A stretch of DNA of 64,000 nt from an uncultured Saprospiraceae bacterium (GTDB taxonomy: Bacteria; Bacteroidota; Bacteroidia; Chitinophagales; Saprospiraceae). The stretch spans positions 1 to 64,000 of the forward strand of contig CALJOK010000077.1 in assembly GCA_937981555.1 (NCBI GenBank), written 5' to 3'. The position numbers and the translations under genes were made by a program. Shown piece by piece: positions 1-64,000 of this stretch (position 1 is the first letter of the stretch; every line of letters begins with the position of its first letter). The notes beneath the pieces were generated by a model. The model saw only the letters and a program-made list of their open reading frames with translations, was not told where the DNA came from and did not search any database.

Positions 1-29
1 CGTAACTCGTTGATAATCAACTTGTTACG
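1..29. repeat. 29-bp interrupted palindrome at window edge
   Basis: CGTAAC, two bases, GTTGAT, one base, ATCAAC, two bases, GTTACG: a near-perfect inverted repeat. It may continue to the left of the window. It sits beside the accessory ATPase/Fic patch, so a recombination or terminator role is possible, but nothing in the sequence decides between these. Confidence 0.4.
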
Positions 30-40
30 CATTTTTATTT

Positions 41-130
41 TTAGTTGGTTAAACAATGGCTAAACATTTGAATTTTTTCTGCATTTTTCTTTCCAATACT
101 TTGTAGTTCAAGATAGAGAGGGACTACTAC
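41..130 (-). pseudogene. relic of a Fic-family gene C-terminal part
   Basis: Read on the minus strand, this stretch encodes SIGKKNAEKIQ before a stop at 41-43. It aligns with SIWRKNAEKLIS in the longer Fic remnant at 4240-4512, and the DNA around 68-127 is visibly similar to 4483-4540, sharing a run of about 15 identical bases. No start or catalytic region is present in the window. I infer a decayed second copy of the same Fic-type gene. The rest of 130-345 holds no gene I can support and contains an imperfect AT-rich hairpin around the repeated word AATCCGCTGAA/TTCAGCGGATT (about 247-291), possibly a terminator or regulatory hairpin. Confidence 0.4.
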
Positions 131-345
131 TATCTGAGTAGCATTTTAATGTATGTTATATCACGAATTTAAAAGTCGGTTTTAGCATAAAATATTATCA
201 TTTCTGATTGGTTTAAATTTTAAAAATATACTCTTTAGATGATGGATAATCCGCTGAAAGTATCTATTTTTACATAGATTCAGCGGATTAGGTAGTTTAT
301 AATGTGCTGAATGTGTGTTTTTATTTATACTTAAAGCTAGATATA

Positions 346-1794
346 ATGAAGTCATTTGTAATTGGACGAGAACAACAAATCAAAGAAATGAAGCGAGCCT
401 TAGCATCTGAGAAGCCAGAAATGGTTGCTTTGATAGGAAGAAGAAGGATTGGGAAAACCTACCTCATCAGACAAGTTTATAAGGATAAAATTGTATTTGA
501 GTTGACAGGACTTCAATACGGTACGAAAGCAGAACAACTTCAAAATTTTTCATTAAGCCTTAGCAGATATTTTCCTGATTATCCTCATCAAAAAATTCCG
601 ACGAATTGGTTAGAAGCATTTCATTCATTAACTCAAGCCATATCATCGCTTAAGCGAAAAGAAAAAGTCGTTGTCTTTTTAGATGAACTTCCTTGGATGG
701 GAACCAAGCGTTCTGGCTTTATTAAAGGGCTTGGTTATTTTTGGAATAGTTGGGCATCTAATGAGAATATCTTATTAGCTATTTGTGGGTCAGCAGCCTC
801 ATGGATGATTGATAAAGTTATTAATGATAAAGGAGGTCTTCATAATCGAGTGACTAGACTATTATTTCTTCCTCCATTTACTTTAGCTGAAACAGAAGCA
901 TATTGTAAGGCGAAGAATATTAAGTTGAGCAGGTATCAGATTTTACAAATCTACATGACGATGGGAGGAATTCCAATGTATCTTGACCAATTACAACCTG
1001 GACTTTCTGCCATTCAAAATATTCAAAATATTTGCTTCTCTTCGACTGGATATTTGAGAAATGAATATGAACGATTGTTTGCTTCTCTTTTTGATAATTA
1101 TGAAAATCATATGGAAATAATAGAAGCTTTAGCAAAAAAGAGAAAAGGTCTAACTAGGCAAGAAATAATAGAAGCTACCTCATTTAAGGATGGAGGAATG
1201 CTTTCAAAGTTATTAGGAGAGTTGGAACAATCTGGGTTTGTAAATGTGTATGGAGGATATGGTAAAAAGGTAAAGGAAAGTTTATATCGTTTGATTGACT
1301 TTTATTCGCTCTTTTATTTGACATTCATTGTAAAATTAGGAAAAGGAAGTCAAATAGATTTTACGAAACTAAGTGACTTGCCTAAGTGGAAAGGTTGGAG
1401 TGGTTATACTTTTGAGAATGTTTGTTTCTTACATATCGATGCGATTAGAAAAGCTTTAGGAATTGCGGGAGTTGCTTCTTCTATTTCATCGTTTGTTGCA
1501 AAACCTAAAGATGGATTATCTGGAACTCAAATAGATTTATTGATTGACCGAAGCGACCAATCTATCAATGTATGTGAAATCAAGCATAGTATTTCTGATT
1601 ATATGGTTACCAAGAAGGATGTAGAAAACATCCAAAATAAAAAACGAGTTTTTAGTTATCATACTAAAACAAAGAAACATCTTTTTACCACCTTAATTAC
1701 TACTATGGGAGTTATTGAAAATTCAAATCGTATCAATTATATAGACCAAGTGGTTACATTGGAGGATTTATTTCAAGGAATTTCAAATCGGTAG
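346..1794 (+). CDS. AAA-type ATPase with C-terminal PD-(D/E)XK-like domain (copy A)
   Basis: 482-residue protein of the ATPase_2/DUF234 type. The N-terminal third carries a P-loop (GRRRIGKT, about residues 30-37) and a Walker B segment (VVFLDELPWM). The middle has winged-helix character. The C-terminal part has GTQIDLLIDR followed by CEIKHS, a D...ExK arrangement typical of the PD-(D/E)XK nuclease fold found in this family. I chose the ATG at 346 (MKSFVIGREQQ) rather than an upstream GTG because the paralogue at 4550-5974 starts at the equivalent point (MIGRKQE). These ATPases are common multi-copy accessory genes in Bacteroidota; their substrate is unknown. The next gene starts three bases after the stop, so the two are probably co-transcribed. 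Confidence 0.8.
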   Translation: MKSFVIGREQQIKEMKRALASEKPEMVALIGRRRIGKTYLIRQVYKDKIVFELTGLQYGTKAEQLQNFSLSLSRYFPDYPHQKIPTNWLEAFHSLTQAISSLKRKEKVVVFLDELPWMGTKRSGFIKGLGYFWNSWASNENILLAICGSAASWMIDKVINDKGGLHNRVTRLLFLPPFTLAETEAYCKAKNIKLSRYQILQIYMTMGGIPMYLDQLQPGLSAIQNIQNICFSSTGYLRNEYERLFASLFDNYENHMEIIEALAKKRKGLTRQEIIEATSFKDGGMLSKLLGELEQSGFVNVYGGYGKKVKESLYRLIDFYSLFYLTFIVKLGKGSQIDFTKLSDLPKWKGWSGYTFENVCFLHIDAIRKALGIAGVASSISSFVAKPKDGLSGTQIDLLIDRSDQSINVCEIKHSISDYMVTKKDVENIQNKKRVFSYHTKTKKHLFTTLITTMGVIENSNRINYIDQVVTLEDLFQGISNR

Positions 1795-1797
1795 AAA

Positions 1798-2532
1798 ATG
1801 AAAAAAATAGACTTAATAGGAGTATGGTATATCCAAGAAATGGAGATGTGGGATGAAGATTACTTCAATATGGAAGTCCAAGCTCACGTAACTATTAATG
1901 ATGATAGAAGTGGTTCGTTTCAGTTTGGATTAGTAAGCGGATATTTTCAAGGTGAAATGCATGATTATCCAGAGATAGGTGAACGAATGGAATTTACTTG
2001 GGAAGGTAATGATGAGAATGATGAGGCATTTGGATTTGGGTGGGTGAAAAGAAATTCTATTATCGGTATCGAAGGAGAAATTAGATTTCATGGAGGGGAT
2101 AATTCAAAATTTATGGCAACTAAAAAAGAGCTTAACGCAAGCCTCCAAGTTTATGATATTAAAAATAGAGATGATAGAATTGCTGCAATTATTCAAGAAA
2201 AATCCTTAGTCGTCAATCCTATTACGCTAAAAAAATACTTAGATTTTTTAAAAGAAAATGTTCGGCTCCCCATCCAAATAACAGGAATTGATAGTGATTT
2301 TACCTATTCAGATTATAAAGACAAAACACCACTTGGTGATGATAAATTTGAAATCATTGAGTTTGAAACTGATGTTGAAAATTGTTCTAATCTATTTGTG
2401 AAGGTGAAACGATTAAATCCAGAGGGAGGTATATTTTCACTTCAATTATATGAGTTCAAAACGACTAATACTAAAACCATTGAACATCAAATTCTAAAAG
2501 ATTATTCCATTTGGATTGATGAAAACTTATAA
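1798..2532 (+). CDS. conserved hypothetical protein, two-domain
   Basis: 244 residues with no signal peptide. The N-terminal half (GVWYIQEMEMWDEDYFNMEV, then FQFGLVSGYFQGE and FTWEGNDENDEAFGFGW) matches a small acidic beta-rich domain seen as a hypothetical protein in many bacteria. The C-terminal half (about 135-244) is separate and resembles calcium-binding CcbP-like domains only weakly. It starts three bases after ATPase copy A, so it is probably in that operon. Its stop overlaps the convergent SWIM-protein stop by six bases. A diverged copy of its last 94 bases lies at 6112-6206, showing local duplication. Function unknown. Confidence 0.6.
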   Translation: MKKIDLIGVWYIQEMEMWDEDYFNMEVQAHVTINDDRSGSFQFGLVSGYFQGEMHDYPEIGERMEFTWEGNDENDEAFGFGWVKRNSIIGIEGEIRFHGGDNSKFMATKKELNASLQVYDIKNRDDRIAAIIQEKSLVVNPITLKKYLDFLKENVRLPIQITGIDSDFTYSDYKDKTPLGDDKFEIIEFETDVENCSNLFVKVKRLNPEGGIFSLQLYEFKTTNTKTIEHQILKDYSIWIDENL

Positions 2533-4212
2533 CACTCGTCTCAGTTCATCCATCATCGCAGGACGTTTAAGATACTCCATTCGGAATTTTTGTAACAATT
2601 CAATTACAACTTCTCGCCCACCTTTGATTTTTAAAAGTCCTATTAATTTATCTGCTACTTGACCGTAATGAGAACGATTGTTAGAACGACTCGCTTCATG
2701 GATTAGCATAGGTTTATAGAGGGCAAGCATTTCTTCTGGAAATTTTTTATGAAGATGAAATCCATATCGTTCTAGGATTTGTGAAGCAACTTTATCGGTG
2801 TGAAATAAATTCAAGAGTCGTTCCCACAATCGTTCTTCTACATAAATCTCAGCAAGTGTATGTACATTGTTATGATTTGGCATTTTACTCTTTCCTAGTA
2901 TTTGTAAAATGATATTTTCACGCTCTTCAAACCATTCCGTCAGATCAAAAGTATTTTTGAGTTGAAGTAGATAATCCATACTTCGATAGTTGTTAAAAAA
3001 AGCTTCCCGAAGTAATCTTCTTTCTTCTTCCACATTTTTTTCTAAGCGGCTGATTTTGATGAGTACATTTTTCCATTGGGTGACGGTTCCTGGGTGACCT
3101 TTTTCCTCTGCCACTTTGATGCCATCTGCGATGAGTTGTTTGGCAGATTCATAGTCTTCTTTTTCAAAAAGCATTTCCAACCTCATTCGACGAATTTGAG
3201 AAAAATGAAGGTACTGATTAATTAATTTTTCAGCTTCTTCTTCGTTTCCGATTCGTTGAGCAATGTCGATTAAAATACTAATATAATGTGCTTGACTATA
3301 TTCGATGTAATTACCTTCTAGGTTATTAAAAGTTTTTTGTACTACTTTTTGAATCCGTTTTAATTTTGCGATTTCTAAATCTTGTGCTAAGAGTGTTGAG
3401 AGTAAATTATCTTTAAGATCAAAATCCGTTTTATCTTTTTCAAAAGCATGAAGCATGAATTCAAAAATTTGGTCTTTGAAGATAGGTGGTATGACAGGAG
3501 ACTCCAATAAACTTTCTAAAATGTTCAAAGCATAATGACAACTGCCTTGAAGTGCACCACTAGAATCATCGACTGTAAGTAATAAGTTAGGTACTTTTAA
3601 CAATACAGCTGCACAAATATCAAGGGCATCCAAGTAGTTCTTTTTTTGAATGGCTACCTCGGCTTGAGACAATAGTTTATCAAAAGCATTACTTAACTTT
3701 TTCCCTTCTCGATATTCGATGTATCCATATTTCCCACCAGAATTTTTAATTAGATTGTCAACTACTTTATTGTAACGGTCTTTATCTCCAGCATCTAAAA
3801 GATGAATAAATTCAGAGAGGAGCTTTTGTTTAAGGTCTTTATGATAACGAAGATTTTTTTTGAAAAAACCTAAGAGGTCTTCCGGTTTAGCATTTTTAAA
3901 AATTTCATCAACTTGGTTCTTTGCCTTTTTTGGTTTGGAAGTTTTTGATTTGGAACTTTCAGCTTGAATGGCGTAAAGAACAGCGACGACATGTTTGCAA
4001 ATCGGACCTCTATCGTAAGGGCAATCACAATCCCATTCTTTGATAGAGCGAATGCCTTTAATAGCCACTTCGTAAATCTCTGAGCCATGAACATTAGCTA
4101 ACCAATGACCATCTTCTTTGGTTAAATCTTCGACAGCTCCAGCATCGAAATAACTTTTCCCACGAGTTAAAATAGTTTCGGAAATATGTTGTTTAAAATC
4201 TTTGTAATTCAT
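2527..4212 (-). CDS. SWIM zinc-finger domain protein
   Basis: 561 residues. The SWIM motif is near the N-terminus (about residues 60-75): CDCPYDRGPICKH, the CxC...CxH zinc ligand set that usually mediates DNA or protein binding. After a basic linker rich in K and S (about 88-100) the remaining 450 residues are helical repeats, similar to the alpha-solenoid half of bacterial SWIM proteins that accompany SNF2-type helicases. No helicase partner is visible nearby. The gene is convergent with 1798-2532. The role is inferred only from the domain. Confidence 0.75.
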   Translation of the reverse strand: MNYKDFKQHISETILTRGKSYFDAGAVEDLTKEDGHWLANVHGSEIYEVAIKGIRSIKEWDCDCPYDRGPICKHVVAVLYAIQAESSKSKTSKPKKAKNQVDEIFKNAKPEDLLGFFKKNLRYHKDLKQKLLSEFIHLLDAGDKDRYNKVVDNLIKNSGGKYGYIEYREGKKLSNAFDKLLSQAEVAIQKKNYLDALDICAAVLLKVPNLLLTVDDSSGALQGSCHYALNILESLLESPVIPPIFKDQIFEFMLHAFEKDKTDFDLKDNLLSTLLAQDLEIAKLKRIQKVVQKTFNNLEGNYIEYSQAHYISILIDIAQRIGNEEEAEKLINQYLHFSQIRRMRLEMLFEKEDYESAKQLIADGIKVAEEKGHPGTVTQWKNVLIKISRLEKNVEEERRLLREAFFNNYRSMDYLLQLKNTFDLTEWFEERENIILQILGKSKMPNHNNVHTLAEIYVEERLWERLLNLFHTDKVASQILERYGFHLHKKFPEEMLALYKPMLIHEASRSNNRSHYGQVADKLIGLLKIKGGREVVIELLQKFRMEYLKRPAMMDELRRVL

Positions 4213-4239
4213 ATCAATTGTATGTTTGCTTTTGAAAAA

Positions 4240-4512
4240 CTACAAAATTTCATTCTTCTCAAACAGTTCAATATAATCTACAAACGTAAAAACATGAGTT
4301 CTACCACGTACTGTCTTTTCTTTCAAAATTTTTGAACTTACAAAATCTTTGATAATTGAATGAGCCGTAGGTGAACTAACTTCTAAAACTTGTTCTACAT
4401 CTTTTGCAGTAATAACTGGTTGAGAAAAAAGAAAATCTAAAAGCTTTTGAGCATTTGTTTTTTTTCTTCCGAAAGCTGAAATCAGTTTTTCTGCATTTTT
4501 CCTCCAAATACT
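4240..4512 (-). pseudogene. truncated Fic-family protein, C-terminal winged-helix remnant
   Basis: An open frame without a start codon runs from a stop at 4513-4515 down to TAG at 4240-4242. It encodes AEKLISAFGRKKTNAQKLLD, then PVITAKDVEQVLEVSSPTAH, and ends in RGRTHVFTFVDYIELFEKNE. This is the wing-helix tail and the VF.(Y/F)..Y(I/L).L ending typical of Fic (filamentation induced by cAMP) AMPylases. The catalytic HPFxxGNGR region is absent, so the copy is dead. It lies between the SWIM gene and ATPase copy B; a second relic sits beside ATPase copy A (41-130). I infer that insertion or rearrangement destroyed a Fic gene here. Confidence 0.65.
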
Positions 4513-4549
4513 TCATGGTTCAATGAAGGGTAGGACTATGGTTTTCACT

Positions 4550-5974
4550 TTACTCATTTATCATATCTTCTAGCATTACTTCTGCATCAACAATTTCGGA
4601 AGCGTACATATTCTCTGCTATTCCATGATTAGTAATAAACGTTAGAAAAACCTGCTTTTTGGTTTTTGTAAAGTCAATGAACCTTTGACGTTTTTGGATT
4701 AATTCATTGTAATATTTTTTATCAATAGAAAACTCTCCTGCGTGAAATTTAATTTCACAAAGATTAATGCTCTCATCCTTTCGGTCAATAATCAGGTCAA
4801 TCTGAAAACCATCTTTTTTAGATGTTCCAGCAATTCGGAGACTTGAAATTTCAGTATAGACCATACCAATGCCTAATGCTTTTTTAATAAGGTCAATATG
4901 CTTATGGCAAAGAGATTCAAAAGCATAGCCCGCCCAAATTTTGTAGGGCTGCCCTGACGATAATTGTTGCCACATTCCTGAGGTATATTTTTTATTTGGC
5001 TTAATGAAGCGATGATAGAAAATAGAATACTCATCTATCAGACGAAAAAATGTTCCTCTCCTTTTTTTACCAAAAGGAACGGCCTCAATAATAAAATCAG
5101 AAATGATTAATTCTTGAACGGCTCGTTGATAGCTACCTGAATTTGTTAATCCAGCTTTTTTTAAAATTTCAGCATGGGTAGCGCCATTGGGATAGTCTGC
5201 CAAAGCTGCAACAATAGCTTGGTGGATTTCTGCATTATTGAACAGCGCTTGGTAGAGATTATTATATTCATTTCGCAAAAGTCCAGTTGGGGAAAAACAA
5301 ATTCGCTCGATGGCGACTGCAAAGCTTTCTCCTTTTCGAAGGTTCTCTAAGTAAAAAGGAATGCCTCCAAGAGTCATATATATTTTAGCAGTCTCTTGAA
5401 AAGAATAACGAAGTCCTTTACTTTTTAAAAAAGCATAAGTTTCAGATATGGAGAATGGATAAAGGTGGATGATTTCTGTTACCCGATTATGTAAACCACC
5501 GGGGTCATTAATAATTTTTTTAGTAATCCAAGAAGTAGCAGAACCGCAAATGACCAAGATGAAATGAGGTTGTTTAGAAAGATAGTCATTCCAAAAATGT
5601 GCTAACATTTGAACAAAACCAGAACGTGCAGTAGCAACCCAAGGAAGTTCATCAATAAAAATAACTTGCTTTTTCTTTTTGGAAAGCGTCTTTAAGTAAT
5701 TCTTCAATTGAAGAAAAGCAGTCTGCCAATTTTTTGGAGATTCCGGATGGAGTGTGCTGTTATATTCTGAAAGTTTGATACCAAAATTTACTAATTGAGT
5801 TGGAGTATTTCCATTTTGGATACCTGTCATACTGAAACAATAATGCTCTTGTAACAAGGTATCTACAAGAAAAGTCTTTCCCACTCTTCTTCGTCCTGTT
5901 ACGGCTAAAAATTCAGAACGTGTCGAAGTTAAGAGTAAGTTTATTTTTTTGATTTCCTGTTTTCTACCAATCAT
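4550..5974 (-). CDS. AAA-type ATPase with C-terminal PD-(D/E)XK-like domain (copy B)
   Basis: 474 residues, clearly paralogous to the protein at 346-1794 over its whole length. It has the P-loop GRRRVGKT (about 18-25), Walker B VIFIDELPW, a shared middle segment (MTLGGIPFYLENL versus MTMGGIPMYLDQL) and the nuclease-like FQIDLIIDRKD...CEIKFH. The start MIGRKQEIKK is the family's usual one. It faces copy A with the SWIM gene between them. Substrate and biological role are unknown; a defence or genome-maintenance role is possible but unsupported. Confidence 0.8.
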   Translation of the reverse strand: MIGRKQEIKKINLLLTSTRSEFLAVTGRRRVGKTFLVDTLLQEHYCFSMTGIQNGNTPTQLVNFGIKLSEYNSTLHPESPKNWQTAFLQLKNYLKTLSKKKKQVIFIDELPWVATARSGFVQMLAHFWNDYLSKQPHFILVICGSATSWITKKIINDPGGLHNRVTEIIHLYPFSISETYAFLKSKGLRYSFQETAKIYMTLGGIPFYLENLRKGESFAVAIERICFSPTGLLRNEYNNLYQALFNNAEIHQAIVAALADYPNGATHAEILKKAGLTNSGSYQRAVQELIISDFIIEAVPFGKKRRGTFFRLIDEYSIFYHRFIKPNKKYTSGMWQQLSSGQPYKIWAGYAFESLCHKHIDLIKKALGIGMVYTEISSLRIAGTSKKDGFQIDLIIDRKDESINLCEIKFHAGEFSIDKKYYNELIQKRQRFIDFTKTKKQVFLTFITNHGIAENMYASEIVDAEVMLEDMINE

Positions 5975-6111
5975 GTGGAATTATTTACGCTTTAGATAAT
6001 ACCAAATATAAACTTATATTTGGTATTATCCGTGTTTTTTAAGCACTTATTACCAGATATAAAACACTAAATTAATTAGGTAATGTTACAAATGCGCACT
6101 TTGATATATGT

Positions 6112-6206
6112 CCTTTCAATTATATGAATTTAAAACAACCAACACGAAAACCATCGAACATCAAATGCTAAAAGATTATTCGATTTGGATAGATGAAAAT
6201 TTATAA
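6112..6206 (+). pseudogene. partial duplicate of the 3' end of the 1798-2532 gene
   Basis: This stretch repeats bases 2439-2532 at roughly 88 per cent identity by eye. It encodes LYEFKTTNTKTIEHQMLKDY and keeps the same TAA stop. Most changes are at third codon positions, so the copy was under selection before truncation or was acquired from a related genome. No upstream part of the gene survives. It lies in a 683-base gap (5975-6657) that otherwise holds AT-rich sequence with no gene I can support. Confidence 0.75.
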
Positions 6207-6657
6207 GACCCTACTTAATCAATCCGCATTACTTAACTCCATCGAAATAATTTTTCTCGTAATTGTGTCACGCCTGTTTTATGAAAGCGAAAGCACAATG
6301 AATCAGTCCTTCCAATATTAATATAATATCCGCAAGAAATTTGAATCAAGAGCAATTTAGAGCCTTTCTTTCCAAGTACATCGCTATTTATTGTTGGAAA
6401 TATTTATTGAGATTATAATCAATTTGCTTTGGGTACCTGAACTTTTAGGGGGAATGATTGGTCAAAACGTCAAGTGAAATTGACTTATTCTTTCTTATTT
6501 GGAAATTAAAGTATTAATTAGAATTGAGAATATTTCTCATTTTTAGACAGTATATTGAAAAATAATATCTGTAATCTGTTTATTATAAGTGACTTATGTT
6601 TTGGTTTAGATTTTATATTATGTTACGTAGAATCCAAATTTTAAAAATAATATTACC

Positions 6658-6924
6658 ATGAATACAATTCAACAAAATCCACTTCAATCTTCACATCTAA
6701 ATGAACCTGAGGTTCCAAGTTTGTTTTATTTTATTTTGGGAATAATTCTAGTCTTTGGGAGTGGCGTAACAGCCAACGGAGAGAATCTTAGAACTAATAA
6801 TTCAATTCCAGTTGAAGTTATGGTATATGAAAATCAAGAAAATTTTACCATTGATTTAGCCAATACTTCTAATCCTAAATTAGAAGATCGATTAATAGTA
6901 TTGTCAGGTGGGCTGAAGCATTAA
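6658..6924 (+). CDS. small hypothetical protein with one hydrophobic segment
   Basis: 88 residues starting MNTIQQNPLQSS. A single hydrophobic stretch (about 21-37, LFYFILGIILVFGSGV) could be an uncleaved membrane anchor or an inner part of a surface protein; the rest is polar. No family recognised. The ATG follows an AT-rich leader of the Bacteroidota type. The downstream gap (6925-7318) holds two hairpins and no gene. It may not be expressed. Confidence 0.4.
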   Translation: MNTIQQNPLQSSHLNEPEVPSLFYFILGIILVFGSGVTANGENLRTNNSIPVEVMVYENQENFTIDLANTSNPKLEDRLIVLSGGLKH

Positions 6925-7040
6925 GAATCTAGATTCTTTTAAATGGAGAAGACAATTTAAGCATTGGGATATGATTCATTAGAATGATAGAATATTGCCA
7001 ATAAATTATTTAATCATATTAACAGTTAACGAAAATTAAA

Positions 7041-7076
7041 GATATTATTCAATTGATAATTTAATTGAATAATATC
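7041..7076. repeat. perfect 14-bp inverted repeat
   Basis: GATATTATTCAATT at 7041-7054 and its exact complement AATTGAATAATATC at 7063-7076 enclose an 8-base loop. It is AT-rich and lacks a T-tract, so it is not a classical terminator, and it lies 25 bases before a good one. Confidence 0.6.
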
Positions 7077-7100
7077 TAAAGTTAGGCGTGTATTAGTTAA

Positions 7101-7132
7101 AACTGAGCTTATAGGAGCTCAGTTTTTTTTTT
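7101..7132 (+). terminator. intrinsic terminator
   Basis: Stem AACTGAGCT/AGCTCAGTT with a 6-base loop, followed by a run of about ten T. It is placed 180 bases after the small gene at 6658-6924. Confidence 0.85.
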
Positions 7133-7318
7133 GGTATAAAGTGAATTTTTTTATTAAAAATCCAAGATGACAAAAGAAAGGAATCTTCTCTCAAAATGAG
7201 AATTGATATAAAAATGAGACCATAGAATTAAATTAATAAATTGTAATTGTTTGATTATCAGTCTATTATGATTTGGTTTTGCTTTTGAATAGTGTGTATT
7301 ATACATAATAACATAATC

Positions 7319-8485
7319 ATGCAGAACTTAAAAAGAAAATTAGGAATCATTGGTACCGTAGGAGTACCCGCTAGATATGGTGGCTTTGAAACACTTGCAC
7401 ATCAACTAGTTGAAAACTTAAATCAGGACTATTCTATAACCGTTTATAATAGTACCAAACATTACAGTGCAAAAGAAAGAGTGAAAGAATGGAATGGCGC
7501 AAGAATAAAATATATCCCGCTTTCAGCAAATGGTTTTCAAAGTATTTTTTATGATATTATATCAATAATTCATGCAGTATTGTTCTGCGATGTTTTATTG
7601 ATTTTAGGTGTGTCAGGATGTTTATTTTTACCATTTGTGAAGTTGTTTTTTCCTTTCAAAAAAGTAATCGTTAATCTAGATGGCTTAGAGTGGAGACGAG
7701 CTAAATGGAACAAATATGCCAAAACATTTTTGCTCTGGAGTGAAAAAGTTGCGGTATGGTGTGCTGATGAAATTATTGCAGATAATGCTGCTATTCAAAA
7801 GTATGTTTTAGACCGATATGGGAAGGCAAGTAATTTAATTGAGTATGGTGCAGATCATAATCAAGGAGAAAAGATAAAGCCAGAAACTTTTGAGAAATTT
7901 CCATTTTTGAAAAATGAATATGCATTTAAAGTAGCTCGAATAGAGCCTGAAAATAATATTCACACTATTCTAAAAGCTTTTGCAAAGCAAGAAAACTTAC
8001 CATTGGTCTTAATTGGAAATTGGAAGAATAGTGATTATGGAAAATCACTTCAAGAAGAATTTGGTCAATTTAATCATATGCATTTGCTTGATCCAATCTA
8101 TGAGTCTAACTTATTAAATCAAATTCGATCTAACGCAAAGGTTTATATACATGGACATAGTGAAGGAGGAACAAATCCTTCTTTGGTAGAAGCGATGTAT
8201 TTAGGTTTGCCGATAATTTCATTTGATATAGTTTACAATAAAGTGACTACAGAAAACCAAGCAATTTATTTTGAAACTACTGATGAATTACTTCAATTGA
8301 TTAATAAAATCAATTCGTTGGATTTAGATAAAATTTCTAAAAATCTTCTTGAGGTTGCGAATAGAAGATACTTATGGTCTGTCATCTCTAATAAGTATAG
8401 TGACTTAGTGAAAGGAGCTTCAACGCTTGAAACTCCAACCTTTGATTTTGAATTACCTAGAAAATTGCAGCAAGCAATTAGTTAA
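7319..8485 (+). CDS. glycosyltransferase family 4, DUF1972 (rhamnosyltransferase-like)
   Basis: 388 residues, GT-B fold. The N-terminal acceptor domain matches DUF1972: KLGIIGTVGVPARYGGFETL, the glycine-rich start typical of putative rhamnosyltransferases. The C-terminal donor domain has HGHSEGGTNPSLVEAMYLG, with the E...E pair of family 4 retaining transferases. The ATG at 7319 is preferred over an upstream GTG at 7292 because it places the conserved GIIGT motif close to the N-terminus. It stands alone, with no sugar-nucleotide or polymerase genes nearby. It probably adds a sugar to a cell-surface polysaccharide on the cytoplasmic side. The acceptor is unknown. Confidence 0.85.
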   Translation: MQNLKRKLGIIGTVGVPARYGGFETLAHQLVENLNQDYSITVYNSTKHYSAKERVKEWNGARIKYIPLSANGFQSIFYDIISIIHAVLFCDVLLILGVSGCLFLPFVKLFFPFKKVIVNLDGLEWRRAKWNKYAKTFLLWSEKVAVWCADEIIADNAAIQKYVLDRYGKASNLIEYGADHNQGEKIKPETFEKFPFLKNEYAFKVARIEPENNIHTILKAFAKQENLPLVLIGNWKNSDYGKSLQEEFGQFNHMHLLDPIYESNLLNQIRSNAKVYIHGHSEGGTNPSLVEAMYLGLPIISFDIVYNKVTTENQAIYFETTDELLQLINKINSLDLDKISKNLLEVANRRYLWSVISNKYSDLVKGASTLETPTFDFELPRKLQQAIS

Positions 8486-8600
8486 GTAGTTGGAGTTTAG
8501 AGTAAACAGATATTTAAAGAGAGTTTTTTTCAATTAAGAGGAATCGAAATATTTATGATGCTTATCATTTTTGCAATAATAATTAAGTGTTCAACAAAAT

Positions 8601-8631
8601 CAACTAATTAACTTTTGGAGTTAATTAGTTG
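8601..8631. terminator. hairpin between convergent genes
   Basis: CAACTAATTAACT pairs perfectly with AGTTAATTAGTTG across a 5-base loop. T-tracts are short on both strands. It separates the glycosyltransferase from the hybrid kinase and probably ends both transcripts. Confidence 0.65.
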
Positions 8632-8652
8632 GTTTCGAAAAATACTTTATTC

Positions 8653-11505
8653 CTACTTAGAGTAATGTATTAATTCTTTTTCCAGTAGTGGATAAGCAAC
8701 TTTGGAATCACTTTTTAATCGTGAAATCTTTAACCTCATTTCTTCCTCATCAAAGTCATTCATCTTGATTAATTTTTCAATTTCAAGTGCATTATCTTTT
8801 TGAATATTTAATCCAACCATCATATAATTTGTTTTGATACGATGAGCGATTTCTGCTATTGCGTGCCAATCTTTATGTTTCAACTCTGTTTCCATTTGTT
8901 TCATTGCTATTGGAATTTCTTGTAAGAAAATTTCAATCATCTCTTTTACAAATAGATGATCTCCCTGACAAGAGTCTAACAAATATGTGAAATCAAGCTT
9001 GACAATTTCATTTTGCGAAAATTGAGAATACGAATTAGGTTGTGCATCCTCTAATTCGATATTTAACCATTTCCCCAAATGCATTTTGAGTTGTTTTGGA
9101 GAAAAAGGTTTAGTCAAAAAATCATCCATTCCAGCATCCAATGCTCTATTTTTTTCATCTAATAATGCAGCAGCAGTCAAGGCAATAATCGTGGTCTTTT
9201 GATTTGGATTCTCAGCATTGGCTCTGATTCTTTGAGTCGTTTCACAACCATCGATATCAGGCATGTGTATATCCATTAAAATTATATCAAACGTCTTTTC
9301 CATGGATTTTTCTAGAGCGATATATCCATTCGAAGCTATTTCGAAAGGGCAATCCCATAGTTCTAGAATTTTGACAATCAACTTTTGATTCATTGGGTTA
9401 TCTTCAACTACCAACAAATTAATTTTCTTTAAAGCTTCTGAAATTTGATATTCTGAGTCTTCTTTGATAGATACTTCAGTTTGCAAAACTCCTGAATCCT
9501 TAAATGGAAGTATTATGGTAAATAATGAACCTTGGCCTTTAGCACTTTCCACTTCGATGGATCCACCTTGTAATTCAACAAGTTGTTTTACAATGGTAAG
9601 ACCAAGTCCAGTTCCTCCAAATTTTCGAGTGATTCTTACATCTGCTTGTTTAAAGTTTTCAAAAATCTTATCGATGTTATCTTTCTCAATTCCAATTCCA
9701 GTATCATGGACTTGAAACTGAATAATATATTGACCACCAGTAGCAACTGCTAATTTTGCTTTTACTCCAATTGTTCCTTGAGCAGTAAATTTACTAGCGT
9801 TGCCCAAAAGGTTAGTCAAAATTTGATTGAGTCGAACAGAGTCTCCAATCAAATGATTTTTAATTCTTGGATCCACATCAAGTACAACACTTATTGGTTT
9901 TTCCCTCACCTTAAATTGGAAAGTTTGCTGCAACGACTTTAATAATTCGAGTAAATTAAAAGTCCGTTGTTCAAATTCTAATTCATTGGCTTCGATCTTT
10001 GATAAATCCAGAATGTTGGAAATAATTCCCATCAAACTATCCGCTGAAAATCGTAAAGAATCTAAATATTCTTTTTGTGATTCAGTTGGATTAGTTTCAT
10101 AAAGTAGGTGTGTCATTCCAATTACTGCATTCATTGGAGTTCGAATTTCATGACTCATATTCGCGAGAAACTGTTGCTCTGCCAATTGAGCTTGCTCCGC
10201 AGCTTGCTTAGCCGAAATTAATTCTTGTTCTGATTCCTTTCTTTCAGTAATGTCTCGAATGAACCCACTAAAAAAATATTTTCCCCCCATCTTGATTGGC
10301 GAAATACTTAATTCAATCGGAAATTCTCTTCCATTTTTATCAAAGCCAGTAATCTCAATTCTATTATTAATAACCGGTCCTTCTTCAGTTAATAAGAACT
10401 GTTCCATTCCTCTATCATGAGCTTCCCGATGTTGAGGAGGAACGATAAAATCGCCCATCTTTTTACCCATCGTTTCTTCTCGTGTGTAACCAAAAATTTT
10501 GGTAGCTTGATCACTCCAAGCAATGACATTTCCATCGGCATCGATATTGATAACAGCATCAAGTGATGCATCAATAATTTTTCGAAGCATCAATTCACTT
10601 TCACGTACTCTTATTTCACCAAGTTGCTGGGCCGTAATATCTGTGATCGCTCCCATTGTTCCGATAATTATTCCCTTCGAGTTTCTATAAGGAGAAGCTT
10701 TAATTCTTCCCATCCATTTTGCTCCAGATTTATGAATATGTTCAACAGTATAATCATTAGATATTCCTTCTTTTCTTTCTTCAATATTCTTTTTTACGAT
10801 ATCACCTTGGTTGGGACTAACTAATAATTCGTAAGCTACATTTCCAATTAATTCTTCATTAGAATAACCAGTTAATTCTTCGATCCGTTTATTCGCAAAT
10901 GTAATTCTTCCCTCTAAGTTGGTCAATAAAATTCCTTCCGAAAGATTTTGGACAACGAACCGATGCTTCTGTTGACTCGCTTGTAATGCTTGTTGGATGA
11001 ATAATCTTTGCTCTTGTTCTTCTACTAGTTTTTCGTGAGCAATGCATCCCTTGAGGAGCAAACTAAACTTATTAATTACATTGACCAATTGATTGACTTC
11101 CTCACTTTCATTTCCATTAAGATGAGATTTATATAATTTTAAAAAACCAATGTCAGCTAATTTAAGAATACCAAAAGCACCACTATTTATATTTTTTTCT
11201 TGGACACATTTTTCAAAATTAGGATGTTCGAAGGTGATAAGAAATTTTGTTCTAGATTGTAAATTTTCCCAGATGTAGTGATCTAAATCTATAGTTTGAT
11301 CTTCTATAATATTAAGAGGAGTTCCGTAAACTAAATTGATATGATCATCATCCTTTATCCAGACACTTGCAAAACTTAAATTTTTTCTGGCAATGAGAAT
11401 ATTCAGAAATTGCTCACAATTTTGTTTCACATCAAGTGAATTCCCAACAGATAATGATAACTCATAAAGGAGAGAAATATCTTGAATTATTTTGGTATCT
11501 TTCAT
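8653..11505 (-). CDS. hybrid sensor histidine kinase (GAF-PAS-PAS-HisKA-HATPase-REC-HPt)
   Basis: 950 residues, no transmembrane segment, so cytoplasmic. In order: a GAF-like domain (about 1-165); two PAS domains (about 175-295 and 305-420), the second with a FixL-like HREAHDRGMEQF helix but no FixL distal arginine; HisKA with MSHEIRTPMN; HATPase with NLLGNASKF, DTGIGI and GTGLGL boxes; a receiver with NLLVVEDN and DIILMDIHMPD; and an HPt domain with histidine about 888 in AHRIKTN. This is a complete internal phosphorelay that needs an outside response regulator as final target. It is the last gene of an operon with the FIST protein and an NtrC-type regulator, the obvious partner. Confidence 0.9.
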   Translation of the reverse strand: MKDTKIIQDISLLYELSLSVGNSLDVKQNCEQFLNILIARKNLSFASVWIKDDDHINLVYGTPLNIIEDQTIDLDHYIWENLQSRTKFLITFEHPNFEKCVQEKNINSGAFGILKLADIGFLKLYKSHLNGNESEEVNQLVNVINKFSLLLKGCIAHEKLVEEQEQRLFIQQALQASQQKHRFVVQNLSEGILLTNLEGRITFANKRIEELTGYSNEELIGNVAYELLVSPNQGDIVKKNIEERKEGISNDYTVEHIHKSGAKWMGRIKASPYRNSKGIIIGTMGAITDITAQQLGEIRVRESELMLRKIIDASLDAVINIDADGNVIAWSDQATKIFGYTREETMGKKMGDFIVPPQHREAHDRGMEQFLLTEEGPVINNRIEITGFDKNGREFPIELSISPIKMGGKYFFSGFIRDITERKESEQELISAKQAAEQAQLAEQQFLANMSHEIRTPMNAVIGMTHLLYETNPTESQKEYLDSLRFSADSLMGIISNILDLSKIEANELEFEQRTFNLLELLKSLQQTFQFKVREKPISVVLDVDPRIKNHLIGDSVRLNQILTNLLGNASKFTAQGTIGVKAKLAVATGGQYIIQFQVHDTGIGIEKDNIDKIFENFKQADVRITRKFGGTGLGLTIVKQLVELQGGSIEVESAKGQGSLFTIILPFKDSGVLQTEVSIKEDSEYQISEALKKINLLVVEDNPMNQKLIVKILELWDCPFEIASNGYIALEKSMEKTFDIILMDIHMPDIDGCETTQRIRANAENPNQKTTIIALTAAALLDEKNRALDAGMDDFLTKPFSPKQLKMHLGKWLNIELEDAQPNSYSQFSQNEIVKLDFTYLLDSCQGDHLFVKEMIEIFLQEIPIAMKQMETELKHKDWHAIAEIAHRIKTNYMMVGLNIQKDNALEIEKLIKMNDFDEEEMRLKISRLKSDSKVAYPLLEKELIHYSK

Positions 11506-11559
11506 AATTACGTCGTTGCAGATTGAATATTGTTGGTTGAATTTGGTTGCCTTTTAATC

Positions 11560-12684
11560 TTAGAAATTTGTTAAGGTTCCAATAACCAATGTTTTATTAT
11601 AAAACTCTAAATATCCCTTTCCACTTGATGAAATTTCACCTAGGCTCAGAACACCTTGAGGGATTGTTTCTTTTTCATCTGACTCAGGCATAGCCTCTGA
11701 GATGGCCTCTAATTCTTTTGGAAATTCTTCTTCTAAGAATAAGGTTCGAGAAATACAATCAATAATAAAGGTATGTTTAATATCCGCAGTTAGATTAGCA
11801 ATGGAATTTTCAATGGCAGTTTTTGCAGATTGAATCAAGGCGTCATTATTTCCTTTCAGAATATATAAAACAGTATTTTCAGGAACCTCACCAACGCAAA
11901 TTAAAGAGCCATTTTCATCTACAGCAATTGGATCTCTAACCAAATCTTCTTGATCCTCACGGAAAATTCCAAAAGGATAACACTTTGCTATGTCAAAGAA
12001 ATTTTCATCATTAAACATTATTCCTGAATCTTTTTCGGCTACGTCTTTATATACTTCAAATGCATTCTTCCAATTTAATTCATGAATAATATTTTTGTTA
12101 GTTCGAGTTGCTACAATTGGTCCGTCTAATTTTTCCCAACCATGTTTGACACCTATGTTCGCTTTCAAATTGACTGGACAAATGATAGCTGCATCTTGAA
12201 AGATTCCTTCATTGGAAAAAATACAAGGTTGTTGAACTAAAGATAGAGAACCAGCTCCAGCACCTAAATATTTCACAGCATTTCCGTAATGATGATATAG
12301 TTTTTGCAAGTAGGTTGCAACATTAGAAGTTAAGCCATCGATGAAAGTAAATAAGGTGGCTTTAGATGTGTCGAATTTTAAGTCTTCTAACAAATGAGAA
12401 ATTTCAAAATTGTTATTTTCTAAACCAGTTATTATAATTGGTTTAGTACTAGTTGGAAGTACTTTTAGAATAGCACCTTCTTTAAAATTATTTTTTCCAT
12501 GAATGATTCCTGGGAAAATTCCACCCATAAATGAAATTCCTAGTGAGTCTAATTGCTCAATTAGCCAATTATAATCTAAGGTACTTTCTTCTCCAACCAT
12601 CAGGAGAAGCGTTTGATCATCCAGAATTTTTAAATTGGAAACTATATTTTTTATTTGACTAAGTTCGTCATTTGATATATACAT
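11560..12684 (-). CDS. FIST N/C domain sensory protein
   Basis: 374 residues matching the FIST family: an N-terminal alpha/beta domain (LLLMVGEESTLDYNWLIEQL, then FMGGIFPGIIHG), a glycine-rich middle (YLGAGAGSLSL) and a C-terminal FIST_C domain (EDLVRDPIAVDENGSLICVG). FIST domains are thought to bind small ligands such as amino acids and usually sit beside or inside kinases and chemoreceptors. Here it lies 32 bases after the NtrC-type regulator stop and 54 bases before the hybrid kinase. I infer that it supplies a ligand signal to that kinase as a separate subunit. Confidence 0.85.
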   Translation of the reverse strand: MYISNDELSQIKNIVSNLKILDDQTLLLMVGEESTLDYNWLIEQLDSLGISFMGGIFPGIIHGKNNFKEGAILKVLPTSTKPIIITGLENNNFEISHLLEDLKFDTSKATLFTFIDGLTSNVATYLQKLYHHYGNAVKYLGAGAGSLSLVQQPCIFSNEGIFQDAAIICPVNLKANIGVKHGWEKLDGPIVATRTNKNIIHELNWKNAFEVYKDVAEKDSGIMFNDENFFDIAKCYPFGIFREDQEDLVRDPIAVDENGSLICVGEVPENTVLYILKGNNDALIQSAKTAIENSIANLTADIKHTFIIDCISRTLFLEEEFPKELEAISEAMPESDEKETIPQGVLSLGEISSSGKGYLEFYNKTLVIGTLTNF

Positions 12685-12715
12685 TAGTTGAGGGTTTTTT
12701 GTAAAGTCTTGAAAA

Positions 12716-14083
12716 TTAATTTGTGACGCTATCTTTTTCGTTCTTAAGCATTCGATAAATAGTTGATTTTCCTATGTCTAATTTTAAGGCAACTTTATCA
12801 ATGTCGTCATCGTATTTTTTTAAAAAATGAGTAACGATGAGTTTTTTATATTGTTCAAAAGTCATTTCATCCGCTAGAAAATCTGTGCCCTTTTTTGGAC
12901 TATTAAATCGGATATCATTACCGGATATTTCATTTTCATTTGTCAAGACTGCTGCTAGTTCTATGATCGCTTTCAACTCTCGAACATTTCCTGGGAAGGC
13001 ATAACTAAGTAATTTACTTTTAGCTTCCTTAGAGAATTTCATTGTAGTGAGTTCATTATTTTTGGTAAAACTTTTCAGGAAAAAATTAGCCAATAAAATA
13101 ATGTCATTTCCTCTATCCCTTAGCGGTGGGAGGTGGATAGGCAAGCCAAGTAATCGGTAAAACAAATCTTCTCTAAAATTTCCCTCACTAACTTCATCTT
13201 GTAAATTCCGATGAGTGGCAACGATTACTCGAGCATCAAAAGAAATAGGCTTCTCGGCACCTACTCGAAGTATTTCTCTCTCTTGTAAAGCCCGCAAAAC
13301 TTTTGCTTGTAAATTAATATCCATTTCTCCAATTTCATCCAAAAACAAAGTTCCTTTATTGGCCATTTCAAACATACCTCGCTTCCGAGTATTGGCTCCA
13401 GTAAATGCTCCTTTTTCATGTCCAAACAATTCACTCTCTAATAACTCTTTGGGAATAGCACTCATGTTGACTGCCACAAATGGTTCTTTTTTTCGAGAAG
13501 AATTATAATGGATACTTTTAGCAATGACTTCTTTACCTGTTCCTGTTTCACCAGTAATAGAAATAGTGATATTGGTTTTTACTGCTTTTTCTAACAATGA
13601 AAATACATTTTGCATCGCATTGCTATCACCGATGATACTTTTGTCAACTTTGTAGTTGACTTGTAGCTCTTCTTTGAGCGAACTCACTTCCTCTTTGAGA
13701 TCATCTTGTTGTTTGATTCGACTGATCGTATGCAATAATCGATCATTGGTTTCACTATCTTTTGTGATATAATCATAAGCTCCTTCTCGTAATAATTTTA
13801 CTGCGGTCGATACATCTTGTTGACTTGATAATATCACAATTGAAATATCCTTATTGTAATTTTTTATTTTTTTCAAAACATCTTCTCCCGTCATATCAGG
13901 TAATGAATAATCTAAAGAGACGATAGATGGATTTAAGTGGAGACTTTGAATACACTCTTGGCCAGTCGAAAAAACATGAACTTGATGATCAGGATTTAAT
14001 TCCATGACATATTTTACCATTCGTTGGTACATTGGATCATCCTCAACAACAAAAATGCAGGTAGGTTTGAATTTGGATTTCAT
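12716..14083 (-). CDS. sigma-54-dependent response regulator, NtrC family
   Basis: 455 residues. Receiver domain (about 1-120) with phospho-acceptor D58 in VSLDYSLPD; AAA+ domain (about 150-390) with Walker A GETGTGKE, the GAFTGA loop that contacts sigma-54, and Walker B GTLFLDEIGEMD; C-terminal Fis-type helix-turn-helix (VALKLDIGKSTIYRMLKNE). All motifs needed for sigma-54 activation are present. It is the first gene of the operon with FIST and the hybrid kinase, so phosphate probably flows from the kinase HPt to D58. No target promoter could be identified. Confidence 0.92.
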   Translation of the reverse strand: MKSKFKPTCIFVVEDDPMYQRMVKYVMELNPDHQVHVFSTGQECIQSLHLNPSIVSLDYSLPDMTGEDVLKKIKNYNKDISIVILSSQQDVSTAVKLLREGAYDYITKDSETNDRLLHTISRIKQQDDLKEEVSSLKEELQVNYKVDKSIIGDSNAMQNVFSLLEKAVKTNITISITGETGTGKEVIAKSIHYNSSRKKEPFVAVNMSAIPKELLESELFGHEKGAFTGANTRKRGMFEMANKGTLFLDEIGEMDINLQAKVLRALQEREILRVGAEKPISFDARVIVATHRNLQDEVSEGNFREDLFYRLLGLPIHLPPLRDRGNDIILLANFFLKSFTKNNELTTMKFSKEAKSKLLSYAFPGNVRELKAIIELAAVLTNENEISGNDIRFNSPKKGTDFLADEMTFEQYKKLIVTHFLKKYDDDIDKVALKLDIGKSTIYRMLKNEKDSVTN

Positions 14084-14359
14084 AAATACTTATTTGAGTT
14101 AGTTATTAAGCGTTAATACACATATAGATATATTTTCAACTAATTGTATGCCAATATTCTCATTTTGAAAAAATGTTCTCATTTTGAAAAGGATAGACTC
14201 TTAAACCCTAATGAATACTTGATAATTAATGATTTTTTGGAAATAAACAGGATTGAAAAAATATTCAATTCGGTTTTTAAGAAGAAGACATTTTGGTTAA
14301 ATTTTTCTAATAACGAGAGTTTTTTCTCAAAATTAGAAAAATAATCATTTAGATTAAGC

Positions 14360-14388
14360 CATAAAATATTGGAAACCAGTATTTTATG
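14360..14388 (+). terminator. hairpin in the 14084-14457 gap
   Basis: CATAAAATATTGG and CCAGTATTTTATG pair with one mismatch over a 3-base loop, followed by a T-rich stretch. The 375-base gap around it has no convincing gene; a short open frame on the plus strand at 14144-14344 starts with TTG and has low-complexity composition, so I leave it out. The transcript it would end is unclear. Confidence 0.45.
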
Positions 14389-14457
14389 ACTCTTTATTTT
14401 TTGGCATGTTTGATTATTGTTAGTGATAAAGAGATACTCACCTGAAAATTCTTAAAA

Positions 14458-14522
14458 TGACAAAGATCAAACTCAACGATGATTTTTGTCACTATTCTAT
14501 TTTTCATTTTGAAATAAATTTG
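14458..14522 (+). promoter_or_regulatory. FixK/FNR-type double-box promoter of the USP at 14560
   Basis: Boxes TGACAAAGATCA (14458-14469) and TGATTTTTGTCA (14480-14491), centres 22 bp apart. The -7 element TAAATTTG is at 14515-14522, its last base 36.5 bp from the proximal box centre. Confidence 0.85.
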
Positions 14523-14559
14523 ATGGAGAAATTTAGATTCAAATTAAAAATTCGAAAAC

Positions 14560-15420
14560 ATGAAAAATATTTTAGTGGCTACCGATTTTTCAGGATGTGC
14601 AATCAATGCCATGAATATGGGATTGGCCTTAGCAGAGTACTTTGATGCAACCATTCATTATCTGACGACGATGGATGATAATCGAAATGGAGAAGCTCTG
14701 GGCTTTTCATTTTTAACAAATTCTACTGCTGAAAAAGAGTTTGTAGAAAATGTAAATGTATTGTTTGAAAAATGGAAAAAGGAGGCCACCGTTAGGAATG
14801 TAAAAATAAAAACAACTTGTACCACAGGTAAAATATTACCAATTTTGAAGAAATATGTAAATGAAAATCAAATCGATTTTGTCGTCATGGGCTCTCATGG
14901 GCATAGTGGAGTGAAAGGTTTTTTTATTGGTTCTAATTGTCAAAAGGTAGTGCGTGCATTACACGTCCCTGTTTTTATAGTAAAAGATAAAGCCATAAAA
15001 TATGAATTTAAGAATGTAGTTTTTGCTTCCAATTTTAAAAATGAAGAGAAAGCTTCTTTTCAAAAGTTCTTAACCTTTATCTATAAATTTAAACCGGAGA
15101 TAATTCATCTAGTTGGGGTGAATACTTTAAATAGTTTTGCCAAATCTACTGAGGAGATGGAAAGACGTCTCGATGAATTTGCCAAGCAATGTAAGTTCGC
15201 AAAATGTAAAAAACATATTTATCCAGATTTATTTGTAGAAGCAGGGATCCGAAATTTTTCTGAAAAAATCAATGCGGATTTAATTGCCATTTCCAATCAT
15301 AATCGCCACCCAGTCAAACGAATTTTTTCAGGAAGTACAGTAGAGACTTTAGTGCAAAATTCCAACTTACCCGTTTTGAGTATTGACTTTTCTGAAGAGG
15401 AAATCTTAATAGGAAAATAA
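14560..15420 (+). CDS. tandem universal stress protein
   Basis: 286 residues, two UspA domains. The first (about 1-145) starts MKNILVATDFSGCA and has the ATP-binding G-2x-G-9x-GS signature in MGSHGHSGVKGFFIGSN. The second is degenerate, ending in HPVKRIFSGSTVETLVQNS. It is closest in the window to the USP at 41105-41959; both start M-K-N-I-L-V and share the phrase RIFSGS. Such proteins modulate survival in low oxygen or stationary phase. It is a single-gene unit behind a double-box promoter. A copy of the dispersed 15-mer lies inside it (14751-14765). Confidence 0.9.
   Translation: MKNILVATDFSGCAINAMNMGLALAEYFDATIHYLTTMDDNRNGEALGFSFLTNSTAEKEFVENVNVLFEKWKKEATVRNVKIKTTCTTGKILPILKKYVNENQIDFVVMGSHGHSGVKGFFIGSNCQKVVRALHVPVFIVKDKAIKYEFKNVVFASNFKNEEKASFQKFLTFIYKFKPEIIHLVGVNTLNSFAKSTEEMERRLDEFAKQCKFAKCKKHIYPDLFVEAGIRNFSEKINADLIAISNHNRHPVKRIFSGSTVETLVQNSNLPVLSIDFSEEEILIGK
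14751..14765 (+). repeat. dispersed 15-mer, copy 1 (exact)
   Basis: TGTAAATGTATTGTT inside the USP gene, where it encodes part of ENVNVLF. Confidence 0.7.
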
Positions 15421-15434
15421 AGTGAATTAAACAT

Positions 15435-15468
15435 AAAAAAGCCCCTGAAAGAAAAATTCTTCAGGGGC
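15435..15468 (-). terminator. intrinsic terminator
   Basis: GCCCCTGAA/TTCAGGGGC stem with a T-tract on the minus strand. It ends the 15539-15922 transcript and probably also stops read-through from the USP. Confidence 0.85.
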
Positions 15469-15538
15469 TCCAACAAAACAAACGAAAATTCAATTGGGTG
15501 GTGTTTTAATTTTTATCACTTCTATTTTAAACTTGCTC

Positions 15539-15922
15539 TTAATTGGGAGCGTGCAAATGTTTAGAAACAAATCCTCGGAAATTCTTTTTTAATTCTTCAA
15601 AACGAGCTATGAATTCTTCTAGCTTTTCTCTGATTTCCATATGTCCCCACAAGTCTTCCTCATTAAAAGAATTACTATCCGCCAAATGTCTTTCATGCAA
15701 AATAATTTGTCTACGAAAATGACTCACCTGATTTAATTTTTTAGAAAGAATTTTTTGATATTCATCCACATGTTCGATGATCGAATACAAATCAGGAAAC
15801 TCAAATAATACCTTTTCCAACTCTTTTTGAAAGATGTGAATTTGATCTTGATAAAAATCCAAAGAGCTTATCCAGTCTCGATGTTCTTGATGATGAAATT
15901 GAATGGTGTTTATAGTGGCCAT
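15539..15922 (-). CDS. conserved helical, His-rich protein of unknown function
   Basis: 127 residues, predicted all-helical with no signal. It begins MATINTIQFHHQEHRDWISS and has heptad-like leucines, and histidines spread along the chain (HHQEH, IEHVDEY, LHERHL, WGHMEIR, KHLHA). It resembles a family of about 120-residue helical-bundle proteins found in many Bacteroidota. The histidines recall hemerythrin-like proteins, but the spacing does not fit the canonical iron ligands, so I do not call it one. It is driven by a double-box promoter shared back to back with 16076-17326, so it belongs to the oxygen/redox regulon. Confidence 0.6.
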   Translation of the reverse strand: MATINTIQFHHQEHRDWISSLDFYQDQIHIFQKELEKVLFEFPDLYSIIEHVDEYQKILSKKLNQVSHFRRQIILHERHLADSNSFNEEDLWGHMEIREKLEEFIARFEELKKNFRGFVSKHLHAPN

Positions 15923-15932
15923 ATTTTTTTTT

Positions 15933-15997
15933 CAAAAGTATAATTTCCTTTTTTTCCAAAAAATGATTTTTGTCATAGTTATAAATGATTTTTATCA
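15933..15997 (-). promoter_or_regulatory. double-box promoter, minus direction
   Basis: Boxes TGATTTTTGTCA (15964-15975) and TGATTTTTATCA (15986-15997), 22 bp apart. The element TACTTTTG on the minus strand is at 15933-15940. Distance from the proximal centre is 36.5 bp. Confidence 0.85.
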
Positions 15998-15998
15998 T

Positions 15999-16064
15999 TG
16001 ATAAAAATCATTTATGACTATTGATGAAAGTCACGATTCCTCTTTTAGTCTTCGCCTAAATTTG
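15999..16064 (+). promoter_or_regulatory. double-box promoter, plus direction
   Basis: Boxes TGATAAAAATCA (15999-16010) and TGATGAAAGTCA (16022-16033), 23 bp apart. TAAATTTG is at 16057-16064, again 36.5 bp. Together with the adjacent minus promoter this makes four boxes in 70 bp. Confidence 0.85.
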
Positions 16065-16075
16065 AAAGAAAAAAC

Positions 16076-17326
16076 ATGAAAAATATTCTAAAAAAATCAT
16101 TAATCTTTAGTTTGCTGTTATTGTTTAGTGGAGGTATTTTTTCGCAAAAAACTATGGCAGAACATGTGGATAATTTAGGAAATAAATATGTCAAGAAAAG
16201 AAAAAATCATGGACTCGTCATTGGAATTATTCATGCAAATGAAACGTCGGTAAAAGCTTTTGGCGAAATGAGTAGGACCGATAAAACTATTCCTAATGCG
16301 AATTCTATTTTTGAAATTGGTGCAGTAACTTCTGTTTTTACGACCACCTTGATGCAACTCCAAGCAGACCAAAATAAATTTCAATCACATGATCCAGTTA
16401 GTATTTATTTGGATATCGAAACCAATATTCCTGCTTATCATCCTTTGAAATGTGTCAACGTGAATTTGGTTCCAGATATTCATGGTAGTGAACCTGTAGG
16501 TGAGCGAGAAATATATCGCTGTTATGAAGATCCAATGGGAAAACCAGAATGTATTACTTTTTGTGATTTGGCAACACATATTTCAGGTCTCCCTCATTCA
16601 CCCAAAGGATGGTTTAAATGGAAGGCAATAGGAAGGAATAGATTAGGAAATGACTTTAAAGATTTTACGATAAAAAAATATTTCACCCGACTGCAGGGGC
16701 TTAAATTAGAATATGTACCAGGGACAAAATATATCCACTCTGATTTTGGGATTGCATTGTTAGGAAATGCCTTGAGTGAAATTTCAGGACTTTCTTATGA
16801 GCAACTTTTGACCCAAGAATTACTAAAACCTTTGGGTATGGAAAATACTCGAGTGACTTTTCCTCAGAATACTGATCTACAAATTGTTCCCGGTCATAAT
16901 CGAAAAGGAAAGCAAGTTGCGCCTTGGAACTTTGATGCGATGGCTCCTGCTGCTGGATTAAAAACTTCCATGAATGACTTGTTGGCATTTGTCAAAGCAA
17001 ACTTAAATCCTCCAAACCAAAAATTCGAAAATGCTTTTGCTGAGGTTCAACAAAATAAAGTAAATGTAATGTTTGGGAAAGGGGGAAGAGTAACTTCAAT
17101 GGGGTATGGTTGGTACACGAGCACGTTAACTGAAAAGAGTAATTTACCTGTAGTTTGGATTAATGGAGGAACTGGTGGTTTTCGATCTTTCATTGGATTT
17201 ATCAAAGATACGAATACAGCCGTGGTGATTTTATCTAACTCTGCAAACGGTGTAGATGAAATGGGATTTGAAATTTTAAAAATTTTAAATGCCCAAACAA
17301 AAAAGAAAGCAATTGTAACTAAATAA
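16076..17326 (+). CDS. serine beta-lactamase/PBP-like protein that has lost its catalytic residues
   Basis: 416 residues with a Sec signal peptide (hydrophobic 8-20, FSQ end near 24), so exported. The fold landmarks of the class C beta-lactamase/esterase family are present: FEIGAVTSVFT, LATHISGLP, YVPGTKYIHSDFG, WINGGTGGFRSF. At the nucleophile position the family's SxxK reads A83-V-T-S86, the YxN motif reads H221-S-D223, and the usual HxG before TGG reads N363-G. It is therefore very unlikely to be a hydrolase and is probably a binding pseudoenzyme. It is not an antibiotic-resistance gene. It lies behind a double-box promoter, followed by a CBS protein after 30 bases. Confidence 0.85.
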   Translation: MKNILKKSLIFSLLLLFSGGIFSQKTMAEHVDNLGNKYVKKRKNHGLVIGIIHANETSVKAFGEMSRTDKTIPNANSIFEIGAVTSVFTTTLMQLQADQNKFQSHDPVSIYLDIETNIPAYHPLKCVNVNLVPDIHGSEPVGEREIYRCYEDPMGKPECITFCDLATHISGLPHSPKGWFKWKAIGRNRLGNDFKDFTIKKYFTRLQGLKLEYVPGTKYIHSDFGIALLGNALSEISGLSYEQLLTQELLKPLGMENTRVTFPQNTDLQIVPGHNRKGKQVAPWNFDAMAPAAGLKTSMNDLLAFVKANLNPPNQKFENAFAEVQQNKVNVMFGKGGRVTSMGYGWYTSTLTEKSNLPVVWINGGTGGFRSFIGFIKDTNTAVVILSNSANGVDEMGFEILKILNAQTKKKAIVTK

Positions 17327-17356
17327 TATTTTTTTGACTTTTAAATTAAAATATAT

Positions 17357-17785
17357 ATGAATATTCAAGCTCCTATCGCAACCATTATGTCAACCGATTT
17401 GATGATGGTACAATCCGATGATAAAGTGGTAATCGTGAGAGATATCATGGAAGCCAATGGCATTCACCATGTACCTGTGGTTAATTTTAATAAATTAGTT
17501 GGATTGATTAGTAAGTCTGATTTATTACATTTTCTCAAAGGAATGAATTATAATTCCTATCAAGATTTAATGAATGATGTTCGGCTAAAAAATTACATCG
17601 CAGCAGAAATCATGACAGAAGATTTGGAATGTTTGCAACCAGAAGATTCCATTGAAAAAGCAATTGAACTATTTCAAAAAAATCGATTTCATGCTATTCC
17701 AATTATCAAAGATGATAATTCGCTAGTTGGAATTTTGACCACGTTTGATATTATAAATATGATAGTGGAAAAAGTGAAGCTATAG
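17357..17785 (+). CDS. CBS-pair protein
   Basis: 142 residues made of two CBS motifs only (about 10-65 and 78-138): IMSTDLMMVQSDDKVVIVRD...HHVPVV, then IMTEDLECLQPEDSIEKAIE...HAIPII. Stand-alone CBS pairs bind adenine nucleotides and act as energy or redox sensors for partner proteins. It starts 30 bases after the pseudo-beta-lactamase, so it is probably in its operon. It is most similar by eye to the CBS protein at 43582-44016 (shared HFLKGM/LFMKGLG region after motif one). Confidence 0.88.
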   Translation: MNIQAPIATIMSTDLMMVQSDDKVVIVRDIMEANGIHHVPVVNFNKLVGLISKSDLLHFLKGMNYNSYQDLMNDVRLKNYIAAEIMTEDLECLQPEDSIEKAIELFQKNRFHAIPIIKDDNSLVGILTTFDIINMIVEKVKL

Positions 17786-17835
17786 AAATCGTACAAATAC
17801 TTTTTTCTAAAAAAATTAAGACTTAGTTTGTTTTC

Positions 17836-17865
17836 TTGAAAAAATACAACTTCATTGTATCTTTA
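17836..17865 (+). promoter_or_regulatory. constitutive-type Bacteroidota promoter
   Basis: TTG at 17836-17838, 19 bases, TATCTTTA at 17858-17865: the usual -33/-7 layout, with no TGAY-N4-RTCA box. It contrasts with the other promoters of this region. Confidence 0.55.
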
Positions 17866-17885
17866 TAAAAAAAAAACAAGCGAAA

Positions 17886-19442
17886 ATGGATAATCAAAAA
17901 ATGCTACAAGCGATGTTTGCGGAAGCGACGATTGGGATAATTGTAGTGAATAGCCAGGGGAAGATTGTACAAGCAAATCCTTTCTCCGAAAAACTTTTTG
18001 GTTACGAGAAGGGGGAACTAATTTTACAACCTGTTGAAGTGTTATTACCAAATTCTTTTCGAACTCGTCACGTAGAACATAGAAAAAAATATCATCAAAA
18101 ACCAATTCCTCGAACGATGGGAGCAAATCTTGAATTGCAAGGACAGCGAAAAGATGGTTCTCGTTTTTCGATAGAAATTAGTTTGAGTCATATGGATATT
18201 GATGGCGAACGATTTGCGATTGCTTATGCGAGTGATGATACGTTGCAGCAAGAAACATTCAAGAGTTTAAAAGAAGCTAAAAAAATTAGCGATGATATTT
18301 CGAATATTGTGGAAGATTCGTTAAGTGAAATTTTTATTTTCGATGGAGAGACGATGAAATTCATTCAAGTTAATAAAGGTGCTCGTCAGAATATGGGGTA
18401 CTCTTTAGAAGAAATGGAAATGATGACTCCCGTAGATATAAAACCGAATTTTGAGGAAGAAGAATTCCTTGGATTAATTGAACCATTGAAAGAAGGGAAG
18501 GTAAATGAATTATTATTTGAAACCATTCATATTCGAAAAAATGGCACCACTTATCCTGTAGAAGTGCATCTTCAATATTCGAGATTAGGAATGCAGCCAG
18601 TCTTTGTTGCTTTTATTTCAGATGTTTCTCAACGAAAAGAATACGAGCATAAAATTTTGATGCACTCTGAGGAGCTAGAGAAAAAGGTAATCGAACGAAC
18701 AGAAGAACTTCGAGCGAGTGAATCCAAACTTCGAGAATCTTTCGAAAAAGAAAAACAATTGGGGGAGTTAAAATCTCGGTTTGTCTCGATGGCTTCTCAT
18801 GAATTTCGAACGCCGTTGAGTTCCATTTTGTCATCAGCCAACTTGATTGGTCGATATGAAAAAGAAGAACAAAATGACAAACGAATGAAACATGTCAATC
18901 GAATCGAATCCTCTGTTCGGAATTTGACTACGATCTTAAATGACTTTTTGTCTTTGGAAAAATTGGAATCTGGAAAAGTAAGATACCATCCAGTAGAAAT
19001 TGAAATAGAAGAATATATTGAACAGGTAATTGATGAAATGAGTTTGATTTCGAAAAGTGATCAAAAAATTATTCATTTCCATGAAGGTGAAAAGCAGATA
19101 GTTGCAGATGAACATTTGCTCAAAAATATCATGCTCAATTTACTTTCCAATGGAATTAAATATTCTCCGGAAGGAAAAGATGTAGAATTACACACTCAAT
19201 ATACAGAAGAGAAAATAAGTATTCAAGTCAAAGATTATGGGATCGGAATTCCTGAAGCAGATCAAGAGTTAATGTTTACTAGATTTTTTAGAGCAAATAA
19301 TGTGATAAATATTCAAGGGACAGGATTGGGCTTGACGATTGTAAAAAGATATTTAGATCTAATGGGAGGAAAGATTTGGTTTGAAAGTGAAGAAGGAAAA
19401 GGAACTACTTTCTTTGTAGAAATTCCAAATGTAATAGAGTGA
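17886..19442 (+). CDS. PAS-PAS sensor histidine kinase
   Basis: 518 residues, cytoplasmic, no receiver. PAS1 (about 3-125) has a FixL-like helix with RTRHVEHRKKY, but the distal haem-pocket arginine position is leucine (TMGANLELQG), so haem binding is not supported. PAS2 is at about 130-255, followed by a coiled coil (about 258-290), HisKA with SHEFRTPLSS, and HATPase ending in NIQGTGLGLTIVKRY. The last 230 residues are strikingly like those of the haem-PAS kinase at 22297-23553, so both may phosphorylate the same regulator, the REC-CRP protein at 34570-35616. Its promoter lacks boxes, suggesting that it is made constitutively. Confidence 0.9.
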   Translation: MDNQKMLQAMFAEATIGIIVVNSQGKIVQANPFSEKLFGYEKGELILQPVEVLLPNSFRTRHVEHRKKYHQKPIPRTMGANLELQGQRKDGSRFSIEISLSHMDIDGERFAIAYASDDTLQQETFKSLKEAKKISDDISNIVEDSLSEIFIFDGETMKFIQVNKGARQNMGYSLEEMEMMTPVDIKPNFEEEEFLGLIEPLKEGKVNELLFETIHIRKNGTTYPVEVHLQYSRLGMQPVFVAFISDVSQRKEYEHKILMHSEELEKKVIERTEELRASESKLRESFEKEKQLGELKSRFVSMASHEFRTPLSSILSSANLIGRYEKEEQNDKRMKHVNRIESSVRNLTTILNDFLSLEKLESGKVRYHPVEIEIEEYIEQVIDEMSLISKSDQKIIHFHEGEKQIVADEHLLKNIMLNLLSNGIKYSPEGKDVELHTQYTEEKISIQVKDYGIGIPEADQELMFTRFFRANNVINIQGTGLGLTIVKRYLDLMGGKIWFESEEGKGTTFFVEIPNVIE

Positions 19443-19486
19443 AAAAATAAAAATAATCATTAGAAATTATTGATTTAAAAATAATA

Positions 19487-19519
19487 AAACCCGATGCACT
19501 TAAAATGCATCGGGTTTTT
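19487..19519 (+). terminator. intrinsic terminator
   Basis: AAACCCGATGCA/TGCATCGGGTTT stem, 7-base loop, T-tract. It ends the kinase transcript. Confidence 0.9.
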
Positions 19520-19533
19520 CTTTTTCATAAAAA

Positions 19534-19599
19534 TGATAAAAATCATAGCGAAGTAGTGATAATCGTCATTCTATCTTTTTCGAAGTGATAGTAATTTTG
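19534..19599 (+). promoter_or_regulatory. double-box promoter of the USP at 19635
   Basis: TGATAAAAATCA (19534-19545) and TGATAATCGTCA (19557-19568), 23 bp apart. TAATTTTG is at 19592-19599, 36.5 bp from the proximal centre. Confidence 0.85.
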
Positions 19600-19634
19600 A
19601 ATTAAGAAAATCACTATTTCAAATAATTATTAAG

Positions 19635-20483
19635 ATGAAAAAGAAAACCAAAATTTTAGTTCCGACTGATTTTTCTGTATGTTCAGAAAATGCATTGGCG
19701 TATGCTTATTGCTTAGCAGGTAAAATTGATGCTACGATTGAAGTACTTCATATTGCTACTTTCGAAACTCCGCCTTTGGATTATCCTTCATTTGTAGCTG
19801 TAGCAACGGATGAAAAAATTACAATGGCTAGAGGCAAAATGAATCAGTCGATTGAAAGTGTTCGAAAAAATGTAAGTTCATTGTTAGATTTTTTTCCAGA
19901 TGTCGAAACAGATATTGAAGTTGGTATTCCAGATGCAAAAATTCTCGAAGTTGCGTTTCGAGATAAAGTGGATTTTATTATCATGGGAACGCAAGGAGAG
20001 AATAGTGTATGGGATAGATTTTTAGGAAGTACGACTGCCGATGTGTTGAAATTTGCTGAATGTCCAATTTTGGTAATTCCTGAAAAAGCGAAATTTAGAG
20101 AAGAGATGGTGATTGGTTATGCGACTGATTTTGCCGCTGCAGATCCTTTTGAAATATGGAAAGCGAGCAAGTTGTTGCAACCATTTCAATCAAAAGTAAT
20201 TGCCGTTCACTTAAATAATAAGAAGCAATATTTGGAAGATGAGATTGCAGAGATGGAAGCGTTTTTTAAAGAAAATGCACCAGCAATAGATATTTCTTTT
20301 CATTGCATTTTTACTGAAAATATGGTGGAGGATTTAAATGTTTTTATCGACAATCATAACATTGCCACGATGGTCATGTTCAAGCCAAAGCGAAATTTTT
20401 TCGAAAGACTTTTTCATAAAAGTTTTACCAAGAAAATGGCAATGCATGCAGAAGTGCCTTTGCTGATATTAAATGAAAAATAA
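19635..20483 (+). CDS. tandem universal stress protein
   Basis: 282 residues, two UspA domains. The first has KILVPTDFSVCSENALAYAY and the nucleotide-binding signature MGTQGENSVWDRFLGST followed by CPILVIP. The second (about 155-282) lacks the glycine signature and ends NFFERLFHKSFTKKMAMHAE, a tail shared with the USPs at 35836 and 36705 (LWQRLLHSSKANEI). It is a monocistronic unit bounded by a double-box promoter and a terminator. Confidence 0.9.
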   Translation: MKKKTKILVPTDFSVCSENALAYAYCLAGKIDATIEVLHIATFETPPLDYPSFVAVATDEKITMARGKMNQSIESVRKNVSSLLDFFPDVETDIEVGIPDAKILEVAFRDKVDFIIMGTQGENSVWDRFLGSTTADVLKFAECPILVIPEKAKFREEMVIGYATDFAAADPFEIWKASKLLQPFQSKVIAVHLNNKKQYLEDEIAEMEAFFKENAPAIDISFHCIFTENMVEDLNVFIDNHNIATMVMFKPKRNFFERLFHKSFTKKMAMHAEVPLLILNEK

Positions 20484-20521
20484 AGATACTCTCATGATTT
20501 AGTTTTTCTTCACAACTATAG

Positions 20522-20557
20522 ATCCGTTAAACAATTTTTGTTTAACGGATTTTTTTT
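20522..20557 (+). terminator. intrinsic terminator
   Basis: ATCCGTTAAAC/GTTTAACGGAT stem, 7-base loop, eight T. It ends the USP transcript. Confidence 0.9.
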
Positions 20558-20569
20558 AAAAAAGGGAGG

Positions 20570-20635
20570 TGATTAAAATCATATAAGAGAAGTGACAAAG
20601 GTCAATATTTGGATGGTGAGTCCTTTGTAATTTTA
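20570..20635 (+). promoter_or_regulatory. double-box promoter of 20668-21713
   Basis: TGATTAAAATCA (20570-20581) and TGACAAAGGTCA (20593-20604), 23 bp apart. TAATTTTA is at 20628-20635, 36.5 bp from the proximal centre. Confidence 0.85.
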
Positions 20636-20667
20636 TATTATCAATAAAAAAATAAAACAAAAAGAAT

Positions 20668-21042
20668 ATGATCATCAAAGATTCAAAAACGATAAAAGAG
20701 ATTCAGCAGGAGTTCAATAAAAAATTTCCTTTTTTAAAAATTGAGTTTTATAAGGAAGCTCATTCTGCGAAGGAAGGTTCTCCTGATTCCGTCAAATGGG
20801 ATTCAGAAAACACAATCGAGACAATTCGAGAAATTCATAATAGCGGAAATTTTAGTATACAGCAAGATCAAAAGATTAGCACGTTAGAAGCTAGTTTTTT
20901 AGAAGAATATGGATTGAATGCTCAAGTGTTTTATAAGTCAGGTGATCTTTGGTTGCAAACTACAGCAACAGATGAGTGGACTTTGAAAGAGCAAAATGAT
21001 CGAGCAGAATCTTTTACCAAATTTCAAGAAAGTAAAATATAA
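20668..21042 (+). CDS. conserved protein of unknown function, USP-associated family (copy 1)
   Basis: 124 residues, no signal or membrane segment. It has a paralogue in the window at 40535-40912. Shared features are KTIKEIQQEFNKKFPFLKIE near the N-terminus, an acidic middle, a SFLEEYGLNAQVFYKSGDLW core and TDEWTLKEQNDRAE at the end. Charge pattern and length suggest a small soluble alpha/beta protein. I recognise it only as a hypothetical family in Bacteroidota. Both copies lie behind double-box promoters, so an oxygen or redox-linked role is inferred. It is the first gene of a probable operon with a CBS protein (5-base gap) and a DUF2892 protein. Confidence 0.7.
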   Translation: MIIKDSKTIKEIQQEFNKKFPFLKIEFYKEAHSAKEGSPDSVKWDSENTIETIREIHNSGNFSIQQDQKISTLEASFLEEYGLNAQVFYKSGDLWLQTTATDEWTLKEQNDRAESFTKFQESKI

Positions 21043-21046
21043 CAAT

Positions 21047-21472
21047 ATGTACACGGAAGAGATAAAAGCTAAAAAAGTATCCGATTTAATGTCTAGGAAT
21101 ATTTTAGTTGGGCATGTGACCAATTCGTTTACGCACACCCTTCGGATATTTGCAGAGATGACTTTTCATCATTTGCCAATAGTAAACACTAAGCATGAAG
21201 TTATCGGAATGGTTAGTTCTAACGATATGCTAAAAGCACTAGCTCTAAAGTTGCCGATGCTAAAACAATCAGATGAAGAGACTCTTAATATGATGTTTGA
21301 TATTTTAGAATTAATGACTCCTGATCCTCAAGTGATTTCATCGGGAGCATCGGTAAGTGAAGCTTTAAGTCTTTTTTCCAAACACCATATTCATGCTTTA
21401 CCCGTAGTTGATAACAATGAACTAGTTGGAATTATTACAAGCAATGATGTGCTTGCTGCTCTCAATAAATGA
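21047..21472 (+). CDS. CBS-pair protein
   Basis: 141 residues with two CBS motifs: VSDLMSRNILVGHVTNSFTH...FHHLPIV and MTPDPQVISSGASVSEALS...HALPVV. The ATG at 21047 (MYTEEIKAKKV) is chosen because it follows the previous stop by five bases; an upstream TTG would overlap that gene. The second motif keeps the nucleotide-contacting VGIITSNDVL. It is co-transcribed with the preceding unknown protein. Confidence 0.88.
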   Translation: MYTEEIKAKKVSDLMSRNILVGHVTNSFTHTLRIFAEMTFHHLPIVNTKHEVIGMVSSNDMLKALALKLPMLKQSDEETLNMMFDILELMTPDPQVISSGASVSEALSLFSKHHIHALPVVDNNELVGIITSNDVLAALNK

Positions 21473-21506
21473 AACATAATTTTCAAAAAATCTAAAATCA
21501 AAAATT

Positions 21507-21713
21507 ATGAAAAGTAATGTAGGATTAATAGACAGAATCATCCGTGTTGTTTTAGTAGTAGCAATTTTTTATGCGTACTACATTGGATGGATTACAGGAT
21601 TGATTGCTATGGGCGCTGCGTTTGTTGCAGCAGCTTTATTGATAACTGCTTTGACGGGTGATTGCTTTCTCTACCGATGGTTGGGAGTTAGTACTAAGAT
21701 GAAGATATCTTAG
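21507..21713 (+). CDS. DUF2892 small membrane protein
   Basis: 68 residues with two hydrophobic helices (about 11-27 and 31-50). KSNVGLIDRIIRVVLVV is the signature start of DUF2892, and LTGDCFLYRWLGVST is the usual end with one conserved cysteine. DUF2892 also forms the membrane part of YgaP-type rhodanese proteins. It is the last gene of the 20668 operon and is followed by a terminator. Confidence 0.85.
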   Translation: MKSNVGLIDRIIRVVLVVAIFYAYYIGWITGLIAMGAAFVAAALLITALTGDCFLYRWLGVSTKMKIS

Positions 21714-21757
21714 ATTTTAATAAGAGTAGATTTTTCTCAATATAGCCTTTAATGAGT

Positions 21758-21796
21758 AGAAGGCGATTGTGATATTCAGTCGCCTTCTTTTTTTTT
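21758..21796 (+). terminator. intrinsic terminator
   Basis: AGAAGGCGA/TCGCCTTCT stem with nine T. It ends the 20668-21713 operon. Confidence 0.85.
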
Positions 21797-21813
21797 GACA
21801 AAACAAAAAAATT

Positions 21814-22128
21814 ATGAACGTAAATTATCATGCAACATTTTCAATCAATGAATATTTTAAAAATCAGATTGTCGAAAAAGTAAAAAGATTAGATGATTTC
21901 AATCTTCGATTTTCAGATGCAGATGTATATTTTAAATTGAAAGACGGAGCTGAACTGACTTCGGATAAAGAATTTGAAATTAAAATTAGGGTGCCAGGAC
22001 AAATTCTTTTTTCAAAAAGCCATTCTGATACTTTCGAAAAAGCAATACCATTAGCTTTTTCAAAAATCCGAAAACAAATCATCAAATATAAAGAGAGTAT
22101 AGAACCGAAAAGAGGAGAACGAGTTTAA
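21814..22128 (+). CDS. hpf: ribosome hibernation promoting factor (HPF/RaiA family, short form)
   Basis: 104 residues, beta-alpha-beta-beta-beta-alpha: MNVNYHATFSINEYFKNQIV, FSDADVYFKLKD, EFEIKIRVPGQILFSKSHSD, ending KQIIKYKESI. The layout matches short HPF/YhbH proteins (sigma-54 modulation family) without the long C-terminal dimer domain. It binds the 30S decoding centre and silences ribosomes when growth stops. It sits between the terminator at 21796 and the FixL-like kinase promoter, without a clear double box of its own. It fits the low-energy survival theme of its neighbours. Confidence 0.85.
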   Translation: MNVNYHATFSINEYFKNQIVEKVKRLDDFNLRFSDADVYFKLKDGAELTSDKEFEIKIRVPGQILFSKSHSDTFEKAIPLAFSKIRKQIIKYKESIEPKRGERV

Positions 22129-22146
22129 AAATACGGTTTAAATAGG

Positions 22147-22212
22147 TGACAAAAATCACTATCAAAAGGTGATTTTTGTCACCTATATGTTTTCTTACAA
22201 AGAATAATTTTA
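22147..22212 (+). promoter_or_regulatory. double-box promoter of the FixL-like kinase
   Basis: TGACAAAAATCA (22147-22158) and TGATTTTTGTCA (22170-22181), 23 bp apart. TAATTTTA is at 22205-22212, 36.5 bp. The two boxes also form a larger 17-bp inverted repeat (22144-22186). The sensor gene appears to lie under the regulator it would control. Confidence 0.85.
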
Positions 22213-22296
22213 CACATTAAAACCCTACAGGATGCTGAAAATTGAAACTAAAGCAACAACATAAAATAATAATTGGTGAGAGATTCAAATCTAAGT

Positions 22297-23553
22297 ATGT
22301 CAATTGATTCCCAACAGCTTCGAGCTATCTTCGAGACAGCTGTGGACTGCTTGATTATTATTGACTCTCATGGAGAGGTTTCTAAAATTAATCCTGCTGG
22401 AGCAAAACTGTTTGGTTATGAAATAAAAGAATTGGTAGGTCAAAATGTGAGTGTTTTGATGCCTGTACCTCACCGTGAGAAACATGATTCTTATCTCCAA
22501 AATTATCATACAACAGGTATTGGAAAAATCATCGGGATTGGACGCGATATCATTGGAAAGAAAAAGGATGGGACACTCTTTCCATGCAATTTAAGTGTCA
22601 ATGAATTCTTTATGCAGAGTAAAAAATGCTTTGCTGGAATCATTCATGACTTGACTACTCGGAAAAAACAGGAAGAGGAAATCTTAGAATTGAATCGACA
22701 GTTGGAAGAAAAGGTCGAAATCAAAACTAAAGACCTTTCTTCTGTTGTGAATGAATTATTAGAAACAAATACTCGCCTAGAAAACGAAATTAAAGAACGA
22801 CAAAAAATAGAAGCTGCTTTAAGAAATAATGAATTGGAAATTCGGAAGGCTTTGGAAAAAGAAAAAGAGCTCAATGATTTGAAGTCCAATTTTGTTTCGA
22901 TGGCTTCGCATGAATTCAGAACTCCGCTAAGTACTATTTTATCCTCTACTACTTTGATTGAAAAATATTTAGAAAATGGAAGCATCGAAAAAACGGAAAA
23001 ACATTTCAATCGAGTGATATCTTCAGTCAAACATCTAACCGAAATGTTAGATGATTTCCTCTCCTTAACTAAGTTGACAGAAGGGGAAATTCCAGTTAAT
23101 TCTGAGCAATTTATGATACATGATTTTTGTGAAGAATTTATGGAAATGAATAGAGGTTTACTCAAACCCAACCAAGAATTAATTAGAACAATACCTGCTG
23201 AGAATCAATCTGTTTTTTTAGATAAAAAATTATTGAACCATATTTTATTAAATCTTTTTTCCAACGCTATTAAATATTCTAAGGATGATGGCAAAATAAA
23301 ATGTGATGTAGAAATAGCTAATCAGCAATTAGAGATACAAATAATTGATGAAGGAATAGGTATTCCTTTGAATGAACAGAAACATCTTTTTACAAGGTTT
23401 TTTAGAGGAGCGAATGTAATTAATATTCAAGGAACTGGATTAGGGCTGAATATTGTGCAAGAGTATTTGGACGTGATGAATGGGACTATTGAATTTGAAA
23501 GCATAGAAAATGTAGGCACAACTTTTACGATAAAAATTCCTTTGCCACAATAA
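22297..23553 (+). CDS. FixL-like haem-PAS oxygen-sensing histidine kinase
   Basis: 418 residues, cytoplasmic, one PAS domain (about 5-120), coiled coil (about 125-195), HisKA with phospho-acceptor histidine about 205 (SHEFRTPLST), HATPase ending NIQGTGLGLNIVQEY. The PAS domain copies rhizobial FixL closely: GQNVSVLMPVP, REKHDSYLQNY with the proximal haem ligand at H63, and IIGIGRDIIG with the distal haem-pocket arginine at R83, 20 residues later as in FixL H200/R220. Haem binding and O2 sensing are therefore well supported by family knowledge. I chose ATG 22297 (MSIDSQQ) over an upstream TTG at 22273. It has no receiver of its own; the REC-CRP protein at 34570-35616 is the most likely target. 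Confidence 0.92.
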   Translation: MSIDSQQLRAIFETAVDCLIIIDSHGEVSKINPAGAKLFGYEIKELVGQNVSVLMPVPHREKHDSYLQNYHTTGIGKIIGIGRDIIGKKKDGTLFPCNLSVNEFFMQSKKCFAGIIHDLTTRKKQEEEILELNRQLEEKVEIKTKDLSSVVNELLETNTRLENEIKERQKIEAALRNNELEIRKALEKEKELNDLKSNFVSMASHEFRTPLSTILSSTTLIEKYLENGSIEKTEKHFNRVISSVKHLTEMLDDFLSLTKLTEGEIPVNSEQFMIHDFCEEFMEMNRGLLKPNQELIRTIPAENQSVFLDKKLLNHILLNLFSNAIKYSKDDGKIKCDVEIANQQLEIQIIDEGIGIPLNEQKHLFTRFFRGANVINIQGTGLGLNIVQEYLDVMNGTIEFESIENVGTTFTIKIPLPQ

Positions 23554-23557
23554 AATT

Positions 23558-24313
23558 TTATTGAATTATTCCTTCCAAAATATCTCCCACAAAGTAGGCT
23601 ACAGATGCTGCTAAAACTCCAAGCAACAATGTTTCCGTAATACTTTTTAAATAACTTGTTTCAGTCACATAGGATTTTAAAAAGCCAATTACAATAAAGG
23701 CAAGCGAAGTAAATATACAAGTAAACAAAAATAAATCCCCAGCAAATCCAACCACGTAATCCCAAACATAAAGCATCAATGGAATTAATCCAACCAAGAC
23801 AAATGAGAAATAAGTAACCGCTCCAATGGCGAGAGGAGATTTTTCTGAAGGGATCATATTGAGTTCATCTTTCATCATTTCATTGACCCAACGATCTTTG
23901 TCGGAGGTAATTACTTCAACCACCTTTTCTAGCAATTCTCCTTCAAATCCTTTGGAAGAATAAATCTCTCGAATCTCTTCTTTTTCCGTTTCAGGTAAGT
24001 TTTCTATTTCCCAATATTCTACATTTTTATGTTTCTGATAATTGTCCTTTTCAGATTTAGCAGCAAGATAAGCGCCAACGGACATCGAAAATCCATCAGC
24101 TAAAAGATTGGCAAATCCTAAAATCAAAATAACAGAGATATCTAACCCCGCACCAACTGAACCAGCTACGACAGCAAAAGTAGTGACACTTCCATCGACA
24201 GCTCCGTAGACAAATTCGCCAAGATAATTTTGATATTTTTTTAAAAAATTATTTCCTTTTGGATTGTGGAGATCATCTTCCAAAGGAATTGAGGAAATAT
24301 TATTGGTATTCAT
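23558..24313 (-). CDS. VIT1/CCC1-family Fe2+/Mn2+ transporter
   Basis: 251 residues, five predicted membrane helices. It opens with the family signature [20 protein letters not shown], then [19 protein letters not shown], then a cytoplasmic acidic/helical insert (about 90-150) with [16 protein letters not shown] and [11 protein letters not shown], the metal-binding region of VIT proteins, and three further helices. It probably exports or sequesters ferrous iron or manganese, which rises when oxygen falls. It is convergent with the FixL-like kinase (4-base gap) and has its own double-box promoter. Confidence 0.9.
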
Positions 24314-24321
24314 TTTTGATG

Positions 24322-24386
24322 TAAAAATAAGAGAGGGGAGGAAAATTTTATATGATATAAATCACTATTCTAATTGAACTTTGTCA
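24322..24386 (-). promoter_or_regulatory. double-box promoter of the VIT transporter
   Basis: TGATATAAATCA (24353-24364) and the weaker TGAACTTTGTCA (24375-24386), 22 bp apart. TATTTTTA on the minus strand is at 24322-24329, 36.5 bp from the proximal centre. Confidence 0.75.
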
Positions 24387-24440
24387 ATTTTATTTACTTT
24401 TAAATTTTTCAAAAATTAGTTTTTAGAGAAACTTAAATGG

Positions 24441-24483
24441 TGATTAATATCAGTACTTTGTATGAAAAAAAAATGTAATTTAT
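24441..24483 (+). promoter_or_regulatory. single-box promoter of a putative small RNA
   Basis: TGATTAATATCA (24441-24452). The -7-like TAATTTAT at 24476-24483 keeps the 36.5-bp spacing but deviates in its last two bases. No second box. Confidence 0.5.
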
Positions 24484-24487
24484 GTAA

Positions 24488-24553
24488 GTCTAATAACTAA
24501 CACACGGACACTTCTCACGCATTTAGATGTAGCACTCGTCTAAATGCGTTTTT
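24488..24553 (+). ncRNA. candidate FixK/FNR-box-controlled small RNA
   Basis: Between the single-box promoter and a strong terminator (ACGCATTTAGA 24517-24527, 11-base loop, TCTAAATGCGT 24539-24549, then T-tract) lie only about 65 bases and no open frame. The terminator cannot belong to the neighbours: the VIT gene runs the other way, and the DUF4783 gene starts 76 bases further on. I infer a short transcript of about 65-70 nt with an unpaired 5' part of about 30 nt, similar in concept to the FNR-controlled sRNA FnrS of enterobacteria. No sequence similarity is claimed. Confidence 0.5.
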
Positions 24554-24629
24554 AATAGGGCATGGAAAACATAGGATGATTACTTCATTTTCCTTATTTT
24601 ACAGATATCTTTAATTAAAAAAAAATACG

Positions 24630-25094
24630 ATGAGAAAAAATATTATTTATTTGGTCATCTTAGTTTTAGCAATAGTTTCATTTTTTGCTTTTTGGAATTT
24701 CAATGCCAATTCAAATTTAAATATGGGAGAGCAAAGTATTTTTGGAGGATCTAAAAATGGCTTGACAGAATTGCAAAAAGACATTGTGAAAAAATTCAGA
24801 GAAGGAAATGTTCCTGGGCTAGTGGAATATCTGGATGAGGAAGTTTCTTTTACTTTGAAGAAGGAAACAGATTTCTATACCAAGGAGGAAGCGGAAAATA
24901 TTTTAGTAGATTTTTGCCAAAACCAAACCGCCAAGAAATTTTTGGTTAAACATTTTGGATCGAATAAAATGGGAACCTCGTACTATTTAATTGGAGAATT
25001 AATTACTACCAATAAAGAAGAATATCGAGTGTATATTTCCAATAATAAGACTCACATTGAAAGTATTGAAATTACAAAACCGAGAGATATTTAA
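24630..25094 (+). CDS. DUF4783 NTF2-like exported protein
   Basis: 154 residues. The N-terminal hydrophobic segment (about 5-24) is a signal anchor. The remaining domain matches DUF4783: VKKFREGNVPGLVEYLDEEV, FYTKEEAENILVDFC, FLVKHFGSNKMGTSYYLIGE, EEYRVYIS. This NTF2-like fold is restricted to Bacteroidota; its function is unknown. A TATCTTTA element at 24606-24613 may be its promoter. It is followed by a strong terminator. Confidence 0.8.
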   Translation: MRKNIIYLVILVLAIVSFFAFWNFNANSNLNMGEQSIFGGSKNGLTELQKDIVKKFREGNVPGLVEYLDEEVSFTLKKETDFYTKEEAENILVDFCQNQTAKKFLVKHFGSNKMGTSYYLIGELITTNKEEYRVYISNNKTHIESIEITKPRDI

Positions 25095-25113
25095 ACTTGG
25101 TTTTATGTAGACG

Positions 25114-25153
25114 AATCCCTAACTCAAATTGATTGAGTTAGGGATTTTTTTTT
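25114..25153 (+). terminator. intrinsic terminator
   Basis: AATCCCTAACTCAA/TTGAGTTAGGGATT stem followed by nine T. It ends the DUF4783 transcript and insulates the ccoI promoter. Confidence 0.9.
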
Positions 25154-25164
25154 GTAATAAAAGA

Positions 25165-25229
25165 TGACTTAAATCATCTTTTGTTTTGACAAAACTCACC
25201 TTTTGCCAAATTGATCACATTTAAATTTG
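25165..25229 (+). promoter_or_regulatory. double-box promoter of ccoI
   Basis: TGACTTAAATCA (25165-25176) and TGACAAAACTCA (25187-25198), 22 bp apart. TAAATTTG is at 25222-25229, 36.5 bp. Transcription should start near 25234, which rules out the TTG at 25227 as start codon. Confidence 0.8.
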
Positions 25230-25250
25230 TTGAAAAATAAATGTGATTCA

Positions 25251-27719
25251 ATGAATAACATTGCTCCAATAAAAGAAAATATACACGAGTCTATTTCATC
25301 TACTTGCTTCCATTGTGGCGAAAATTGTGGAGATGTAAATGTATTGTTACATGATAAACGTTTCTGTTGTCAAGGCTGTAAAATGGTTTATGAAATTCTT
25401 CATGAAAAAGACCTTTGCCAATATTATGATATCGATGCCCAAGCAGGTGTTTCTCTTCGAGGAAAAAAACGAACTCAATTTGCGTGGTTAGATGACGAAG
25501 TAATTCAGTCTCAATTGATTGATTATCAAGAAGATATGATTACGAAAGTAACATTTTTTTTACCTGCTATCCATTGTGCCTCATGTGTTTGGTTATTAGA
25601 AAACCTTTTCAAATTCAATGAAGGTATACTTGATTCCAAAATAAATTTTATCAAAAAAGAAATTTATTTGACTTTTGATAGTTCGAAAGTTTCATTGCGG
25701 GATTTGGCAGAATTGCTCGTTTCGATTGGCTATACTCCTGAGATAAATTTAGGGGATTTAGATAAATCGAAAAGAAAAAAAGTAGATAAAAAATTAATTT
25801 ACCAACTCGGTGTTGCAGGCTTTGGTTTTGGAAATGTAATGTTATTAAGCTTCCCAGAATATTTAGGTCTCGATGAAATCAATGCAATTGGTTTTCAAAA
25901 AATATTTGGATGGATTAATATTTTGTTGGCTATTCCTATCGTTTTTTTTAGTGGGAAAGATTATTTGAAATCTGCTTGGCTGAGTTTGCAGCAGCGGAAT
26001 TTAAATATTGATGTACCTATTTCGATTGGGATTTTGACTTTGTTTGGAAGAAGCATTTTTGAAATATTGAGTGGAGTAGGAGCAGGGTATTTAGACTCGT
26101 TGGCTGGACTCGTCTTTTTTCTTTTAATTGGAAAATGGTTTCAACAGATCACCTTTAATCACCTCTCTTTTGAGCGTGATTACAAATCATATTTTCCCGT
26201 AGCAGCATTGTTGCAAAATGGAGAAACGACGCCTATCCAGAATCTAAAAAAGGGAGATATTATTATTGTGAAAAATAAAGAACTGATTCCGGCAGATGGA
26301 ATTTTGATGCAAGGACAAGGTTCAATTGATTATAGTTTTGTGACCGGCGAATCAGATGCCGTTGCTAAAAATAAAGGAGATCAAATTTTTGCAGGCGGAA
26401 AACAATTGGGAGAATCTGTTGAAATTCAAATTACCAAAACTGTTTCTCAAAGTTATTTGACCCAACTTTGGAATGATGCTGTTTTCTCAAAAGAAGGTTT
26501 ATCGCAACACAATCAGACTCAACTTTTAGCAGATAAAGTAGGAAAAAATTTTACCTACATCATTCTTACCATTGCCTTTTTGACGCTGTTTTATTGGTTG
26601 ACGATTGATGTTGTAATTGCAGTAAATGCATTTACATCAGTTCTGATTATTGCTTGTCCATGTGCGGTGGCATTGTCGATTCCTTTCACTTTTGGGAATG
26701 CGATTCGGATCTTAGGAAAGCATGGTTTTTATCTAAAAAACACAAAAGTGATTGAGCAGTTTCAGCAAGTTACTGCGGTAATTTTTGATAAAACGGGAAC
26801 GCTTACTTTTACGAAAGATAATTCGATTGAGAAAAATAACAAAACAATTACATTTCATGGAGATGAATTGACTGAGGAAGAAAAGCATCATGTCATGTGG
26901 ATGGTTTCGCAGTCAACTCATCCATTGAGTCAAAGAATTTTGGGGTTATTAAGAGGGGAAGTTGAAACTGAAAAGGTGCTTCCTCTCGCTTCCAAAGATT
27001 TTTTAGAAATTGAAGGGAAAGGACTACGAGCAGTTATCAATCAAAAAGTAATAAAAATAGGATCCGCCAACTTTACCCAAAATAAAGCAAATGATCTAGC
27101 CAATGTTTTTCTTCAAATTGACGGAAAGACCAAAGGCTTTTTTACCATAAAAAATCAATACCGAAAAGGCTTCGAAACAATTCTTCATTTTTATAAAAAC
27201 AAAAATGCGATCCATCTCTTGTCAGGGGATAATGAGAAAACTCGGAAAGAATTGGAACCTTATTTTGGAAAAAATCTGCACTATCTCCAAAGTCCAAAAG
27301 ACAAATTAAATTTCACAAAACAACTTCAATCGCAAGGTGAACAAGTACTTATGTTTGGCGACGGATTAAATGATGCGGGGGCATTGCAACAAAGTAATGT
27401 GGGAGTAGTGATTGCAGAAGACACAAACAATTTCACTCCTGCTTGTGATGCTATTTTGGATGCAAAATCGTTTCCTCAACTTCCTCGGTTTTCTAAATAT
27501 ATGCAAGGTTGTCTGCGCTTGGTTTACATGGCTTACGGGCTAGCTTTTATTTATAATTTGATTGGTTTGAGTTATGCCGTTCAAGGAGAACTGTCTCCTT
27601 TGATCGCTGCTATTCTTATGCCAGCTAGTTCGATTACGATTGTTTTATTTGGTGTTTTCTCAGGAACATTTTTGGCTTGGAAAATTGGGCTAGGTGATGA
27701 AAATCATACCCCTGATTGA
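25251..27719 (+). CDS. ccoI: cbb3 oxidase copper-loading P1B-type ATPase
   Basis: 822 residues. The N-terminal cysteine cluster CFHCGENC...FCCQGCKMVYE is typical of CcoI/FixI. An HMA domain follows with CASC in AIHCASCVWLL, then eight membrane helices with the CPC metal-site motif (IIACPCAVALS), the phosphorylation loop DKTGTLTF and the hinge GDGLNDAGAL. CcoI pumps copper for the CuB site of cbb3 oxidase. The start ATG 25251 is dictated by the promoter. A copy of the dispersed 15-mer lies within the cysteine cluster (25334-25348). The last codons contain the distal box of the ccoS promoter. Confidence 0.93.
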   Translation: MNNIAPIKENIHESISSTCFHCGENCGDVNVLLHDKRFCCQGCKMVYEILHEKDLCQYYDIDAQAGVSLRGKKRTQFAWLDDEVIQSQLIDYQEDMITKVTFFLPAIHCASCVWLLENLFKFNEGILDSKINFIKKEIYLTFDSSKVSLRDLAELLVSIGYTPEINLGDLDKSKRKKVDKKLIYQLGVAGFGFGNVMLLSFPEYLGLDEINAIGFQKIFGWINILLAIPIVFFSGKDYLKSAWLSLQQRNLNIDVPISIGILTLFGRSIFEILSGVGAGYLDSLAGLVFFLLIGKWFQQITFNHLSFERDYKSYFPVAALLQNGETTPIQNLKKGDIIIVKNKELIPADGILMQGQGSIDYSFVTGESDAVAKNKGDQIFAGGKQLGESVEIQITKTVSQSYLTQLWNDAVFSKEGLSQHNQTQLLADKVGKNFTYIILTIAFLTLFYWLTIDVVIAVNAFTSVLIIACPCAVALSIPFTFGNAIRILGKHGFYLKNTKVIEQFQQVTAVIFDKTGTLTFTKDNSIEKNNKTITFHGDELTEEEKHHVMWMVSQSTHPLSQRILGLLRGEVETEKVLPLASKDFLEIEGKGLRAVINQKVIKIGSANFTQNKANDLANVFLQIDGKTKGFFTIKNQYRKGFETILHFYKNKNAIHLLSGDNEKTRKELEPYFGKNLHYLQSPKDKLNFTKQLQSQGEQVLMFGDGLNDAGALQQSNVGVVIAEDTNNFTPACDAILDAKSFPQLPRFSKYMQGCLRLVYMAYGLAFIYNLIGLSYAVQGELSPLIAAILMPASSITIVLFGVFSGTFLAWKIGLGDENHTPD
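25334..25348 (+). repeat. dispersed 15-mer, copy 2 (exact)
   Basis: TGTAAATGTATTGTT inside ccoI, encoding part of DVNVLL between two cysteine clusters. Confidence 0.7.
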
Positions 27720-27759
27720 CAAACGTCACCTGATAAAAATCATCTTCCTTCTACATTTG
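27695..27759 (+). promoter_or_regulatory. triple-box promoter of the cco operon
   Basis: TGATGAAAATCA (27695-27706, inside the end of ccoI) and TGACAAACGTCA (27717-27728) form the standard pair, 22 bp apart; TACATTTG is at 27752-27759, 36.5 bp. A third box TGATAAAAATCA (27731-27742) lies between the pair and the -7 element, a place where binding could repress. Confidence 0.85.
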
Positions 27760-27778
27760 AGTCATAAAATAAAACGAT

Positions 27779-27937
27779 ATGAAAATTATTTTTTTACTCA
27801 TTCTCGTAAGTCTTTTGGTAGCCATTGGTTTCCTAGCGGCTTTTTTTTGGGCCGTGAAATCAGGACAATATGAGGATGATTATACTCCATCGATTCGAAT
27901 TTTATTTGATGACAAAAACGAAAAAAAAACGAAGTAA
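27779..27937 (+). CDS. ccoS: cbb3 oxidase maturation protein CcoS
   Basis: 52 residues: MKIIFLLILVSLLVAIGFLA, then FFWAVKSGQYEDDYTPSIRI. One N-terminal helix plus the conserved FxWxxxxGQ(Y/F)DD motif identifies CcoS, which is needed to insert haem b and CuB. The TAA stop is directly followed by the ATG of ccoNO. It is the first gene after the triple-box promoter. Confidence 0.92.
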   Translation: MKIIFLLILVSLLVAIGFLAAFFWAVKSGQYEDDYTPSIRILFDDKNEKKTK

Positions 27938-30070
27938 ATGAATCAGATTGAACAATTTAGTTACGACAATAAGTCGGTGCGTAACTTTGCCCTAGCTACA
28001 GCTTTTTGGGGCGTCATTGGAATGAGTGTCGGTCTTTGGGCCGCCCTCCAGCTTGTTTTTCCTTCCTTAAATTTTGCGACTGCCGAAGTTACTTTCGGAC
28101 GTATTCGACCGTTGCATACTAATGCCGTTATTTTTGCATTTGTAGGAAATGGAATTTTTATGGGAGTTTATTATTCCCTCCAACGATTACTCAAAGCTCG
28201 GATGTATTCCGACTTGTTGAGTAAAATTCACTTTTGGGGATGGCAGTCGATCATTGTCGCTGCTGCAATTACCCTTCCTCTTGGTTTGACGAGTAGTCAT
28301 GAGTATGCTGAATTATTATTACCGATTGATGTTTTGATTGCGTTGATTTGGATAGTTTTCGGTATCAATATGTTCGGGACTATTTTAAAGCGAAGAGAAA
28401 ATCACTTGTATGTTGCCATTTGGTTTTATATCGCAACATGGGTGACGGTGACAGTTTTACACATTGGAAACAACTTAGTTATTCCAATTACTTTTTGGGA
28501 AAGTTATCCTGTCTTCGCAGGTGTTCAAGATGCCTTGGTTCAATGGTGGTATGGTCATAATGCAGTAGCATTTTTCTTGACGACACCTTATTTAGGGTTG
28601 ATGTATTACTATTTGCCGAAGGCAGCAAATCGTCCAGTCTTTTCTTATCGACTGTCGATTATTCACTTTTGGGCTTTGATATTTATTTATATCTGGGCAG
28701 GACCTCACCACTTGTTATTTACCTCTTTACCTGACTGGGCGCAATCGTTGGGTACCGTATTTTCGATCATGCTAATTGCTCCATCTTGGGGAGGGATGTT
28801 GAATGGATTATTGACGTTGAGAGGAGCTTGGGATAGAGTTCGAACAGATCCGATTTTGAAATTTATGGTGGTTGCGATAACTGCTTATGGTATGGCAACT
28901 TTCGAAGGGCCGATGCTTTCAATTAAGAGTGTCAATGCGATTAGTCATTTTACAGACTGGACAATTGGGCATGTTCATATTGGTACTTTAGGATGGAATG
29001 GGATGTTGACATTTGGGGTGTTGTATTGGTTGATTCCACGGATTTATGATACAAAATTATACTCTGTAAAATTAGCCAACACGCACTTTTGGATTGCTAC
29101 TTTAGGGACATTGTTTTATGCTGTTCCTTTATACTTTGCTGGTTGGACACAACACTTTATGTGGAAAGATTTTGTGCCAGAAGGTTACTTATTATATGGA
29201 AATTTCCTTGAGACGGTAACTGCAATTTTACCAATGTATTATATGCGTGCGGTTGGTGGAACGATTTATCTTTTAGGTGTTTTTGTGATGATTTATAATT
29301 TACGTAAAACTATTGTTAGCGGAAAGTTAATCGAAAACGAAGCTGCAGAAGCTCCTGCACTTGTGAAGTATGTTGCTCACAAAGGAGAACATTGGCACCG
29401 ACGAATAGAACGTAAACCAATCATGTTATTATTCTTTTCTACGATTGCTATTTTGATCGGTGGATTAGTGGAATTTTTTCCGATGGTATTGGTTGATGAG
29501 AATGTTCCAAAGATTGCATCTGTCCAACCGTACACTCCGTTGGAATTGCAAGGTCGTGATTTATATATCCGAGAAGGATGTGTTGGTTGTCACTCACAAA
29601 TGGTTCGTCCTTTTCGATGGGAAGTGGAACGATATGATATTCAAGGAGATGCGGGATATTCCAAATCAGGAGAGTTTATTTATGACCGTCCTTTCCTCTG
29701 GGGATCAAAACGAACTGGTCCAGATTTACATCGAGTAGGCGGCAAGTATGATGACAGTTGGCATTACCTGCATATGAAAGATCCAACGAGTACTTCGCCA
29801 GGAAGTATCATGCCGCCATATCCATGGATGTATGAAAATGATTTGGACGTGTCTAGTTTGCCTGCAAAAATTCGAGTTTTACAAATGTTGAATACACCAT
29901 ATCCAGAAGGTTACGATGAAGTTGCTTTGCAAGACTTAAGAAAACAAGCTGCTGGAATAGCTGAAGGTTTGAAAGAGCCAAGTGGAAATATGGAAGATTT
30001 AGAAAATAAAGAAATCATTGCCTTGATTGCCTACTTGCAAAGATTAGGAACAGATATTCGACCTAAATAA
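27938..30070 (+). CDS. ccoNO: cbb3 cytochrome oxidase, fused subunits I and II (CcoN-CcoO)
   Basis: 710 residues. Residues about 1-470 are CcoN: 12 membrane helices with haem/CuB histidines in RPLHTNAVIFAFVGN, WWYGHNAVAFFLT, AGPHHLL and GHVHIGTLGWNG. Residues about 485-710 are CcoO: one anchor helix and a mono-haem cytochrome c domain with CVGCH (C about 548) and a methionine ligand in PGSIMPPYPW. In proteobacteria these are separate genes; the fusion is usual in Bacteroidota. It is the catalytic core of a high-affinity terminal oxidase for microaerobic respiration. Confidence 0.95.
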   Translation: MNQIEQFSYDNKSVRNFALATAFWGVIGMSVGLWAALQLVFPSLNFATAEVTFGRIRPLHTNAVIFAFVGNGIFMGVYYSLQRLLKARMYSDLLSKIHFWGWQSIIVAAAITLPLGLTSSHEYAELLLPIDVLIALIWIVFGINMFGTILKRRENHLYVAIWFYIATWVTVTVLHIGNNLVIPITFWESYPVFAGVQDALVQWWYGHNAVAFFLTTPYLGLMYYYLPKAANRPVFSYRLSIIHFWALIFIYIWAGPHHLLFTSLPDWAQSLGTVFSIMLIAPSWGGMLNGLLTLRGAWDRVRTDPILKFMVVAITAYGMATFEGPMLSIKSVNAISHFTDWTIGHVHIGTLGWNGMLTFGVLYWLIPRIYDTKLYSVKLANTHFWIATLGTLFYAVPLYFAGWTQHFMWKDFVPEGYLLYGNFLETVTAILPMYYMRAVGGTIYLLGVFVMIYNLRKTIVSGKLIENEAAEAPALVKYVAHKGEHWHRRIERKPIMLLFFSTIAILIGGLVEFFPMVLVDENVPKIASVQPYTPLELQGRDLYIREGCVGCHSQMVRPFRWEVERYDIQGDAGYSKSGEFIYDRPFLWGSKRTGPDLHRVGGKYDDSWHYLHMKDPTSTSPGSIMPPYPWMYENDLDVSSLPAKIRVLQMLNTPYPEGYDEVALQDLRKQAAGIAEGLKEPSGNMEDLENKEIIALIAYLQRLGTDIRPK

Positions 30071-30080
30071 ATATTACCCA

Positions 30081-30113
30081 ATTCACAAGGTGACTTCAAG
30101 TCGCCTTGTGAAT
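30081..30113 (+). other. intercistronic hairpin ccoNO/ccoQ
   Basis: ATTCACAAGGTGA/TCGCCTTGTGAAT, 7-base loop, no T-tract. It is probably a processing or mRNA-stability element rather than a terminator, since ccoQ and ccoP follow. Confidence 0.6.
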
Positions 30114-30121
30114 GATATAGA

Positions 30122-30136
30122 TGTAAATGTATTGTT
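30122..30136 (+). repeat. dispersed 15-mer, copy 3 (exact, intergenic)
   Basis: TGTAAATGTATTGTT lies between the ccoNO hairpin and the ccoQ start, outside any gene I accept. Confidence 0.7.
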
Positions 30137-30159
30137 GTAAAAAAATTAAAAAAATAAAA

Positions 30160-30351
30160 ATGTATAAATATATTTTAGAAAGAGCAGGTGATATTGATTG
30201 GATGGCAATAGTTCCTTTGCTCATATTCACGACAGTTTTTGCCATAGTTGTCATCCGAGCGATTACCGCTAAAAAGGATTTTATCAATAAAATGGCCAGT
30301 CTTCCACTAGATGAAAACGATTCTTTAAAAAATCAAAATGAAATGATATGA
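30160..30351 (+). CDS. ccoQ: small cbb3 oxidase subunit CcoQ
   Basis: 63 residues starting MYKYILERAGDIDW, one membrane helix (about 16-36, MAIVPLLIFTTVFAIVVIRA), then a charged tail. Size, topology and position between ccoNO and ccoP identify it as CcoQ-like, although CcoQ is poorly conserved. ATG 30160 is preferred to one at 30127 that would add a basic, non-conserved stretch overlapping the repeat. The TGA stop overlaps the ccoP ATG. Confidence 0.75.
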   Translation: MYKYILERAGDIDWMAIVPLLIFTTVFAIVVIRAITAKKDFINKMASLPLDENDSLKNQNEMI

Positions 30352-31292
30352 ACAAGTTTAAAATATGGACAACACTTTTGATTTTGTTGATAGCGGCTCC
30401 TATTTGGGCTGCAGTTGGAGAGGAAGAAGGGAGAAGTATGTTTAACTGGACGATTGAAAATATCGTCATGATTATGGGAAGTGCGGTAGTGTTAAGTGCA
30501 TTGTATTTAATGTGGACTGCAACGAAAACGATTTGGCGAGCACAAGCGATTAACCGATTTGAATCTCAAGGATTGAGTCATGAAGCTGCAGTTGCAAAAG
30601 CTAAAAAAGAAAGTTTCTTAAGTTACATGTATCAACAATTGGATGGTGGAGTTTCTTTGGAAAAAGAAACAGATATTTTATTAAACCATAATTATGATGG
30701 TATACAGGAGCTAGATAATAATTTGCCACCATGGTGGGTTGGGATGTTTTATTCGACGATAGTTTTTGCTTTTTTATATCTCGGGATTTATCATTTTTCG
30801 GATATTGGAAAAAGTCAAATCGAAGAATATGAACAAGAAGTTATTGATACAGATAGAGCTATTGCAGCTTATATGGCAGCTCAAAAAGCAGCGAAAACTA
30901 CGGAACTAAACGCTGATAATGTTACTGAATTGACTGCGACAGATCGATTGGCGGCAGGGCAAGCAAATTTTAAAAGTTACTGTATGGCTTGTCATGGAAT
31001 GCTAGGGGAAGGAATAGAAAATCTAGGTCAAAACTTGACGGATGACTATTGGATTCATGGCGGAGGAATCAAAAATATTTTCAAAACTATCTCCGAAGGT
31101 GTTCCAGGTAAACCTATGGTGGCTTGGAAAGAAGCATTGAGTGCTGATCAGATTCAAGAATTGGCAAGTTATATTATGACTTTAAAAGGAACGAATCCAC
31201 CTAATGCGCGACCTCCTGAAGGAGAGTTATATGAAGCAGGAGCGACTAGTGAAATTCCTCAGACTGGGGAAGTCGAAGTTGGAACCGAATAA
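30348..31292 (+). CDS. ccoP: cbb3 oxidase cytochrome c subunit CcoP (mono-haem form)
   Basis: 314 residues. Signal-like N-terminus, helix at about 35-60, a CcoP N-terminal region with the conserved NNxPPWW (DNNLPPWWVGMFYSTIVFAF, about 124-145), and one cytochrome c domain with CMACH (C about 212). Proteobacterial CcoP has two haem c groups; here only one CxxCH is present and a methionine ligand is supplied by PMVAWK. The acidic tail ends EVGTE. It accepts electrons from the bc complex or a cytochrome c and passes them to CcoNO. Confidence 0.92.
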   Translation: MNKFKIWTTLLILLIAAPIWAAVGEEEGRSMFNWTIENIVMIMGSAVVLSALYLMWTATKTIWRAQAINRFESQGLSHEAAVAKAKKESFLSYMYQQLDGGVSLEKETDILLNHNYDGIQELDNNLPPWWVGMFYSTIVFAFLYLGIYHFSDIGKSQIEEYEQEVIDTDRAIAAYMAAQKAAKTTELNADNVTELTATDRLAAGQANFKSYCMACHGMLGEGIENLGQNLTDDYWIHGGGIKNIFKTISEGVPGKPMVAWKEALSADQIQELASYIMTLKGTNPPNARPPEGELYEAGATSEIPQTGEVEVGTE

Positions 31293-31306
31293 GATTTTAA
31301 AATTTC

Positions 31307-31340
31307 GGAGAGTGAATTGTTTTAGAACAATTCGCTCTCC
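31307..31340 (+). other. intercistronic hairpin ccoP/ccoG
   Basis: GGAGAGTGAATTGTT/AACAATTCGCTCTCC, 4-base loop, only a short T-run. It is a weak terminator or stability element that could lower expression of the assembly genes ccoG and ccoH. Confidence 0.65.
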
Positions 31341-31361
31341 TTTGTAATAATTTATAAAAAA

Positions 31362-32825
31362 ATGAGTGCTTCAGAACCTATAAAAGATACAGAGGCTTAT
31401 CGAGATTCGATAGCCACCGTAGGTAAGGATGGAAAGCGAATTTGGTTATATCCAAAGAAGCCGAAAGGTAAGTTTACCAATTATCGAACTTATCTAAGTT
31501 GGGTGTTATTGATCGTTCTTTTTGGAATGCCATTTCTCAAAGTGGATGGGGAACCATTTATGATGTTCAATGTATTGACGCGTAATTTTATTGTTTTTGG
31601 AGTTCACTTTGCGCCGCAGGATTTTTATTTATTTGTCTTGGCGGTGCTCACTTTTATTGTTTTCATTGTTTTGTTTACCGTAGTTTTTGGAAGACTATTT
31701 TGTGGATGGGTTTGTCCTCAAACTATTTTTATGGAAATGGTTTTTCGAAAAATAGAATATGCGATTGAAGGGGATGCCAATGCTCAACGACGACTGAATA
31801 AAGCACCTTGGACAACTCAAAAAATAATTAAGAAAACAACGAAGCATATTATTTTTTACTTCATAGCAATCTTAATTGCCAATACTTTTTTGTCCTACAT
31901 AATAGGTGTGGATGAGGTGGGGAAAATAATTTCTGAACCTATCCACCAACATCTTGGAGGTTTCTCTGCGATGTTGATTTTCTCAGCAGTTTTCTATGGT
32001 GTTTTTGCTTTTATGCGGGAGCAAGTTTGTATTGCCGTTTGTCCTTATGGTCGATTGCAAAGTGTTTTGTTGGATGAAAATTCAGTAGTAGTAGCTTACG
32101 ATTATATGCGTGGAGAACCTCGAGGAAAGATTAAAAAGAAACCTATTACCAAAAAGAATCCGCTAGAATTTATTCAAGCAAGTGTGGCAAGTCCTGTGGA
32201 AAAAATAGAAACTCAGTTAGGTGATTGTATCGATTGCAAAATGTGTATAAATGTTTGTCCAACAGGAATTGATATTCGAAATGGTACGCAACTCGAATGT
32301 GTCAATTGCACCGCATGCATCGATGCTTGTGATGAAATTATGGAAAAAGTAGATCGTCCACTTGGCTTGATTCGATATGACTCAGAAAAAGGAATTCGAG
32401 AAAGGAAAAAGAAAATTTTCACCACTCGGGTAATAGCTTATTCGGCAGTTTTGGTAGCACTTTTAGCGTTGCAAGGATTCTTGTTGGCAAATAGAAATGA
32501 TGTAGATGTATTGTTATTAAAATCTCCTGGGACATTATATCAGGAGGTGGATGAGTCAACTTTAAGCAACTTATACAATTATCAAATCATCAATAAAACT
32601 TCTAAGGTTTTCCCAATCGAGTTTAGAATGAAAAACGGAATTGGGGAAGTAAAGACGGTTGGTCCACAACCCATGACGAAGAAAAATGGAGTGACTAAAG
32701 GTGTTGTTTTTATTGAATTACCAAAAGATAAGTTGAAGGGACATTCGACGGAATTCAAAGTTGAAGTACTTTCAAAAGGAATAGTGATAGATGAGTTGAC
32801 GACTAACTTTTTAGGGCCAGAATAA
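31362..32825 (+). CDS. ccoG: cytochrome c oxidase accessory protein CcoG (Fe-S, copper reductase)
   Basis: 487 residues, four N-terminal-half membrane helices, then a ferredoxin-like domain with two four-cysteine sets: CIDCKMCINVCPTGIDI and CVNCTACIDACDEIM. Extra conserved cysteines occur in CGWVCPQTIF and CIAVCPYGR. A membrane helix (about 350-370) precedes a periplasmic immunoglobulin-like C-terminal domain, as in FixG/RdxA. CcoG reduces Cu(II) for CuB assembly. A one-mismatch copy of the dispersed 15-mer lies at 32501-32515. Confidence 0.93.
   Translation: MSASEPIKDTEAYRDSIATVGKDGKRIWLYPKKPKGKFTNYRTYLSWVLLIVLFGMPFLKVDGEPFMMFNVLTRNFIVFGVHFAPQDFYLFVLAVLTFIVFIVLFTVVFGRLFCGWVCPQTIFMEMVFRKIEYAIEGDANAQRRLNKAPWTTQKIIKKTTKHIIFYFIAILIANTFLSYIIGVDEVGKIISEPIHQHLGGFSAMLIFSAVFYGVFAFMREQVCIAVCPYGRLQSVLLDENSVVVAYDYMRGEPRGKIKKKPITKKNPLEFIQASVASPVEKIETQLGDCIDCKMCINVCPTGIDIRNGTQLECVNCTACIDACDEIMEKVDRPLGLIRYDSEKGIRERKKKIFTTRVIAYSAVLVALLALQGFLLANRNDVDVLLLKSPGTLYQEVDESTLSNLYNYQIINKTSKVFPIEFRMKNGIGEVKTVGPQPMTKKNGVTKGVVFIELPKDKLKGHSTEFKVEVLSKGIVIDELTTNFLGPE
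32501..32515 (+). repeat. dispersed 15-mer, copy 4 (one mismatch)
   Basis: TGTAGATGTATTGTT inside ccoG, encoding part of DVDVLL. Confidence 0.6.
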
Positions 32826-32885
32826 TTTTTCACCATATAGAAAACATAACTTTTTATGTGTCTATGTTTTCTCCGTGGTGAAAAA
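32826..32885 (+). other. long intercistronic hairpin ccoG/ccoH
   Basis: Two nested arms: TTTTTCACCA (32826-32835) with TGGTGAAAAA (32876-32885), and AGAAAACATA (32839-32848) with TATGTTTTCT (32863-32872). They begin directly after the ccoG stop. No T-tract follows. It could be a stability element or a remnant of a small mobile repeat. Confidence 0.65.
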
Positions 32886-32906
32886 TCACAATTAAAAAAT
32901 ACAATT

Positions 32907-33347
32907 ATGAAATTCAATTGGGGAACTGGAATCACATTGTTTTATATGGTATTTATGTTTACCATGATCTACATGGTATATCAAAGTACACAAGTAGAGC
33001 GTAATTTGGTATTCGAAAATTACTATGAAAAGGATCTACAATATCAGTCTCATCTCGACAAAGTAAAAAACACTTCTACGTTGAAAAATGACTTAGGAAT
33101 TTTTCAAAATAAAGAGGAAAAATACCTTCGTTTTGCATTTCCAAAAGAGTTGGCAGAAGTCAAAGGTGATATTCTTTTTTATCGGCCTTCGGATAGTTCT
33201 AAAGATTTTAATACTGAAATTAAGATTGATGCAACACATGAAATACGCATTCCTACATCAGCTTTGCAAACGGGAATTTGGAAAATAAAAGTGAATTGGG
33301 AAGGAGACAAAACACTTTATTATAAAGAAGCAACGATCCAAATTTGA
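32907..33347 (+). CDS. ccoH: FixH/CcoH family cbb3 assembly protein
   Basis: 146 residues, one N-terminal membrane helix (MKFNWGTGITLFYMVFMFTM) and a periplasmic beta-sandwich (FRPSD-type FYRPSDSSKDF, then TGIWKIKVNWEGD). Both are typical of FixH, which stabilises the oxidase with CcoI. The ATG at 32907 follows the hairpin; an upstream frame start would lie inside the hairpin. The stop overlaps the next start. Confidence 0.88.
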   Translation: MKFNWGTGITLFYMVFMFTMIYMVYQSTQVERNLVFENYYEKDLQYQSHLDKVKNTSTLKNDLGIFQNKEEKYLRFAFPKELAEVKGDILFYRPSDSSKDFNTEIKIDATHEIRIPTSALQTGIWKIKVNWEGDKTLYYKEATIQI

Positions 33348-34048
33348 TGATTAGTTTTTTGGCAGCATTTACCGTTGGATTATTTGGAAGTTTACATTGC
33401 GTTGGCATGTGTGGACCGATAGCTGCTGCCTTACCTTACCCTTCGCAAAAGAAAAGTCATCTTCTCGGAAGTGTATTGTTATATAATTCTGGGCGAATTT
33501 TAACTTATGGCTTTTTAGGGATTTTGTTTGGGGTTTTAGGAGCTAGTTTTTCTTTAGCAGGGTTCCAACAATTCATTTCTCTTTTTTTAGGAATAGTATT
33601 CTTAATGGCTGGATTTTTTTCATTTAACTTAGAAACTACTTTGCTTAAATGGAAATGGACAAGCCGAATTTTCTTTTTTGTAAAAAGTAGATTGAGTGTT
33701 TTTTTACAAAAAAAATCACTTCAATCACTTTTCTTCATCGGTCTCATGAATGGTTTGTTGCCTTGCGGATTAGTTTACATTGCTTTGGCTGGAGCAATCT
33801 CATCTGGAACAATCGGAGGTGGTTTTATGTGGATGGTTGCTTTTGGATTGGGAACTATTCCATTGATGATGGTAGCAGCGATTTCTGGAAATTTAATAAA
33901 AATACCATTACGTAATTTTTTTAAAAAAGCATATCCAATCCTATTGATAACATTTGCCGTACTATTTATCATCAGAGGATTGAATGTAGATATTCCTGAC
34001 AATTGGTATTATTTAAATTTATTCGGAGAACAAATTATGTGTCATTGA
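33347..34048 (+). CDS. sulfite-exporter/DsbD_2-like membrane protein (cbb3 assembly-associated)
   Basis: 233 residues, six membrane helices. It opens LAAFTVGLFGSLHCVGMCGP, the HCxGMCG signature of the DsbD_2/SafE family commonly found at the end of cco/fixGHIS clusters, and has a second half-repeat with GLMNGLLPCGLVYIALAGA. The paired cysteines and glycine-proline kinks suggest metal (copper) or reductant transport for oxidase assembly. Its ATG overlaps the TGA of ccoH by one base, indicating translational coupling. The exact substrate is not known. Confidence 0.88.
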   Translation: MISFLAAFTVGLFGSLHCVGMCGPIAAALPYPSQKKSHLLGSVLLYNSGRILTYGFLGILFGVLGASFSLAGFQQFISLFLGIVFLMAGFFSFNLETTLLKWKWTSRIFFFVKSRLSVFLQKKSLQSLFFIGLMNGLLPCGLVYIALAGAISSGTIGGGFMWMVAFGLGTIPLMMVAAISGNLIKIPLRNFFKKAYPILLITFAVLFIIRGLNVDIPDNWYYLNLFGEQIMCH

Positions 34049-34053
34049 GAGAG

Positions 34054-34118
34054 TGATAAAAATCATTATTCGAATTGATAAAAGTCATCTTTTTCTTTCT
34101 TAGATGAACTTAATTTTA
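34054..34118 (+). promoter_or_regulatory. double-box promoter of 34154-34408
   Basis: TGATAAAAATCA (34054-34065) and TGATAAAAGTCA (34076-34087), 22 bp apart. TAATTTTA is at 34111-34118, 36.5 bp. The ATG at 34118 overlaps the -7 element and cannot be the start. Confidence 0.85.
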
Positions 34119-34153
34119 TGGTATTATTTACAAACAATCAAAATAAATATATC

Positions 34154-34408
34154 ATGAATAATTTAAAAGCATTTGATTTAAATATCGGAAATGTAATGAT
34201 GAGATTTTACCTGATGATGGCAGTCGTGATCGTTGCGGGATTTTCAGGATACTGGTTGGTGGCACTCTTGGCACTTCCTATTTTTCTTTCAACTATCATG
34301 GGAATCAGTTTTACAAAAAATAATAAAAAGATGAGTTCTAAAGAAAGATCAATAGAATATTCACCTCTTACAAGTACTCCAAGAGCTGACCTTCCCAACG
34401 TCGCATAA
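34154..34408 (+). CDS. small membrane protein of the regulon
   Basis: 84 residues: MNNLKAFDLNIGNVMMRFYL, then two hydrophobic segments (about 16-34 and 37-53) and a polar serine/threonine-rich tail. It recalls DUF2892-type two-helix proteins but lacks their start signature. The ATG at 34154 is set by the promoter position. Expressed alone, between the oxidase assembly genes and the convergent REC-CRP regulator. Function unknown; its promoter ties it to low-oxygen physiology. Confidence 0.65.
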   Translation: MNNLKAFDLNIGNVMMRFYLMMAVVIVAGFSGYWLVALLALPIFLSTIMGISFTKNNKKMSSKERSIEYSPLTSTPRADLPNVA

Positions 34409-34442
34409 AAAAATCAAAAAAGTAATTTGGAGCATTTATTTT

Positions 34443-34485
34443 TCCCAACTTCAATTTTTTAAATTGGAGTTGGGTTTCTTTTTTT
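34443..34485 (+). terminator. intrinsic terminator
   Basis: CCCAACTTCAATTT/AAATTGGAGTTGGG stem and T-tract after the small membrane protein. Confidence 0.9.
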
Positions 34486-34496
34486 TATACTTAGCA

Positions 34497-34549
34497 TCAA
34501 AAAGAAAAGCCCAATATTTAATTCTTATAATTGAATATTAGGCTTTTCT
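34497..34549 (-). terminator. intrinsic terminator of the REC-CRP gene
   Basis: AGAAAAGCCCAATATTTAATT pairs with AATTGAATATTAGGCTTTTCT, with a T-tract on the minus strand. Confidence 0.85.
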
Positions 34550-34569
34550 CTGGTTGGTATATTTAGCGC

Positions 34570-35616
34570 CTATCCAGGCAGATCTCGTAATTTTTCTAAT
34601 TGTAAAATACTAATGTTGCTATAATCTATATCTACCAATCCTTCATTTTTAAAATCAGTCAAAGTACGAATGACACTCTCTTTAGCTGTCCCAACGATAC
34701 TTGCTAGATCTTCTCGAAGGATAGTAATAGAAGTTTCTCCATCTGTATTTTTTGACAAATCCACCAACGCTTCAGCTACTCTTTTCCGAATAGAATTATA
34801 AGCAAGACTCAATAATTTCTCTTCTTGGTCTTCCATGTTTTTGGCCAACATCTTGATGAAGCGTGCCGCAAAATTTTGATTGTAATGAAGCATTCTAAAG
34901 AAATCATCTTTAGGAATATGACTGAGTACAGTTCCTTCCATGGCAGCAGCTGATTCAGCATGAGGAGACTCTTGAATCATGGATAAATAGCCTAAGAATT
35001 CTCCAGATTCATGAACGCCCGTGATATATTCTTTGCCCCACTCATTCGTTTTATAAGTCTTTACTTTTCCCGAAACGATAAAATACAATTGTCTTGGACG
35101 TTCACCTTCTTGATAAATTTTTTCTTTCTTTTTGAACTCCTTTGTCGTTCGCTCTTCTGTTAATTTATCTAATTCTTGTTGTCCACGAGCTTCATTGATA
35201 AAGGCAGTTAACCCTTGATTGGTTCCGTCAAATGCTTTTTTGATTCGGTCACTTTTTTTGATTCTTCTTTCGATCACATCTAACAATTCAGACTGATCAA
35301 AAGGTTTAGTGATATAATCATCCGCACCTAGATTCATCCCTTTTCGAAAATCACTTCGTTCCGCTTTGGCAGTTAAAAAGATAAAAGGAATCTCAGCCGT
35401 TTTTGGTTTTTTTCCTAAAATATTCAATACCCCATAGCCATCGAGTTCAGGCATCATCACATCACAAAGAATCAAATCAGGAGTGTCCGTTAATGCTTTT
35501 TGTACACCAATTTTTCCATTCTCAGCAGTAACTGTTTCGAAGTTAGAGAGTTCTAATATTTCTGCCAAGTTCTCTCTGACTTCTAAATTATCTTCTATGA
35601 TTAAAATCTTTTTCAT
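34570..35616 (-). CDS. response regulator fused to a CRP/FNR-type DNA-binding protein
   Basis: 348 residues. REC domain (1-120): acidic pocket E8/D9, phospho-acceptor D52 in LCDVMMPELDG, T82 and K104. Linker helix (about 125-155). Effector-type beta-roll (about 160-265) without the cAMP phosphate-binding arginine and without FNR-type Fe-S cysteines; the only cysteine is C51. CRP-type helix-turn-helix (about 298-326) with recognition helix KESVIRTL, whose E313 and R317 correspond to the E and R that read TGA half-sites in CRP, FNR and FixK. Activation by phosphorylation is thus likelier than by ligand or cluster. The gene is preceded by its own pair of boxes, so autoregulation is likely. Confidence 0.93.
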   Translation of the reverse strand: MKKILIIEDNLEVRENLAEILELSNFETVTAENGKIGVQKALTDTPDLILCDVMMPELDGYGVLNILGKKPKTAEIPFIFLTAKAERSDFRKGMNLGADDYITKPFDQSELLDVIERRIKKSDRIKKAFDGTNQGLTAFINEARGQQELDKLTEERTTKEFKKKEKIYQEGERPRQLYFIVSGKVKTYKTNEWGKEYITGVHESGEFLGYLSMIQESPHAESAAAMEGTVLSHIPKDDFFRMLHYNQNFAARFIKMLAKNMEDQEEKLLSLAYNSIRKRVAEALVDLSKNTDGETSITILREDLASIVGTAKESVIRTLTDFKNEGLVDIDYSNISILQLEKLRDLPG

Positions 35617-35656
35617 AATAATTTTTTTCGTTTATAAGTGATGAGTTTTTCCAAAA

Positions 35657-35722
35657 CAAAGAACTCCAATTCAAACCTAGCTAAAGATGATAAATATCAC
35701 CAAAAGCTAATGATTTTTATCA
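35657..35722 (-). promoter_or_regulatory. double-box promoter of the REC-CRP regulator
   Basis: TGATAAATATCA (35688-35699) and TGATTTTTATCA (35711-35722), 23 bp apart. A weak -7 element GTTCTTTG (minus strand, 35657-35664) keeps the 36.5-bp spacing. Confidence 0.7.
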
Positions 35723-35770
35723 AGATAAAAAAAAAGTAATCTATTCAACTTGTGGTTATTATTCAACTTC

Positions 35771-35816
35771 TGATTTATCATGACAAAGGTAATGATTCAT
35801 AAAGTGATGATAATCA
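35771..35816 (+). promoter_or_regulatory. irregular box cluster before the three-USP operon
   Basis: TGATTTATCA (35771-35780, two bases short), TGACAAAGGTAA (35781-35792) and TGATGATAATCA (35805-35816). No TAnnTTTG element lies at the standard distance; AATGTTTT at 35816-35823 would fit the middle site. The arrangement is atypical, possibly a mix of activation and repression. Confidence 0.45.
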
Positions 35817-35835
35817 ATGTTTTAAATATTGAAAA

Positions 35836-36669
35836 ATGAAAAAAATTCTTGTTCCAACAGACTTTTCGGAAAATTCTAAATGCGCATTAAATTATGCAAT
35901 TGAGTTAGCTGAACAATTGAATGCTCTAATAACAGTCGTTCATGTTTATCATCCTTCTATCAATCATATGAATGAATATATGATTATTACAGATAATGAA
36001 TTGGAGGCGATTAGCAGAGAACGACTTGATGAGTTTGTCAAAAATGAAAAATTGAAGAAGCAAAATGAAGTGATGGTTGCTGATCGAATAGAGCAAAAAT
36101 TAGAGATAGGATTTGCTGCAGAAAAGTTGGTTAATATGTCCAAGAGTGGGGAGTACGATATGATCGTGATGGGGGCAACTGGTTCGACAGGATTGTTGGA
36201 AATGGTTTTTGGAAAAGTATCTCTTCATGTGGCACAATCATCTGCTTGTCCTGTTTTGTTAATTCCTGCTGGAGTTCGTTTTGAACCTATTCAAGAAATA
36301 ATGTATGCGATAGAATACGAATTGGTTAATGAAAATTGTCTACTTCAATTAGAAAAATTATCCAATAAGTTGGTAGCAAATGTTCACCTCGTGCATGTCT
36401 ATGAAGACATTAAGAAAAAGTCAAATGGGGCAAAATCTTCTTTGGTGGAAAAAACATTTCAACAAAAAGTGCCAAACCTAAAATTTACGATGGAAGCGAT
36501 TAGTAGTGACTCGGTGGTGCATGGATTAAAAGAATATGCAAGGGAGAAAAATATGGATTGGATGGTTTTGGTAAAACCTCAACGCAAGCTTTGGCAACGA
36601 CTATTGCATAGCAGTAAAGCCAATGAAATTATTATGAATCCTCAAATCCCATTAATGGTAATGCATTAA
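35836..36669 (+). CDS. tandem universal stress protein (first of three)
   Basis: 277 residues. First UspA domain: KKILVPTDFSENSKCALNYA and MGATGSTGLLEMVFGKVS, where the usual GS of the ATP signature is GK. Second domain ends WQRLLHSSKANEIIMNPQIP. It is a close paralogue of the next gene (similar length, nearly the same last 35 residues), so recent tandem duplication is clear. First gene of a three-USP operon with gaps of 35 and 29 bases. Confidence 0.9.
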   Translation: MKKILVPTDFSENSKCALNYAIELAEQLNALITVVHVYHPSINHMNEYMIITDNELEAISRERLDEFVKNEKLKKQNEVMVADRIEQKLEIGFAAEKLVNMSKSGEYDMIVMGATGSTGLLEMVFGKVSLHVAQSSACPVLLIPAGVRFEPIQEIMYAIEYELVNENCLLQLEKLSNKLVANVHLVHVYEDIKKKSNGAKSSLVEKTFQQKVPNLKFTMEAISSDSVVHGLKEYAREKNMDWMVLVKPQRKLWQRLLHSSKANEIIMNPQIPLMVMH

Positions 36670-36704
36670 TAATTTAGTTTTTAGAAAAAATAAAACTTGA
36701 GAAT

Positions 36705-37544
36705 ATGAAAAAAATATTAGTTCCTACAGATTTTTCTGAAAATGCTTCCTCCGCATTTTTATATGCGATGGAGTTAGCAGAAAGTTTAAATGCGATGGTT
36801 ACGGTGGTGCATATTTATCATCCATCAGCTAATCATCTCAACGAATTTTATATTCCTTCTGATGACGAAATACAAAAAATAAGTGAAGAACGATTAGACA
36901 ATTTTGTTGCGAAAGACTATTCAAAAAACATAGAAGAGGTAATTGTAGCAACGATGGTTGAGCAAAAATTAATCATTGGATTTGCTGCGGATCAATTAGT
37001 GGAAATGTCAAAGTCAGGTGAGTATGATTTGATTGTGATGGGAGCAACTGGTTCGACAGGAGTCTTAGAAAAAGTCTTTGGAAAAGTTTCTCTTTATGTT
37101 GCGCAGCGAGCAGTTTGTCCGGTGTTACTCATTCCATCAGGTGTACTTTTTCGACCAATCAAAAGGTTCATGTATGCAAGTGAATATCAATCTGCAGATG
37201 AAAAAGTATTGGTGAAAATTGGTGAATTTTCTAACCTCCTTAATGCGAAGATTCATTTAGTTCATGTTTATGATAAAACAGAAACACCAATAGCAGGGAA
37301 TCATTTAGCTCATTTTTTATTAGAAAAAGCATTTCAATTAAAGGCTCCTTGGTTGCAATTTAAAATGGATTCCGTCAAGAGTGATACCGTTGCTCATGGT
37401 TTGGAAACCTATGCTCAAGAGCATAATATGGATTGGATGATCTTGGTAAAACCACAACGAAAATTTTGGCAACGACTATTGCATGTAAGTAAGACCAATG
37501 AAATTATCATGAATCCTCAAATTCCATTGATGGTCATGCATTAG
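36705..37544 (+). CDS. tandem universal stress protein (second of three)
   Basis: 279 residues, the closest paralogue of the preceding gene: KKILVPTDFSENASSAFLYA, GFAADQLVEMSKSGEYDLIV, MGATGSTGVLEKVFGKVS, and the tail WQRLLHVSKTNEIIMNPQIP. Both lack the serine of the ATP signature, suggesting altered nucleotide binding in this pair. Co-transcribed with its neighbours. Confidence 0.9.
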   Translation: MKKILVPTDFSENASSAFLYAMELAESLNAMVTVVHIYHPSANHLNEFYIPSDDEIQKISEERLDNFVAKDYSKNIEEVIVATMVEQKLIIGFAADQLVEMSKSGEYDLIVMGATGSTGVLEKVFGKVSLYVAQRAVCPVLLIPSGVLFRPIKRFMYASEYQSADEKVLVKIGEFSNLLNAKIHLVHVYDKTETPIAGNHLAHFLLEKAFQLKAPWLQFKMDSVKSDTVAHGLETYAQEHNMDWMILVKPQRKFWQRLLHVSKTNEIIMNPQIPLMVMH

Positions 37545-37573
37545 TTTTTTTTCAAAAATAAAATATCCAAATT

Positions 37574-38383
37574 ATGAAAAAAATATTAGTTCCTACAGAT
37601 TTTTCTGAACACGCCAATAATGCACTTCGGTACGCTATTAATATTGGAAATTACTGTGAAGCAGAAATTGAATTATTGCATGTCTATGAAATGAAAGCTG
37701 TTGTTGTTTCTACTACAAGGGTAAGAGAATATCAAAAAGAAGATGCCGAGCGAGACCTTGCCAATAACATTCGTTCCTTCGAAGATTTAATTTTTGGGAA
37801 AACGATTTTGAATGGCCGAGCGATTGATGGCAATCCAATTGATGTTATTTGTAGTCTTGCAAATAACGAAGACTTCGATATGATTGTAATGGGAACTCAA
37901 GGTGCGAGTGGATTAAAGGAAATTTTTTTAGGGAGTAAAACTTCAGGAGTGATGAAGTATACTCATACCCCCATTTTAGCAATTCCAAATGGTTTTAATT
38001 ATCGTCCAATCAAGGATATAACTTTTGCGGTGGATTCAGGAATAGTGGCAGATGATGAAGTACTTTATCCACTTTTAGAGTTAGCGAAACTCTATAAATC
38101 AAATGTCAAAATTGTGCATTTGGAGAAAGAGAAAATGGTGGTTGGTTATGATCCAGGGATTGGCATTTCATTGGAAGACATTCCACATTCTTTTCATCGG
38201 ATCTCAGGCTCAAGTGATGTGAATGAAGTGATTAATGTTTTTGTCTTCGAGGAGAATTCAGACATGCTGTGTATGATTCGAAGAGATCGAGATTTTTGGT
38301 CAAATCTATTTCATCGAAGCGTAACGACGAAGGAAGTTTTTGATAGTCCTGTGCCGCTTTTGATTTTAAGAGATGTTGTTTGA
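37574..38383 (+). CDS. tandem universal stress protein (third of three)
   Basis: 269 residues: KKILVPTDFSEHANNALRYA and the intact nucleotide signature MGTQGASGLKEIFLGSKT. The second half (about 145-269) is divergent, ending FWSNLFHRSVTTKEVFDSPV. It is less similar to the first two, so it is an older copy. The operon ends here; no strong terminator was found in the 80 bases after it. Confidence 0.9.
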   Translation: MKKILVPTDFSEHANNALRYAINIGNYCEAEIELLHVYEMKAVVVSTTRVREYQKEDAERDLANNIRSFEDLIFGKTILNGRAIDGNPIDVICSLANNEDFDMIVMGTQGASGLKEIFLGSKTSGVMKYTHTPILAIPNGFNYRPIKDITFAVDSGIVADDEVLYPLLELAKLYKSNVKIVHLEKEKMVVGYDPGIGISLEDIPHSFHRISGSSDVNEVINVFVFEENSDMLCMIRRDRDFWSNLFHRSVTTKEVFDSPVPLLILRDVV

Positions 38384-38466
38384 GAATAACCAAAACCATA
38401 AATAACAGAAGACTATATATTTAATCAATCAACTAAGTGATTGAAAGTCAACGTTTTATTAAGTGG

Positions 38467-38531
38467 TGATGAAAATCACCATTTGATTTGATAGAAGTCA
38501 ATACCCACCTTTTTTTTCCTTCCTAACTTTG
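38467..38531 (+). promoter_or_regulatory. double-box promoter of the lipoprotein at 38561
   Basis: TGATGAAAATCA (38467-38478) and TGATAGAAGTCA (38489-38500), 22 bp apart. TAACTTTG is at 38524-38531, 36.5 bp. Confidence 0.88.
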
Positions 38532-38560
38532 ATATATCATTAACGATTAAAAGAGGAAAG

Positions 38561-39379
38561 ATGAAAAAAATAAATACCATTAATAATTTTTTTATAAATC
38601 GGAAAGTGTCATTCGGCAATTATTCCATCAAGAGTTTGTTACTTTTTGTTTTCCTTTTTTCACTAGCGAGTTCTTGTGAAGAAGATAATGTAAATGTATT
38701 GTTACAAGATATGGCTGAGTTTGATAAAGCATACATTCCAGTACTATATTATGTGCGACAAGGTGAAATGGATAACGCAAAAAGAGCTGTTTTTTTCCTA
38801 AATCATTCTTGGCAAAAAGTTAATCGAAAATACAAAAGCCTAAATCCAGAAAATGATGATTGGCAAGAAACATTTCGAATGACAGATGCGTGGTTATCAG
38901 ATGCTTATTTTTCAATAGATGCGATGCAACCAAAAGAAGCTTACATTTTTTTAGATCATGTTCGATATCAAATGATGGATTTGCGATTAAAAAATAATAT
39001 CGATTATTATTTAGATGATGTGTGGGAGTTTGAGGCATCATTAGATTTGGCGGAAGAAGTAGCAGTAGATCAAATGCTTTGTTTGTTAGACTATTGTGAA
39101 TTTGAAGACATTGTCAAAGACTTAAATGATCAATGGAAGATAGTGACGAAGGCAAAAGTAGACGCTGAATTATTTGACTTAAATACTGACGATTTAAAAG
39201 TATTGAATAATCAAAAGAAAAGCTTGCAAGAAGCAATTACTGTTTTTAATCAAGCCGTTCAAGAAATGGAAGGAGAGAATCTGGCAATGACCGCTACTTT
39301 TTTAAGACAAGCATATTTAGAATATCTAGCTGGGTTTGGAGATTTTATTAGCTCTAAACATTATTACGCTAGCCGTTGA
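38561..39379 (+). CDS. putative lipoprotein of unknown function
   Basis: 272 residues. An extended N-region precedes a hydrophobic stretch (about 25-38) and the lipobox LASSC (C about 39), so it should be lipid-anchored. The mature part is acidic and all-helical, probably a four-helix-bundle type (GEMDNAKRAVFFLNHSWQKV, EAYIFLDHVRYQMMDLRLKN). No family recognised. Immediately after the lipid cysteine the sequence EEDNVNVLL contains an exact copy of the dispersed 15-mer. Single-gene unit with a textbook double-box promoter. Confidence 0.75.
   Translation: MKKINTINNFFINRKVSFGNYSIKSLLLFVFLFSLASSCEEDNVNVLLQDMAEFDKAYIPVLYYVRQGEMDNAKRAVFFLNHSWQKVNRKYKSLNPENDDWQETFRMTDAWLSDAYFSIDAMQPKEAYIFLDHVRYQMMDLRLKNNIDYYLDDVWEFEASLDLAEEVAVDQMLCLLDYCEFEDIVKDLNDQWKIVTKAKVDAELFDLNTDDLKVLNNQKKSLQEAITVFNQAVQEMEGENLAMTATFLRQAYLEYLAGFGDFISSKHYYASR
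38689..38703 (+). repeat. dispersed 15-mer, copy 5 (exact)
   Basis: TGTAAATGTATTGTT, encoding NVNVLL just after the lipoprotein cysteine. Confidence 0.7.
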
Positions 39380-39416
39380 AATCTTGAAAAAAACACAAAG
39401 TGCGTGTGTTAGTTAG

Positions 39417-39451
39417 GAGAGTGGATTCTTCTTAGAGGAATTTGCTCTCCG
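39417..39451 (+). terminator. hairpin after the lipoprotein gene
   Basis: GGAGAG...CTCTCC outer arms with an inner ATTC/GAAT pairing; the T-run is weak. It resembles the ccoP/ccoG hairpin. Confidence 0.55.
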
Positions 39452-39482
39452 ATTTCGAAACTTAAAGTAAAATTTTAAAAAC

Positions 39483-39917
39483 ATGAATACAGAAAAAATA
39501 ATTCAAGACATCATGACTACCAATTTAGTGACGGTAGCTCCAGAGGATTCTTTTGGAGAAGTGAAATTACTATTTGACAAAAACGACTTCCATCATTTAT
39601 TGGTGGTGAACGAAGAAAAAGAGTTGATTGGAATTATCAGTTTGGAAGATTTATGGAGAACAGCTTATCATGTTTCTTTTGTGACTACGGGGCAAACTTT
39701 CTCTAAAGACTGGTATAACAATTATCAAGTCAAGCACATGATGACCAAAAAACCAATGACGATTGAACCTGAAGATACATTAGGTCTAGCGGCTGATATT
39801 TTCAAGGCGAACAAATTTCGAGCACTTCCAGTATTGGATGGAAAGGAGTTAATTGGCATCGTCACGCCTTATGATTTGATGCAGTATGCTTTTAATGATG
39901 TTTCTATTTCTAAATAA
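39483..39917 (+). CDS. CBS-pair protein
   Basis: 144 residues: two CBS motifs (IMTTNLVTVAPEDSFGEVKL...HHLLVV and MMTKKPMTIEPEDTLGLAAD...RALPVL). The spacer WRTAYHVSFVTTGQTFSKDWYNNYQVK matches that of the minus-strand CBS protein at 42101-42535 (NLAYQLSNETAGKTYSNKTYNN), so these two are a paralogue pair. The next CBS gene begins 12 bases later. No box promoter precedes it. Confidence 0.88.
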   Translation: MNTEKIIQDIMTTNLVTVAPEDSFGEVKLLFDKNDFHHLLVVNEEKELIGIISLEDLWRTAYHVSFVTTGQTFSKDWYNNYQVKHMMTKKPMTIEPEDTLGLAADIFKANKFRALPVLDGKELIGIVTPYDLMQYAFNDVSISK

Positions 39918-39929
39918 ATAAAAATTAAA

Positions 39930-40376
39930 ATGATGAATACTCCAATTAAAAATTTAATGACTACCGACGTAATTACCATTCGTCCAAATGACTTGATGAT
40001 AGTAGCTAAGGAGGTTTTTGAGGCTAATACATTTCACCATATTCCTGTGATTGATGAAGACGAACAATTAGTTGGGATTCTTAGTCGACATGATTATAAT
40101 AAGATGCTGACGTCTTTTTCAGTTTTTAAAAATTCTAAAGCTGATGTGGCTAATCGGAAATTTATGATGTCGATGTTAGTTAAAGATGTGATGACCAAGT
40201 TGGTAGCTAAACTACATCCAGAGGATCCGATTTCTGTGGCGCTAGGTATTTTTAAAGAAAATTTATTCCATGCCTTGCCTATCGTAGATGAAGAGAATCG
40301 AATAGTTGGAATGCTCACTACATTTGATTTGTTGACCTATGCTTACGATGAAAAAAGATTATTAAATATAAGATAA
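39930..40376 (+). CDS. CBS-pair protein
   Basis: 148 residues: LMTTDVITIRPNDLMIVAKE...HHIPVI and VMTKLVAKLHPEDPISVALG...HALPIV, the second followed by VGMLTTFDLLTYA. It is co-transcribed with the preceding CBS gene (12-base gap), so two adenylate-sensing modules are made together and may pair as a heterodimer. Confidence 0.88.
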   Translation: MMNTPIKNLMTTDVITIRPNDLMIVAKEVFEANTFHHIPVIDEDEQLVGILSRHDYNKMLTSFSVFKNSKADVANRKFMMSMLVKDVMTKLVAKLHPEDPISVALGIFKENLFHALPIVDEENRIVGMLTTFDLLTYAYDEKRLLNIR

Positions 40377-40475
40377 ACATAAAAACAACTAGTCAGAAGT
40401 GAATCAATGTTACTCTCTCGTGGGGGTAGCATTTTTTCATGAGAAATTGTAAAAGGATTGTTATAGAAATAAAAA

Positions 40476-40504
40476 AGGTGATTTTCTGTCAAAGAAAATC
40501 ACCT
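40476..40504 (-). terminator. intrinsic terminator
   Basis: AGGTGATTTTCT/AGAAAATCACCT stem with a T-run on the minus strand. It ends the 40535-40912 transcript. Confidence 0.75.
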
Positions 40505-40534
40505 GAAGAATAAATATATCTGAATACTGTTTAT

Positions 40535-40912
40535 CTATTTTGCGAGTAAATTATCTTTATTTCCTAAAATCTTTCCTCGATTATTTTGCTCCTCCAAAGT
40601 CCAAACATCTGTCACCCAAGTCTGCAACCAATTCCCATGTGACTTACGATAAACTTGCACATTCAAACCAAAATTATCTTGAAATAATTTTTCAAAAACA
40701 CCAACCGGAATTGCTCCATCCGTAGGTATAAAGCCTTCTGTGTTATTGTCTCGTACTTCTTCAACAGTCAGTTCAATATCTAAAATGTCTGCTTCATTTG
40801 ATCCGTTTCCTTCGTCGTGAGGTTTACGGAAGAATTCAATTTTCAAATATGGAAAAACCTGGTTGAATTCTTTTTGCAAATCTTTTAATTGTTTGGAATT
40901 ATTAATTTTCAT
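40535..40912 (-). CDS. conserved protein of unknown function, USP-associated family (copy 2)
   Basis: 125 residues, paralogue of 20668-21042: KQLKDLQKEFNQVFPYLKIE, a variable acidic middle, FEKLFQDNFGLNVQVYRKS, and TDVWTLEEQNNRG near the end. The ATG at 40912 (MKINNSKQ) is chosen by alignment with copy 1 and because an upstream start would overlap the -7 element. Double-box promoter. The repeated pairing with USP and CBS genes suggests a shared role, still unknown. Confidence 0.7.
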   Translation of the reverse strand: MKINNSKQLKDLQKEFNQVFPYLKIEFFRKPHDEGNGSNEADILDIELTVEEVRDNNTEGFIPTDGAIPVGVFEKLFQDNFGLNVQVYRKSHGNWLQTWVTDVWTLEEQNNRGKILGNKDNLLAK

Positions 40913-40924
40913 CTTTTTTTTCTG

Positions 40925-40989
40925 TAAAATTAGTCCATGCATATCCTTTTATCATTGATGAAAATCAATGGAGAAGATGATATTTATCA
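40925..40989 (-). promoter_or_regulatory. double-box promoter of 40535-40912
   Basis: TGATGAAAATCA (40956-40967) and TGATATTTATCA (40978-40989), 22 bp apart. TAATTTTA on the minus strand is at 40925-40932, 36.5 bp. Confidence 0.85.
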
Positions 40990-41017
40990 AATAGTAAAAA
41001 AAAGGAAAATCAAGAGG

Positions 41018-41082
41018 TGACAAAAATCACTATTAAGGATGAGGAAAGTCAATATTAAAAAATGCCAAAAAGCGGATCTTGG
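41018..41082 (+). promoter_or_regulatory. double-box promoter of the USP at 41105
   Basis: TGACAAAAATCA (41018-41029) and TGAGGAAAGTCA (41040-41051), 22 bp apart. The -7 element is poor (GATCTTGG, 41075-41082) at the standard place. Confidence 0.65.
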
Positions 41083-41104
41083 GTTTAAATAAAAACTCGA
41101 AAAC

Positions 41105-41959
41105 ATGAAAAATATTTTAGTACCTACAGACTTTTCAGGATGCGCAGAATATGCAATAGATTTAGGATTCGCCTTCGCTGAATTTTTTGATGCCACCTTA
41201 CATCTTTTTACTAGTATTGATCTTCCCGATGATTGGGATGCAATGTCAGAGGAAGAAAAGAGTAAGCTACCTGAAAAACAACAACTTCTTGAAAATGCAA
41301 ATGTATTGTTAGGAGAATGGAGAGAAAGAGCAAATCGAGAAGGGATTAAGTTTAAAACAATTATTTCAGGCGGAAAGTTTCTAACAGCATTACAAAACCA
41401 AGTAACTGAAAATAAAATAGATTTTGTAGTAATGGGGTCACATGGGATTAGTGGGAAGCAAGAATACTTTATCGGATCTAATACTCAAAAAGCTATACGG
41501 AAGTTACACGTGCCTATTTTTGTTGTTAAAAATCCACTCAAGCAGTATGCATTTAAGAATGTAGTTTTTGCATCTAATTTCGATGCAAATGAGAAAGAAC
41601 CATTTCTCAAGTTTTTAGATTTTATCAAATGGTTTACGCCTGAGACTATTCACCTTTTATCAATCAATACTTCAGGTTGGTTTGGTCAACCATCGTTATT
41701 GATGAATGAAGCGATGAAAGATTTTAAAAAATTATGTGAAGGTTATAATTGCAAAACACATTTTTATCGAGACTTATCAGTAGACGTTGGAGTTAGGCAT
41801 TTTGCTAAAGAAGTGGAGGCAGATTTGATCGTTGTCTCCAATCAAAACCGACGATCATTAAAACGAATTTTCTCTGGAAGCAATGTAGAGGCTTTGGTAA
41901 ATCATTGTGAAATGCCAGTATTGAGTCTTGACTTTGCAGACGTACCAGTAGAGGTCTAA
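41105..41959 (+). CDS. tandem universal stress protein
   Basis: 284 residues, close paralogue of 14560-15420: KNILVPTDFSGCAEYAIDLG, MGSHGISGKQEYFIGSNT with the intact ATP signature, and a second domain with VSNQNRRSLKRIFSGSNVEA. It contains a one-mismatch copy of the dispersed 15-mer at the position equivalent to that in its paralogue (ENANVLLGEW versus ENVNVLFEKW). Single-gene unit with its own promoter and terminator. Confidence 0.9.
   Translation: MKNILVPTDFSGCAEYAIDLGFAFAEFFDATLHLFTSIDLPDDWDAMSEEEKSKLPEKQQLLENANVLLGEWRERANREGIKFKTIISGGKFLTALQNQVTENKIDFVVMGSHGISGKQEYFIGSNTQKAIRKLHVPIFVVKNPLKQYAFKNVVFASNFDANEKEPFLKFLDFIKWFTPETIHLLSINTSGWFGQPSLLMNEAMKDFKKLCEGYNCKTHFYRDLSVDVGVRHFAKEVEADLIVVSNQNRRSLKRIFSGSNVEALVNHCEMPVLSLDFADVPVEV
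41296..41310 (+). repeat. dispersed 15-mer, copy 6 (one mismatch)
   Basis: TGCAAATGTATTGTT inside the USP gene. This copy may share ancestry with copy 1 because the genes are paralogous. Confidence 0.6.
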
Positions 41960-42005
41960 TTACTTAAGATAGTGTTTGAAACAATAAGTAAGTTGGTTGT
42001 TTCAC

Positions 42006-42038
42006 AAGCCTACATCTTTTTGAGATGTAGGCTTTTTT
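42006..42038 (+). terminator. intrinsic terminator
   Basis: AAGCCTACATCT/AGATGTAGGCTT stem, 5-base loop, T-tract. It ends the USP transcript. Confidence 0.92.
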
Positions 42039-42053
42039 GTTAGGAGTAGTATT

Positions 42054-42068
42054 TGTGAATGTATTGTT
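42054..42068 (+). repeat. dispersed 15-mer, copy 7 (one mismatch, intergenic)
   Basis: TGTGAATGTATTGTT just after the USP terminator, outside any gene. Confidence 0.6.
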
Positions 42069-42100
42069 AGGCACTTCAAGTGCTTTATAAATTGACCATG

Positions 42101-42535
42101 TTAATCACCTACGGGAGATTTATAAAATGCATGAGCCAATAAATCATGTGTTGTAATTATTCCTACCAAAACACCGTCTTCCATGATCGGAAGGGCATGG
42201 TAAATATTTTCCAAAAACAAATCTGCAGCCAATCCAATGCTATCTTCAGGATTTAGAAACACAGGATTTTTAGTCATGATGTCTTTTGCAAATATATTGT
42301 TATAAGTTTTATTGGAGTAAGTTTTTCCAGCCGTCTCATTGGATAATTGATAAGCTAGATTAGTGAAATCATTTTTGCTAATAATCCCTTTGGCCATTGC
42401 CATTTTATCAACCACGGGAAGATGATGAAAAGAATTAGTATCGAAGATAGATTTGATTTTATAGAATGGAGTATCTAGTTGGATGACCGTTAAATCTTTA
42501 GTCATCAAATCTCTTAAAGGAGTTAGTGTATTCAT
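42101..42535 (-). CDS. CBS-pair protein
   Basis: 144 residues: LMTKDLTVIQLDTPFYKIKS...HHLPVV and IMTKNPVFLNPEDSIGLAAD...HALPIM. Paralogue of 39483-39917 by its spacer. It lies after the USP at 42699-43547 but is separated from it by a terminator, and no box promoter is visible in the 160-base gap, so it may depend on read-through. Confidence 0.87.
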   Translation of the reverse strand: MNTLTPLRDLMTKDLTVIQLDTPFYKIKSIFDTNSFHHLPVVDKMAMAKGIISKNDFTNLAYQLSNETAGKTYSNKTYNNIFAKDIMTKNPVFLNPEDSIGLAADLFLENIYHALPIMEDGVLVGIITTHDLLAHAFYKSPVGD

Positions 42536-42587
42536 AATTCTTATTTTTTTAAAATTAAATAATTGATTGTCAAATAGTTTTTGATCT

Positions 42588-42622
42588 AAAAAATCCTTCC
42601 TAGAGTTGAATCATAGGAAGGA
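42588..42622 (-). terminator. intrinsic terminator
   Basis: TCCTTCCTA/TAGGAAGGA stem with six T on the minus strand. It ends the 44016-42699 transcript. Confidence 0.8.
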
Positions 42623-42698
42623 TCTACATTGCTTATTTAAAAAACTGGAGCAGTATAGGTTTTTTGAAAAAAACGTCTACTAGCTCCACACTCGAAAA

Positions 42699-43547
42699 CT
42701 ACTCATTTAGTAAGTGAAAAACCATCACAGGAAGTTTGGAGGTTCTTGCCATTTTTTTAGTTAGACTCAATTGGAATATATTTTCCAAATAATTTCGTTG
42801 ACGATTGACTAAAACGATAAGGTCTATTTCATTTTCATCTGCATATTGATTCAGTCCTTCCAAGACAGAACGGTTCTTAATATTGACGATGTTAAATGAA
42901 AATGCAGGATCTCCTTTTTCAAAAAGTTTATAGAAAATAGTATCTTCTACTGTTTCATAATTATCATTTTCTTCCACATGTACAAAGTGCATGGTAGCCC
43001 TAAAAACATTTCCGAAGTCAATAATTTGATCAACCAAATCTTCATCAGCTGATTCATAATTACTGGCGTAAAGTACATCTTCATAATCCTTATATTTTGT
43101 TCCTTGAGGAACTAAAATCACCGGACAATGAGCTCGCTGAGCTACTCCAGAAGAAATACTTCCAAACATTTTATCGAGTACATTTCCAGTTCCAGTCGTA
43201 CCGATAACAACCATAGCAATATCATCCTCATTCGAAGTTAAATTGACTATTTGTTGAGTTGTATTCAATCCAACAATTGCTTCTGTCTCGATTTTTTGGC
43301 GAGTCAAAACATTGGAAGTTTGGCTATTTTCAAGATTGACTTTTACAAACTCGTTCATCTGCTCAATAATCGTTTCCTCCCGAGTTTTTTCAGCATGAAG
43401 ATTTATCGAAGCATTAATATTCAAATTGCCATTATATACATGCACCAACTTAATGGAGAAACCCAATGTATCACCCAAGCGTTTAGCATACAAGAAAGCA
43501 TCCATCGAACATTGCGAAAAATCTATAGGCACTAATATATTTTTCAT
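42699..43547 (-). CDS. tandem universal stress protein
   Basis: 282 residues: KNILVPIDFSQCSMDAFLYA, nucleotide signature IGTTGTGNVLDKMFGSIS, second domain ending YLENIFQLSLTKKMARTSKL. The VLEGLNQYADENEIDLIVLV segment parallels GLKEYAREKNMDWMVLV in the 35836 USP. It is preceded by a CBS gene with a 34-base gap, giving a CBS-USP operon that mirrors the plus-strand arrangement. Confidence 0.9.
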   Translation of the reverse strand: MKNILVPIDFSQCSMDAFLYAKRLGDTLGFSIKLVHVYNGNLNINASINLHAEKTREETIIEQMNEFVKVNLENSQTSNVLTRQKIETEAIVGLNTTQQIVNLTSNEDDIAMVVIGTTGTGNVLDKMFGSISSGVAQRAHCPVILVPQGTKYKDYEDVLYASNYESADEDLVDQIIDFGNVFRATMHFVHVEENDNYETVEDTIFYKLFEKGDPAFSFNIVNIKNRSVLEGLNQYADENEIDLIVLVNRQRNYLENIFQLSLTKKMARTSKLPVMVFHLLNE

Positions 43548-43581
43548 GTTGGGAAGTTTTATTTTTAGTTAAAGATTAAAC

Positions 43582-44016
43582 TTATGAATTGACATTAGAC
43601 GTCTCTTCATTAAGCGTTCTGATAATATCAAAAGTGGTAACGATGCCAACCAATCTATCATTTTCGACAACTGGTAATGCTCTAAATAAATTTTTACTAA
43701 AAATATCTAAAGCGACATTGATACGATCAGTTGGTTTTAATTTACCTACGCCACGAGTCATGATGACTTCCACGTTGTAATTATTAAGGCGTGTTTCATT
43801 AATGATTTTTTCCAAAGTATTTTCACCTAAGCCTTTCATAAAAAGCAGTAAATCTTCTCTACTGATGATCCCAACTACTTTGTTTGATCGAGTAACTGGA
43901 ATATGGTGAATAGCATGCTCTTTAAAGATATCTCTGACACGAGTCAAGCGATCTCTTTCGGCAACACTAATTACATCTTTAGTCATAATGGTAGAAACTG
44001 GAGCTAAAACATTCAT
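43582..44016 (-). CDS. CBS-pair protein
   Basis: 144 residues: IMTKDVISVAERDRLTRVRD...HHIPVT and IMTRGVGKLKPTDRINVALD...RALPVV. Paralogue of 17357-17785 (shared FMKGLGENTLEKIINETRLNN versus FLKGMNYNSYQDLMNDVRLK). First gene of a minus-strand CBS-USP operon; it may share the box pair at 44081-44115 with the divergent copper-chaperone-like gene. Confidence 0.88.
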   Translation of the reverse strand: MNVLAPVSTIMTKDVISVAERDRLTRVRDIFKEHAIHHIPVTRSNKVVGIISREDLLLFMKGLGENTLEKIINETRLNNYNVEVIMTRGVGKLKPTDRINVALDIFSKNLFRALPVVENDRLVGIVTTFDIIRTLNEETSNVNS

Positions 44017-44050
44017 AATTTATTTTTTTTAGTGAACAATTATTTGATCA

Positions 44051-44146
44051 CAAATTGAGGAGAAACCAGAGTAGAATTGATGATTTTTGTTACAAGCAAA
44101 TGATGATTTTTGTCACCCTTTATCTTTTTTAGCTACTATAACTTTG
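44051..44146. promoter_or_regulatory. shared box pair between divergent genes
   Basis: TGATTTTTGTTA (44081-44092) and TGATTTTTGTCA (44104-44115), 23 bp apart. Plus strand: TAACTTTG at 44139-44146, 36.5 bp. Minus strand: TCAATTTG (44051-44058), one base off the standard distance, could serve 43582-44016 with the box order reversed. Confidence 0.75.
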
Positions 44147-44158
44147 AAATAAAAAATC

Positions 44159-44425
44159 ATGAAAAAGGAAATAATTAATATCGACAACTTGAAATGTGGA
44201 GGATGTGAAAATACTATTACATCTGCCATTTTAAAAATGGAAGGAGTTGCCTCTGTAGAAGTAAATCACGAAACATCAGAAGTTATTATCGAAAAAAATG
44301 AGATGACTTTACGAGCCACAATTATTGAAAAACTTTCAGCTTTAGGTTATCCTGAAGCAGGTACTTCTAATGTGATTCATAAAGCAAAATCTTATGTGAG
44401 TTGTGCGATTGGAAGAGTGAAGTAA
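44159..44425 (+). CDS. HMA-domain metal-binding protein (copper-chaperone-like)
   Basis: 88 residues: KKEIINIDNLKCGGCENTIT with the CxxC metal site, GVASVEVNHETSEVIIE, KLSALGYPEAG. This is a complete ferredoxin-like HMA domain of CopZ type. A second cysteine near the end (YVSCAIGRVK) is unusual. Given the shared promoter class with ccoI and the cco operon, delivery of copper for oxidase assembly is a reasonable inference. Confidence 0.87.
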   Translation: MKKEIINIDNLKCGGCENTITSAILKMEGVASVEVNHETSEVIIEKNEMTLRATIIEKLSALGYPEAGTSNVIHKAKSYVSCAIGRVK

Positions 44426-44509
44426 TTTCTAAAAGATGATATTTTTTCGAATACAGATTCTCAAAAACAATTGTTATCTTTCTTTTGTGAAACTGCTAAC
44501 AGAAAAAAA

Positions 44510-45658
44510 ATGAGTTTTTTTGGAAAAAGACACACACTATATATATTGTTCTTCGCAATATCCTTTTTCTCTTTCGGGCAGCAAAAAGTAGCATTCGAAG
44601 GACAATTTATATTAGTTGGAAGTTACTCACCAGACAATCAATTGGAAGGATTTTTAGGTTCGAGATACATTCCTGAGTTGAGTTATTTGATTCCTTTGGA
44701 TTCTGCTCAAACCAAATTTTTCGACTTTGAAACTTCTGCTAATATTTACGGCAACGCATCGTTTTCGCTTTTTGACACTTCTAGCCTTGAAGGCAATATT
44801 CAACCTTATCGAATTTGGGCAAGATACAATGCAAAGCAATTTGAGTTGCGAGTAGGTTTGCAAAAAATAGATTTTGGATCAGCTTCTTTGCTTCGGCCAA
44901 TTCAATGGTTTAACCAAATTGATCCACGAGATCCATTGCAATTGACGAATGGTGTTTATGGAATCTTAGGCAGATATTATTTTTTAAATAATGCTAATGT
45001 TTGGTTGTGGGCTTTATATGGAAATGAAAAAACGAGAGGCTTCGATGCTGTCGAAACGAATAAAAGAATTCCTGAGTTAGGAGGACGAATTCAGTACCCA
45101 ACTAACAAAGGGGAAATTGCTTTTTCTTATCATCATCGTACTGCGAATTCTACCAATTTATTTTTTATTCCTCAGTTTGAAAAAATTCCGGAACACCGAT
45201 TTGGGTTGGATGGAAAATGGGATTTGGGAGTTGGACTGTGGTTTGAATCGGCATTTATTTATAAAACCAGAGATGTAGCTTTTTTGACTCATCAAGCACT
45301 TTTTAATGTCGGAACGGATTACACATTCGGAATTGGTAATGGCGTAAATATAGTGTTAGAACATTTGGTTATCGCATCAGGTGATCAGTTTTTAGGAGCA
45401 GAGAATACGGTGAATATCACCGCAGCATTGATGTCGTATCCACTTGGATTTTCTGATAATATAAGTGGTGTGTTTTTATATAATTGGACAGCAGATAATT
45501 TCACATTCAATATTAATTATAATCATCAGTTTGAAAAAATATCAGCTTACGTGATGGCATATTATAATCCATCGGCAGTTTCTGGAATTCAACAAAATGA
45601 TTTAGTGAGTCAATTTTCAGGGCCAGGGATTCGAGTGATGATTGTTTATAATCATTAA
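44510..45658 (+). CDS. outer-membrane beta-barrel protein
   Basis: 382 residues. Signal peptide (YILFFAISFFSFGQQ) at the N-terminus. The rest alternates in barrel fashion with many aromatic strand ends and finishes GIRVMIVYNH. The middle has WARYNAKQFELRVGLQKIDF and QWFNQIDPRDPLQLTNGVYG, reminiscent of outer-membrane proteins linked to RND/ABC exporters. The ATG at 44510 removes a non-signal leader. It lies 94 bases before an ABC transporter operon, to which it probably supplies the outer-membrane part. Confidence 0.75.
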   Translation: MSFFGKRHTLYILFFAISFFSFGQQKVAFEGQFILVGSYSPDNQLEGFLGSRYIPELSYLIPLDSAQTKFFDFETSANIYGNASFSLFDTSSLEGNIQPYRIWARYNAKQFELRVGLQKIDFGSASLLRPIQWFNQIDPRDPLQLTNGVYGILGRYYFLNNANVWLWALYGNEKTRGFDAVETNKRIPELGGRIQYPTNKGEIAFSYHHRTANSTNLFFIPQFEKIPEHRFGLDGKWDLGVGLWFESAFIYKTRDVAFLTHQALFNVGTDYTFGIGNGVNIVLEHLVIASGDQFLGAENTVNITAALMSYPLGFSDNISGVFLYNWTADNFTFNINYNHQFEKISAYVMAYYNPSAVSGIQQNDLVSQFSGPGIRVMIVYNH

Positions 45659-45752
45659 TTTTTTGAAAAAAACGCTAAATTAAACTGACGAATGCCTTAA
45701 AACTTAATCCCCAAAAAATCAATCTTCGACCATAAAATTCAATTCAACTAAT

Positions 45753-46466
45753 ATGAAAAACGAAGCCATAATTTCAATTCAAAATGTAACCAAACGATTC
45801 CCCGTAGGTGACGGAGAATTTACTGCATTAAAAAATATTAACCTTGAATTTCAGAGAGGAGAGTTTGCAGGATTGGTTGGTCCAAGTGGTTCAGGGAAAA
45901 CGACTTTGCTAAATATTATTGGTTCATTAGATTCTCCAACAGAAGGGGATGCGTTAGTTTTGGGGAAAAATATCTCTGAACTCTCGCACAAAGAATCTGC
46001 CTTGCTTCGAAATAAACACATTGGTTTTATTTTTCAAGTTTATAATTTATTACCAGTTTATACAGTTTACGAAAATGTTGAGTTTGCTCTTTTGTTACAA
46101 AACATTCCGAAAGTGCAAAGACAAAAAATGGTCATGGAAGCATTGGAATGGGTTGGCTTAGCAAGTATGGCTGATAAGAAACCAGACAAACTTTCGGGTG
46201 GTGAAGGTCAGCGAGTTGCCATCGCTAGAGCGATGGTAAAGAAACCTGAAATTGTAATTGCTGATGAACCTTCTGCGAATTTGGATGCTGAAAATACTCA
46301 TGCAATTCTTAAAACGATGAGGGAGTTAAATGAAAACTTAGGAACTACTTTTTTATTCTCCACGCATGATGAAAAAGTGATGGGGTATTTAGATCGCATT
46401 GTTCACTTGCGAGATGGAGCAGTTGAAGAAGATGAAATCATCAAGTCAAAAACCACCAACCAATGA
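45753..46466 (+). CDS. ABC transporter ATP-binding protein, LolD/MacB type
   Basis: 237 residues: Walker A GPSGSGKTT, signature LSGGEGQRVAIARAM (the usual second Q is G), Walker B EIVIADEPSANLD, H-loop STHD. It belongs to the lipoprotein/macrolide (type VII) ABC family that works with FtsX-like permeases. The stop overlaps the next gene by four bases. Confidence 0.93.
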   Translation: MKNEAIISIQNVTKRFPVGDGEFTALKNINLEFQRGEFAGLVGPSGSGKTTLLNIIGSLDSPTEGDALVLGKNISELSHKESALLRNKHIGFIFQVYNLLPVYTVYENVEFALLLQNIPKVQRQKMVMEALEWVGLASMADKKPDKLSGGEGQRVAIARAMVKKPEIVIADEPSANLDAENTHAILKTMRELNENLGTTFLFSTHDEKVMGYLDRIVHLRDGAVEEDEIIKSKTTNQ

Positions 46467-47620
46467 AACTAGCATTTCAATTAGCCTATAAAAATTTAAT
46501 AGGAGCAGGTTTACGGACTTGGCTCAACGTTGGCGTTTTAGCATTTTCATTTATCATCATTATTTTTTACAATGGATTAATTGATGGTTGGAATGATCAA
46601 GCTAAACATGATAGTATTGCTTGGGAATTTGGCGAAGGAAAATTAATGCATTCAGACTATGATCCATTCGATCCTTTTACGATTCTGGATGGACATGGCG
46701 TTTTAGAAAATGACCAACTCAATGATTTAACACCAATTTTACTTCGACAAGCTTCGATTTATCCAGAAGGTCGAATGCTTTCCGTAGCACTAAAAGGTAT
46801 CGATGCCAATCAAACTATTCTCGAACTTCCGACTGCTGCGTTAAAAAATAGTACAGCAGAAATTCCTGCGATCATTGGTAGAAATATGGCTGATGCAGCT
46901 AATCTAAAAACAGGCGATAATATCCTTCTCCGATGGCGCGACAAAGGTGGAACTTTCGATGCAGCAAAAGTTACAATTGTTGATGTTTTTGAAACCAATG
47001 TACCGACAGTTGATGCTGGACAGGTTTGGATTCCTATTAAAAAAATGTGGGAGATGACAGGTTTGGAAAATCACGCTACATTTTTTATTGCCAATGAAAA
47101 ATATCAACCAAGTAATATTTTAGATTGGAAATATCAGAATCAAGAAATGTTGTTAAGTGATTTGAACGAGATCATTGCGATGAAAAAAGTAAGTGGTTCC
47201 ATCATGTATTTGCTTTTATTAGCGATAGCATTGTTAGCCATTTTTGATACTCAAGTCCTTTCTGTTTTTCGTCGACAAAAAGAAATTGGAACCTACATTT
47301 CTTTAGGAATGACGAGAAGTCAGGTGGTTGGATTATTTACGGTCGAAGGAAGTATGTATAGTTTTTTTGCGATGATTCTTGGAAGTATAGTTGGGGTTCC
47401 ACTCTTTGCCTATTTGGCGAAAACAGGAATAGGGATGCCTGCTGCATCTAGAGATATGGGGATTCCATTGGCAGAAAGAATTTTTCCAGTTTTTAGCATA
47501 CAGCTGATTGTAGGAACGATTTTATTGGTGGTCATTGCGGCAACAATCGTCAGTTTTTTACCTGCGAGAAAAATTTCAAAAATGAATCCCGTGCTCGCAC
47601 TAAAAGGAAAGTTACAATGA
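46463..47620 (+). CDS. ABC permease, FtsX-like (first)
   Basis: 385 residues with the type VII topology: one N-terminal helix (TWLNVGVLAFSFIIIIFYNG), a large periplasmic domain (about 45-245), and three C-terminal helices (about 250-270, 305-330, 350-375). The QKEIGTYISLGMTRSQVVGL coupling motif matches the FtsX/MacB permease family. It overlaps the neighbouring genes by four bases on each side, indicating a tight operon. Confidence 0.9.
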   Translation: MKLAFQLAYKNLIGAGLRTWLNVGVLAFSFIIIIFYNGLIDGWNDQAKHDSIAWEFGEGKLMHSDYDPFDPFTILDGHGVLENDQLNDLTPILLRQASIYPEGRMLSVALKGIDANQTILELPTAALKNSTAEIPAIIGRNMADAANLKTGDNILLRWRDKGGTFDAAKVTIVDVFETNVPTVDAGQVWIPIKKMWEMTGLENHATFFIANEKYQPSNILDWKYQNQEMLLSDLNEIIAMKKVSGSIMYLLLLAIALLAIFDTQVLSVFRRQKEIGTYISLGMTRSQVVGLFTVEGSMYSFFAMILGSIVGVPLFAYLAKTGIGMPAASRDMGIPLAERIFPVFSIQLIVGTILLVVIAATIVSFLPARKISKMNPVLALKGKLQ

Positions 47621-48891
47621 TACAATTTTTATTAAAAGGAATTTTAAGAGATAAAAGTCGAAGCATCTTACCCATCATCGTAGTAAGTATTGGCGTAGCA
47701 TTGACCGTAGTGTTGAGTGCTTACATGAAAGGTGCATTTGGAGATTTGATTGATCAAAATGCTCGTTTCGAAACGGGGCATGTAAAAATTATGACCAAGG
47801 CTTACGCCGAAAATAAAGCGCAATTACCAAATGATTTAGCGCTCTTGGAGGTAGACAAATTGATTGAATCTTTAGACAAAGATTTTCCAGAAATGGAGTG
47901 GGTTAATCGAATTCGTTTTGGAGGGTTGATTGATGTTCCCGATGCTCAAGGTGAATCAAAAGGACAAGGGCCAGCTGCAGGAATTGCTATTAATTTATTT
48001 GATGAAAAAAGTAGCGAAGCGAAAAGAATGAATATTGAAAGTTCTATTGTGAAGGGGGGAATGCCTCAAAAAAATGGAGAAGCAATTATCGGAAATGACT
48101 TTGCTGAAAAATTAAATCTCAAAATCGGAGATGAAATTACTTACTTCGGAACGACGATGAATGGAAGTATGACTTTCCAAAATTTCATTGTGAGTGGGAC
48201 GATTCGGTTTGGTGCAGCAGCGATGGATCGAGGAGCAATTGTGGTTGATATTTCTGATGCGCAAAAAATGTTGGATATGGAAAATGGAACTGGAGAGTTG
48301 CTCGGTTTTTCCAAACTCAATATTTATGATGATGAAAAAGTAAAACAACTTGCAGATAAATTTAATCAAAAATATGTTGACGACTTAGATGAATTTGCGC
48401 CAATCATGTTGCCATTGCGAGCACAAAATAATCTTGGAGAAATGATTGATTACTCCAGTTATATGTCAAGCATTTTTGTCTTTATTTTTGTTTTTGCGAT
48501 GTCGATAGTTTTGTGGAATACTGGTTTGTTGGGCGGACTTCGGAGGTATCAAGAATTTGGAATTCGTTTGGCGCTTGGAGAAGAAAAAGGGATGATCTAT
48601 CGGAGATTGATTTTGGAGGCAATTCTCATCGGAGTGATCGGATCGATTGTCGGAACTTTGATAGGATTGGGTGGTGCATATTATTTACAAATAGTTGGAA
48701 TTGACATTAGCGACTACATGGATAATTCGACGATGTTGATGCCTTCCGTTTTGCGAGCGAAAGTAACCCCTGAACTATTTTTCATTGGTTTTATTCCAGG
48801 TTTGTTAGCGATGGTTTTTGGAAACATGCTATCTGGACTTGGAATTTATAAAAGAGAGACGGCAAGACTTTTTAAAGAATTGGAAGTATAA
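47617..48891 (+). CDS. ABC permease, FtsX-like (second)
   Basis: 424 residues, same topology: RSILPIIVVSIGVALTVVLS at the N-terminus, a periplasmic domain (about 40-275), and helices at about 280-305, 340-365 and 385-410, with RRYQEFGIRLALGEEKGMIY as coupling helix. It should form a heterodimer with the preceding permease, as in LolCE. Substrate unknown; lipoprotein or a membrane-bound small molecule. Confidence 0.9.
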   Translation: MIQFLLKGILRDKSRSILPIIVVSIGVALTVVLSAYMKGAFGDLIDQNARFETGHVKIMTKAYAENKAQLPNDLALLEVDKLIESLDKDFPEMEWVNRIRFGGLIDVPDAQGESKGQGPAAGIAINLFDEKSSEAKRMNIESSIVKGGMPQKNGEAIIGNDFAEKLNLKIGDEITYFGTTMNGSMTFQNFIVSGTIRFGAAAMDRGAIVVDISDAQKMLDMENGTGELLGFSKLNIYDDEKVKQLADKFNQKYVDDLDEFAPIMLPLRAQNNLGEMIDYSSYMSSIFVFIFVFAMSIVLWNTGLLGGLRRYQEFGIRLALGEEKGMIYRRLILEAILIGVIGSIVGTLIGLGGAYYLQIVGIDISDYMDNSTMLMPSVLRAKVTPELFFIGFIPGLLAMVFGNMLSGLGIYKRETARLFKELEV

Positions 48892-48983
48892 AAATTAACC
48901 TTTTCATAAGTATGTTTTCTGAAAAAAAAGCGTCTATATAATAAAGACTTTTGAAAAGTTTTTTTCAATAAAAATTAAAAGAC

Positions 48984-49733
48984 ATGAAATATTTATCAAT
49001 CATATTAATAATTAGTTTAAGTTGGATGTCTTTCAACTTGGAAGCTCAAAAGATACCTGATGCGCTTGATATCATTGAAAAGGTTGATGCAAATATGATT
49101 TCCAAAACTAGTATCGTTGAATCAAAAATGGTTATTCAAGGTCGTAGAAAAAGTCGAACGGTTGTCTCGAAAGGATATTCCGAAGGAGATAAAAAAAGCT
49201 TCACGGAGTATCTTGCTCCAGCTAGAGAAAGAGGGACTAAGATGTTGAAGTTAGATGATAAGTTATGGATATATTCTCCATCGACAGATCGAACGATTCA
49301 ATTGTCAGGACACATGCTTCGACAGTCGGTCATGGGATCTGATTTGTCATACGAAGACATGATGGAAGATCGAGAATTGACTGATATTTATGATGCAAAG
49401 GTGACTGGTCAAGACACATTGGATGGTAGAAAAATGTGGGTGTTGGAACTCAATGCCAAGGTTGATGATGTGAGTTATGCAAAGCGAAAAATGTGGGTAG
49501 ATCAAGAAAGATTTGTTCCCTTAAAAGAAGATCTTTTTGCAAAAAGTGGAGAGTTATTGAAGCGAATTAAAATGAGTGATTTTGAGAAAATGGATGATAG
49601 ATGGTATCCTAAGAAAATGAATTTTAAAGACATGTTGAAGTCTGGAAAAGGAACGGATTTCATTGTGGTGAAAATGGAATTTGATCCAGAAATTCCAGCT
49701 TATATTTTTAGTAAGGCTTCTTTGAAAAAATAA
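48984..49733 (+). CDS. outer-membrane lipoprotein-sorting (LolA-like) protein
   Basis: 249 residues with a signal peptide (IILIISLSWMSFNLEAQ). The body matches the COG2834 type: KSFTEYLAPARERGTKMLKL, KLWIYSPSTDRTIQLSGHML, YAKRKMWVDQERFVPLKEDL. Such half-barrel proteins carry lipid-like cargo across the periplasm. With barrel, ATPase and two permeases it completes a plausible envelope export pathway. Last gene, followed by a bidirectional terminator. Confidence 0.85.
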   Translation: MKYLSIILIISLSWMSFNLEAQKIPDALDIIEKVDANMISKTSIVESKMVIQGRRKSRTVVSKGYSEGDKKSFTEYLAPARERGTKMLKLDDKLWIYSPSTDRTIQLSGHMLRQSVMGSDLSYEDMMEDRELTDIYDAKVTGQDTLDGRKMWVLELNAKVDDVSYAKRKMWVDQERFVPLKEDLFAKSGELLKRIKMSDFEKMDDRWYPKKMNFKDMLKSGKGTDFIVVKMEFDPEIPAYIFSKASLKK

Positions 49734-49752
49734 AGAAAATATTTTGATAGGT

Positions 49753-49789
49753 AAAGCGGTGTTAGCGTTCGAATCGCTAACACCGCTTT
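49753..49789. terminator. bidirectional terminator
   Basis: AAAGCGGTGTTAGCG/CGCTAACACCGCTTT, 7-base loop, T-tract on the plus strand and A-tract before it, between convergent genes. Confidence 0.9.
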
Positions 49790-49796
49790 TTTATTT

Positions 49797-50975
49797 CTAA
49801 ATTTCCAAATAGTGTTCTATCCTCTCCAACCATTCTTTTTTAAATGCACCAATTTGTAACAATTCATTTACATTTTTAAAATCACCGTGCATTTTGCGAT
49901 AGCTGACAATTAATTTCGCTTGATTCCATGAAATGTATGGATGCGATTTTAAGTCACTTTCCGTCGCTTGGTTTAAATTTATTTTCTTTAAAATAGTTGA
50001 TGTTTCTAATTGAGGTTTAATACTTTGAAAAGAGCTATCTGGCAAACCATAAGTTTCTCCAACTTGCTCGACAGAATGAAATCCGCCAAGTCGATCTCTA
50101 AATGCCACAATTCTTTTCGAAAATGAAGGGCCAATTCCACGGAGTTTTTGCCAGTCATCAGCAGAGGCATTGTTGATATCAATAACAATATTTAAAGATT
50201 TATTTTCTGTTTTTGGAAAATCACTTTTTTGTACAGAAGCCTTGACAATTGTCTTTTTTTCTTGCGGAATGATTTCAATGAAAGGTTCTATTTTTTGATA
50301 AATATCTTCCTTTAAAGTGTAGATTTTTTTCAAATCTTCTTTGACTTGAAAAATAGCTCCGCTGCTCCGATATTTGATAATAGTAGCGGCGACATGTTGA
50401 GGAATTCCATTTTGTAACAATGTATTTACATCAGCGGTATTTGGATCAAATGCAACATGGTTAACGATTGGAGCATCGTAGGGTTTTGGGATTTCGTTTT
50501 TTGCAAATGGGTTAGATTCTTTTTTCTGCTTTTCGATTTGGATAAAATTTTTAAGTCGTTCGAAGTCTGTACTTTTCAAACCATAAACCTTTTTGAAATC
50601 TTCTTTCTTGAAAAATTTAGCTCCTTTGTTTCGGAAATTGATAATCGTTTGTGCTGTTTTTGGCGAAATACCTAGATTGATGAAATCTTCTTTTGACGCA
50701 GTATTTGGATCAAAATAAAACAAGTCGAATTGCTTTTTTGGAATTGAGTTAGACCAAGCATTTTTCGCAAAGGCAAGTGGTTGAGTAGAAATCTCTGCCC
50801 GTTGAAATGCTTCGATCTCATGTAGAAATTGACTAAAATCTGTTGTTCTCTTTTCTCCCAGAAAAGAATGAATTAATGGCAAAAAAGAAATAAGACTACT
50901 CATAAAAATAACGACAAAAAGTCCATTCCTTTCCTGTTTGGTCAGATACATGTACTCGTAAAATTGTTTTCTCAT
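49797..50975 (-). CDS. ComEA-type helix-hairpin-helix DNA-binding protein
   Basis: 392 residues. One N-terminal membrane helix (NGLFVVIFMSSLISFLPLI), then four helix-hairpin-helix units spaced along the chain: FDPNTASKEDFINLGISPKT, FDPNTADVNTLLQNGIPQHV, INNASADDWQKLRGIGPSFS and LNQATESDLKSHPYISWNQA. ComEA binds incoming double-stranded DNA in the periplasm. It is longer than the usual single-HhH ComEA but typical for Bacteroidota. It lies 30 bases after the ComEC gene on the same strand. Two degenerate copies of the dispersed 15-mer lie inside it on the minus strand. Confidence 0.85.
   Translation of the reverse strand: MRKQFYEYMYLTKQERNGLFVVIFMSSLISFLPLIHSFLGEKRTTDFSQFLHEIEAFQRAEISTQPLAFAKNAWSNSIPKKQFDLFYFDPNTASKEDFINLGISPKTAQTIINFRNKGAKFFKKEDFKKVYGLKSTDFERLKNFIQIEKQKKESNPFAKNEIPKPYDAPIVNHVAFDPNTADVNTLLQNGIPQHVAATIIKYRSSGAIFQVKEDLKKIYTLKEDIYQKIEPFIEIIPQEKKTIVKASVQKSDFPKTENKSLNIVIDINNASADDWQKLRGIGPSFSKRIVAFRDRLGGFHSVEQVGETYGLPDSSFQSIKPQLETSTILKKINLNQATESDLKSHPYISWNQAKLIVSYRKMHGDFKNVNELLQIGAFKKEWLERIEHYLEI
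50416..50430 (-). repeat. dispersed 15-mer, copy 8 (two mismatches)
   Basis: TGTAAATACATTGTT on the minus strand inside the ComEA-like gene, encoding part of DVNTLLQ. Confidence 0.45.
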
Positions 50976-51005
50976 GGTTGCTAGGTTTTTTATAAAAAAA
51001 ATAAA

Positions 51006-53114
51006 CTATTCAAGTGCTACTTCAAAAGCACCTTGTTCAAAAATATCATAGTATTGGATGTTTAATTTTTGGCAATCTGTTTTCCATTTTTCGACTTTCC
51101 ATTGGGAGTTAGAAGTGTCGAAAATTATTTTTTCAAAAATGAAATTCCGAGAAATATCTTCCATCTTGAATTTTGGATTGTTTTGTATAATGATGAAATC
51201 TACCTTGATTTTCACTTCTTCTTTGAATTGAAAAGCATCGTCGAGAAGTACGATTTTTTTATCAAAAAATTGAATAAATGGTTTTTGATAAAATATATTT
51301 TCGGACTGGAATTTTATATTTTCAAAATGAATTGACGTGACCTTTTTTACACCATTGGCCCAGCGATTATTTTGAGTTGAGAAAGATAAATTCTTTTCAC
51401 TAATTTCTTTTGGGTAAAAACTAAAACCATTTTTCCCATCAAAAAAATCAATGATGGAATGACGATAAGAATGATAAATAATCATCTTCTTTTGAGAAAA
51501 ATCCCCAAAGGAAATAAAAGAGTAGTTGAGCGAAATAATCAATAAAAAAGCAGAAGCAGGTAGTAGCCATTTTAACTTTTTAGTACTTAAAGCGAGGATG
51601 ATATTTCCGATCATCGCATATAAAAGAATGACGATTCCTATACCAACCCAAACGCCAATCCACACACTTGAAGGAAATTTTTGAATCAAAAAGATCGCTT
51701 CATTCATCAACCAAATCGAGTAGTATAAAATCCATCCGGGAATAAAAGCTAGACTCGGAATTAAACTTTCGATAAGTAATAATAAGATGCCGCTGCCAAG
51801 AATAATGGTTGCTGCAGGAATTACAATCACACCAGATAACCAAGCGAAAAATGGAATGGAATGAAAGTAATAAATGCTAATGGGTAATGTTCCAATTTGA
51901 GCAGCGAGCGATAAGGAAATCAAATTCCAAATGCTGCGTAGGAAACCATTTTTGATAATCAGAGCGCGAAAGATTTTTGGTTGAAAATAAACGATGCTGG
52001 TAATGGCTAAATAGGATAATTGGAAACTCACATTCATCAAAAGATAAGGATTCCAAATTAATAAAATGCTCGCAGAAATGGCGAGTGAATTATAAATATT
52101 TGTTGTACGGTTCATAAAAAGTCCGATGATCAAAAAGGTAAACATGGTCGCTGCACGAAGTACCGAAGGCGATCCTCCAGAGATTAAAGCGAATGACCAA
52201 ACGATTCCAATTAAAATGGTTGCTCTAGTAATTCGCCAAACTAAAGTTCTAGATTTAACGAGACCTAACAATATATTTACAAACCAAGCGACTAGTCCGA
52301 CGTGTAATCCCGAAACGGCTAAAACATGCAAAGCGCCGGTGTGCGCGTAAGCTGTTCTGACTTCTTCGTCAATGTCATCTTTGTATCCTAAGATCAATGC
52401 ATTACCCACAGATAATTCACGAGAAGTAGTTAAGTGTTTTTTCAAAATCCCTAAAAAATAATGACGGATTTTGATGGCATTTTTTTGGATAAAACTGCCT
52501 TGATTGATATTTGATTTTTGCCAACCGGAAGGTTCATTGACAAAAACTTGATAATGGATATTTTTAAATTTTAAGAATTTTCTGTAATCAAATGCATGTG
52601 GATTTTTAGATGGTTCAACTTTTTGGATTCGTCCTTTGAAAGCAATGATGTCACCATAGTTTAATTGACGAGTGGAATCATTCTTTAGGTAAATTAAAAT
52701 ATTACCAGAAGTGTTTTTTAGAGAATCGAGATGGGTTCCAACGAGTTGAGTGGAGAGTGTTGCTTTTAAATATTTTCCAAAAGTTGGAGCAGTTTCGATT
52801 TTTCCAACAATGACATTTTCGATTTTAAGATGTTGTTGAAAATGATTCCCATTTTCCAATTCGCAAAAATGGAAAGACCATAAATAGCCCATCGAAAATA
52901 AAAGGATATGCGCAAGTATTCCGTGTAAGTGACGATAATGATTTGGAATTTTTTGGAAAGAAAAAATAAGACGAATGAAAATAGCAGACAATAATATTCC
53001 ATACCAAATTGGATGGTTATTTTCCAAAATAATAGAGAGTAAAATTCCTGTAGCAAAAGGTAGGAGGAATTTCACAAAAGGTATTTCCTTCCAGTTAATC
53101 ATGTGTTTTCTCAA
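51006..53114 (-). CDS. comEC: ComEC/Rec2-type DNA internalisation protein
   Basis: 702 residues. N-terminal helices and a DUF4131-like domain (about 20-190), then the Competence domain (about 230-500) with HTGALHVLAVSGLHVGLVAW, the signature of ComEC, and about ten membrane helices. The C-terminal 150 residues sit where other ComEC proteins have a metallo-beta-lactamase domain, but the HxHxDH motif is absent, as in many Bacteroidota. It forms the inner-membrane channel for single-stranded DNA during transformation. A second possible ATG lies four codons downstream. Confidence 0.9.
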   Translation of the reverse strand: MRKHMINWKEIPFVKFLLPFATGILLSIILENNHPIWYGILLSAIFIRLIFSFQKIPNHYRHLHGILAHILLFSMGYLWSFHFCELENGNHFQQHLKIENVIVGKIETAPTFGKYLKATLSTQLVGTHLDSLKNTSGNILIYLKNDSTRQLNYGDIIAFKGRIQKVEPSKNPHAFDYRKFLKFKNIHYQVFVNEPSGWQKSNINQGSFIQKNAIKIRHYFLGILKKHLTTSRELSVGNALILGYKDDIDEEVRTAYAHTGALHVLAVSGLHVGLVAWFVNILLGLVKSRTLVWRITRATILIGIVWSFALISGGSPSVLRAATMFTFLIIGLFMNRTTNIYNSLAISASILLIWNPYLLMNVSFQLSYLAITSIVYFQPKIFRALIIKNGFLRSIWNLISLSLAAQIGTLPISIYYFHSIPFFAWLSGVIVIPAATIILGSGILLLLIESLIPSLAFIPGWILYYSIWLMNEAIFLIQKFPSSVWIGVWVGIGIVILLYAMIGNIILALSTKKLKWLLPASAFLLIISLNYSFISFGDFSQKKMIIYHSYRHSIIDFFDGKNGFSFYPKEISEKNLSFSTQNNRWANGVKKVTSIHFENIKFQSENIFYQKPFIQFFDKKIVLLDDAFQFKEEVKIKVDFIIIQNNPKFKMEDISRNFIFEKIIFDTSNSQWKVEKWKTDCQKLNIQYYDIFEQGAFEVALE

Positions 53115-53295
53115 GGTTGTATGTCCTTTAAATTAATGATTAGGAAGTACTTTTTTCAATATTGTTTTTTATAAATTATGGATAATTATTTAGATTGGTC
53201 TAATTGATATGAAATAACAATATGTGTAAAAAAATCTATGTGGATTTTAAGATTGATTTTTTTTGATTACCTTAGAAAAGTAAAAACAAACAAAC

Positions 53296-55110
53296 TTGAA
53301 ATCAAAAACGAAAATCAAAAACCATCTCATTTCTCAAATCGACTTCCGTCGGTTGTTTGATATATTTCCCTACCAGCAAGCAAAGTTTCCAAATAAAGTT
53401 GCACTTGCCCAAAAACAAAATTTAGGGTGGCAAAAATTCAGCACAGAAGAGTGCATTACTCAAATCAATCGAGTGAGTGCAGGACTGCTAAGTTTAGGTT
53501 TAAAGCGTGGAGAGAAGGTGGCGATCATGACTCAACTTGGAAGTCCACGATGGAATTTTTTAGATTTTGGAGCACAGCAAATTGGTGGAATCTTAGTGCC
53601 GATTCATGCGCAAGCTCGGACGCATGAAATTGAATATATTTTGAATGATGCGGAGGTTAAATTTTTGGTAGTAACGAATCGAGAATTTTATGAGAGAGTT
53701 CTACCGTTGCATGAAAAAGTAGCGAGTTTGAAAAAGGTTTTTACGTTAGAAAAACTTCCCAATATTCCTCATTTTGATGATTTGATGGAAGAGCCGATGG
53801 ATCGTCATTTGGCAGAATTTGAAGGACGAAAAGCGTCGATTCATGAGGATGATTTAGCAACTATAATTTATACCTCAGGTACGACAGGAAATCCGAAAGG
53901 AGTGATGCTCTCGCATAAAAATTTAGTTTCGAATATCAAAGCAACAATTTCTCTAGTTCCGATTAATTGCGACAAACGGACTTTAAGTTTTTTACCGATG
54001 AGTCATGTTTTTGAACGAATGGTAACTTATACCTACATGGCCGTTGGCGCTTCAGTTTACTATGCGGAACGTCGCGAAACTTTAGTAGAAAATATAAAAG
54101 AAGTTCGTCCACATTACTTTGCAAGTGTTCCTCGATTCTTAGAAAGAACTTATGATACGATTGTGGAAAAAGGAGAAGAGAGAGGAAAAGTTTCTCGAAA
54201 GATTTTGCATTGGGCGATACGATTGGGGGAACGCTACGATGGCCGGATGGGGCTGATTTATTTTTTGAAATTAAAAATTGCAGACCTTTTAGTTTATCGA
54301 ATTTGGCGGAATGCATTGGGCGGAAAAGTAGAAGGTGTCGTTGTTGGTGCTGCCGCATTGCAACCTCGATTAGGAAAATTATTTTCAGCTGCGGGAATTG
54401 ATATTCGAGAAGGTTATGGAATGACAGAAACTTCGCCCGTGATTTCATTTAATCGCTTCGAACCTGGTGGCGTTCATTTTGGAACAGTAGGAATTCCAGT
54501 TCCTGGGGTGGATGTCAAAATTGAAAATCCTGATGAAAATGGTGATGGGGTAATTTTGGTAAAAGGCCCAAATGTAATGATGGGGTATCATAATTTACCC
54601 GAGCGAACGATGGCAGTTTTGGGCAAAGATGGTTGGTTGACGACAGGCGATGTTGGGCAATTTGTACATAAAAGATTTTTGAAAATCACAGGCCGGAAAA
54701 AAGATATTTTTAAAACGTCGAGTGGGAAATATATTGTTCCAACAGTTTTGGAAAGTAAATTAAATGAATCCTCGTTTATTGATAATTGTATCGTGTTGGG
54801 TTTTCAAAAACCATTTGTCACCGCACTCATCACACCTAATTTTTCTCAACTAAAAAAATGGTGTGCGGAAAACAAAGTACATTGGACTGGCCCACAATAT
54901 ATGGTGATCAATCAGAAGGTGGAGGAGTTTATGAAAACGGTAGTGGAGGAGGTGAATGAAAAGTTGAAAAATGAAGAACGGATTAAAAGTTTTCATTTAT
55001 TGTTTGAACCGTGGGAAGTGGCGACGGGGGAGTTGACTTATACTTTGAAGTTGAAGAGGAATTTTATTTTGGAAAAATATGAGAAGGATATAGGGAAGAT
55101 GTATGAGTGA
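53296..55110 (+). CDS. long-chain acyl-CoA synthetase (AMP-binding)
   Basis: 604 residues with ANL-family motifs in order: TIIYTSGTTGNPKGVMLSHK (P-loop-like A3), GYGMTETSPVISF (A5), DGWLTTGDVGQF (A7), KITGRKKDIFKTSSGKYIVP (A8-A10). The length matches bacterial FACL/FadD. The start is a TTG at 53296; no ATG occurs until residue 78, inside the domain. It activates fatty acids for lipid synthesis or degradation. It stands alone. Confidence 0.9.
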   Translation: MKSKTKIKNHLISQIDFRRLFDIFPYQQAKFPNKVALAQKQNLGWQKFSTEECITQINRVSAGLLSLGLKRGEKVAIMTQLGSPRWNFLDFGAQQIGGILVPIHAQARTHEIEYILNDAEVKFLVVTNREFYERVLPLHEKVASLKKVFTLEKLPNIPHFDDLMEEPMDRHLAEFEGRKASIHEDDLATIIYTSGTTGNPKGVMLSHKNLVSNIKATISLVPINCDKRTLSFLPMSHVFERMVTYTYMAVGASVYYAERRETLVENIKEVRPHYFASVPRFLERTYDTIVEKGEERGKVSRKILHWAIRLGERYDGRMGLIYFLKLKIADLLVYRIWRNALGGKVEGVVVGAAALQPRLGKLFSAAGIDIREGYGMTETSPVISFNRFEPGGVHFGTVGIPVPGVDVKIENPDENGDGVILVKGPNVMMGYHNLPERTMAVLGKDGWLTTGDVGQFVHKRFLKITGRKKDIFKTSSGKYIVPTVLESKLNESSFIDNCIVLGFQKPFVTALITPNFSQLKKWCAENKVHWTGPQYMVINQKVEEFMKTVVEEVNEKLKNEERIKSFHLLFEPWEVATGELTYTLKLKRNFILEKYEKDIGKMYE

Positions 55111-55132
55111 CAAAAAAATGTAGAAAGGTTTT

Positions 55133-56044
55133 ATGGAAAAATATCAATGTGAGATTTGTGGGAAAAAGCATACTATATATTACGGTTCAAGTTCACCTGA
55201 ACCAGATTATCTTCATGGTCTCTCAGAGGAAGAAAGGGCAAAGCGAGTCGAGACACTTGGCTATTTGTTCTTGATCGATAAATCGTTTCTAATAGTTAAA
55301 GGAACTATTTTTATTGAAGTGAAAGAACTTTCCAAATGGGTTTATTTTGAAGTTTGGGTGAGAATAGAAGTAGAAGATTTTAAGAAAAAATTGAAAGAAG
55401 AGGAAAATGAAAATTATGATATACCACTTTATGGCAAAATAGAAAGTGAATTATTTTTTTATGAAAATATAAAAAATCTAAAAGTAGAAGTTTTTTTTCC
55501 AACGGGAGGAGATAATGATAGGATACAATTTGAAATAGCAGAAGAAAATAACACTATTTATCTAGATCAAAAAAATGGAATTTCAAAAGAAAAACTAATT
55601 AGTTGGATGCAAAAAATGAATCATCCAAAACCAATAAAAAAAGATTCGAAGAAAGAATCATTTCAAGTCAGATTTAAAAAAATAATAAAGGAAGCAAAAA
55701 CGGATTATTTCGCAAAACAGAAATCATTTATAATTGATGTTGGAGGAGGAATGATTTTATTTCAAATTGTCAGTCCTGATATTTTAGGTTTAGAAAAAAA
55801 GAAAAAGGGGTTTGTCATTTATTTACCGTTTGATATTTCGAATAGCGATACTGAAACGGAATTAGAAATATTTAAGAAGACTAAATATTTTAATAAATTC
55901 GAACATGAAGTTTTTGACGAGATTCCAACTTATTATTTGATGATAGAAAATGAAAAACGATTGATAGATCTTTCTACAAAAATAATTAAAGAAGTTTACG
56001 AAGTAGAAAATGAGGCCGTAGAGTTTGATGTTTTTGAACCTTAA
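55133..56044 (+). CDS. DUF2199-containing protein
   Basis: 303 residues. The N-terminal half resembles DUF2199: MEKYQCEICGKKHTIYYGSS (zinc-ribbon-like CxxC and H), PEPDYLHGLSEEE, and a Y-F-E-V-W-V-R-I block. The C-terminal half (about 185-303) is lysine- and glutamate-rich and not recognised. Its AT content is higher than the neighbours, so recent acquisition is possible. It follows the acyl-CoA synthetase by 22 bases. Confidence 0.6.
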   Translation: MEKYQCEICGKKHTIYYGSSSPEPDYLHGLSEEERAKRVETLGYLFLIDKSFLIVKGTIFIEVKELSKWVYFEVWVRIEVEDFKKKLKEEENENYDIPLYGKIESELFFYENIKNLKVEVFFPTGGDNDRIQFEIAEENNTIYLDQKNGISKEKLISWMQKMNHPKPIKKDSKKESFQVRFKKIIKEAKTDYFAKQKSFIIDVGGGMILFQIVSPDILGLEKKKKGFVIYLPFDISNSDTETELEIFKKTKYFNKFEHEVFDEIPTYYLMIENEKRLIDLSTKIIKEVYEVENEAVEFDVFEP

Positions 56045-56066
56045 AAATGAGAACAACCAAAAGGAA

Positions 56067-56112
56067 AATGACCTTCCAGCTTTCTTCAAAGCTAGAAGGT
56101 CATTTTTTTTTG
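56067..56112 (+). terminator. intrinsic terminator
   Basis: AATGACCTTC(C)AGCTTT pairs with AAAGCT(A)GAAGGTCATT; a run of T follows. It ends the 53296-56044 unit. Confidence 0.9.
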
Positions 56113-56122
56113 AGATTAAAAA

Positions 56123-57178
56123 TTAAAACTGAGTATTATACGTCACAGGAAATTGTTTTGGAATATCCTCATTTGCTTCTCCCAAATTTTGCCGAAGGTC
56201 AATTTCAATTCCTCTGGCAATTGTCGAAATTGGAACATCGTTAGCTGTTCCTTCAAAAGGATTCTCACCCGTTCGACCAATCCTTTCCATCGTATGAAAA
56301 ACCCAAGCAACAATCACATAAAATGGAATAGTAAACCAAACAAAAAGATCACTTATCAAAGGATGAGTATCTGCGAATTGACTTCCAATTTCAGCGAACT
56401 GGGGAACCAATGCTAGCGGCAATAACAAAACAAAAATCCACATAAAGAAATGATTAAGTGTTGCGAATTGTCTGGGGTAAGGAAAGTTTTTGATTCGTTC
56501 ACTTTTACCTTGCTGCGTAAATAATTCCTGAAGTACTGCTTCTAATTCTAAAAATGAAAACTCCCAAATTAACCCTCGATCCTTGAGCTGTTTTAAATGA
56601 TGAGATTGAAGATATAACAAAGCCGTTTGTTTATTGTTTTTACTCATCACATAATCCATATCTTTTTTGGAAATGTAAGGTGCTAGATCTTCTTCTACAG
56701 TAGAGTCAAACTCGGGAGGATGAATACCCCAATCCTTATTGGTTTTTTCATTCATAGTCGTTTCCCAAGGTTTAGACATTCGCATCGCGTGACGCAAGGC
56801 AGTCATCCAAGCAATATGACGATAAGTAATTGTTTTGATTTCACTTTTAAGTTGCTCTTCTGAAAGTGCAGATTCAGTATGGTCATTGTTAATCATATCT
56901 TGAAGAAACATTCCAAACGTTCGGGAAGTATTTACGATTCCACCCCAAATCATTCTGGCTTCCCAAATTCTTCCATAGGCCGCATTGTTTTGAAATCCAA
57001 TGACAAAAGCCACCGCAGTTCCAATCAAAGCTAAAGGTGTCCAAGGAACTTTTAACCATCCTAAATCAAAAAAATAATGAACTGCCACCCAAGCAGTAAT
57101 GATGAATATAAATAAATAAGTTTCGAATCGTGTCCACCATGCCATTTCCATGGCGGTGTAGGTTTTTTTGGTATGCAT
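56123..57178 (-). CDS. bestrophin-like chloride channel family protein
   Basis: 351 residues with four membrane helices in two pairs (about 20-42, 47-68, 235-256, 270-292). The bestrophin/UPF0187 signature is clear: FQNNAAYGRIWEARMIWGGI, followed by a long cytoplasmic helical region and PFEGTANDVPISTIARGIEI near the end, where calcium-clasp-like acidic residues sit in eukaryotic bestrophins. Bacterial members form pentameric ion channels. Confidence 0.88.
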   Translation of the reverse strand: MHTKKTYTAMEMAWWTRFETYLFIFIITAWVAVHYFFDLGWLKVPWTPLALIGTAVAFVIGFQNNAAYGRIWEARMIWGGIVNTSRTFGMFLQDMINNDHTESALSEEQLKSEIKTITYRHIAWMTALRHAMRMSKPWETTMNEKTNKDWGIHPPEFDSTVEEDLAPYISKKDMDYVMSKNNKQTALLYLQSHHLKQLKDRGLIWEFSFLELEAVLQELFTQQGKSERIKNFPYPRQFATLNHFFMWIFVLLLPLALVPQFAEIGSQFADTHPLISDLFVWFTIPFYVIVAWVFHTMERIGRTGENPFEGTANDVPISTIARGIEIDLRQNLGEANEDIPKQFPVTYNTQF

Positions 57179-57244
57179 AAATTATGGTTTTAATTGTCTT
57201 GATATTCTTGAGGGGGTAATCCTCTAATTAATTTGTTTTATTTT

Positions 57245-58450
57245 TTATCCAAAGATCATCTCCTTCATCAATTTCCGAATAACCTTCCAACCACTCATTT
57301 TTAAATCAGGTTTTTTCCCCTTCGCCATTCGTTCCAATTGCAAAGCATGCCAAAGCGTGTCTAAAAATCCCATCTTATCAATTGCAGTAATTCCAACTTT
57401 GATTTGAGGAACTTCACATTTTGTAATTTTTCCATCTAAAAAATCTTTCGCCACTTGAGGGTTCAACGCAAAAGGTCGAGCTAAACCAATAAAATCTAAT
57501 TCGTTATTTTTGATAGCGGCAGCCATCACAGAAATACTTCGAAATCCTCCTGTTAACATCAATGGTGTTTTTGTTCGTTGGCGAGCTTTGATAATAAAAT
57601 CAGCGAAGTAAGCTTCTCGTTTTCGAGTACTTTCTTTTTCAGTTATACCCATCATGGCAGCTTTTTCATAGGTGCCTCCAGAGACTTCAATCATATCAAT
57701 TCCTTCGGCAGAAAGCATGTCAATCACTTGCAAAGATTCTTCTTCAGAAAATGCACCTCGTTGAAAATCAGCAGAATTAATTTTGATTCCAACAGGGTAA
57801 TCTGCACCTACTTTTTTTCTCATATTTCGATAAACCTCGATAGCGAATCTTGCTCGATTTTCTAAACTACCTCCCCATTGATCTTCTCGCTGATTAGTTC
57901 GTGAGGATAAAAATTGGCTGACTAAATATCCATGTGCGCCATGAATTTGTACACCTGCGAATCCTGCTTTTTTTGCAATAAGTGCGGTATTACCAAATCG
58001 TTCAATCGCATCTAGTATTTCCTCTTCGGTCATCGGGCGAGGTGTTTTAAACATTGCTTTTTGTTTTAAACCAACGGCTGATGGACCAACAACATCTTTG
58101 TTAAAAGTTTTTGGTGCTTGCCTTCCAGGATGATTAATTTGCATCCAAAGTGCTGCGCCATTTTGTTGTGCTACGCTTGCCCACTCCTGAAGTTCACCCA
58201 TGGAAGATTCATCTTCGACATAAACATTATCTTTTTCTCCCAATGCTCTTTTATCAATCATCACATTTCCAGAAATAATTAAACCTGCTCCGCTGTCGCT
58301 CCAACGATCATAAAGTTGATGGATTTTTTTGGATGGTTTTCCACCAGAATCTGCCATGTTTTCGCTCATGGCTGATTTGCAAAATCGATTGGAAAGAATT
58401 GCGCCGCAGGGCAAAGTAAAAGGTTGTTGAATGATTTGAATGTTTGTCAT
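57245..58450 (-). CDS. NADH:flavin oxidoreductase, old yellow enzyme family
   Basis: 401 residues, a TIM barrel binding FMN. Landmarks: LPCGAILSNRFCKSAMSENM at the start, HPGRQAP, GVQIHGAHGYLVSQFLS, RTNQREDQWGGSLENRARFA, and GGFRSI then FIGLARPFALNP at the phosphate site. Substrate is unknown; family members reduce activated C=C bonds. It is followed on the minus strand by the bestrophin gene after 66 bases. Confidence 0.92.
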   Translation of the reverse strand: MTNIQIIQQPFTLPCGAILSNRFCKSAMSENMADSGGKPSKKIHQLYDRWSDSGAGLIISGNVMIDKRALGEKDNVYVEDESSMGELQEWASVAQQNGAALWMQINHPGRQAPKTFNKDVVGPSAVGLKQKAMFKTPRPMTEEEILDAIERFGNTALIAKKAGFAGVQIHGAHGYLVSQFLSSRTNQREDQWGGSLENRARFAIEVYRNMRKKVGADYPVGIKINSADFQRGAFSEEESLQVIDMLSAEGIDMIEVSGGTYEKAAMMGITEKESTRKREAYFADFIIKARQRTKTPLMLTGGFRSISVMAAAIKNNELDFIGLARPFALNPQVAKDFLDGKITKCEVPQIKVGITAIDKMGFLDTLWHALQLERMAKGKKPDLKMSGWKVIRKLMKEMIFG

Positions 58451-58646
58451 TGGAGTTAATTATTTATGATGGTGAACACGAAATTTCAAATTAAGTTTTT
58501 CCCAACATAAAAAAGAAAAAATGGTTTTTTTTTGAAAAAATAAAATCTGTCTTTGTGAATAACTTTTTGAAGAAAGATTGTTTTAGGAAAAAGGAAAAAT
58601 CTATTTTCGCATCTACGTATTTTTCAAATAACTCAATTCATTTTTT

Positions 58647-59414
58647 ATGAAAAAAATTATCTCTTACAACGTCAACGGAATTCGAGCAGCAGTCAAAAAA
58701 GGATTTTGGGATTTCCTCAAAGAAGGTGGATTTGATGTGGTGTGTTTGCAAGAAACCAAAGCACATGTCGAGCAAGTCGATGTCGCTCCATTGGAAGAAA
58801 TGGGTTATCATCACAATTGGTTTTCTGCACAAAAGAAAGGATACAGTAGTGTTGCCATTTTTTCTAAACAAAAACCAGATCATATTGAGATTGGTTGTGG
58901 CATTGAAAAATATGATAACGAGGGGCGAATCATTCGAGCAGATTTTGGAGATTGGTCGATTTTGAATTGTTATTTTCCATCAGGAAGTTCGGGCGAAGAA
59001 CGGCAAGCATTTAAAATGGAATTCCTCGATGACTTTTTTAAGTGGATAAAAAAACTAAAAAAAGAACGACCAAATTTGATTGTCGTTGGAGATTATAACA
59101 TTGCTCATACGGAGATGGATATTCATAATCCAAAGAGTAATAAAAAGAGTTCAGGATTTTTGCCAGAAGAAAGAGAGTGGATGACGAAGTGGTTGGCAAG
59201 TGGATTTACGGATGCTTATCGATTTATTAATCCAGAAGGGGAGGAGTACAGTTGGTGGACTTATAGGTTTGGGGCAAGGAAAAATAATAAAGGTTGGAGA
59301 ATTGATTATCAGTCAGTTTCGGATTCTTTGAAAGATAAAATTTATAGTGCGAGGCAATTAGGTGATGCACATCATTCGGATCATTGTCCTGTGTTTATGG
59401 AGATTGATTTGTAA
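58647..59414 (+). CDS. xth: exodeoxyribonuclease III
   Basis: 255 residues, endonuclease/exonuclease/phosphatase fold. Metal and catalytic motifs: KIISYNVNGIRAAVKKGF, CLQETKA (metal glutamate), VVGDYNIAHTEMDIHN (catalytic aspartate and asparagine), SWWTYRFGARKNNKGWRIDY, HHSDHCPVFMEI (histidine-aspartate at the end). It is an AP endonuclease of base excision repair. Isolated gene with its own terminator. Confidence 0.95.
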   Translation: MKKIISYNVNGIRAAVKKGFWDFLKEGGFDVVCLQETKAHVEQVDVAPLEEMGYHHNWFSAQKKGYSSVAIFSKQKPDHIEIGCGIEKYDNEGRIIRADFGDWSILNCYFPSGSSGEERQAFKMEFLDDFFKWIKKLKKERPNLIVVGDYNIAHTEMDIHNPKSNKKSSGFLPEEREWMTKWLASGFTDAYRFINPEGEEYSWWTYRFGARKNNKGWRIDYQSVSDSLKDKIYSARQLGDAHHSDHCPVFMEIDL

Positions 59415-59424
59415 GTGAAAAAAG

Positions 59425-59458
59425 TGAGGTTTGGATTTTATATTCAAACCTCATTTTT
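59425..59458 (+). terminator. intrinsic terminator
   Basis: AGTGAGGTTTG...CAAACCTCA with T-tract at 59453-59458. It serves the exonuclease III gene and overlaps the stop of the convergent PAS protein. Confidence 0.8.
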
Positions 59459-59870
59459 AAAATAAATTTAAGCATACCGTGAAGAGTGACTTTTTCTTTT
59501 TAGCAGGCAAACAAGCTATTGCTCCTAACCAACTGTTTTTGAAAAAATCGCCATCGAATTCCGGAGTCATGGTTACTTGATGTTCCCAGTTATTATTTTC
59601 TTTGATGACAAATTTGAAAGTGAATTTATCTTCTTGTTTTGGAAACCTTATTTTTTTCTGAAATTCTTCTGCTGATCTTTTTTCTAGAAAATTAAAAATA
59701 TTCGTTCGGTACAAATCATAACCTTCCACGTTTAATATTTTTTTCATTTCATGATTAGCAAGACTTAAATATCCGCTTGAACTCATTTGGAATAAACCAA
59801 TTGGAGCGTTTAACATTAGGTTGAGGCTTCTATTAATATTAGAGGACAAAAAGGTTTGATTATTTTTCAT
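59457..59870 (-). CDS. small stand-alone PAS protein
   Basis: 137 residues. One PAS domain (about 15-115): NAPIGLFQMSSSGYLSLANH, then MKKILNVEGYDLYRTNIFNF, and KNNNWEHQ-type strands near the end. There is no kinase or output domain, so it may be a soluble signal or adaptor protein, or the isolated end of a former sensor. It starts 42 bases after the surface-protein gene on the same strand. The last 12 residues are basic and hydrophobic. Confidence 0.65.
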   Translation of the reverse strand: MKNNQTFLSSNINRSLNLMLNAPIGLFQMSSSGYLSLANHEMKKILNVEGYDLYRTNIFNFLEKRSAEEFQKKIRFPKQEDKFTFKFVIKENNNWEHQVTMTPEFDGDFFKNSWLGAIACLPAKKKKSLFTVCLNLF

Positions 59871-59912
59871 GGATATTATTTTCGTAAAATAAATTTTAGC
59901 AAAAAATGAAGT

Positions 59913-62726
59913 TTAGTGTACCGTTATGTCACCATTAAAAGTTTTTAATTTATCCCCCATCTGGATAGTTATAAAATAGAGATAGACTCCATCTTGAACT
60001 TTATTGTTTTTAAAGTTTTTGCCATCCCAGCCATTTTCTTCATCGCTAAGTGCTAAGTTGTTGTTTTCAAAAACTAAGTTTCCGTTGCGAGTATAAATTT
60101 TAATGTTTTTTATTTCATAAGCATCATTGTATCCATAGGCGGTGAAGTAATCATTAACTTCATCACCGTTAGGCGTAAATGCATTAGGGATGTAAATGTC
60201 ATTGGAAATAGTTTTATTTGGTATCGGCATTTCAAAAGAATGAGTAATAGAGCATCCTCTAGAATCAGTTATAATAACTTCATAGGTAGATACAAGACCT
60301 CCTTCAAAAAAAGGTTGAGGACAACTTGAGCAAGATAAACCTATAGACTGTTTCCAATAAAAATAAGGATTGACTGCGTTAGTGGTAACTTTTAAATAGC
60401 CGTAATTTAAGTCAGGATCATAGTCGACTAATTTAATATCAGAGGTGATGGAATCCCCATATTTATCTATCGTGATAGTTTCGATCATCTCGCATCCTAA
60501 AGCATCTGTTACCGTTAGTTGATAATTTCCTGTAGAAAGTTCTTCGCGTCTAATTGAGGTAGAACTGTCATCCCAATGGTAAAGATAAGGTGCAATTCCT
60601 TCGCTTGGTTCTATTTCAACATGACCATCTTCTCCGCACATTTCAGGATGTAATTCAATAATATCAACTGCAATATTACTTACGGTGAATGGAATAATAT
60701 CGGAGATGATTTCTTGTTGATCGACGCAGAGATGTGCTGGTATAGAAATTTCGCAATGTAAGTTTTGAAGATTGGTGATAGTATCGCAATAGAAAAATGG
60801 AGTAGTCGAAGAGTAAACGAACTGATCATCAAGAAACCATTCGTATATATTATTATCGGGTAAATTAGTTCCAATTGCTTCCGCTATGACTAACTCTCCT
60901 TTGCATGAAAATGATTGATTAGTAATGAGTTTTAGATTTGGAGAAGTTATTTCGATTACTTCGATTTGTATTTCATTGGTAGTGAATTCATTGATTGACG
61001 AACAAATATTATCAATAGAAATAATACACCTCACAGTTTGAAAATTAGAAGTAGGAATGAATTCAAAAAATGGACTGTTTGTCCCAACGTTCTCTCCGTT
61101 GATTTGCCATTGATATAGTAAAGAAAAATTTGTAAAAATATTGTTATGGATTATTTCAAAAGGAGCAGATTGACCTTCACATATTTTAGTTGAATTTGTG
61201 TGAAGACTAAAACTTGGGATAAGAATAGGATCTAAATCTAGAATTAATGGAGTAGTTGTTAAAAGGGAGCTGGAGAGACATGGATAATTTGATGAAGCTT
61301 CACAAGTTAAAACTTGGCCATTAGTTGGATTATTATGTATGAAACTAGGACTGCCTTGAGATTGTATTTCGCCATCTATTTTCCAAATATAATTATTTAC
61401 ATCATCTAGTTCCGGAGAATGTACAACATATGAAATAGGCTCCCCTTCACAGGACGTTTCATTAGTTGCTTCAATATAAAAAATAGGGTCTGAGATTATT
61501 TCTTCAAGATCAATAAGGATATTGTTAGAATTAATAATAATTCCCGAATCGCAAATATTATCATAAATCAAATTACAACTGACCACACTCTCATTCAAAT
61601 AATCAAATGTAAAAGTAGAGTCTGTTGCTCCTTGAATCAGAACTTGATTAACAAACCATTGATAAGTGATATTTGAAGATGCCGTTTGGATGGGAAAGTT
61701 AGCTTCAAATAGGACTGATGTTCCTTCACAATAAACTTGTGTAGAATCATAATAAATTTCAAAGATAGATGGAGTGAAATCATCAATAATACTTTGGTGG
61801 TAAGTTGGTGAATTTAAGTTGAATTGAGCGCAATCTTTTTGAAAAACTACTTTGCAAAAAATACTATCATTATTATTGAGATTAGTAACGAAGATTGAAT
61901 CGTTTGCATCTGAAATTTCTAGGTCATTGATATACCATTGAAATTCAATGATGTTTGTTGCATTTAATGAATCAATTGCAACACTATAAATTACGTCATC
62001 ATTTGCACACGGATTTTCATTTGAGCTATAAGTTGTTAGACTTGGTTGTTGAAAGGAAATCTGTTCTTGTAAAAAAAATACAATCCGATCCAATAGTTCT
62101 GGTTTCATATCCAGTCGAATCCAATCTTGATCAGTAGTAGTGATTATTTTTCCATATGCTGGATTTGATGGGCAAAAATAAAAGCCAAAATTCTTATTAT
62201 CTCTTTCTAAAAAAGGAACAATATACTCATCACCACTTCCATAGGTTCCATACCAAAAAAAAGGAATGGAATCTTCATTCTCCATGAAAAAATTAGCTAT
62301 TTGTACGGGGGCAAGATTTCCAGAGATTTCTCCTTCCCAGTTAAATGTACCACCTAGGTTATTAACTAATTGACTAAATGCTTGATTTCCAGAAGCTTGA
62401 ATTTCGTATTCAGATTGAAGATAGACATGTCCACCTTGTTTGATAAATAATTCTATGGTTTGAAGTCGGTAAGAAGGAATATTAATGAGACCATTTGATA
62501 TGATGAGTATATCAATATCGGCAAGATTAGAAATAGAGTCTAAAGTATTCTGTGATTTTATATTAGCTGGTAATTCTCTTGCAAGGAAAGCACCTTTCCA
62601 TTTTTCATCCATATGTTGAACGGAGTAGGATTGACTCTCAATGATTACAATATTTTGACTTTTAACTTTAAAGATAAATAGTAGCAATATAGCTATTGTA
62701 AAAAAGGTGCTTTTAGTTAAATTCAT
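59913..62726 (-). CDS. giant exported protein with Ig/SprB-like repeats and CHU_C C-terminus
   Basis: 937 residues. Signal peptide (FFTIAILLLFIFKVKSQ). Residues about 25-225 are an alpha/beta domain of unknown type. Four to five Ig-like repeats (about 235-690) each carry a pair of cysteines and Y.W.(I/V)(D/N) or F.W.(I/V)N patterns. One SprB-type repeat follows (about 690-760, GIAPYLYHWDDSSTSIRREE). The C-terminal 90 residues match the CHU_C/T9SS type B sorting domain: IYIPNAFTPNGDEVNDYFTA ... GWDGKNFKNNKVQDGVYLYF. It is probably exported by the type IX system and attached to or released from the surface as an adhesin. Confidence 0.88.
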   Translation of the reverse strand: MNLTKSTFFTIAILLLFIFKVKSQNIVIIESQSYSVQHMDEKWKGAFLARELPANIKSQNTLDSISNLADIDILIISNGLINIPSYRLQTIELFIKQGGHVYLQSEYEIQASGNQAFSQLVNNLGGTFNWEGEISGNLAPVQIANFFMENEDSIPFFWYGTYGSGDEYIVPFLERDNKNFGFYFCPSNPAYGKIITTTDQDWIRLDMKPELLDRIVFFLQEQISFQQPSLTTYSSNENPCANDDVIYSVAIDSLNATNIIEFQWYINDLEISDANDSIFVTNLNNNDSIFCKVVFQKDCAQFNLNSPTYHQSIIDDFTPSIFEIYYDSTQVYCEGTSVLFEANFPIQTASSNITYQWFVNQVLIQGATDSTFTFDYLNESVVSCNLIYDNICDSGIIINSNNILIDLEEIISDPIFYIEATNETSCEGEPISYVVHSPELDDVNNYIWKIDGEIQSQGSPSFIHNNPTNGQVLTCEASSNYPCLSSSLLTTTPLILDLDPILIPSFSLHTNSTKICEGQSAPFEIIHNNIFTNFSLLYQWQINGENVGTNSPFFEFIPTSNFQTVRCIISIDNICSSINEFTTNEIQIEVIEITSPNLKLITNQSFSCKGELVIAEAIGTNLPDNNIYEWFLDDQFVYSSTTPFFYCDTITNLQNLHCEISIPAHLCVDQQEIISDIIPFTVSNIAVDIIELHPEMCGEDGHVEIEPSEGIAPYLYHWDDSSTSIRREELSTGNYQLTVTDALGCEMIETITIDKYGDSITSDIKLVDYDPDLNYGYLKVTTNAVNPYFYWKQSIGLSCSSCPQPFFEGGLVSTYEVIITDSRGCSITHSFEMPIPNKTISNDIYIPNAFTPNGDEVNDYFTAYGYNDAYEIKNIKIYTRNGNLVFENNNLALSDEENGWDGKNFKNNKVQDGVYLYFITIQMGDKLKTFNGDITVH

Positions 62727-62845
62727 TTTAGTTAGGTTATTGTGTCGTAGTACTTTTTGGGTATAGAAATATTAATTTGGTTAATGGTGGATTAACCAAT
62801 TCAAAAACAGTTAGATTATTTATTAATGATAATGAAAGAGAAAGT

Positions 62846-62900
62846 AATTAGGATTTATAAAATAATGGAGATGACTAATCCAATTTTATAAATCCTAATT
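62846..62900. repeat. perfect 18-bp inverted repeat
   Basis: AATTAGGATTTATAAAAT (62846-62863) and its exact complement (62883-62900) with a 19-base loop, in the 419-base gap 62727-63145 between two minus-strand genes. The gap holds no other gene I can support; the hairpin may end the kinase transcript or be a small mobile-element end. Confidence 0.65.
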
Positions 62901-63145
62901 GTTTGGTTAGATATTGATATTTGATATGGTTAGTTCCAATATTGTACCTTTAAAGAGAAAAGATATAAAGTATTGTTGGTCAGTATTTTATAAGGTATGA
63001 ATAAATATATGTGTTCTAAAAATGAGAAAAGGATTTTATTTATAGAATATTTATTATTCTAAAGAGTATAGATTTAAAAAGAAGTGAAGACATGATTTTT
63101 GACCGATTAAATTCGACGATTAGGATATATTTATTGTCTAGATTG

Positions 63146-64000
63146 TTAAACTGCTATCCATTTTAATACGGTTTTTTCTAAGTGAGAAAAAGAAAAAGGT
63201 TTAATAATAAAATCATTCATACCTGCTTCAAAAGCTTGTAGTTTTTTATCTTCAAATGTATTTCCGGTAAGTGCAATAATTGGAGCAGTAATTCCATTTC
63301 TGCGTAATTCGGAAGTGATCTGATATCCATTTTTACCTGGCATATTAATATCCATTAAAATTAGATCAAATTTTTCGTCTTCTATTTTTTGGATATCAAA
63401 GAATCCATTTGGTAAAATTTCGAAATTACATTCCCATGAATTAAGGATGTGTTGGATTAATCTTTTTCCCATTGGATCATCTTCAAAGACTAATATGTTT
63501 TTCCCTTTAATTATATCAATACTAGGTAAGTCATCTTTTTCGATTAACTGTTGATTTTCAGATGTGTTGACTTTGTATGGAATATCAATGATGAATGTTG
63601 TTCCTTTTCCTTCGACACTTTTGATATCTATTTTTCCACTATGTAACTCAACTAGTGATTGTACGATAGACAACCCAAGGCCTGTTCCTCCATACTTCGC
63701 AGCGATTTGGCTGTCAGCTTGTTTGTATTTATCAAATACGTATTGTAGTTTATTTTCAGGAATTCCAATTCCAGTATCGAATACTTCAAACCTGATCATA
63801 GATTGTTTTTGATCATTGAAATAAGAAGAAGTACGAATACCTATTTCCCCTTTTTGAGTAAACTTAAGTGCATTATTTGCAAGGTTACTTAATATTTGTT
63901 TGAGTCGCAATGCATCTCCAAAAATAGTATCAGTCGTAATATTATTTTCTAAAACAAAATTCACCGGCTTATCTTTTAAGAGCATATTAAATGCATCTTG
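63146..64000 (-). CDS. hybrid histidine kinase, C-terminal part (truncated by window edge)
   Basis: The frame is open to the end of the window, so the 5' part lies beyond 64000. Visible are the HATPase domain (LSNLANNALKFTQKG, DTGIGIPENKL, YGGTGLGLSIV) and a receiver (NILVFEDDPMGKR, DLILMDINMPGKNGYQ, ALTGNTFEDK, FIIKPF). It ends directly after the receiver, without the HPt domain seen in the related kinase at 8653-11505. An internal ATG at 63985 is not the start. Confidence 0.88.
   Translation of the reverse strand, partial: QDAFNMLLKDKPVNFVLENNITTDTIFGDALRLKQILSNLANNALKFTQKGEIGIRTSSYFNDQKQSMIRFEVFDTGIGIPENKLQYVFDKYKQADSQIAAKYGGTGLGLSIVQSLVELHSGKIDIKSVEGKGTTFIIDIPYKVNTSENQQLIEKDDLPSIDIIKGKNILVFEDDPMGKRLIQHILNSWECNFEILPNGFFDIQKIEDEKFDLILMDINMPGKNGYQITSELRRNGITAPIIALTGNTFEDKKLQAFEAGMNDFIIKPFSFSHLEKTVLKWIAV

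Follow-up and report, generated by a model that had tools for sequence, protein, structure and literature searches.

The 64 kb window, by which we mean the whole stretch of DNA analysed, derives from an uncultured Saprospiraceae bacterium and carries a regulon island of about 30 kb, in which genes for a cbb3 oxidase and its assembly lie among genes for universal stress proteins (USPs), metal-associated proteins, two histidine kinases and a receiver-CRP/FNR fusion protein (Table 1). The ccoS product matches TIGR00847 and the fused ccoNO product carries Pfam COX1 and FixO, while ccoP and ccoH are provisional names given from sequence alone. Pfam likewise assigns Usp to 19635–20483, Beta-lactamase to 16076–17326 and VIT1 to 23558–24313 (minus strand), and the CcoI-like call at 25251 rests on Pfam as well; 44159–44425 has weak CopZ-like matches below the cut-off.

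Table 1. Promoters, candidate regulators and oxidase genes of the island (positions in the window).
Feature	Position	Strand	Details
USP gene 14560–15420, promoter	14458–14522	+	boxes 14458, 14480; -7 TAAATTTG ends 14522; 0 mismatches
Uncharacterised gene 15539–15922 (-), promoter	15933–15997	-	boxes 15986, 15964; -7 TACTTTTG ends 15933; 0 mismatches
Beta-lactamase-fold gene 16076–17326, promoter	15999–16064	+	boxes 15999, 16022; -7 TAAATTTG; 0 mismatches
Second histidine kinase, between two regulated genes	17886–19442	+	two PAS domains (Pfam)
USP gene 19635–20483, promoter	19534–19599	+	boxes 19534, 19557; -7 TAATTTTG; 0 mismatches
Uncharacterised gene 20668–21042, promoter	20570–20635	+	boxes 20570, 20593; -7 TAATTTTA; 0 mismatches
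FixL-like kinase gene, promoter	22147–22212	+	boxes 22147, 22170; -7 TAATTTTA; 0 mismatches
Soluble histidine kinase, proposed oxygen sensor	22273–23553	+	FixL-type haem PAS (residues 15–140), HisKA/HATPase
VIT-family transporter gene 23558–24313 (-), promoter	24322–24386	-	1 mismatch, distal box
Copper P-type ATPase (CcoI-like) gene (start 25251), promoter	25165–25229	+	1 mismatch, proximal box
ccoS (27779)-ccoNO-ccoP-ccoG-ccoH, promoter	27695–27759	+	0 mismatches
cbb3 oxidase and assembly genes	27779–34048	+	ccoS, fused ccoNO (27938–30070), ccoP, ccoG, ccoH, DsbD_2-like membrane gene
Small uncharacterised gene 34154–34408, promoter	34054–34118	+	0 mismatches
Receiver + cNMP-fold + HTH_Crp_2 protein, proposed box reader	34570–35616	-	Pfam Response_reg, cNMP_binding, HTH_Crp_2
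Box pair, gap between regulator gene (-) and USP gene 35836 (+)	35688–35722		both strict, 23 bp apart; TANNTTTR absent at the register on either side
Uncharacterised gene 38561–39379, promoter	38467–38531	+	0 mismatches
Uncharacterised gene 40535–40912 (-), promoter	40925–40989	-	0 mismatches
Heavy-metal-associated small protein 44159–44425, promoter	44081–44146	+	1 mismatch, distal box

Strict TGAY-N4-RTCA boxes (TGAYNNNNRTCA) are present in 32 copies in the window, against a chance expectation of 6–7 (means of 6.6, 6.1 and 7.1, and maxima of 13, 13 and 19, for Markov orders 1, 2 and 3 with 100 resamplings each), and the excess claimed in a preliminary description of this DNA is therefore confirmed. 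That description also listed fifteen promoters of a single design, of which thirteen fit. Ten of these (14560, 15922 minus, 16076, 19635, 20668, 22297, 27779, 34154, 38561 and 40912 minus) match both boxes and TANNTTT(G/A) perfectly, and in three (24313 minus, 25251 and 44159) one box has one mismatch. The spacing is rigid, as had been proposed. First, counted from the start of the proximal box, the -7 element ends 42 nt downstream in all 13, placing the box centre exactly 36.5 nt before its last base. Second, the distal box lies 22 bp further upstream in eight and 23 bp in five. The two promoters that fail are 24488, where a single strict box (24441) is accompanied neither by another at 22–23 bp nor by a -7 element, and 35616 (minus), which has its two strict boxes but only GTTCTTTG at the register; 41105, offered as a near fit, is a weak one with three mismatches. 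The RNA proposed at 24488 is also without support, since Rfam and tRNA scans of the window gave no matches. The boxes had also been proposed to replace the usual -33 TTG; no TTG is conserved there among 80 aligned promoters, but a box-less control (182 sites) likewise lacks a -33 peak and the comparison is uninformative. The published position of the -7 element is -12 to -5 (PMC9723704), and because its last base was set at -5 from that value, the boxes are predicted to lie at -41.5 and -63.5/-64.5. A palindrome like FNR's TTGAT is found at a predicted -41.5, with an exact register to the -7 element and a start site placed from the same published position.

The same arrangement recurs elsewhere in this genome (7.25 Mb, 117 contigs), where scanning with box-N23-TANNTTTR gives 20 matches and the reversed control none. 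Twelve are in the island and eight elsewhere, three of the latter with a second box (contig C11 twice, C14 once) and five without. Across the family, tandem boxes with a -7 element are present in 72 of 150 genomes, and the reversed control gives zero in all 150. Conservation of the spacing in relatives had been set beforehand as a test of the design, which survived it in 80 loci around regulator homologues from other genomes (1.33 Mb, 336 boxes): boxes are spaced by 22 (38 pairs) or 23 (8 pairs), every other spacing occurring at most twice, and TANNTTTG ends at 42 (29) and 64 (46) from the box start, with no other offset above 7. Allowing up to two mismatches there are 75 promoters, in 46 of the 80 loci, and for 45 of them the downstream ORF resembles an island protein (13 USPs, 11 CcoNO, eight kinases, three CcoI, three CBS proteins, the regulator itself twice, and five small uncharacterised proteins). 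The claim of one regulon with a rigid FNR/FixK-like promoter design, centred on the cbb3 oxidase and universal stress proteins, is supported in relatives as well as in the window, with CcoI and kinases among the targets. Conservation at ccoNO at first seemed poor, as only 13 of 59 upstream regions fit strict TANNTTT within two mismatches, but this was overturned by scoring the boxes alone: of 60 family genomes, 34 have strict pairs upstream of ccoNO and 48 have pairs at 22/23 with at most one mismatch. The commonest element at the register in these 48 is TAnnTTGC (20).

A conventional FixK/FNR reader of the boxes is not supported; the best-fitting protein of the island is the receiver-CRP/FNR fusion, which lacks the FNR cysteines. 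In 19 sequences its receiver residues D9, D52, T82 and K104 are invariant, completing the phospho-acceptor Asp and acid/Thr/Lys set, and the only conserved cysteine is C51 of the receiver, the N-terminal cluster of FNR being absent. The fusion matches FixK2 (4i2o; E 3.9e-10), its recognition-helix E and R align with those of CRP, and the alignment does not keep what we take to be the cAMP-contact residues of CRP. The FixK model NF050806 scores it at 70.6 bits, below the cut-off of 300, and, unlike a stand-alone FixK, it is joined to a receiver; the nearest grouping of its HTH is with FNR-type proteins from other Bacteroidota that do carry the cysteines. The fusion, rather than FixK or an Fe-S FNR, is the likely reader of the boxes.

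The kinase at 22273–23553 has the FixL haem domain as its best PDB match (1dp6; E 1.9e-30), and its PAS domain keeps the aligned haem-proximal His and distal Arg, presumably H200 and R220 of BjFixL; its score with the rhizobial FixL model NF041777 is 163 bits, below the cut-off of 850. A kinase gene lies directly upstream of the regulator homologue, on the same strand, in 71 of 80 loci, and in 16 of these 71 the kinase PAS is strongly FixL-like and keeps both haem residues. Dyadobacter, Pontibacter and Emticicia are among the relatives with such a kinase-regulator pair. A box pair upstream of the regulator gene is present in few of 19 relatives and is not general, which fits with its usual place behind a kinase gene. 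The window's own regulator gene has no kinase gene next to it, and its promoter has no -7 element.

Regulator and boxes also occur together, in comparisons that all ignore kinship. Strict promoters are found in 68 of 113 family genomes with the regulator and in 4 of 37 without (p=1e-7); in a phylum sample at least two strict pairs are found in 21 of 43 against 2 of 253 and, within the class, in 21 of 43 against 1 of 30; and ccoNO itself is present in 84 of 113 against 7 of 37. The contrast is weak for ccoNO promoters with boxes (45 of 52 against 3 of 7, p=0.018). One of these three exceptions, G128, has a regulator fragment. Among other exceptions, G078, of the same genus, lacks a fused regulator and yet carries five strict pairs, of which four come with a -7 element; G027, G070 and G049 are further exceptions. 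Conversely, 45 of the 113 regulator genomes have no strict TANNTTT promoter, a shortfall due in part to the use of TAnnTTGC at many cbb3 promoters, and 14 of 43 in the phylum sample have no strict pair.

We propose that this is a low-oxygen regulon in which a FixL-type kinase and the fused regulator form a shortened FixL-FixJ-FixK switch, and put the probability of this reading at roughly 0.7. The kinase would be active when its presumed haem is oxygen-free and would phosphorylate the receiver of the regulator, which would then dimerise and bind both palindromes. A dimer at -41.5, a class II position, would contact sigma and RNA polymerase, with a second, co-operative dimer two helical turns upstream, and the predicted outcome is activation of Bacteroidota sigma-A type promoters for the cbb3 oxidase, copper ATPase, universal stress proteins, kinases and others.

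FixK, unlike the island regulator, is not known to have a receiver domain, although FixK2 resembles it as a CRP-fold activator without an Fe-S cluster. FNR, an Fe-S protein, shares the TGAY-N4-RTCA boxes at -41.5 (here predicted) but has its N-terminal cysteine cluster where the island regulator has a receiver; CRP shares the fold, but its presumed cAMP-contact residues are not kept in the island regulator; and FixJ joins its receiver to a LuxR-type HTH instead of a cNMP fold and HTH_Crp_2. The DosR regulon of mycobacteria likewise combines haem kinases, universal stress proteins and paired palindromes, with an unrelated DNA-binding domain and motif. FixL, like the window kinase as judged from its residues, has a haem-type PAS with His and Arg plus HisKA/HATPase. 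According to PMC4999443, the FixL-FixJ-FixK system of rhizobia and Caulobacter has a haem-PAS kinase, FNR-like palindromes and cco, kinase and regulator gene targets, as here, but FixJ is a response regulator acting mainly by inducing fixK. With receiver and reader in one protein, one transcription step would be saved.

Chance, or a compositional artefact of an AT-rich genome, has negligible probability: the 12-mer is itself AT-rich and some boxes are expected in the window, but the exact spacing, the empty reversed controls and the recurrence in GC-richer genomes argue otherwise, and the 150-genome scan, the 80-locus spacing and the ccoNO upstream regions refute this reading. It is improbable that a separate one-component CRP/FNR protein reads the boxes with the fused regulator as a bystander. 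The genome does encode further CRP/FNR proteins; one of them, L179, has an SREAVSRLL helix (E..SR) that could bind similar boxes, and its orthologue L177 is present in G078, which has boxes and no fusion; in G418 tandem boxes adjoin FNR-type proteins with N-terminal cysteines instead. Against this, the recognition helix of three stand-alone proteins of the genome reads SRQTVT and lacks the E...R pair, and the commonest stand-alone type (125 of 150 family genomes) has a weaker link to the boxes (65 of 125 against 7 of 25, p=0.03, with five of the 25 absences deduced from the unlisted remainder); boxes accompany this type without the fusion in 4 of 28 genomes, and the fusion without this type in 7 of 16.

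Slightly less improbable, though still unlikely, is that the fused regulator reads the boxes in response to something other than oxygen at haem, such as another PAS ligand, redox, nitric oxide, or a signal through the kinase at 17886 or others. The island has two kinases, and the neighbouring kinases outside close relatives are mostly only 23–38% like the FixL PAS. The distal Arg is kept in 28 of 63 aligned neighbouring kinases, and the many that lack it may not be haem proteins. The window kinase and the 16 relatives with both haem residues, together with a low-oxygen set of targets, favour the FixL-type switch.

More tentatively, and at somewhat less than even odds, low-oxygen genes in much of the Bacteroidota may be under this chimera, the Fe-S sensor of FNR having been swapped for a receiver and haem kinase with promoter grammar and core targets kept; on this view related lineages still read these boxes with an FNR that has its cysteines, and the input was exchanged and the output retained. 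If correct, the proposed switch would give the Bacteroidota beyond the gut genera a testable oxygen-control circuit, the FixL-FixJ-FixK cascade would be cut to two proteins, the promoter rule would be precise enough for target prediction from sequence, and the regulon would be a clean case of a change of sensor with promoters kept. Our search of mainly open-access literature found no published work on the receiver-CRP/FNR fusion or these promoters. In favour of the low-oxygen reading, F. psychrophilum expresses cbb3 and haem-synthesis genes more strongly when oxygen is limiting, according to PMC9723704.

The window, the first 64 kb of contig C77, holds 32 strict copies of the box, TGAYNNNNRTCA, against a mean of 6–7 and a maximum of 19 in 300 resampled sequences, an excess over chance that agrees with the preliminary description. 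Fifteen promoters were listed there as sharing one rigid design; 13 of them do combine a pair of boxes with a TANNTTT(G/A) element at a single register (ten without mismatches and three with one), but 35616(-) has both boxes and no element, and 24488 has a single box only. The claimed distances hold throughout the 13, the centre of the proximal box always lying 36.5 nt before the element's last base and the distal box 22 bp (eight promoters) or 23 bp (five) farther upstream. The paired boxes at 35688/35711 may act in both directions. A lone strict box (35805-35816) is also present 20 nt 5′ of the universal stress protein (USP) gene 35836, a distance short of the usual register.

Across the 7.25 Mb genome the pattern box-N23-TANNTTTR occurs 20 times, and its backwards-read control not once. 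Twelve matches lie in the island (14458-44146), two on contig C11, one on C14, and five elsewhere without a second box; the 15 strict box pairs are divided among the island (11), C11 (3) and C14 (1). Near the C11 sites are genes that, named from sequence, encode two USPs, a ribosome-hibernation-type protein and transporters. A tandem-box promoter adjoining a histidine-kinase gene outside the island is kept in two genomes of the genus (L037:7254-7317 and L158:5964-5997).

The expectation that box spacing would be kept in relatives was borne out, with the full two-box and element pattern in 72 of 150 family genomes and its reversed control in none. Homologues of the fused regulator were taken from named genomes, and the best 80 loci of a longer list (1.33 Mb in total, including near-identical copies such as L132 and L147) represent Saprospiraceae, Pontibacter, Rufibacter, Dyadobacter, Emticicia, Reichenbachiella, Ohtaekwangia and many MAGs. 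Among the 336 boxes in these loci the start-to-start distance is 22 in 38 cases and 23 in eight, with any other value seen at most twice, and TANNTTTG ends at 42 (29), 41 (7), 64 (46) or 65 (6) from box starts, other values occurring at most three times. The promoter grammar is conserved and real. At up to two mismatches there are 75 promoters, spread over 46 of the 80 loci. The downstream ORF resembles an island protein in 45 (13 USPs, 11 ccoNO after a short gap, eight kinases, three CcoI, three CBS proteins, two regulators and five small unknowns) and does not in 30; Pfam assignments for ten chosen from these 30 include a radical-SAM protein, which we read as HemN-like, two Hsp20, a ScdA/hemerythrin repair-type protein and a DoxX-like protein. 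The records of three regulator homologues (L105, L144 and L149) are labelled as Alphaproteobacteria, Bacteriovoracaceae and Azovibrio and are probably misplaced Bacteroidota contigs.

Of 91 family genomes with the cbb3 oxidase gene ccoNO, 60 supplied the region upstream of it (L195-L254). A strict pair is present in 34 of the 60, and a pair at 22/23 with at most one mismatch in 48. The commonest element among these 48 is TAnnTTGC (20), occupying the register held by TAnnTTTG in other promoters, with TAnnTTTG itself in just two; TANNTT[TG] ends at 42 in 29 regions and at 43 in eight. This element resembles the TAnnTTGY promoter class of Flavobacterium psychrophilum, which is reported to share position -12 to -5 with TAnnTTTG (PMC9723704). 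The same placement would put the boxes at -41.5 and at -63.5 or -64.5.

The candidate reader of the boxes is the fused regulator (34570-35616(-)), a receiver (Pfam Response_reg, 2e-27) joined to a cNMP-fold and HTH_Crp_2. In an alignment of 19 sequences D9, D52, T82 and K104 are invariant and FNR-type cysteines are absent. E and R of the recognition helix align with those of CRP. None of the best 60 of 287 PDB matches spans both receiver and CRP part, each covering one. Promoters occur in 68 of 113 family genomes with the regulator versus 4 of 37 without (p=1e-7, uncorrected for shared descent). The regulator is present in 43 of 296 genomes sampled across the phylum; again uncorrected for shared descent, at least one strict pair occurs in 29/43 of these versus 22/253 of the others, and at least two in 21/43 versus 2/253; within the class the latter comparison is 21/43 versus 1/30.

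Boxes are also found where the fused regulator is absent. G078, one such genome, belongs to the window genome's own genus; the element accompanies four of its five strict pairs, and a search of this genome for ccoNO gave no match. Judged by neighbouring genes, two of these pairs correspond to the C11 and C14 satellites, and on its contig C45 short stretches containing stops (L194:10372-10791) resemble the terminal parts of a histidine kinase and of a CBS protein and could be remains of the island; together these observations make it possible that the island was lost and some of its sites stayed behind. G418 and G416 have several box pairs and FNR-type proteins with N-terminal cysteines, one of which adjoins cbb3 genes in G418; some of the proteins tabulated below are beside cbb3 genes. 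In a midpoint-rooted tree of 42 effector domains, with long branches, the fused proteins cluster together (97/94), and the cysteine proteins neighbour this cluster, apart from most stand-alone proteins (93/93). This placement suggests a swap of input, a receiver for an Fe-S cluster, with the boxes unchanged.

Cysteine-bearing (N-terminal) FNR-type proteins of genomes that lack the fused regulator
Location	Strand
L255:968-1678	-
L256:4330-5037	-
L258:382-1089	+
L259:557-1273	+

A kinase gene lies directly 5′ of the regulator gene, on the same strand, at 71 of the best 80 loci. The window kinase (22273-23553) is 12 kb from the regulator gene, yet under the same promoter type; its PAS is of the FixL haem kind (1dp6, E 1.9e-30), and both key residues are kept. 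Among 63 aligned neighbouring kinases, His is at the haem position in 59 and Arg at the distal position in 28, and 16 are strongly FixL-like with both; the His by itself is weak evidence of haem binding. Most likely, a FixL-like kinase acts on the receiver-FNR fusion. The separate parts of FixL, FixJ, FixK and FNR are already known, and the literature searched yielded no description of such a fusion on a two-box sigma-A promoter.

Two window genes (20668-21042 and 40535-40912(-)) encode related small proteins of about 120 aa; their family, with no match in Pfam or NCBIfam, recurs in 17 of the best 80 regulator loci, four times behind a tandem-box promoter.
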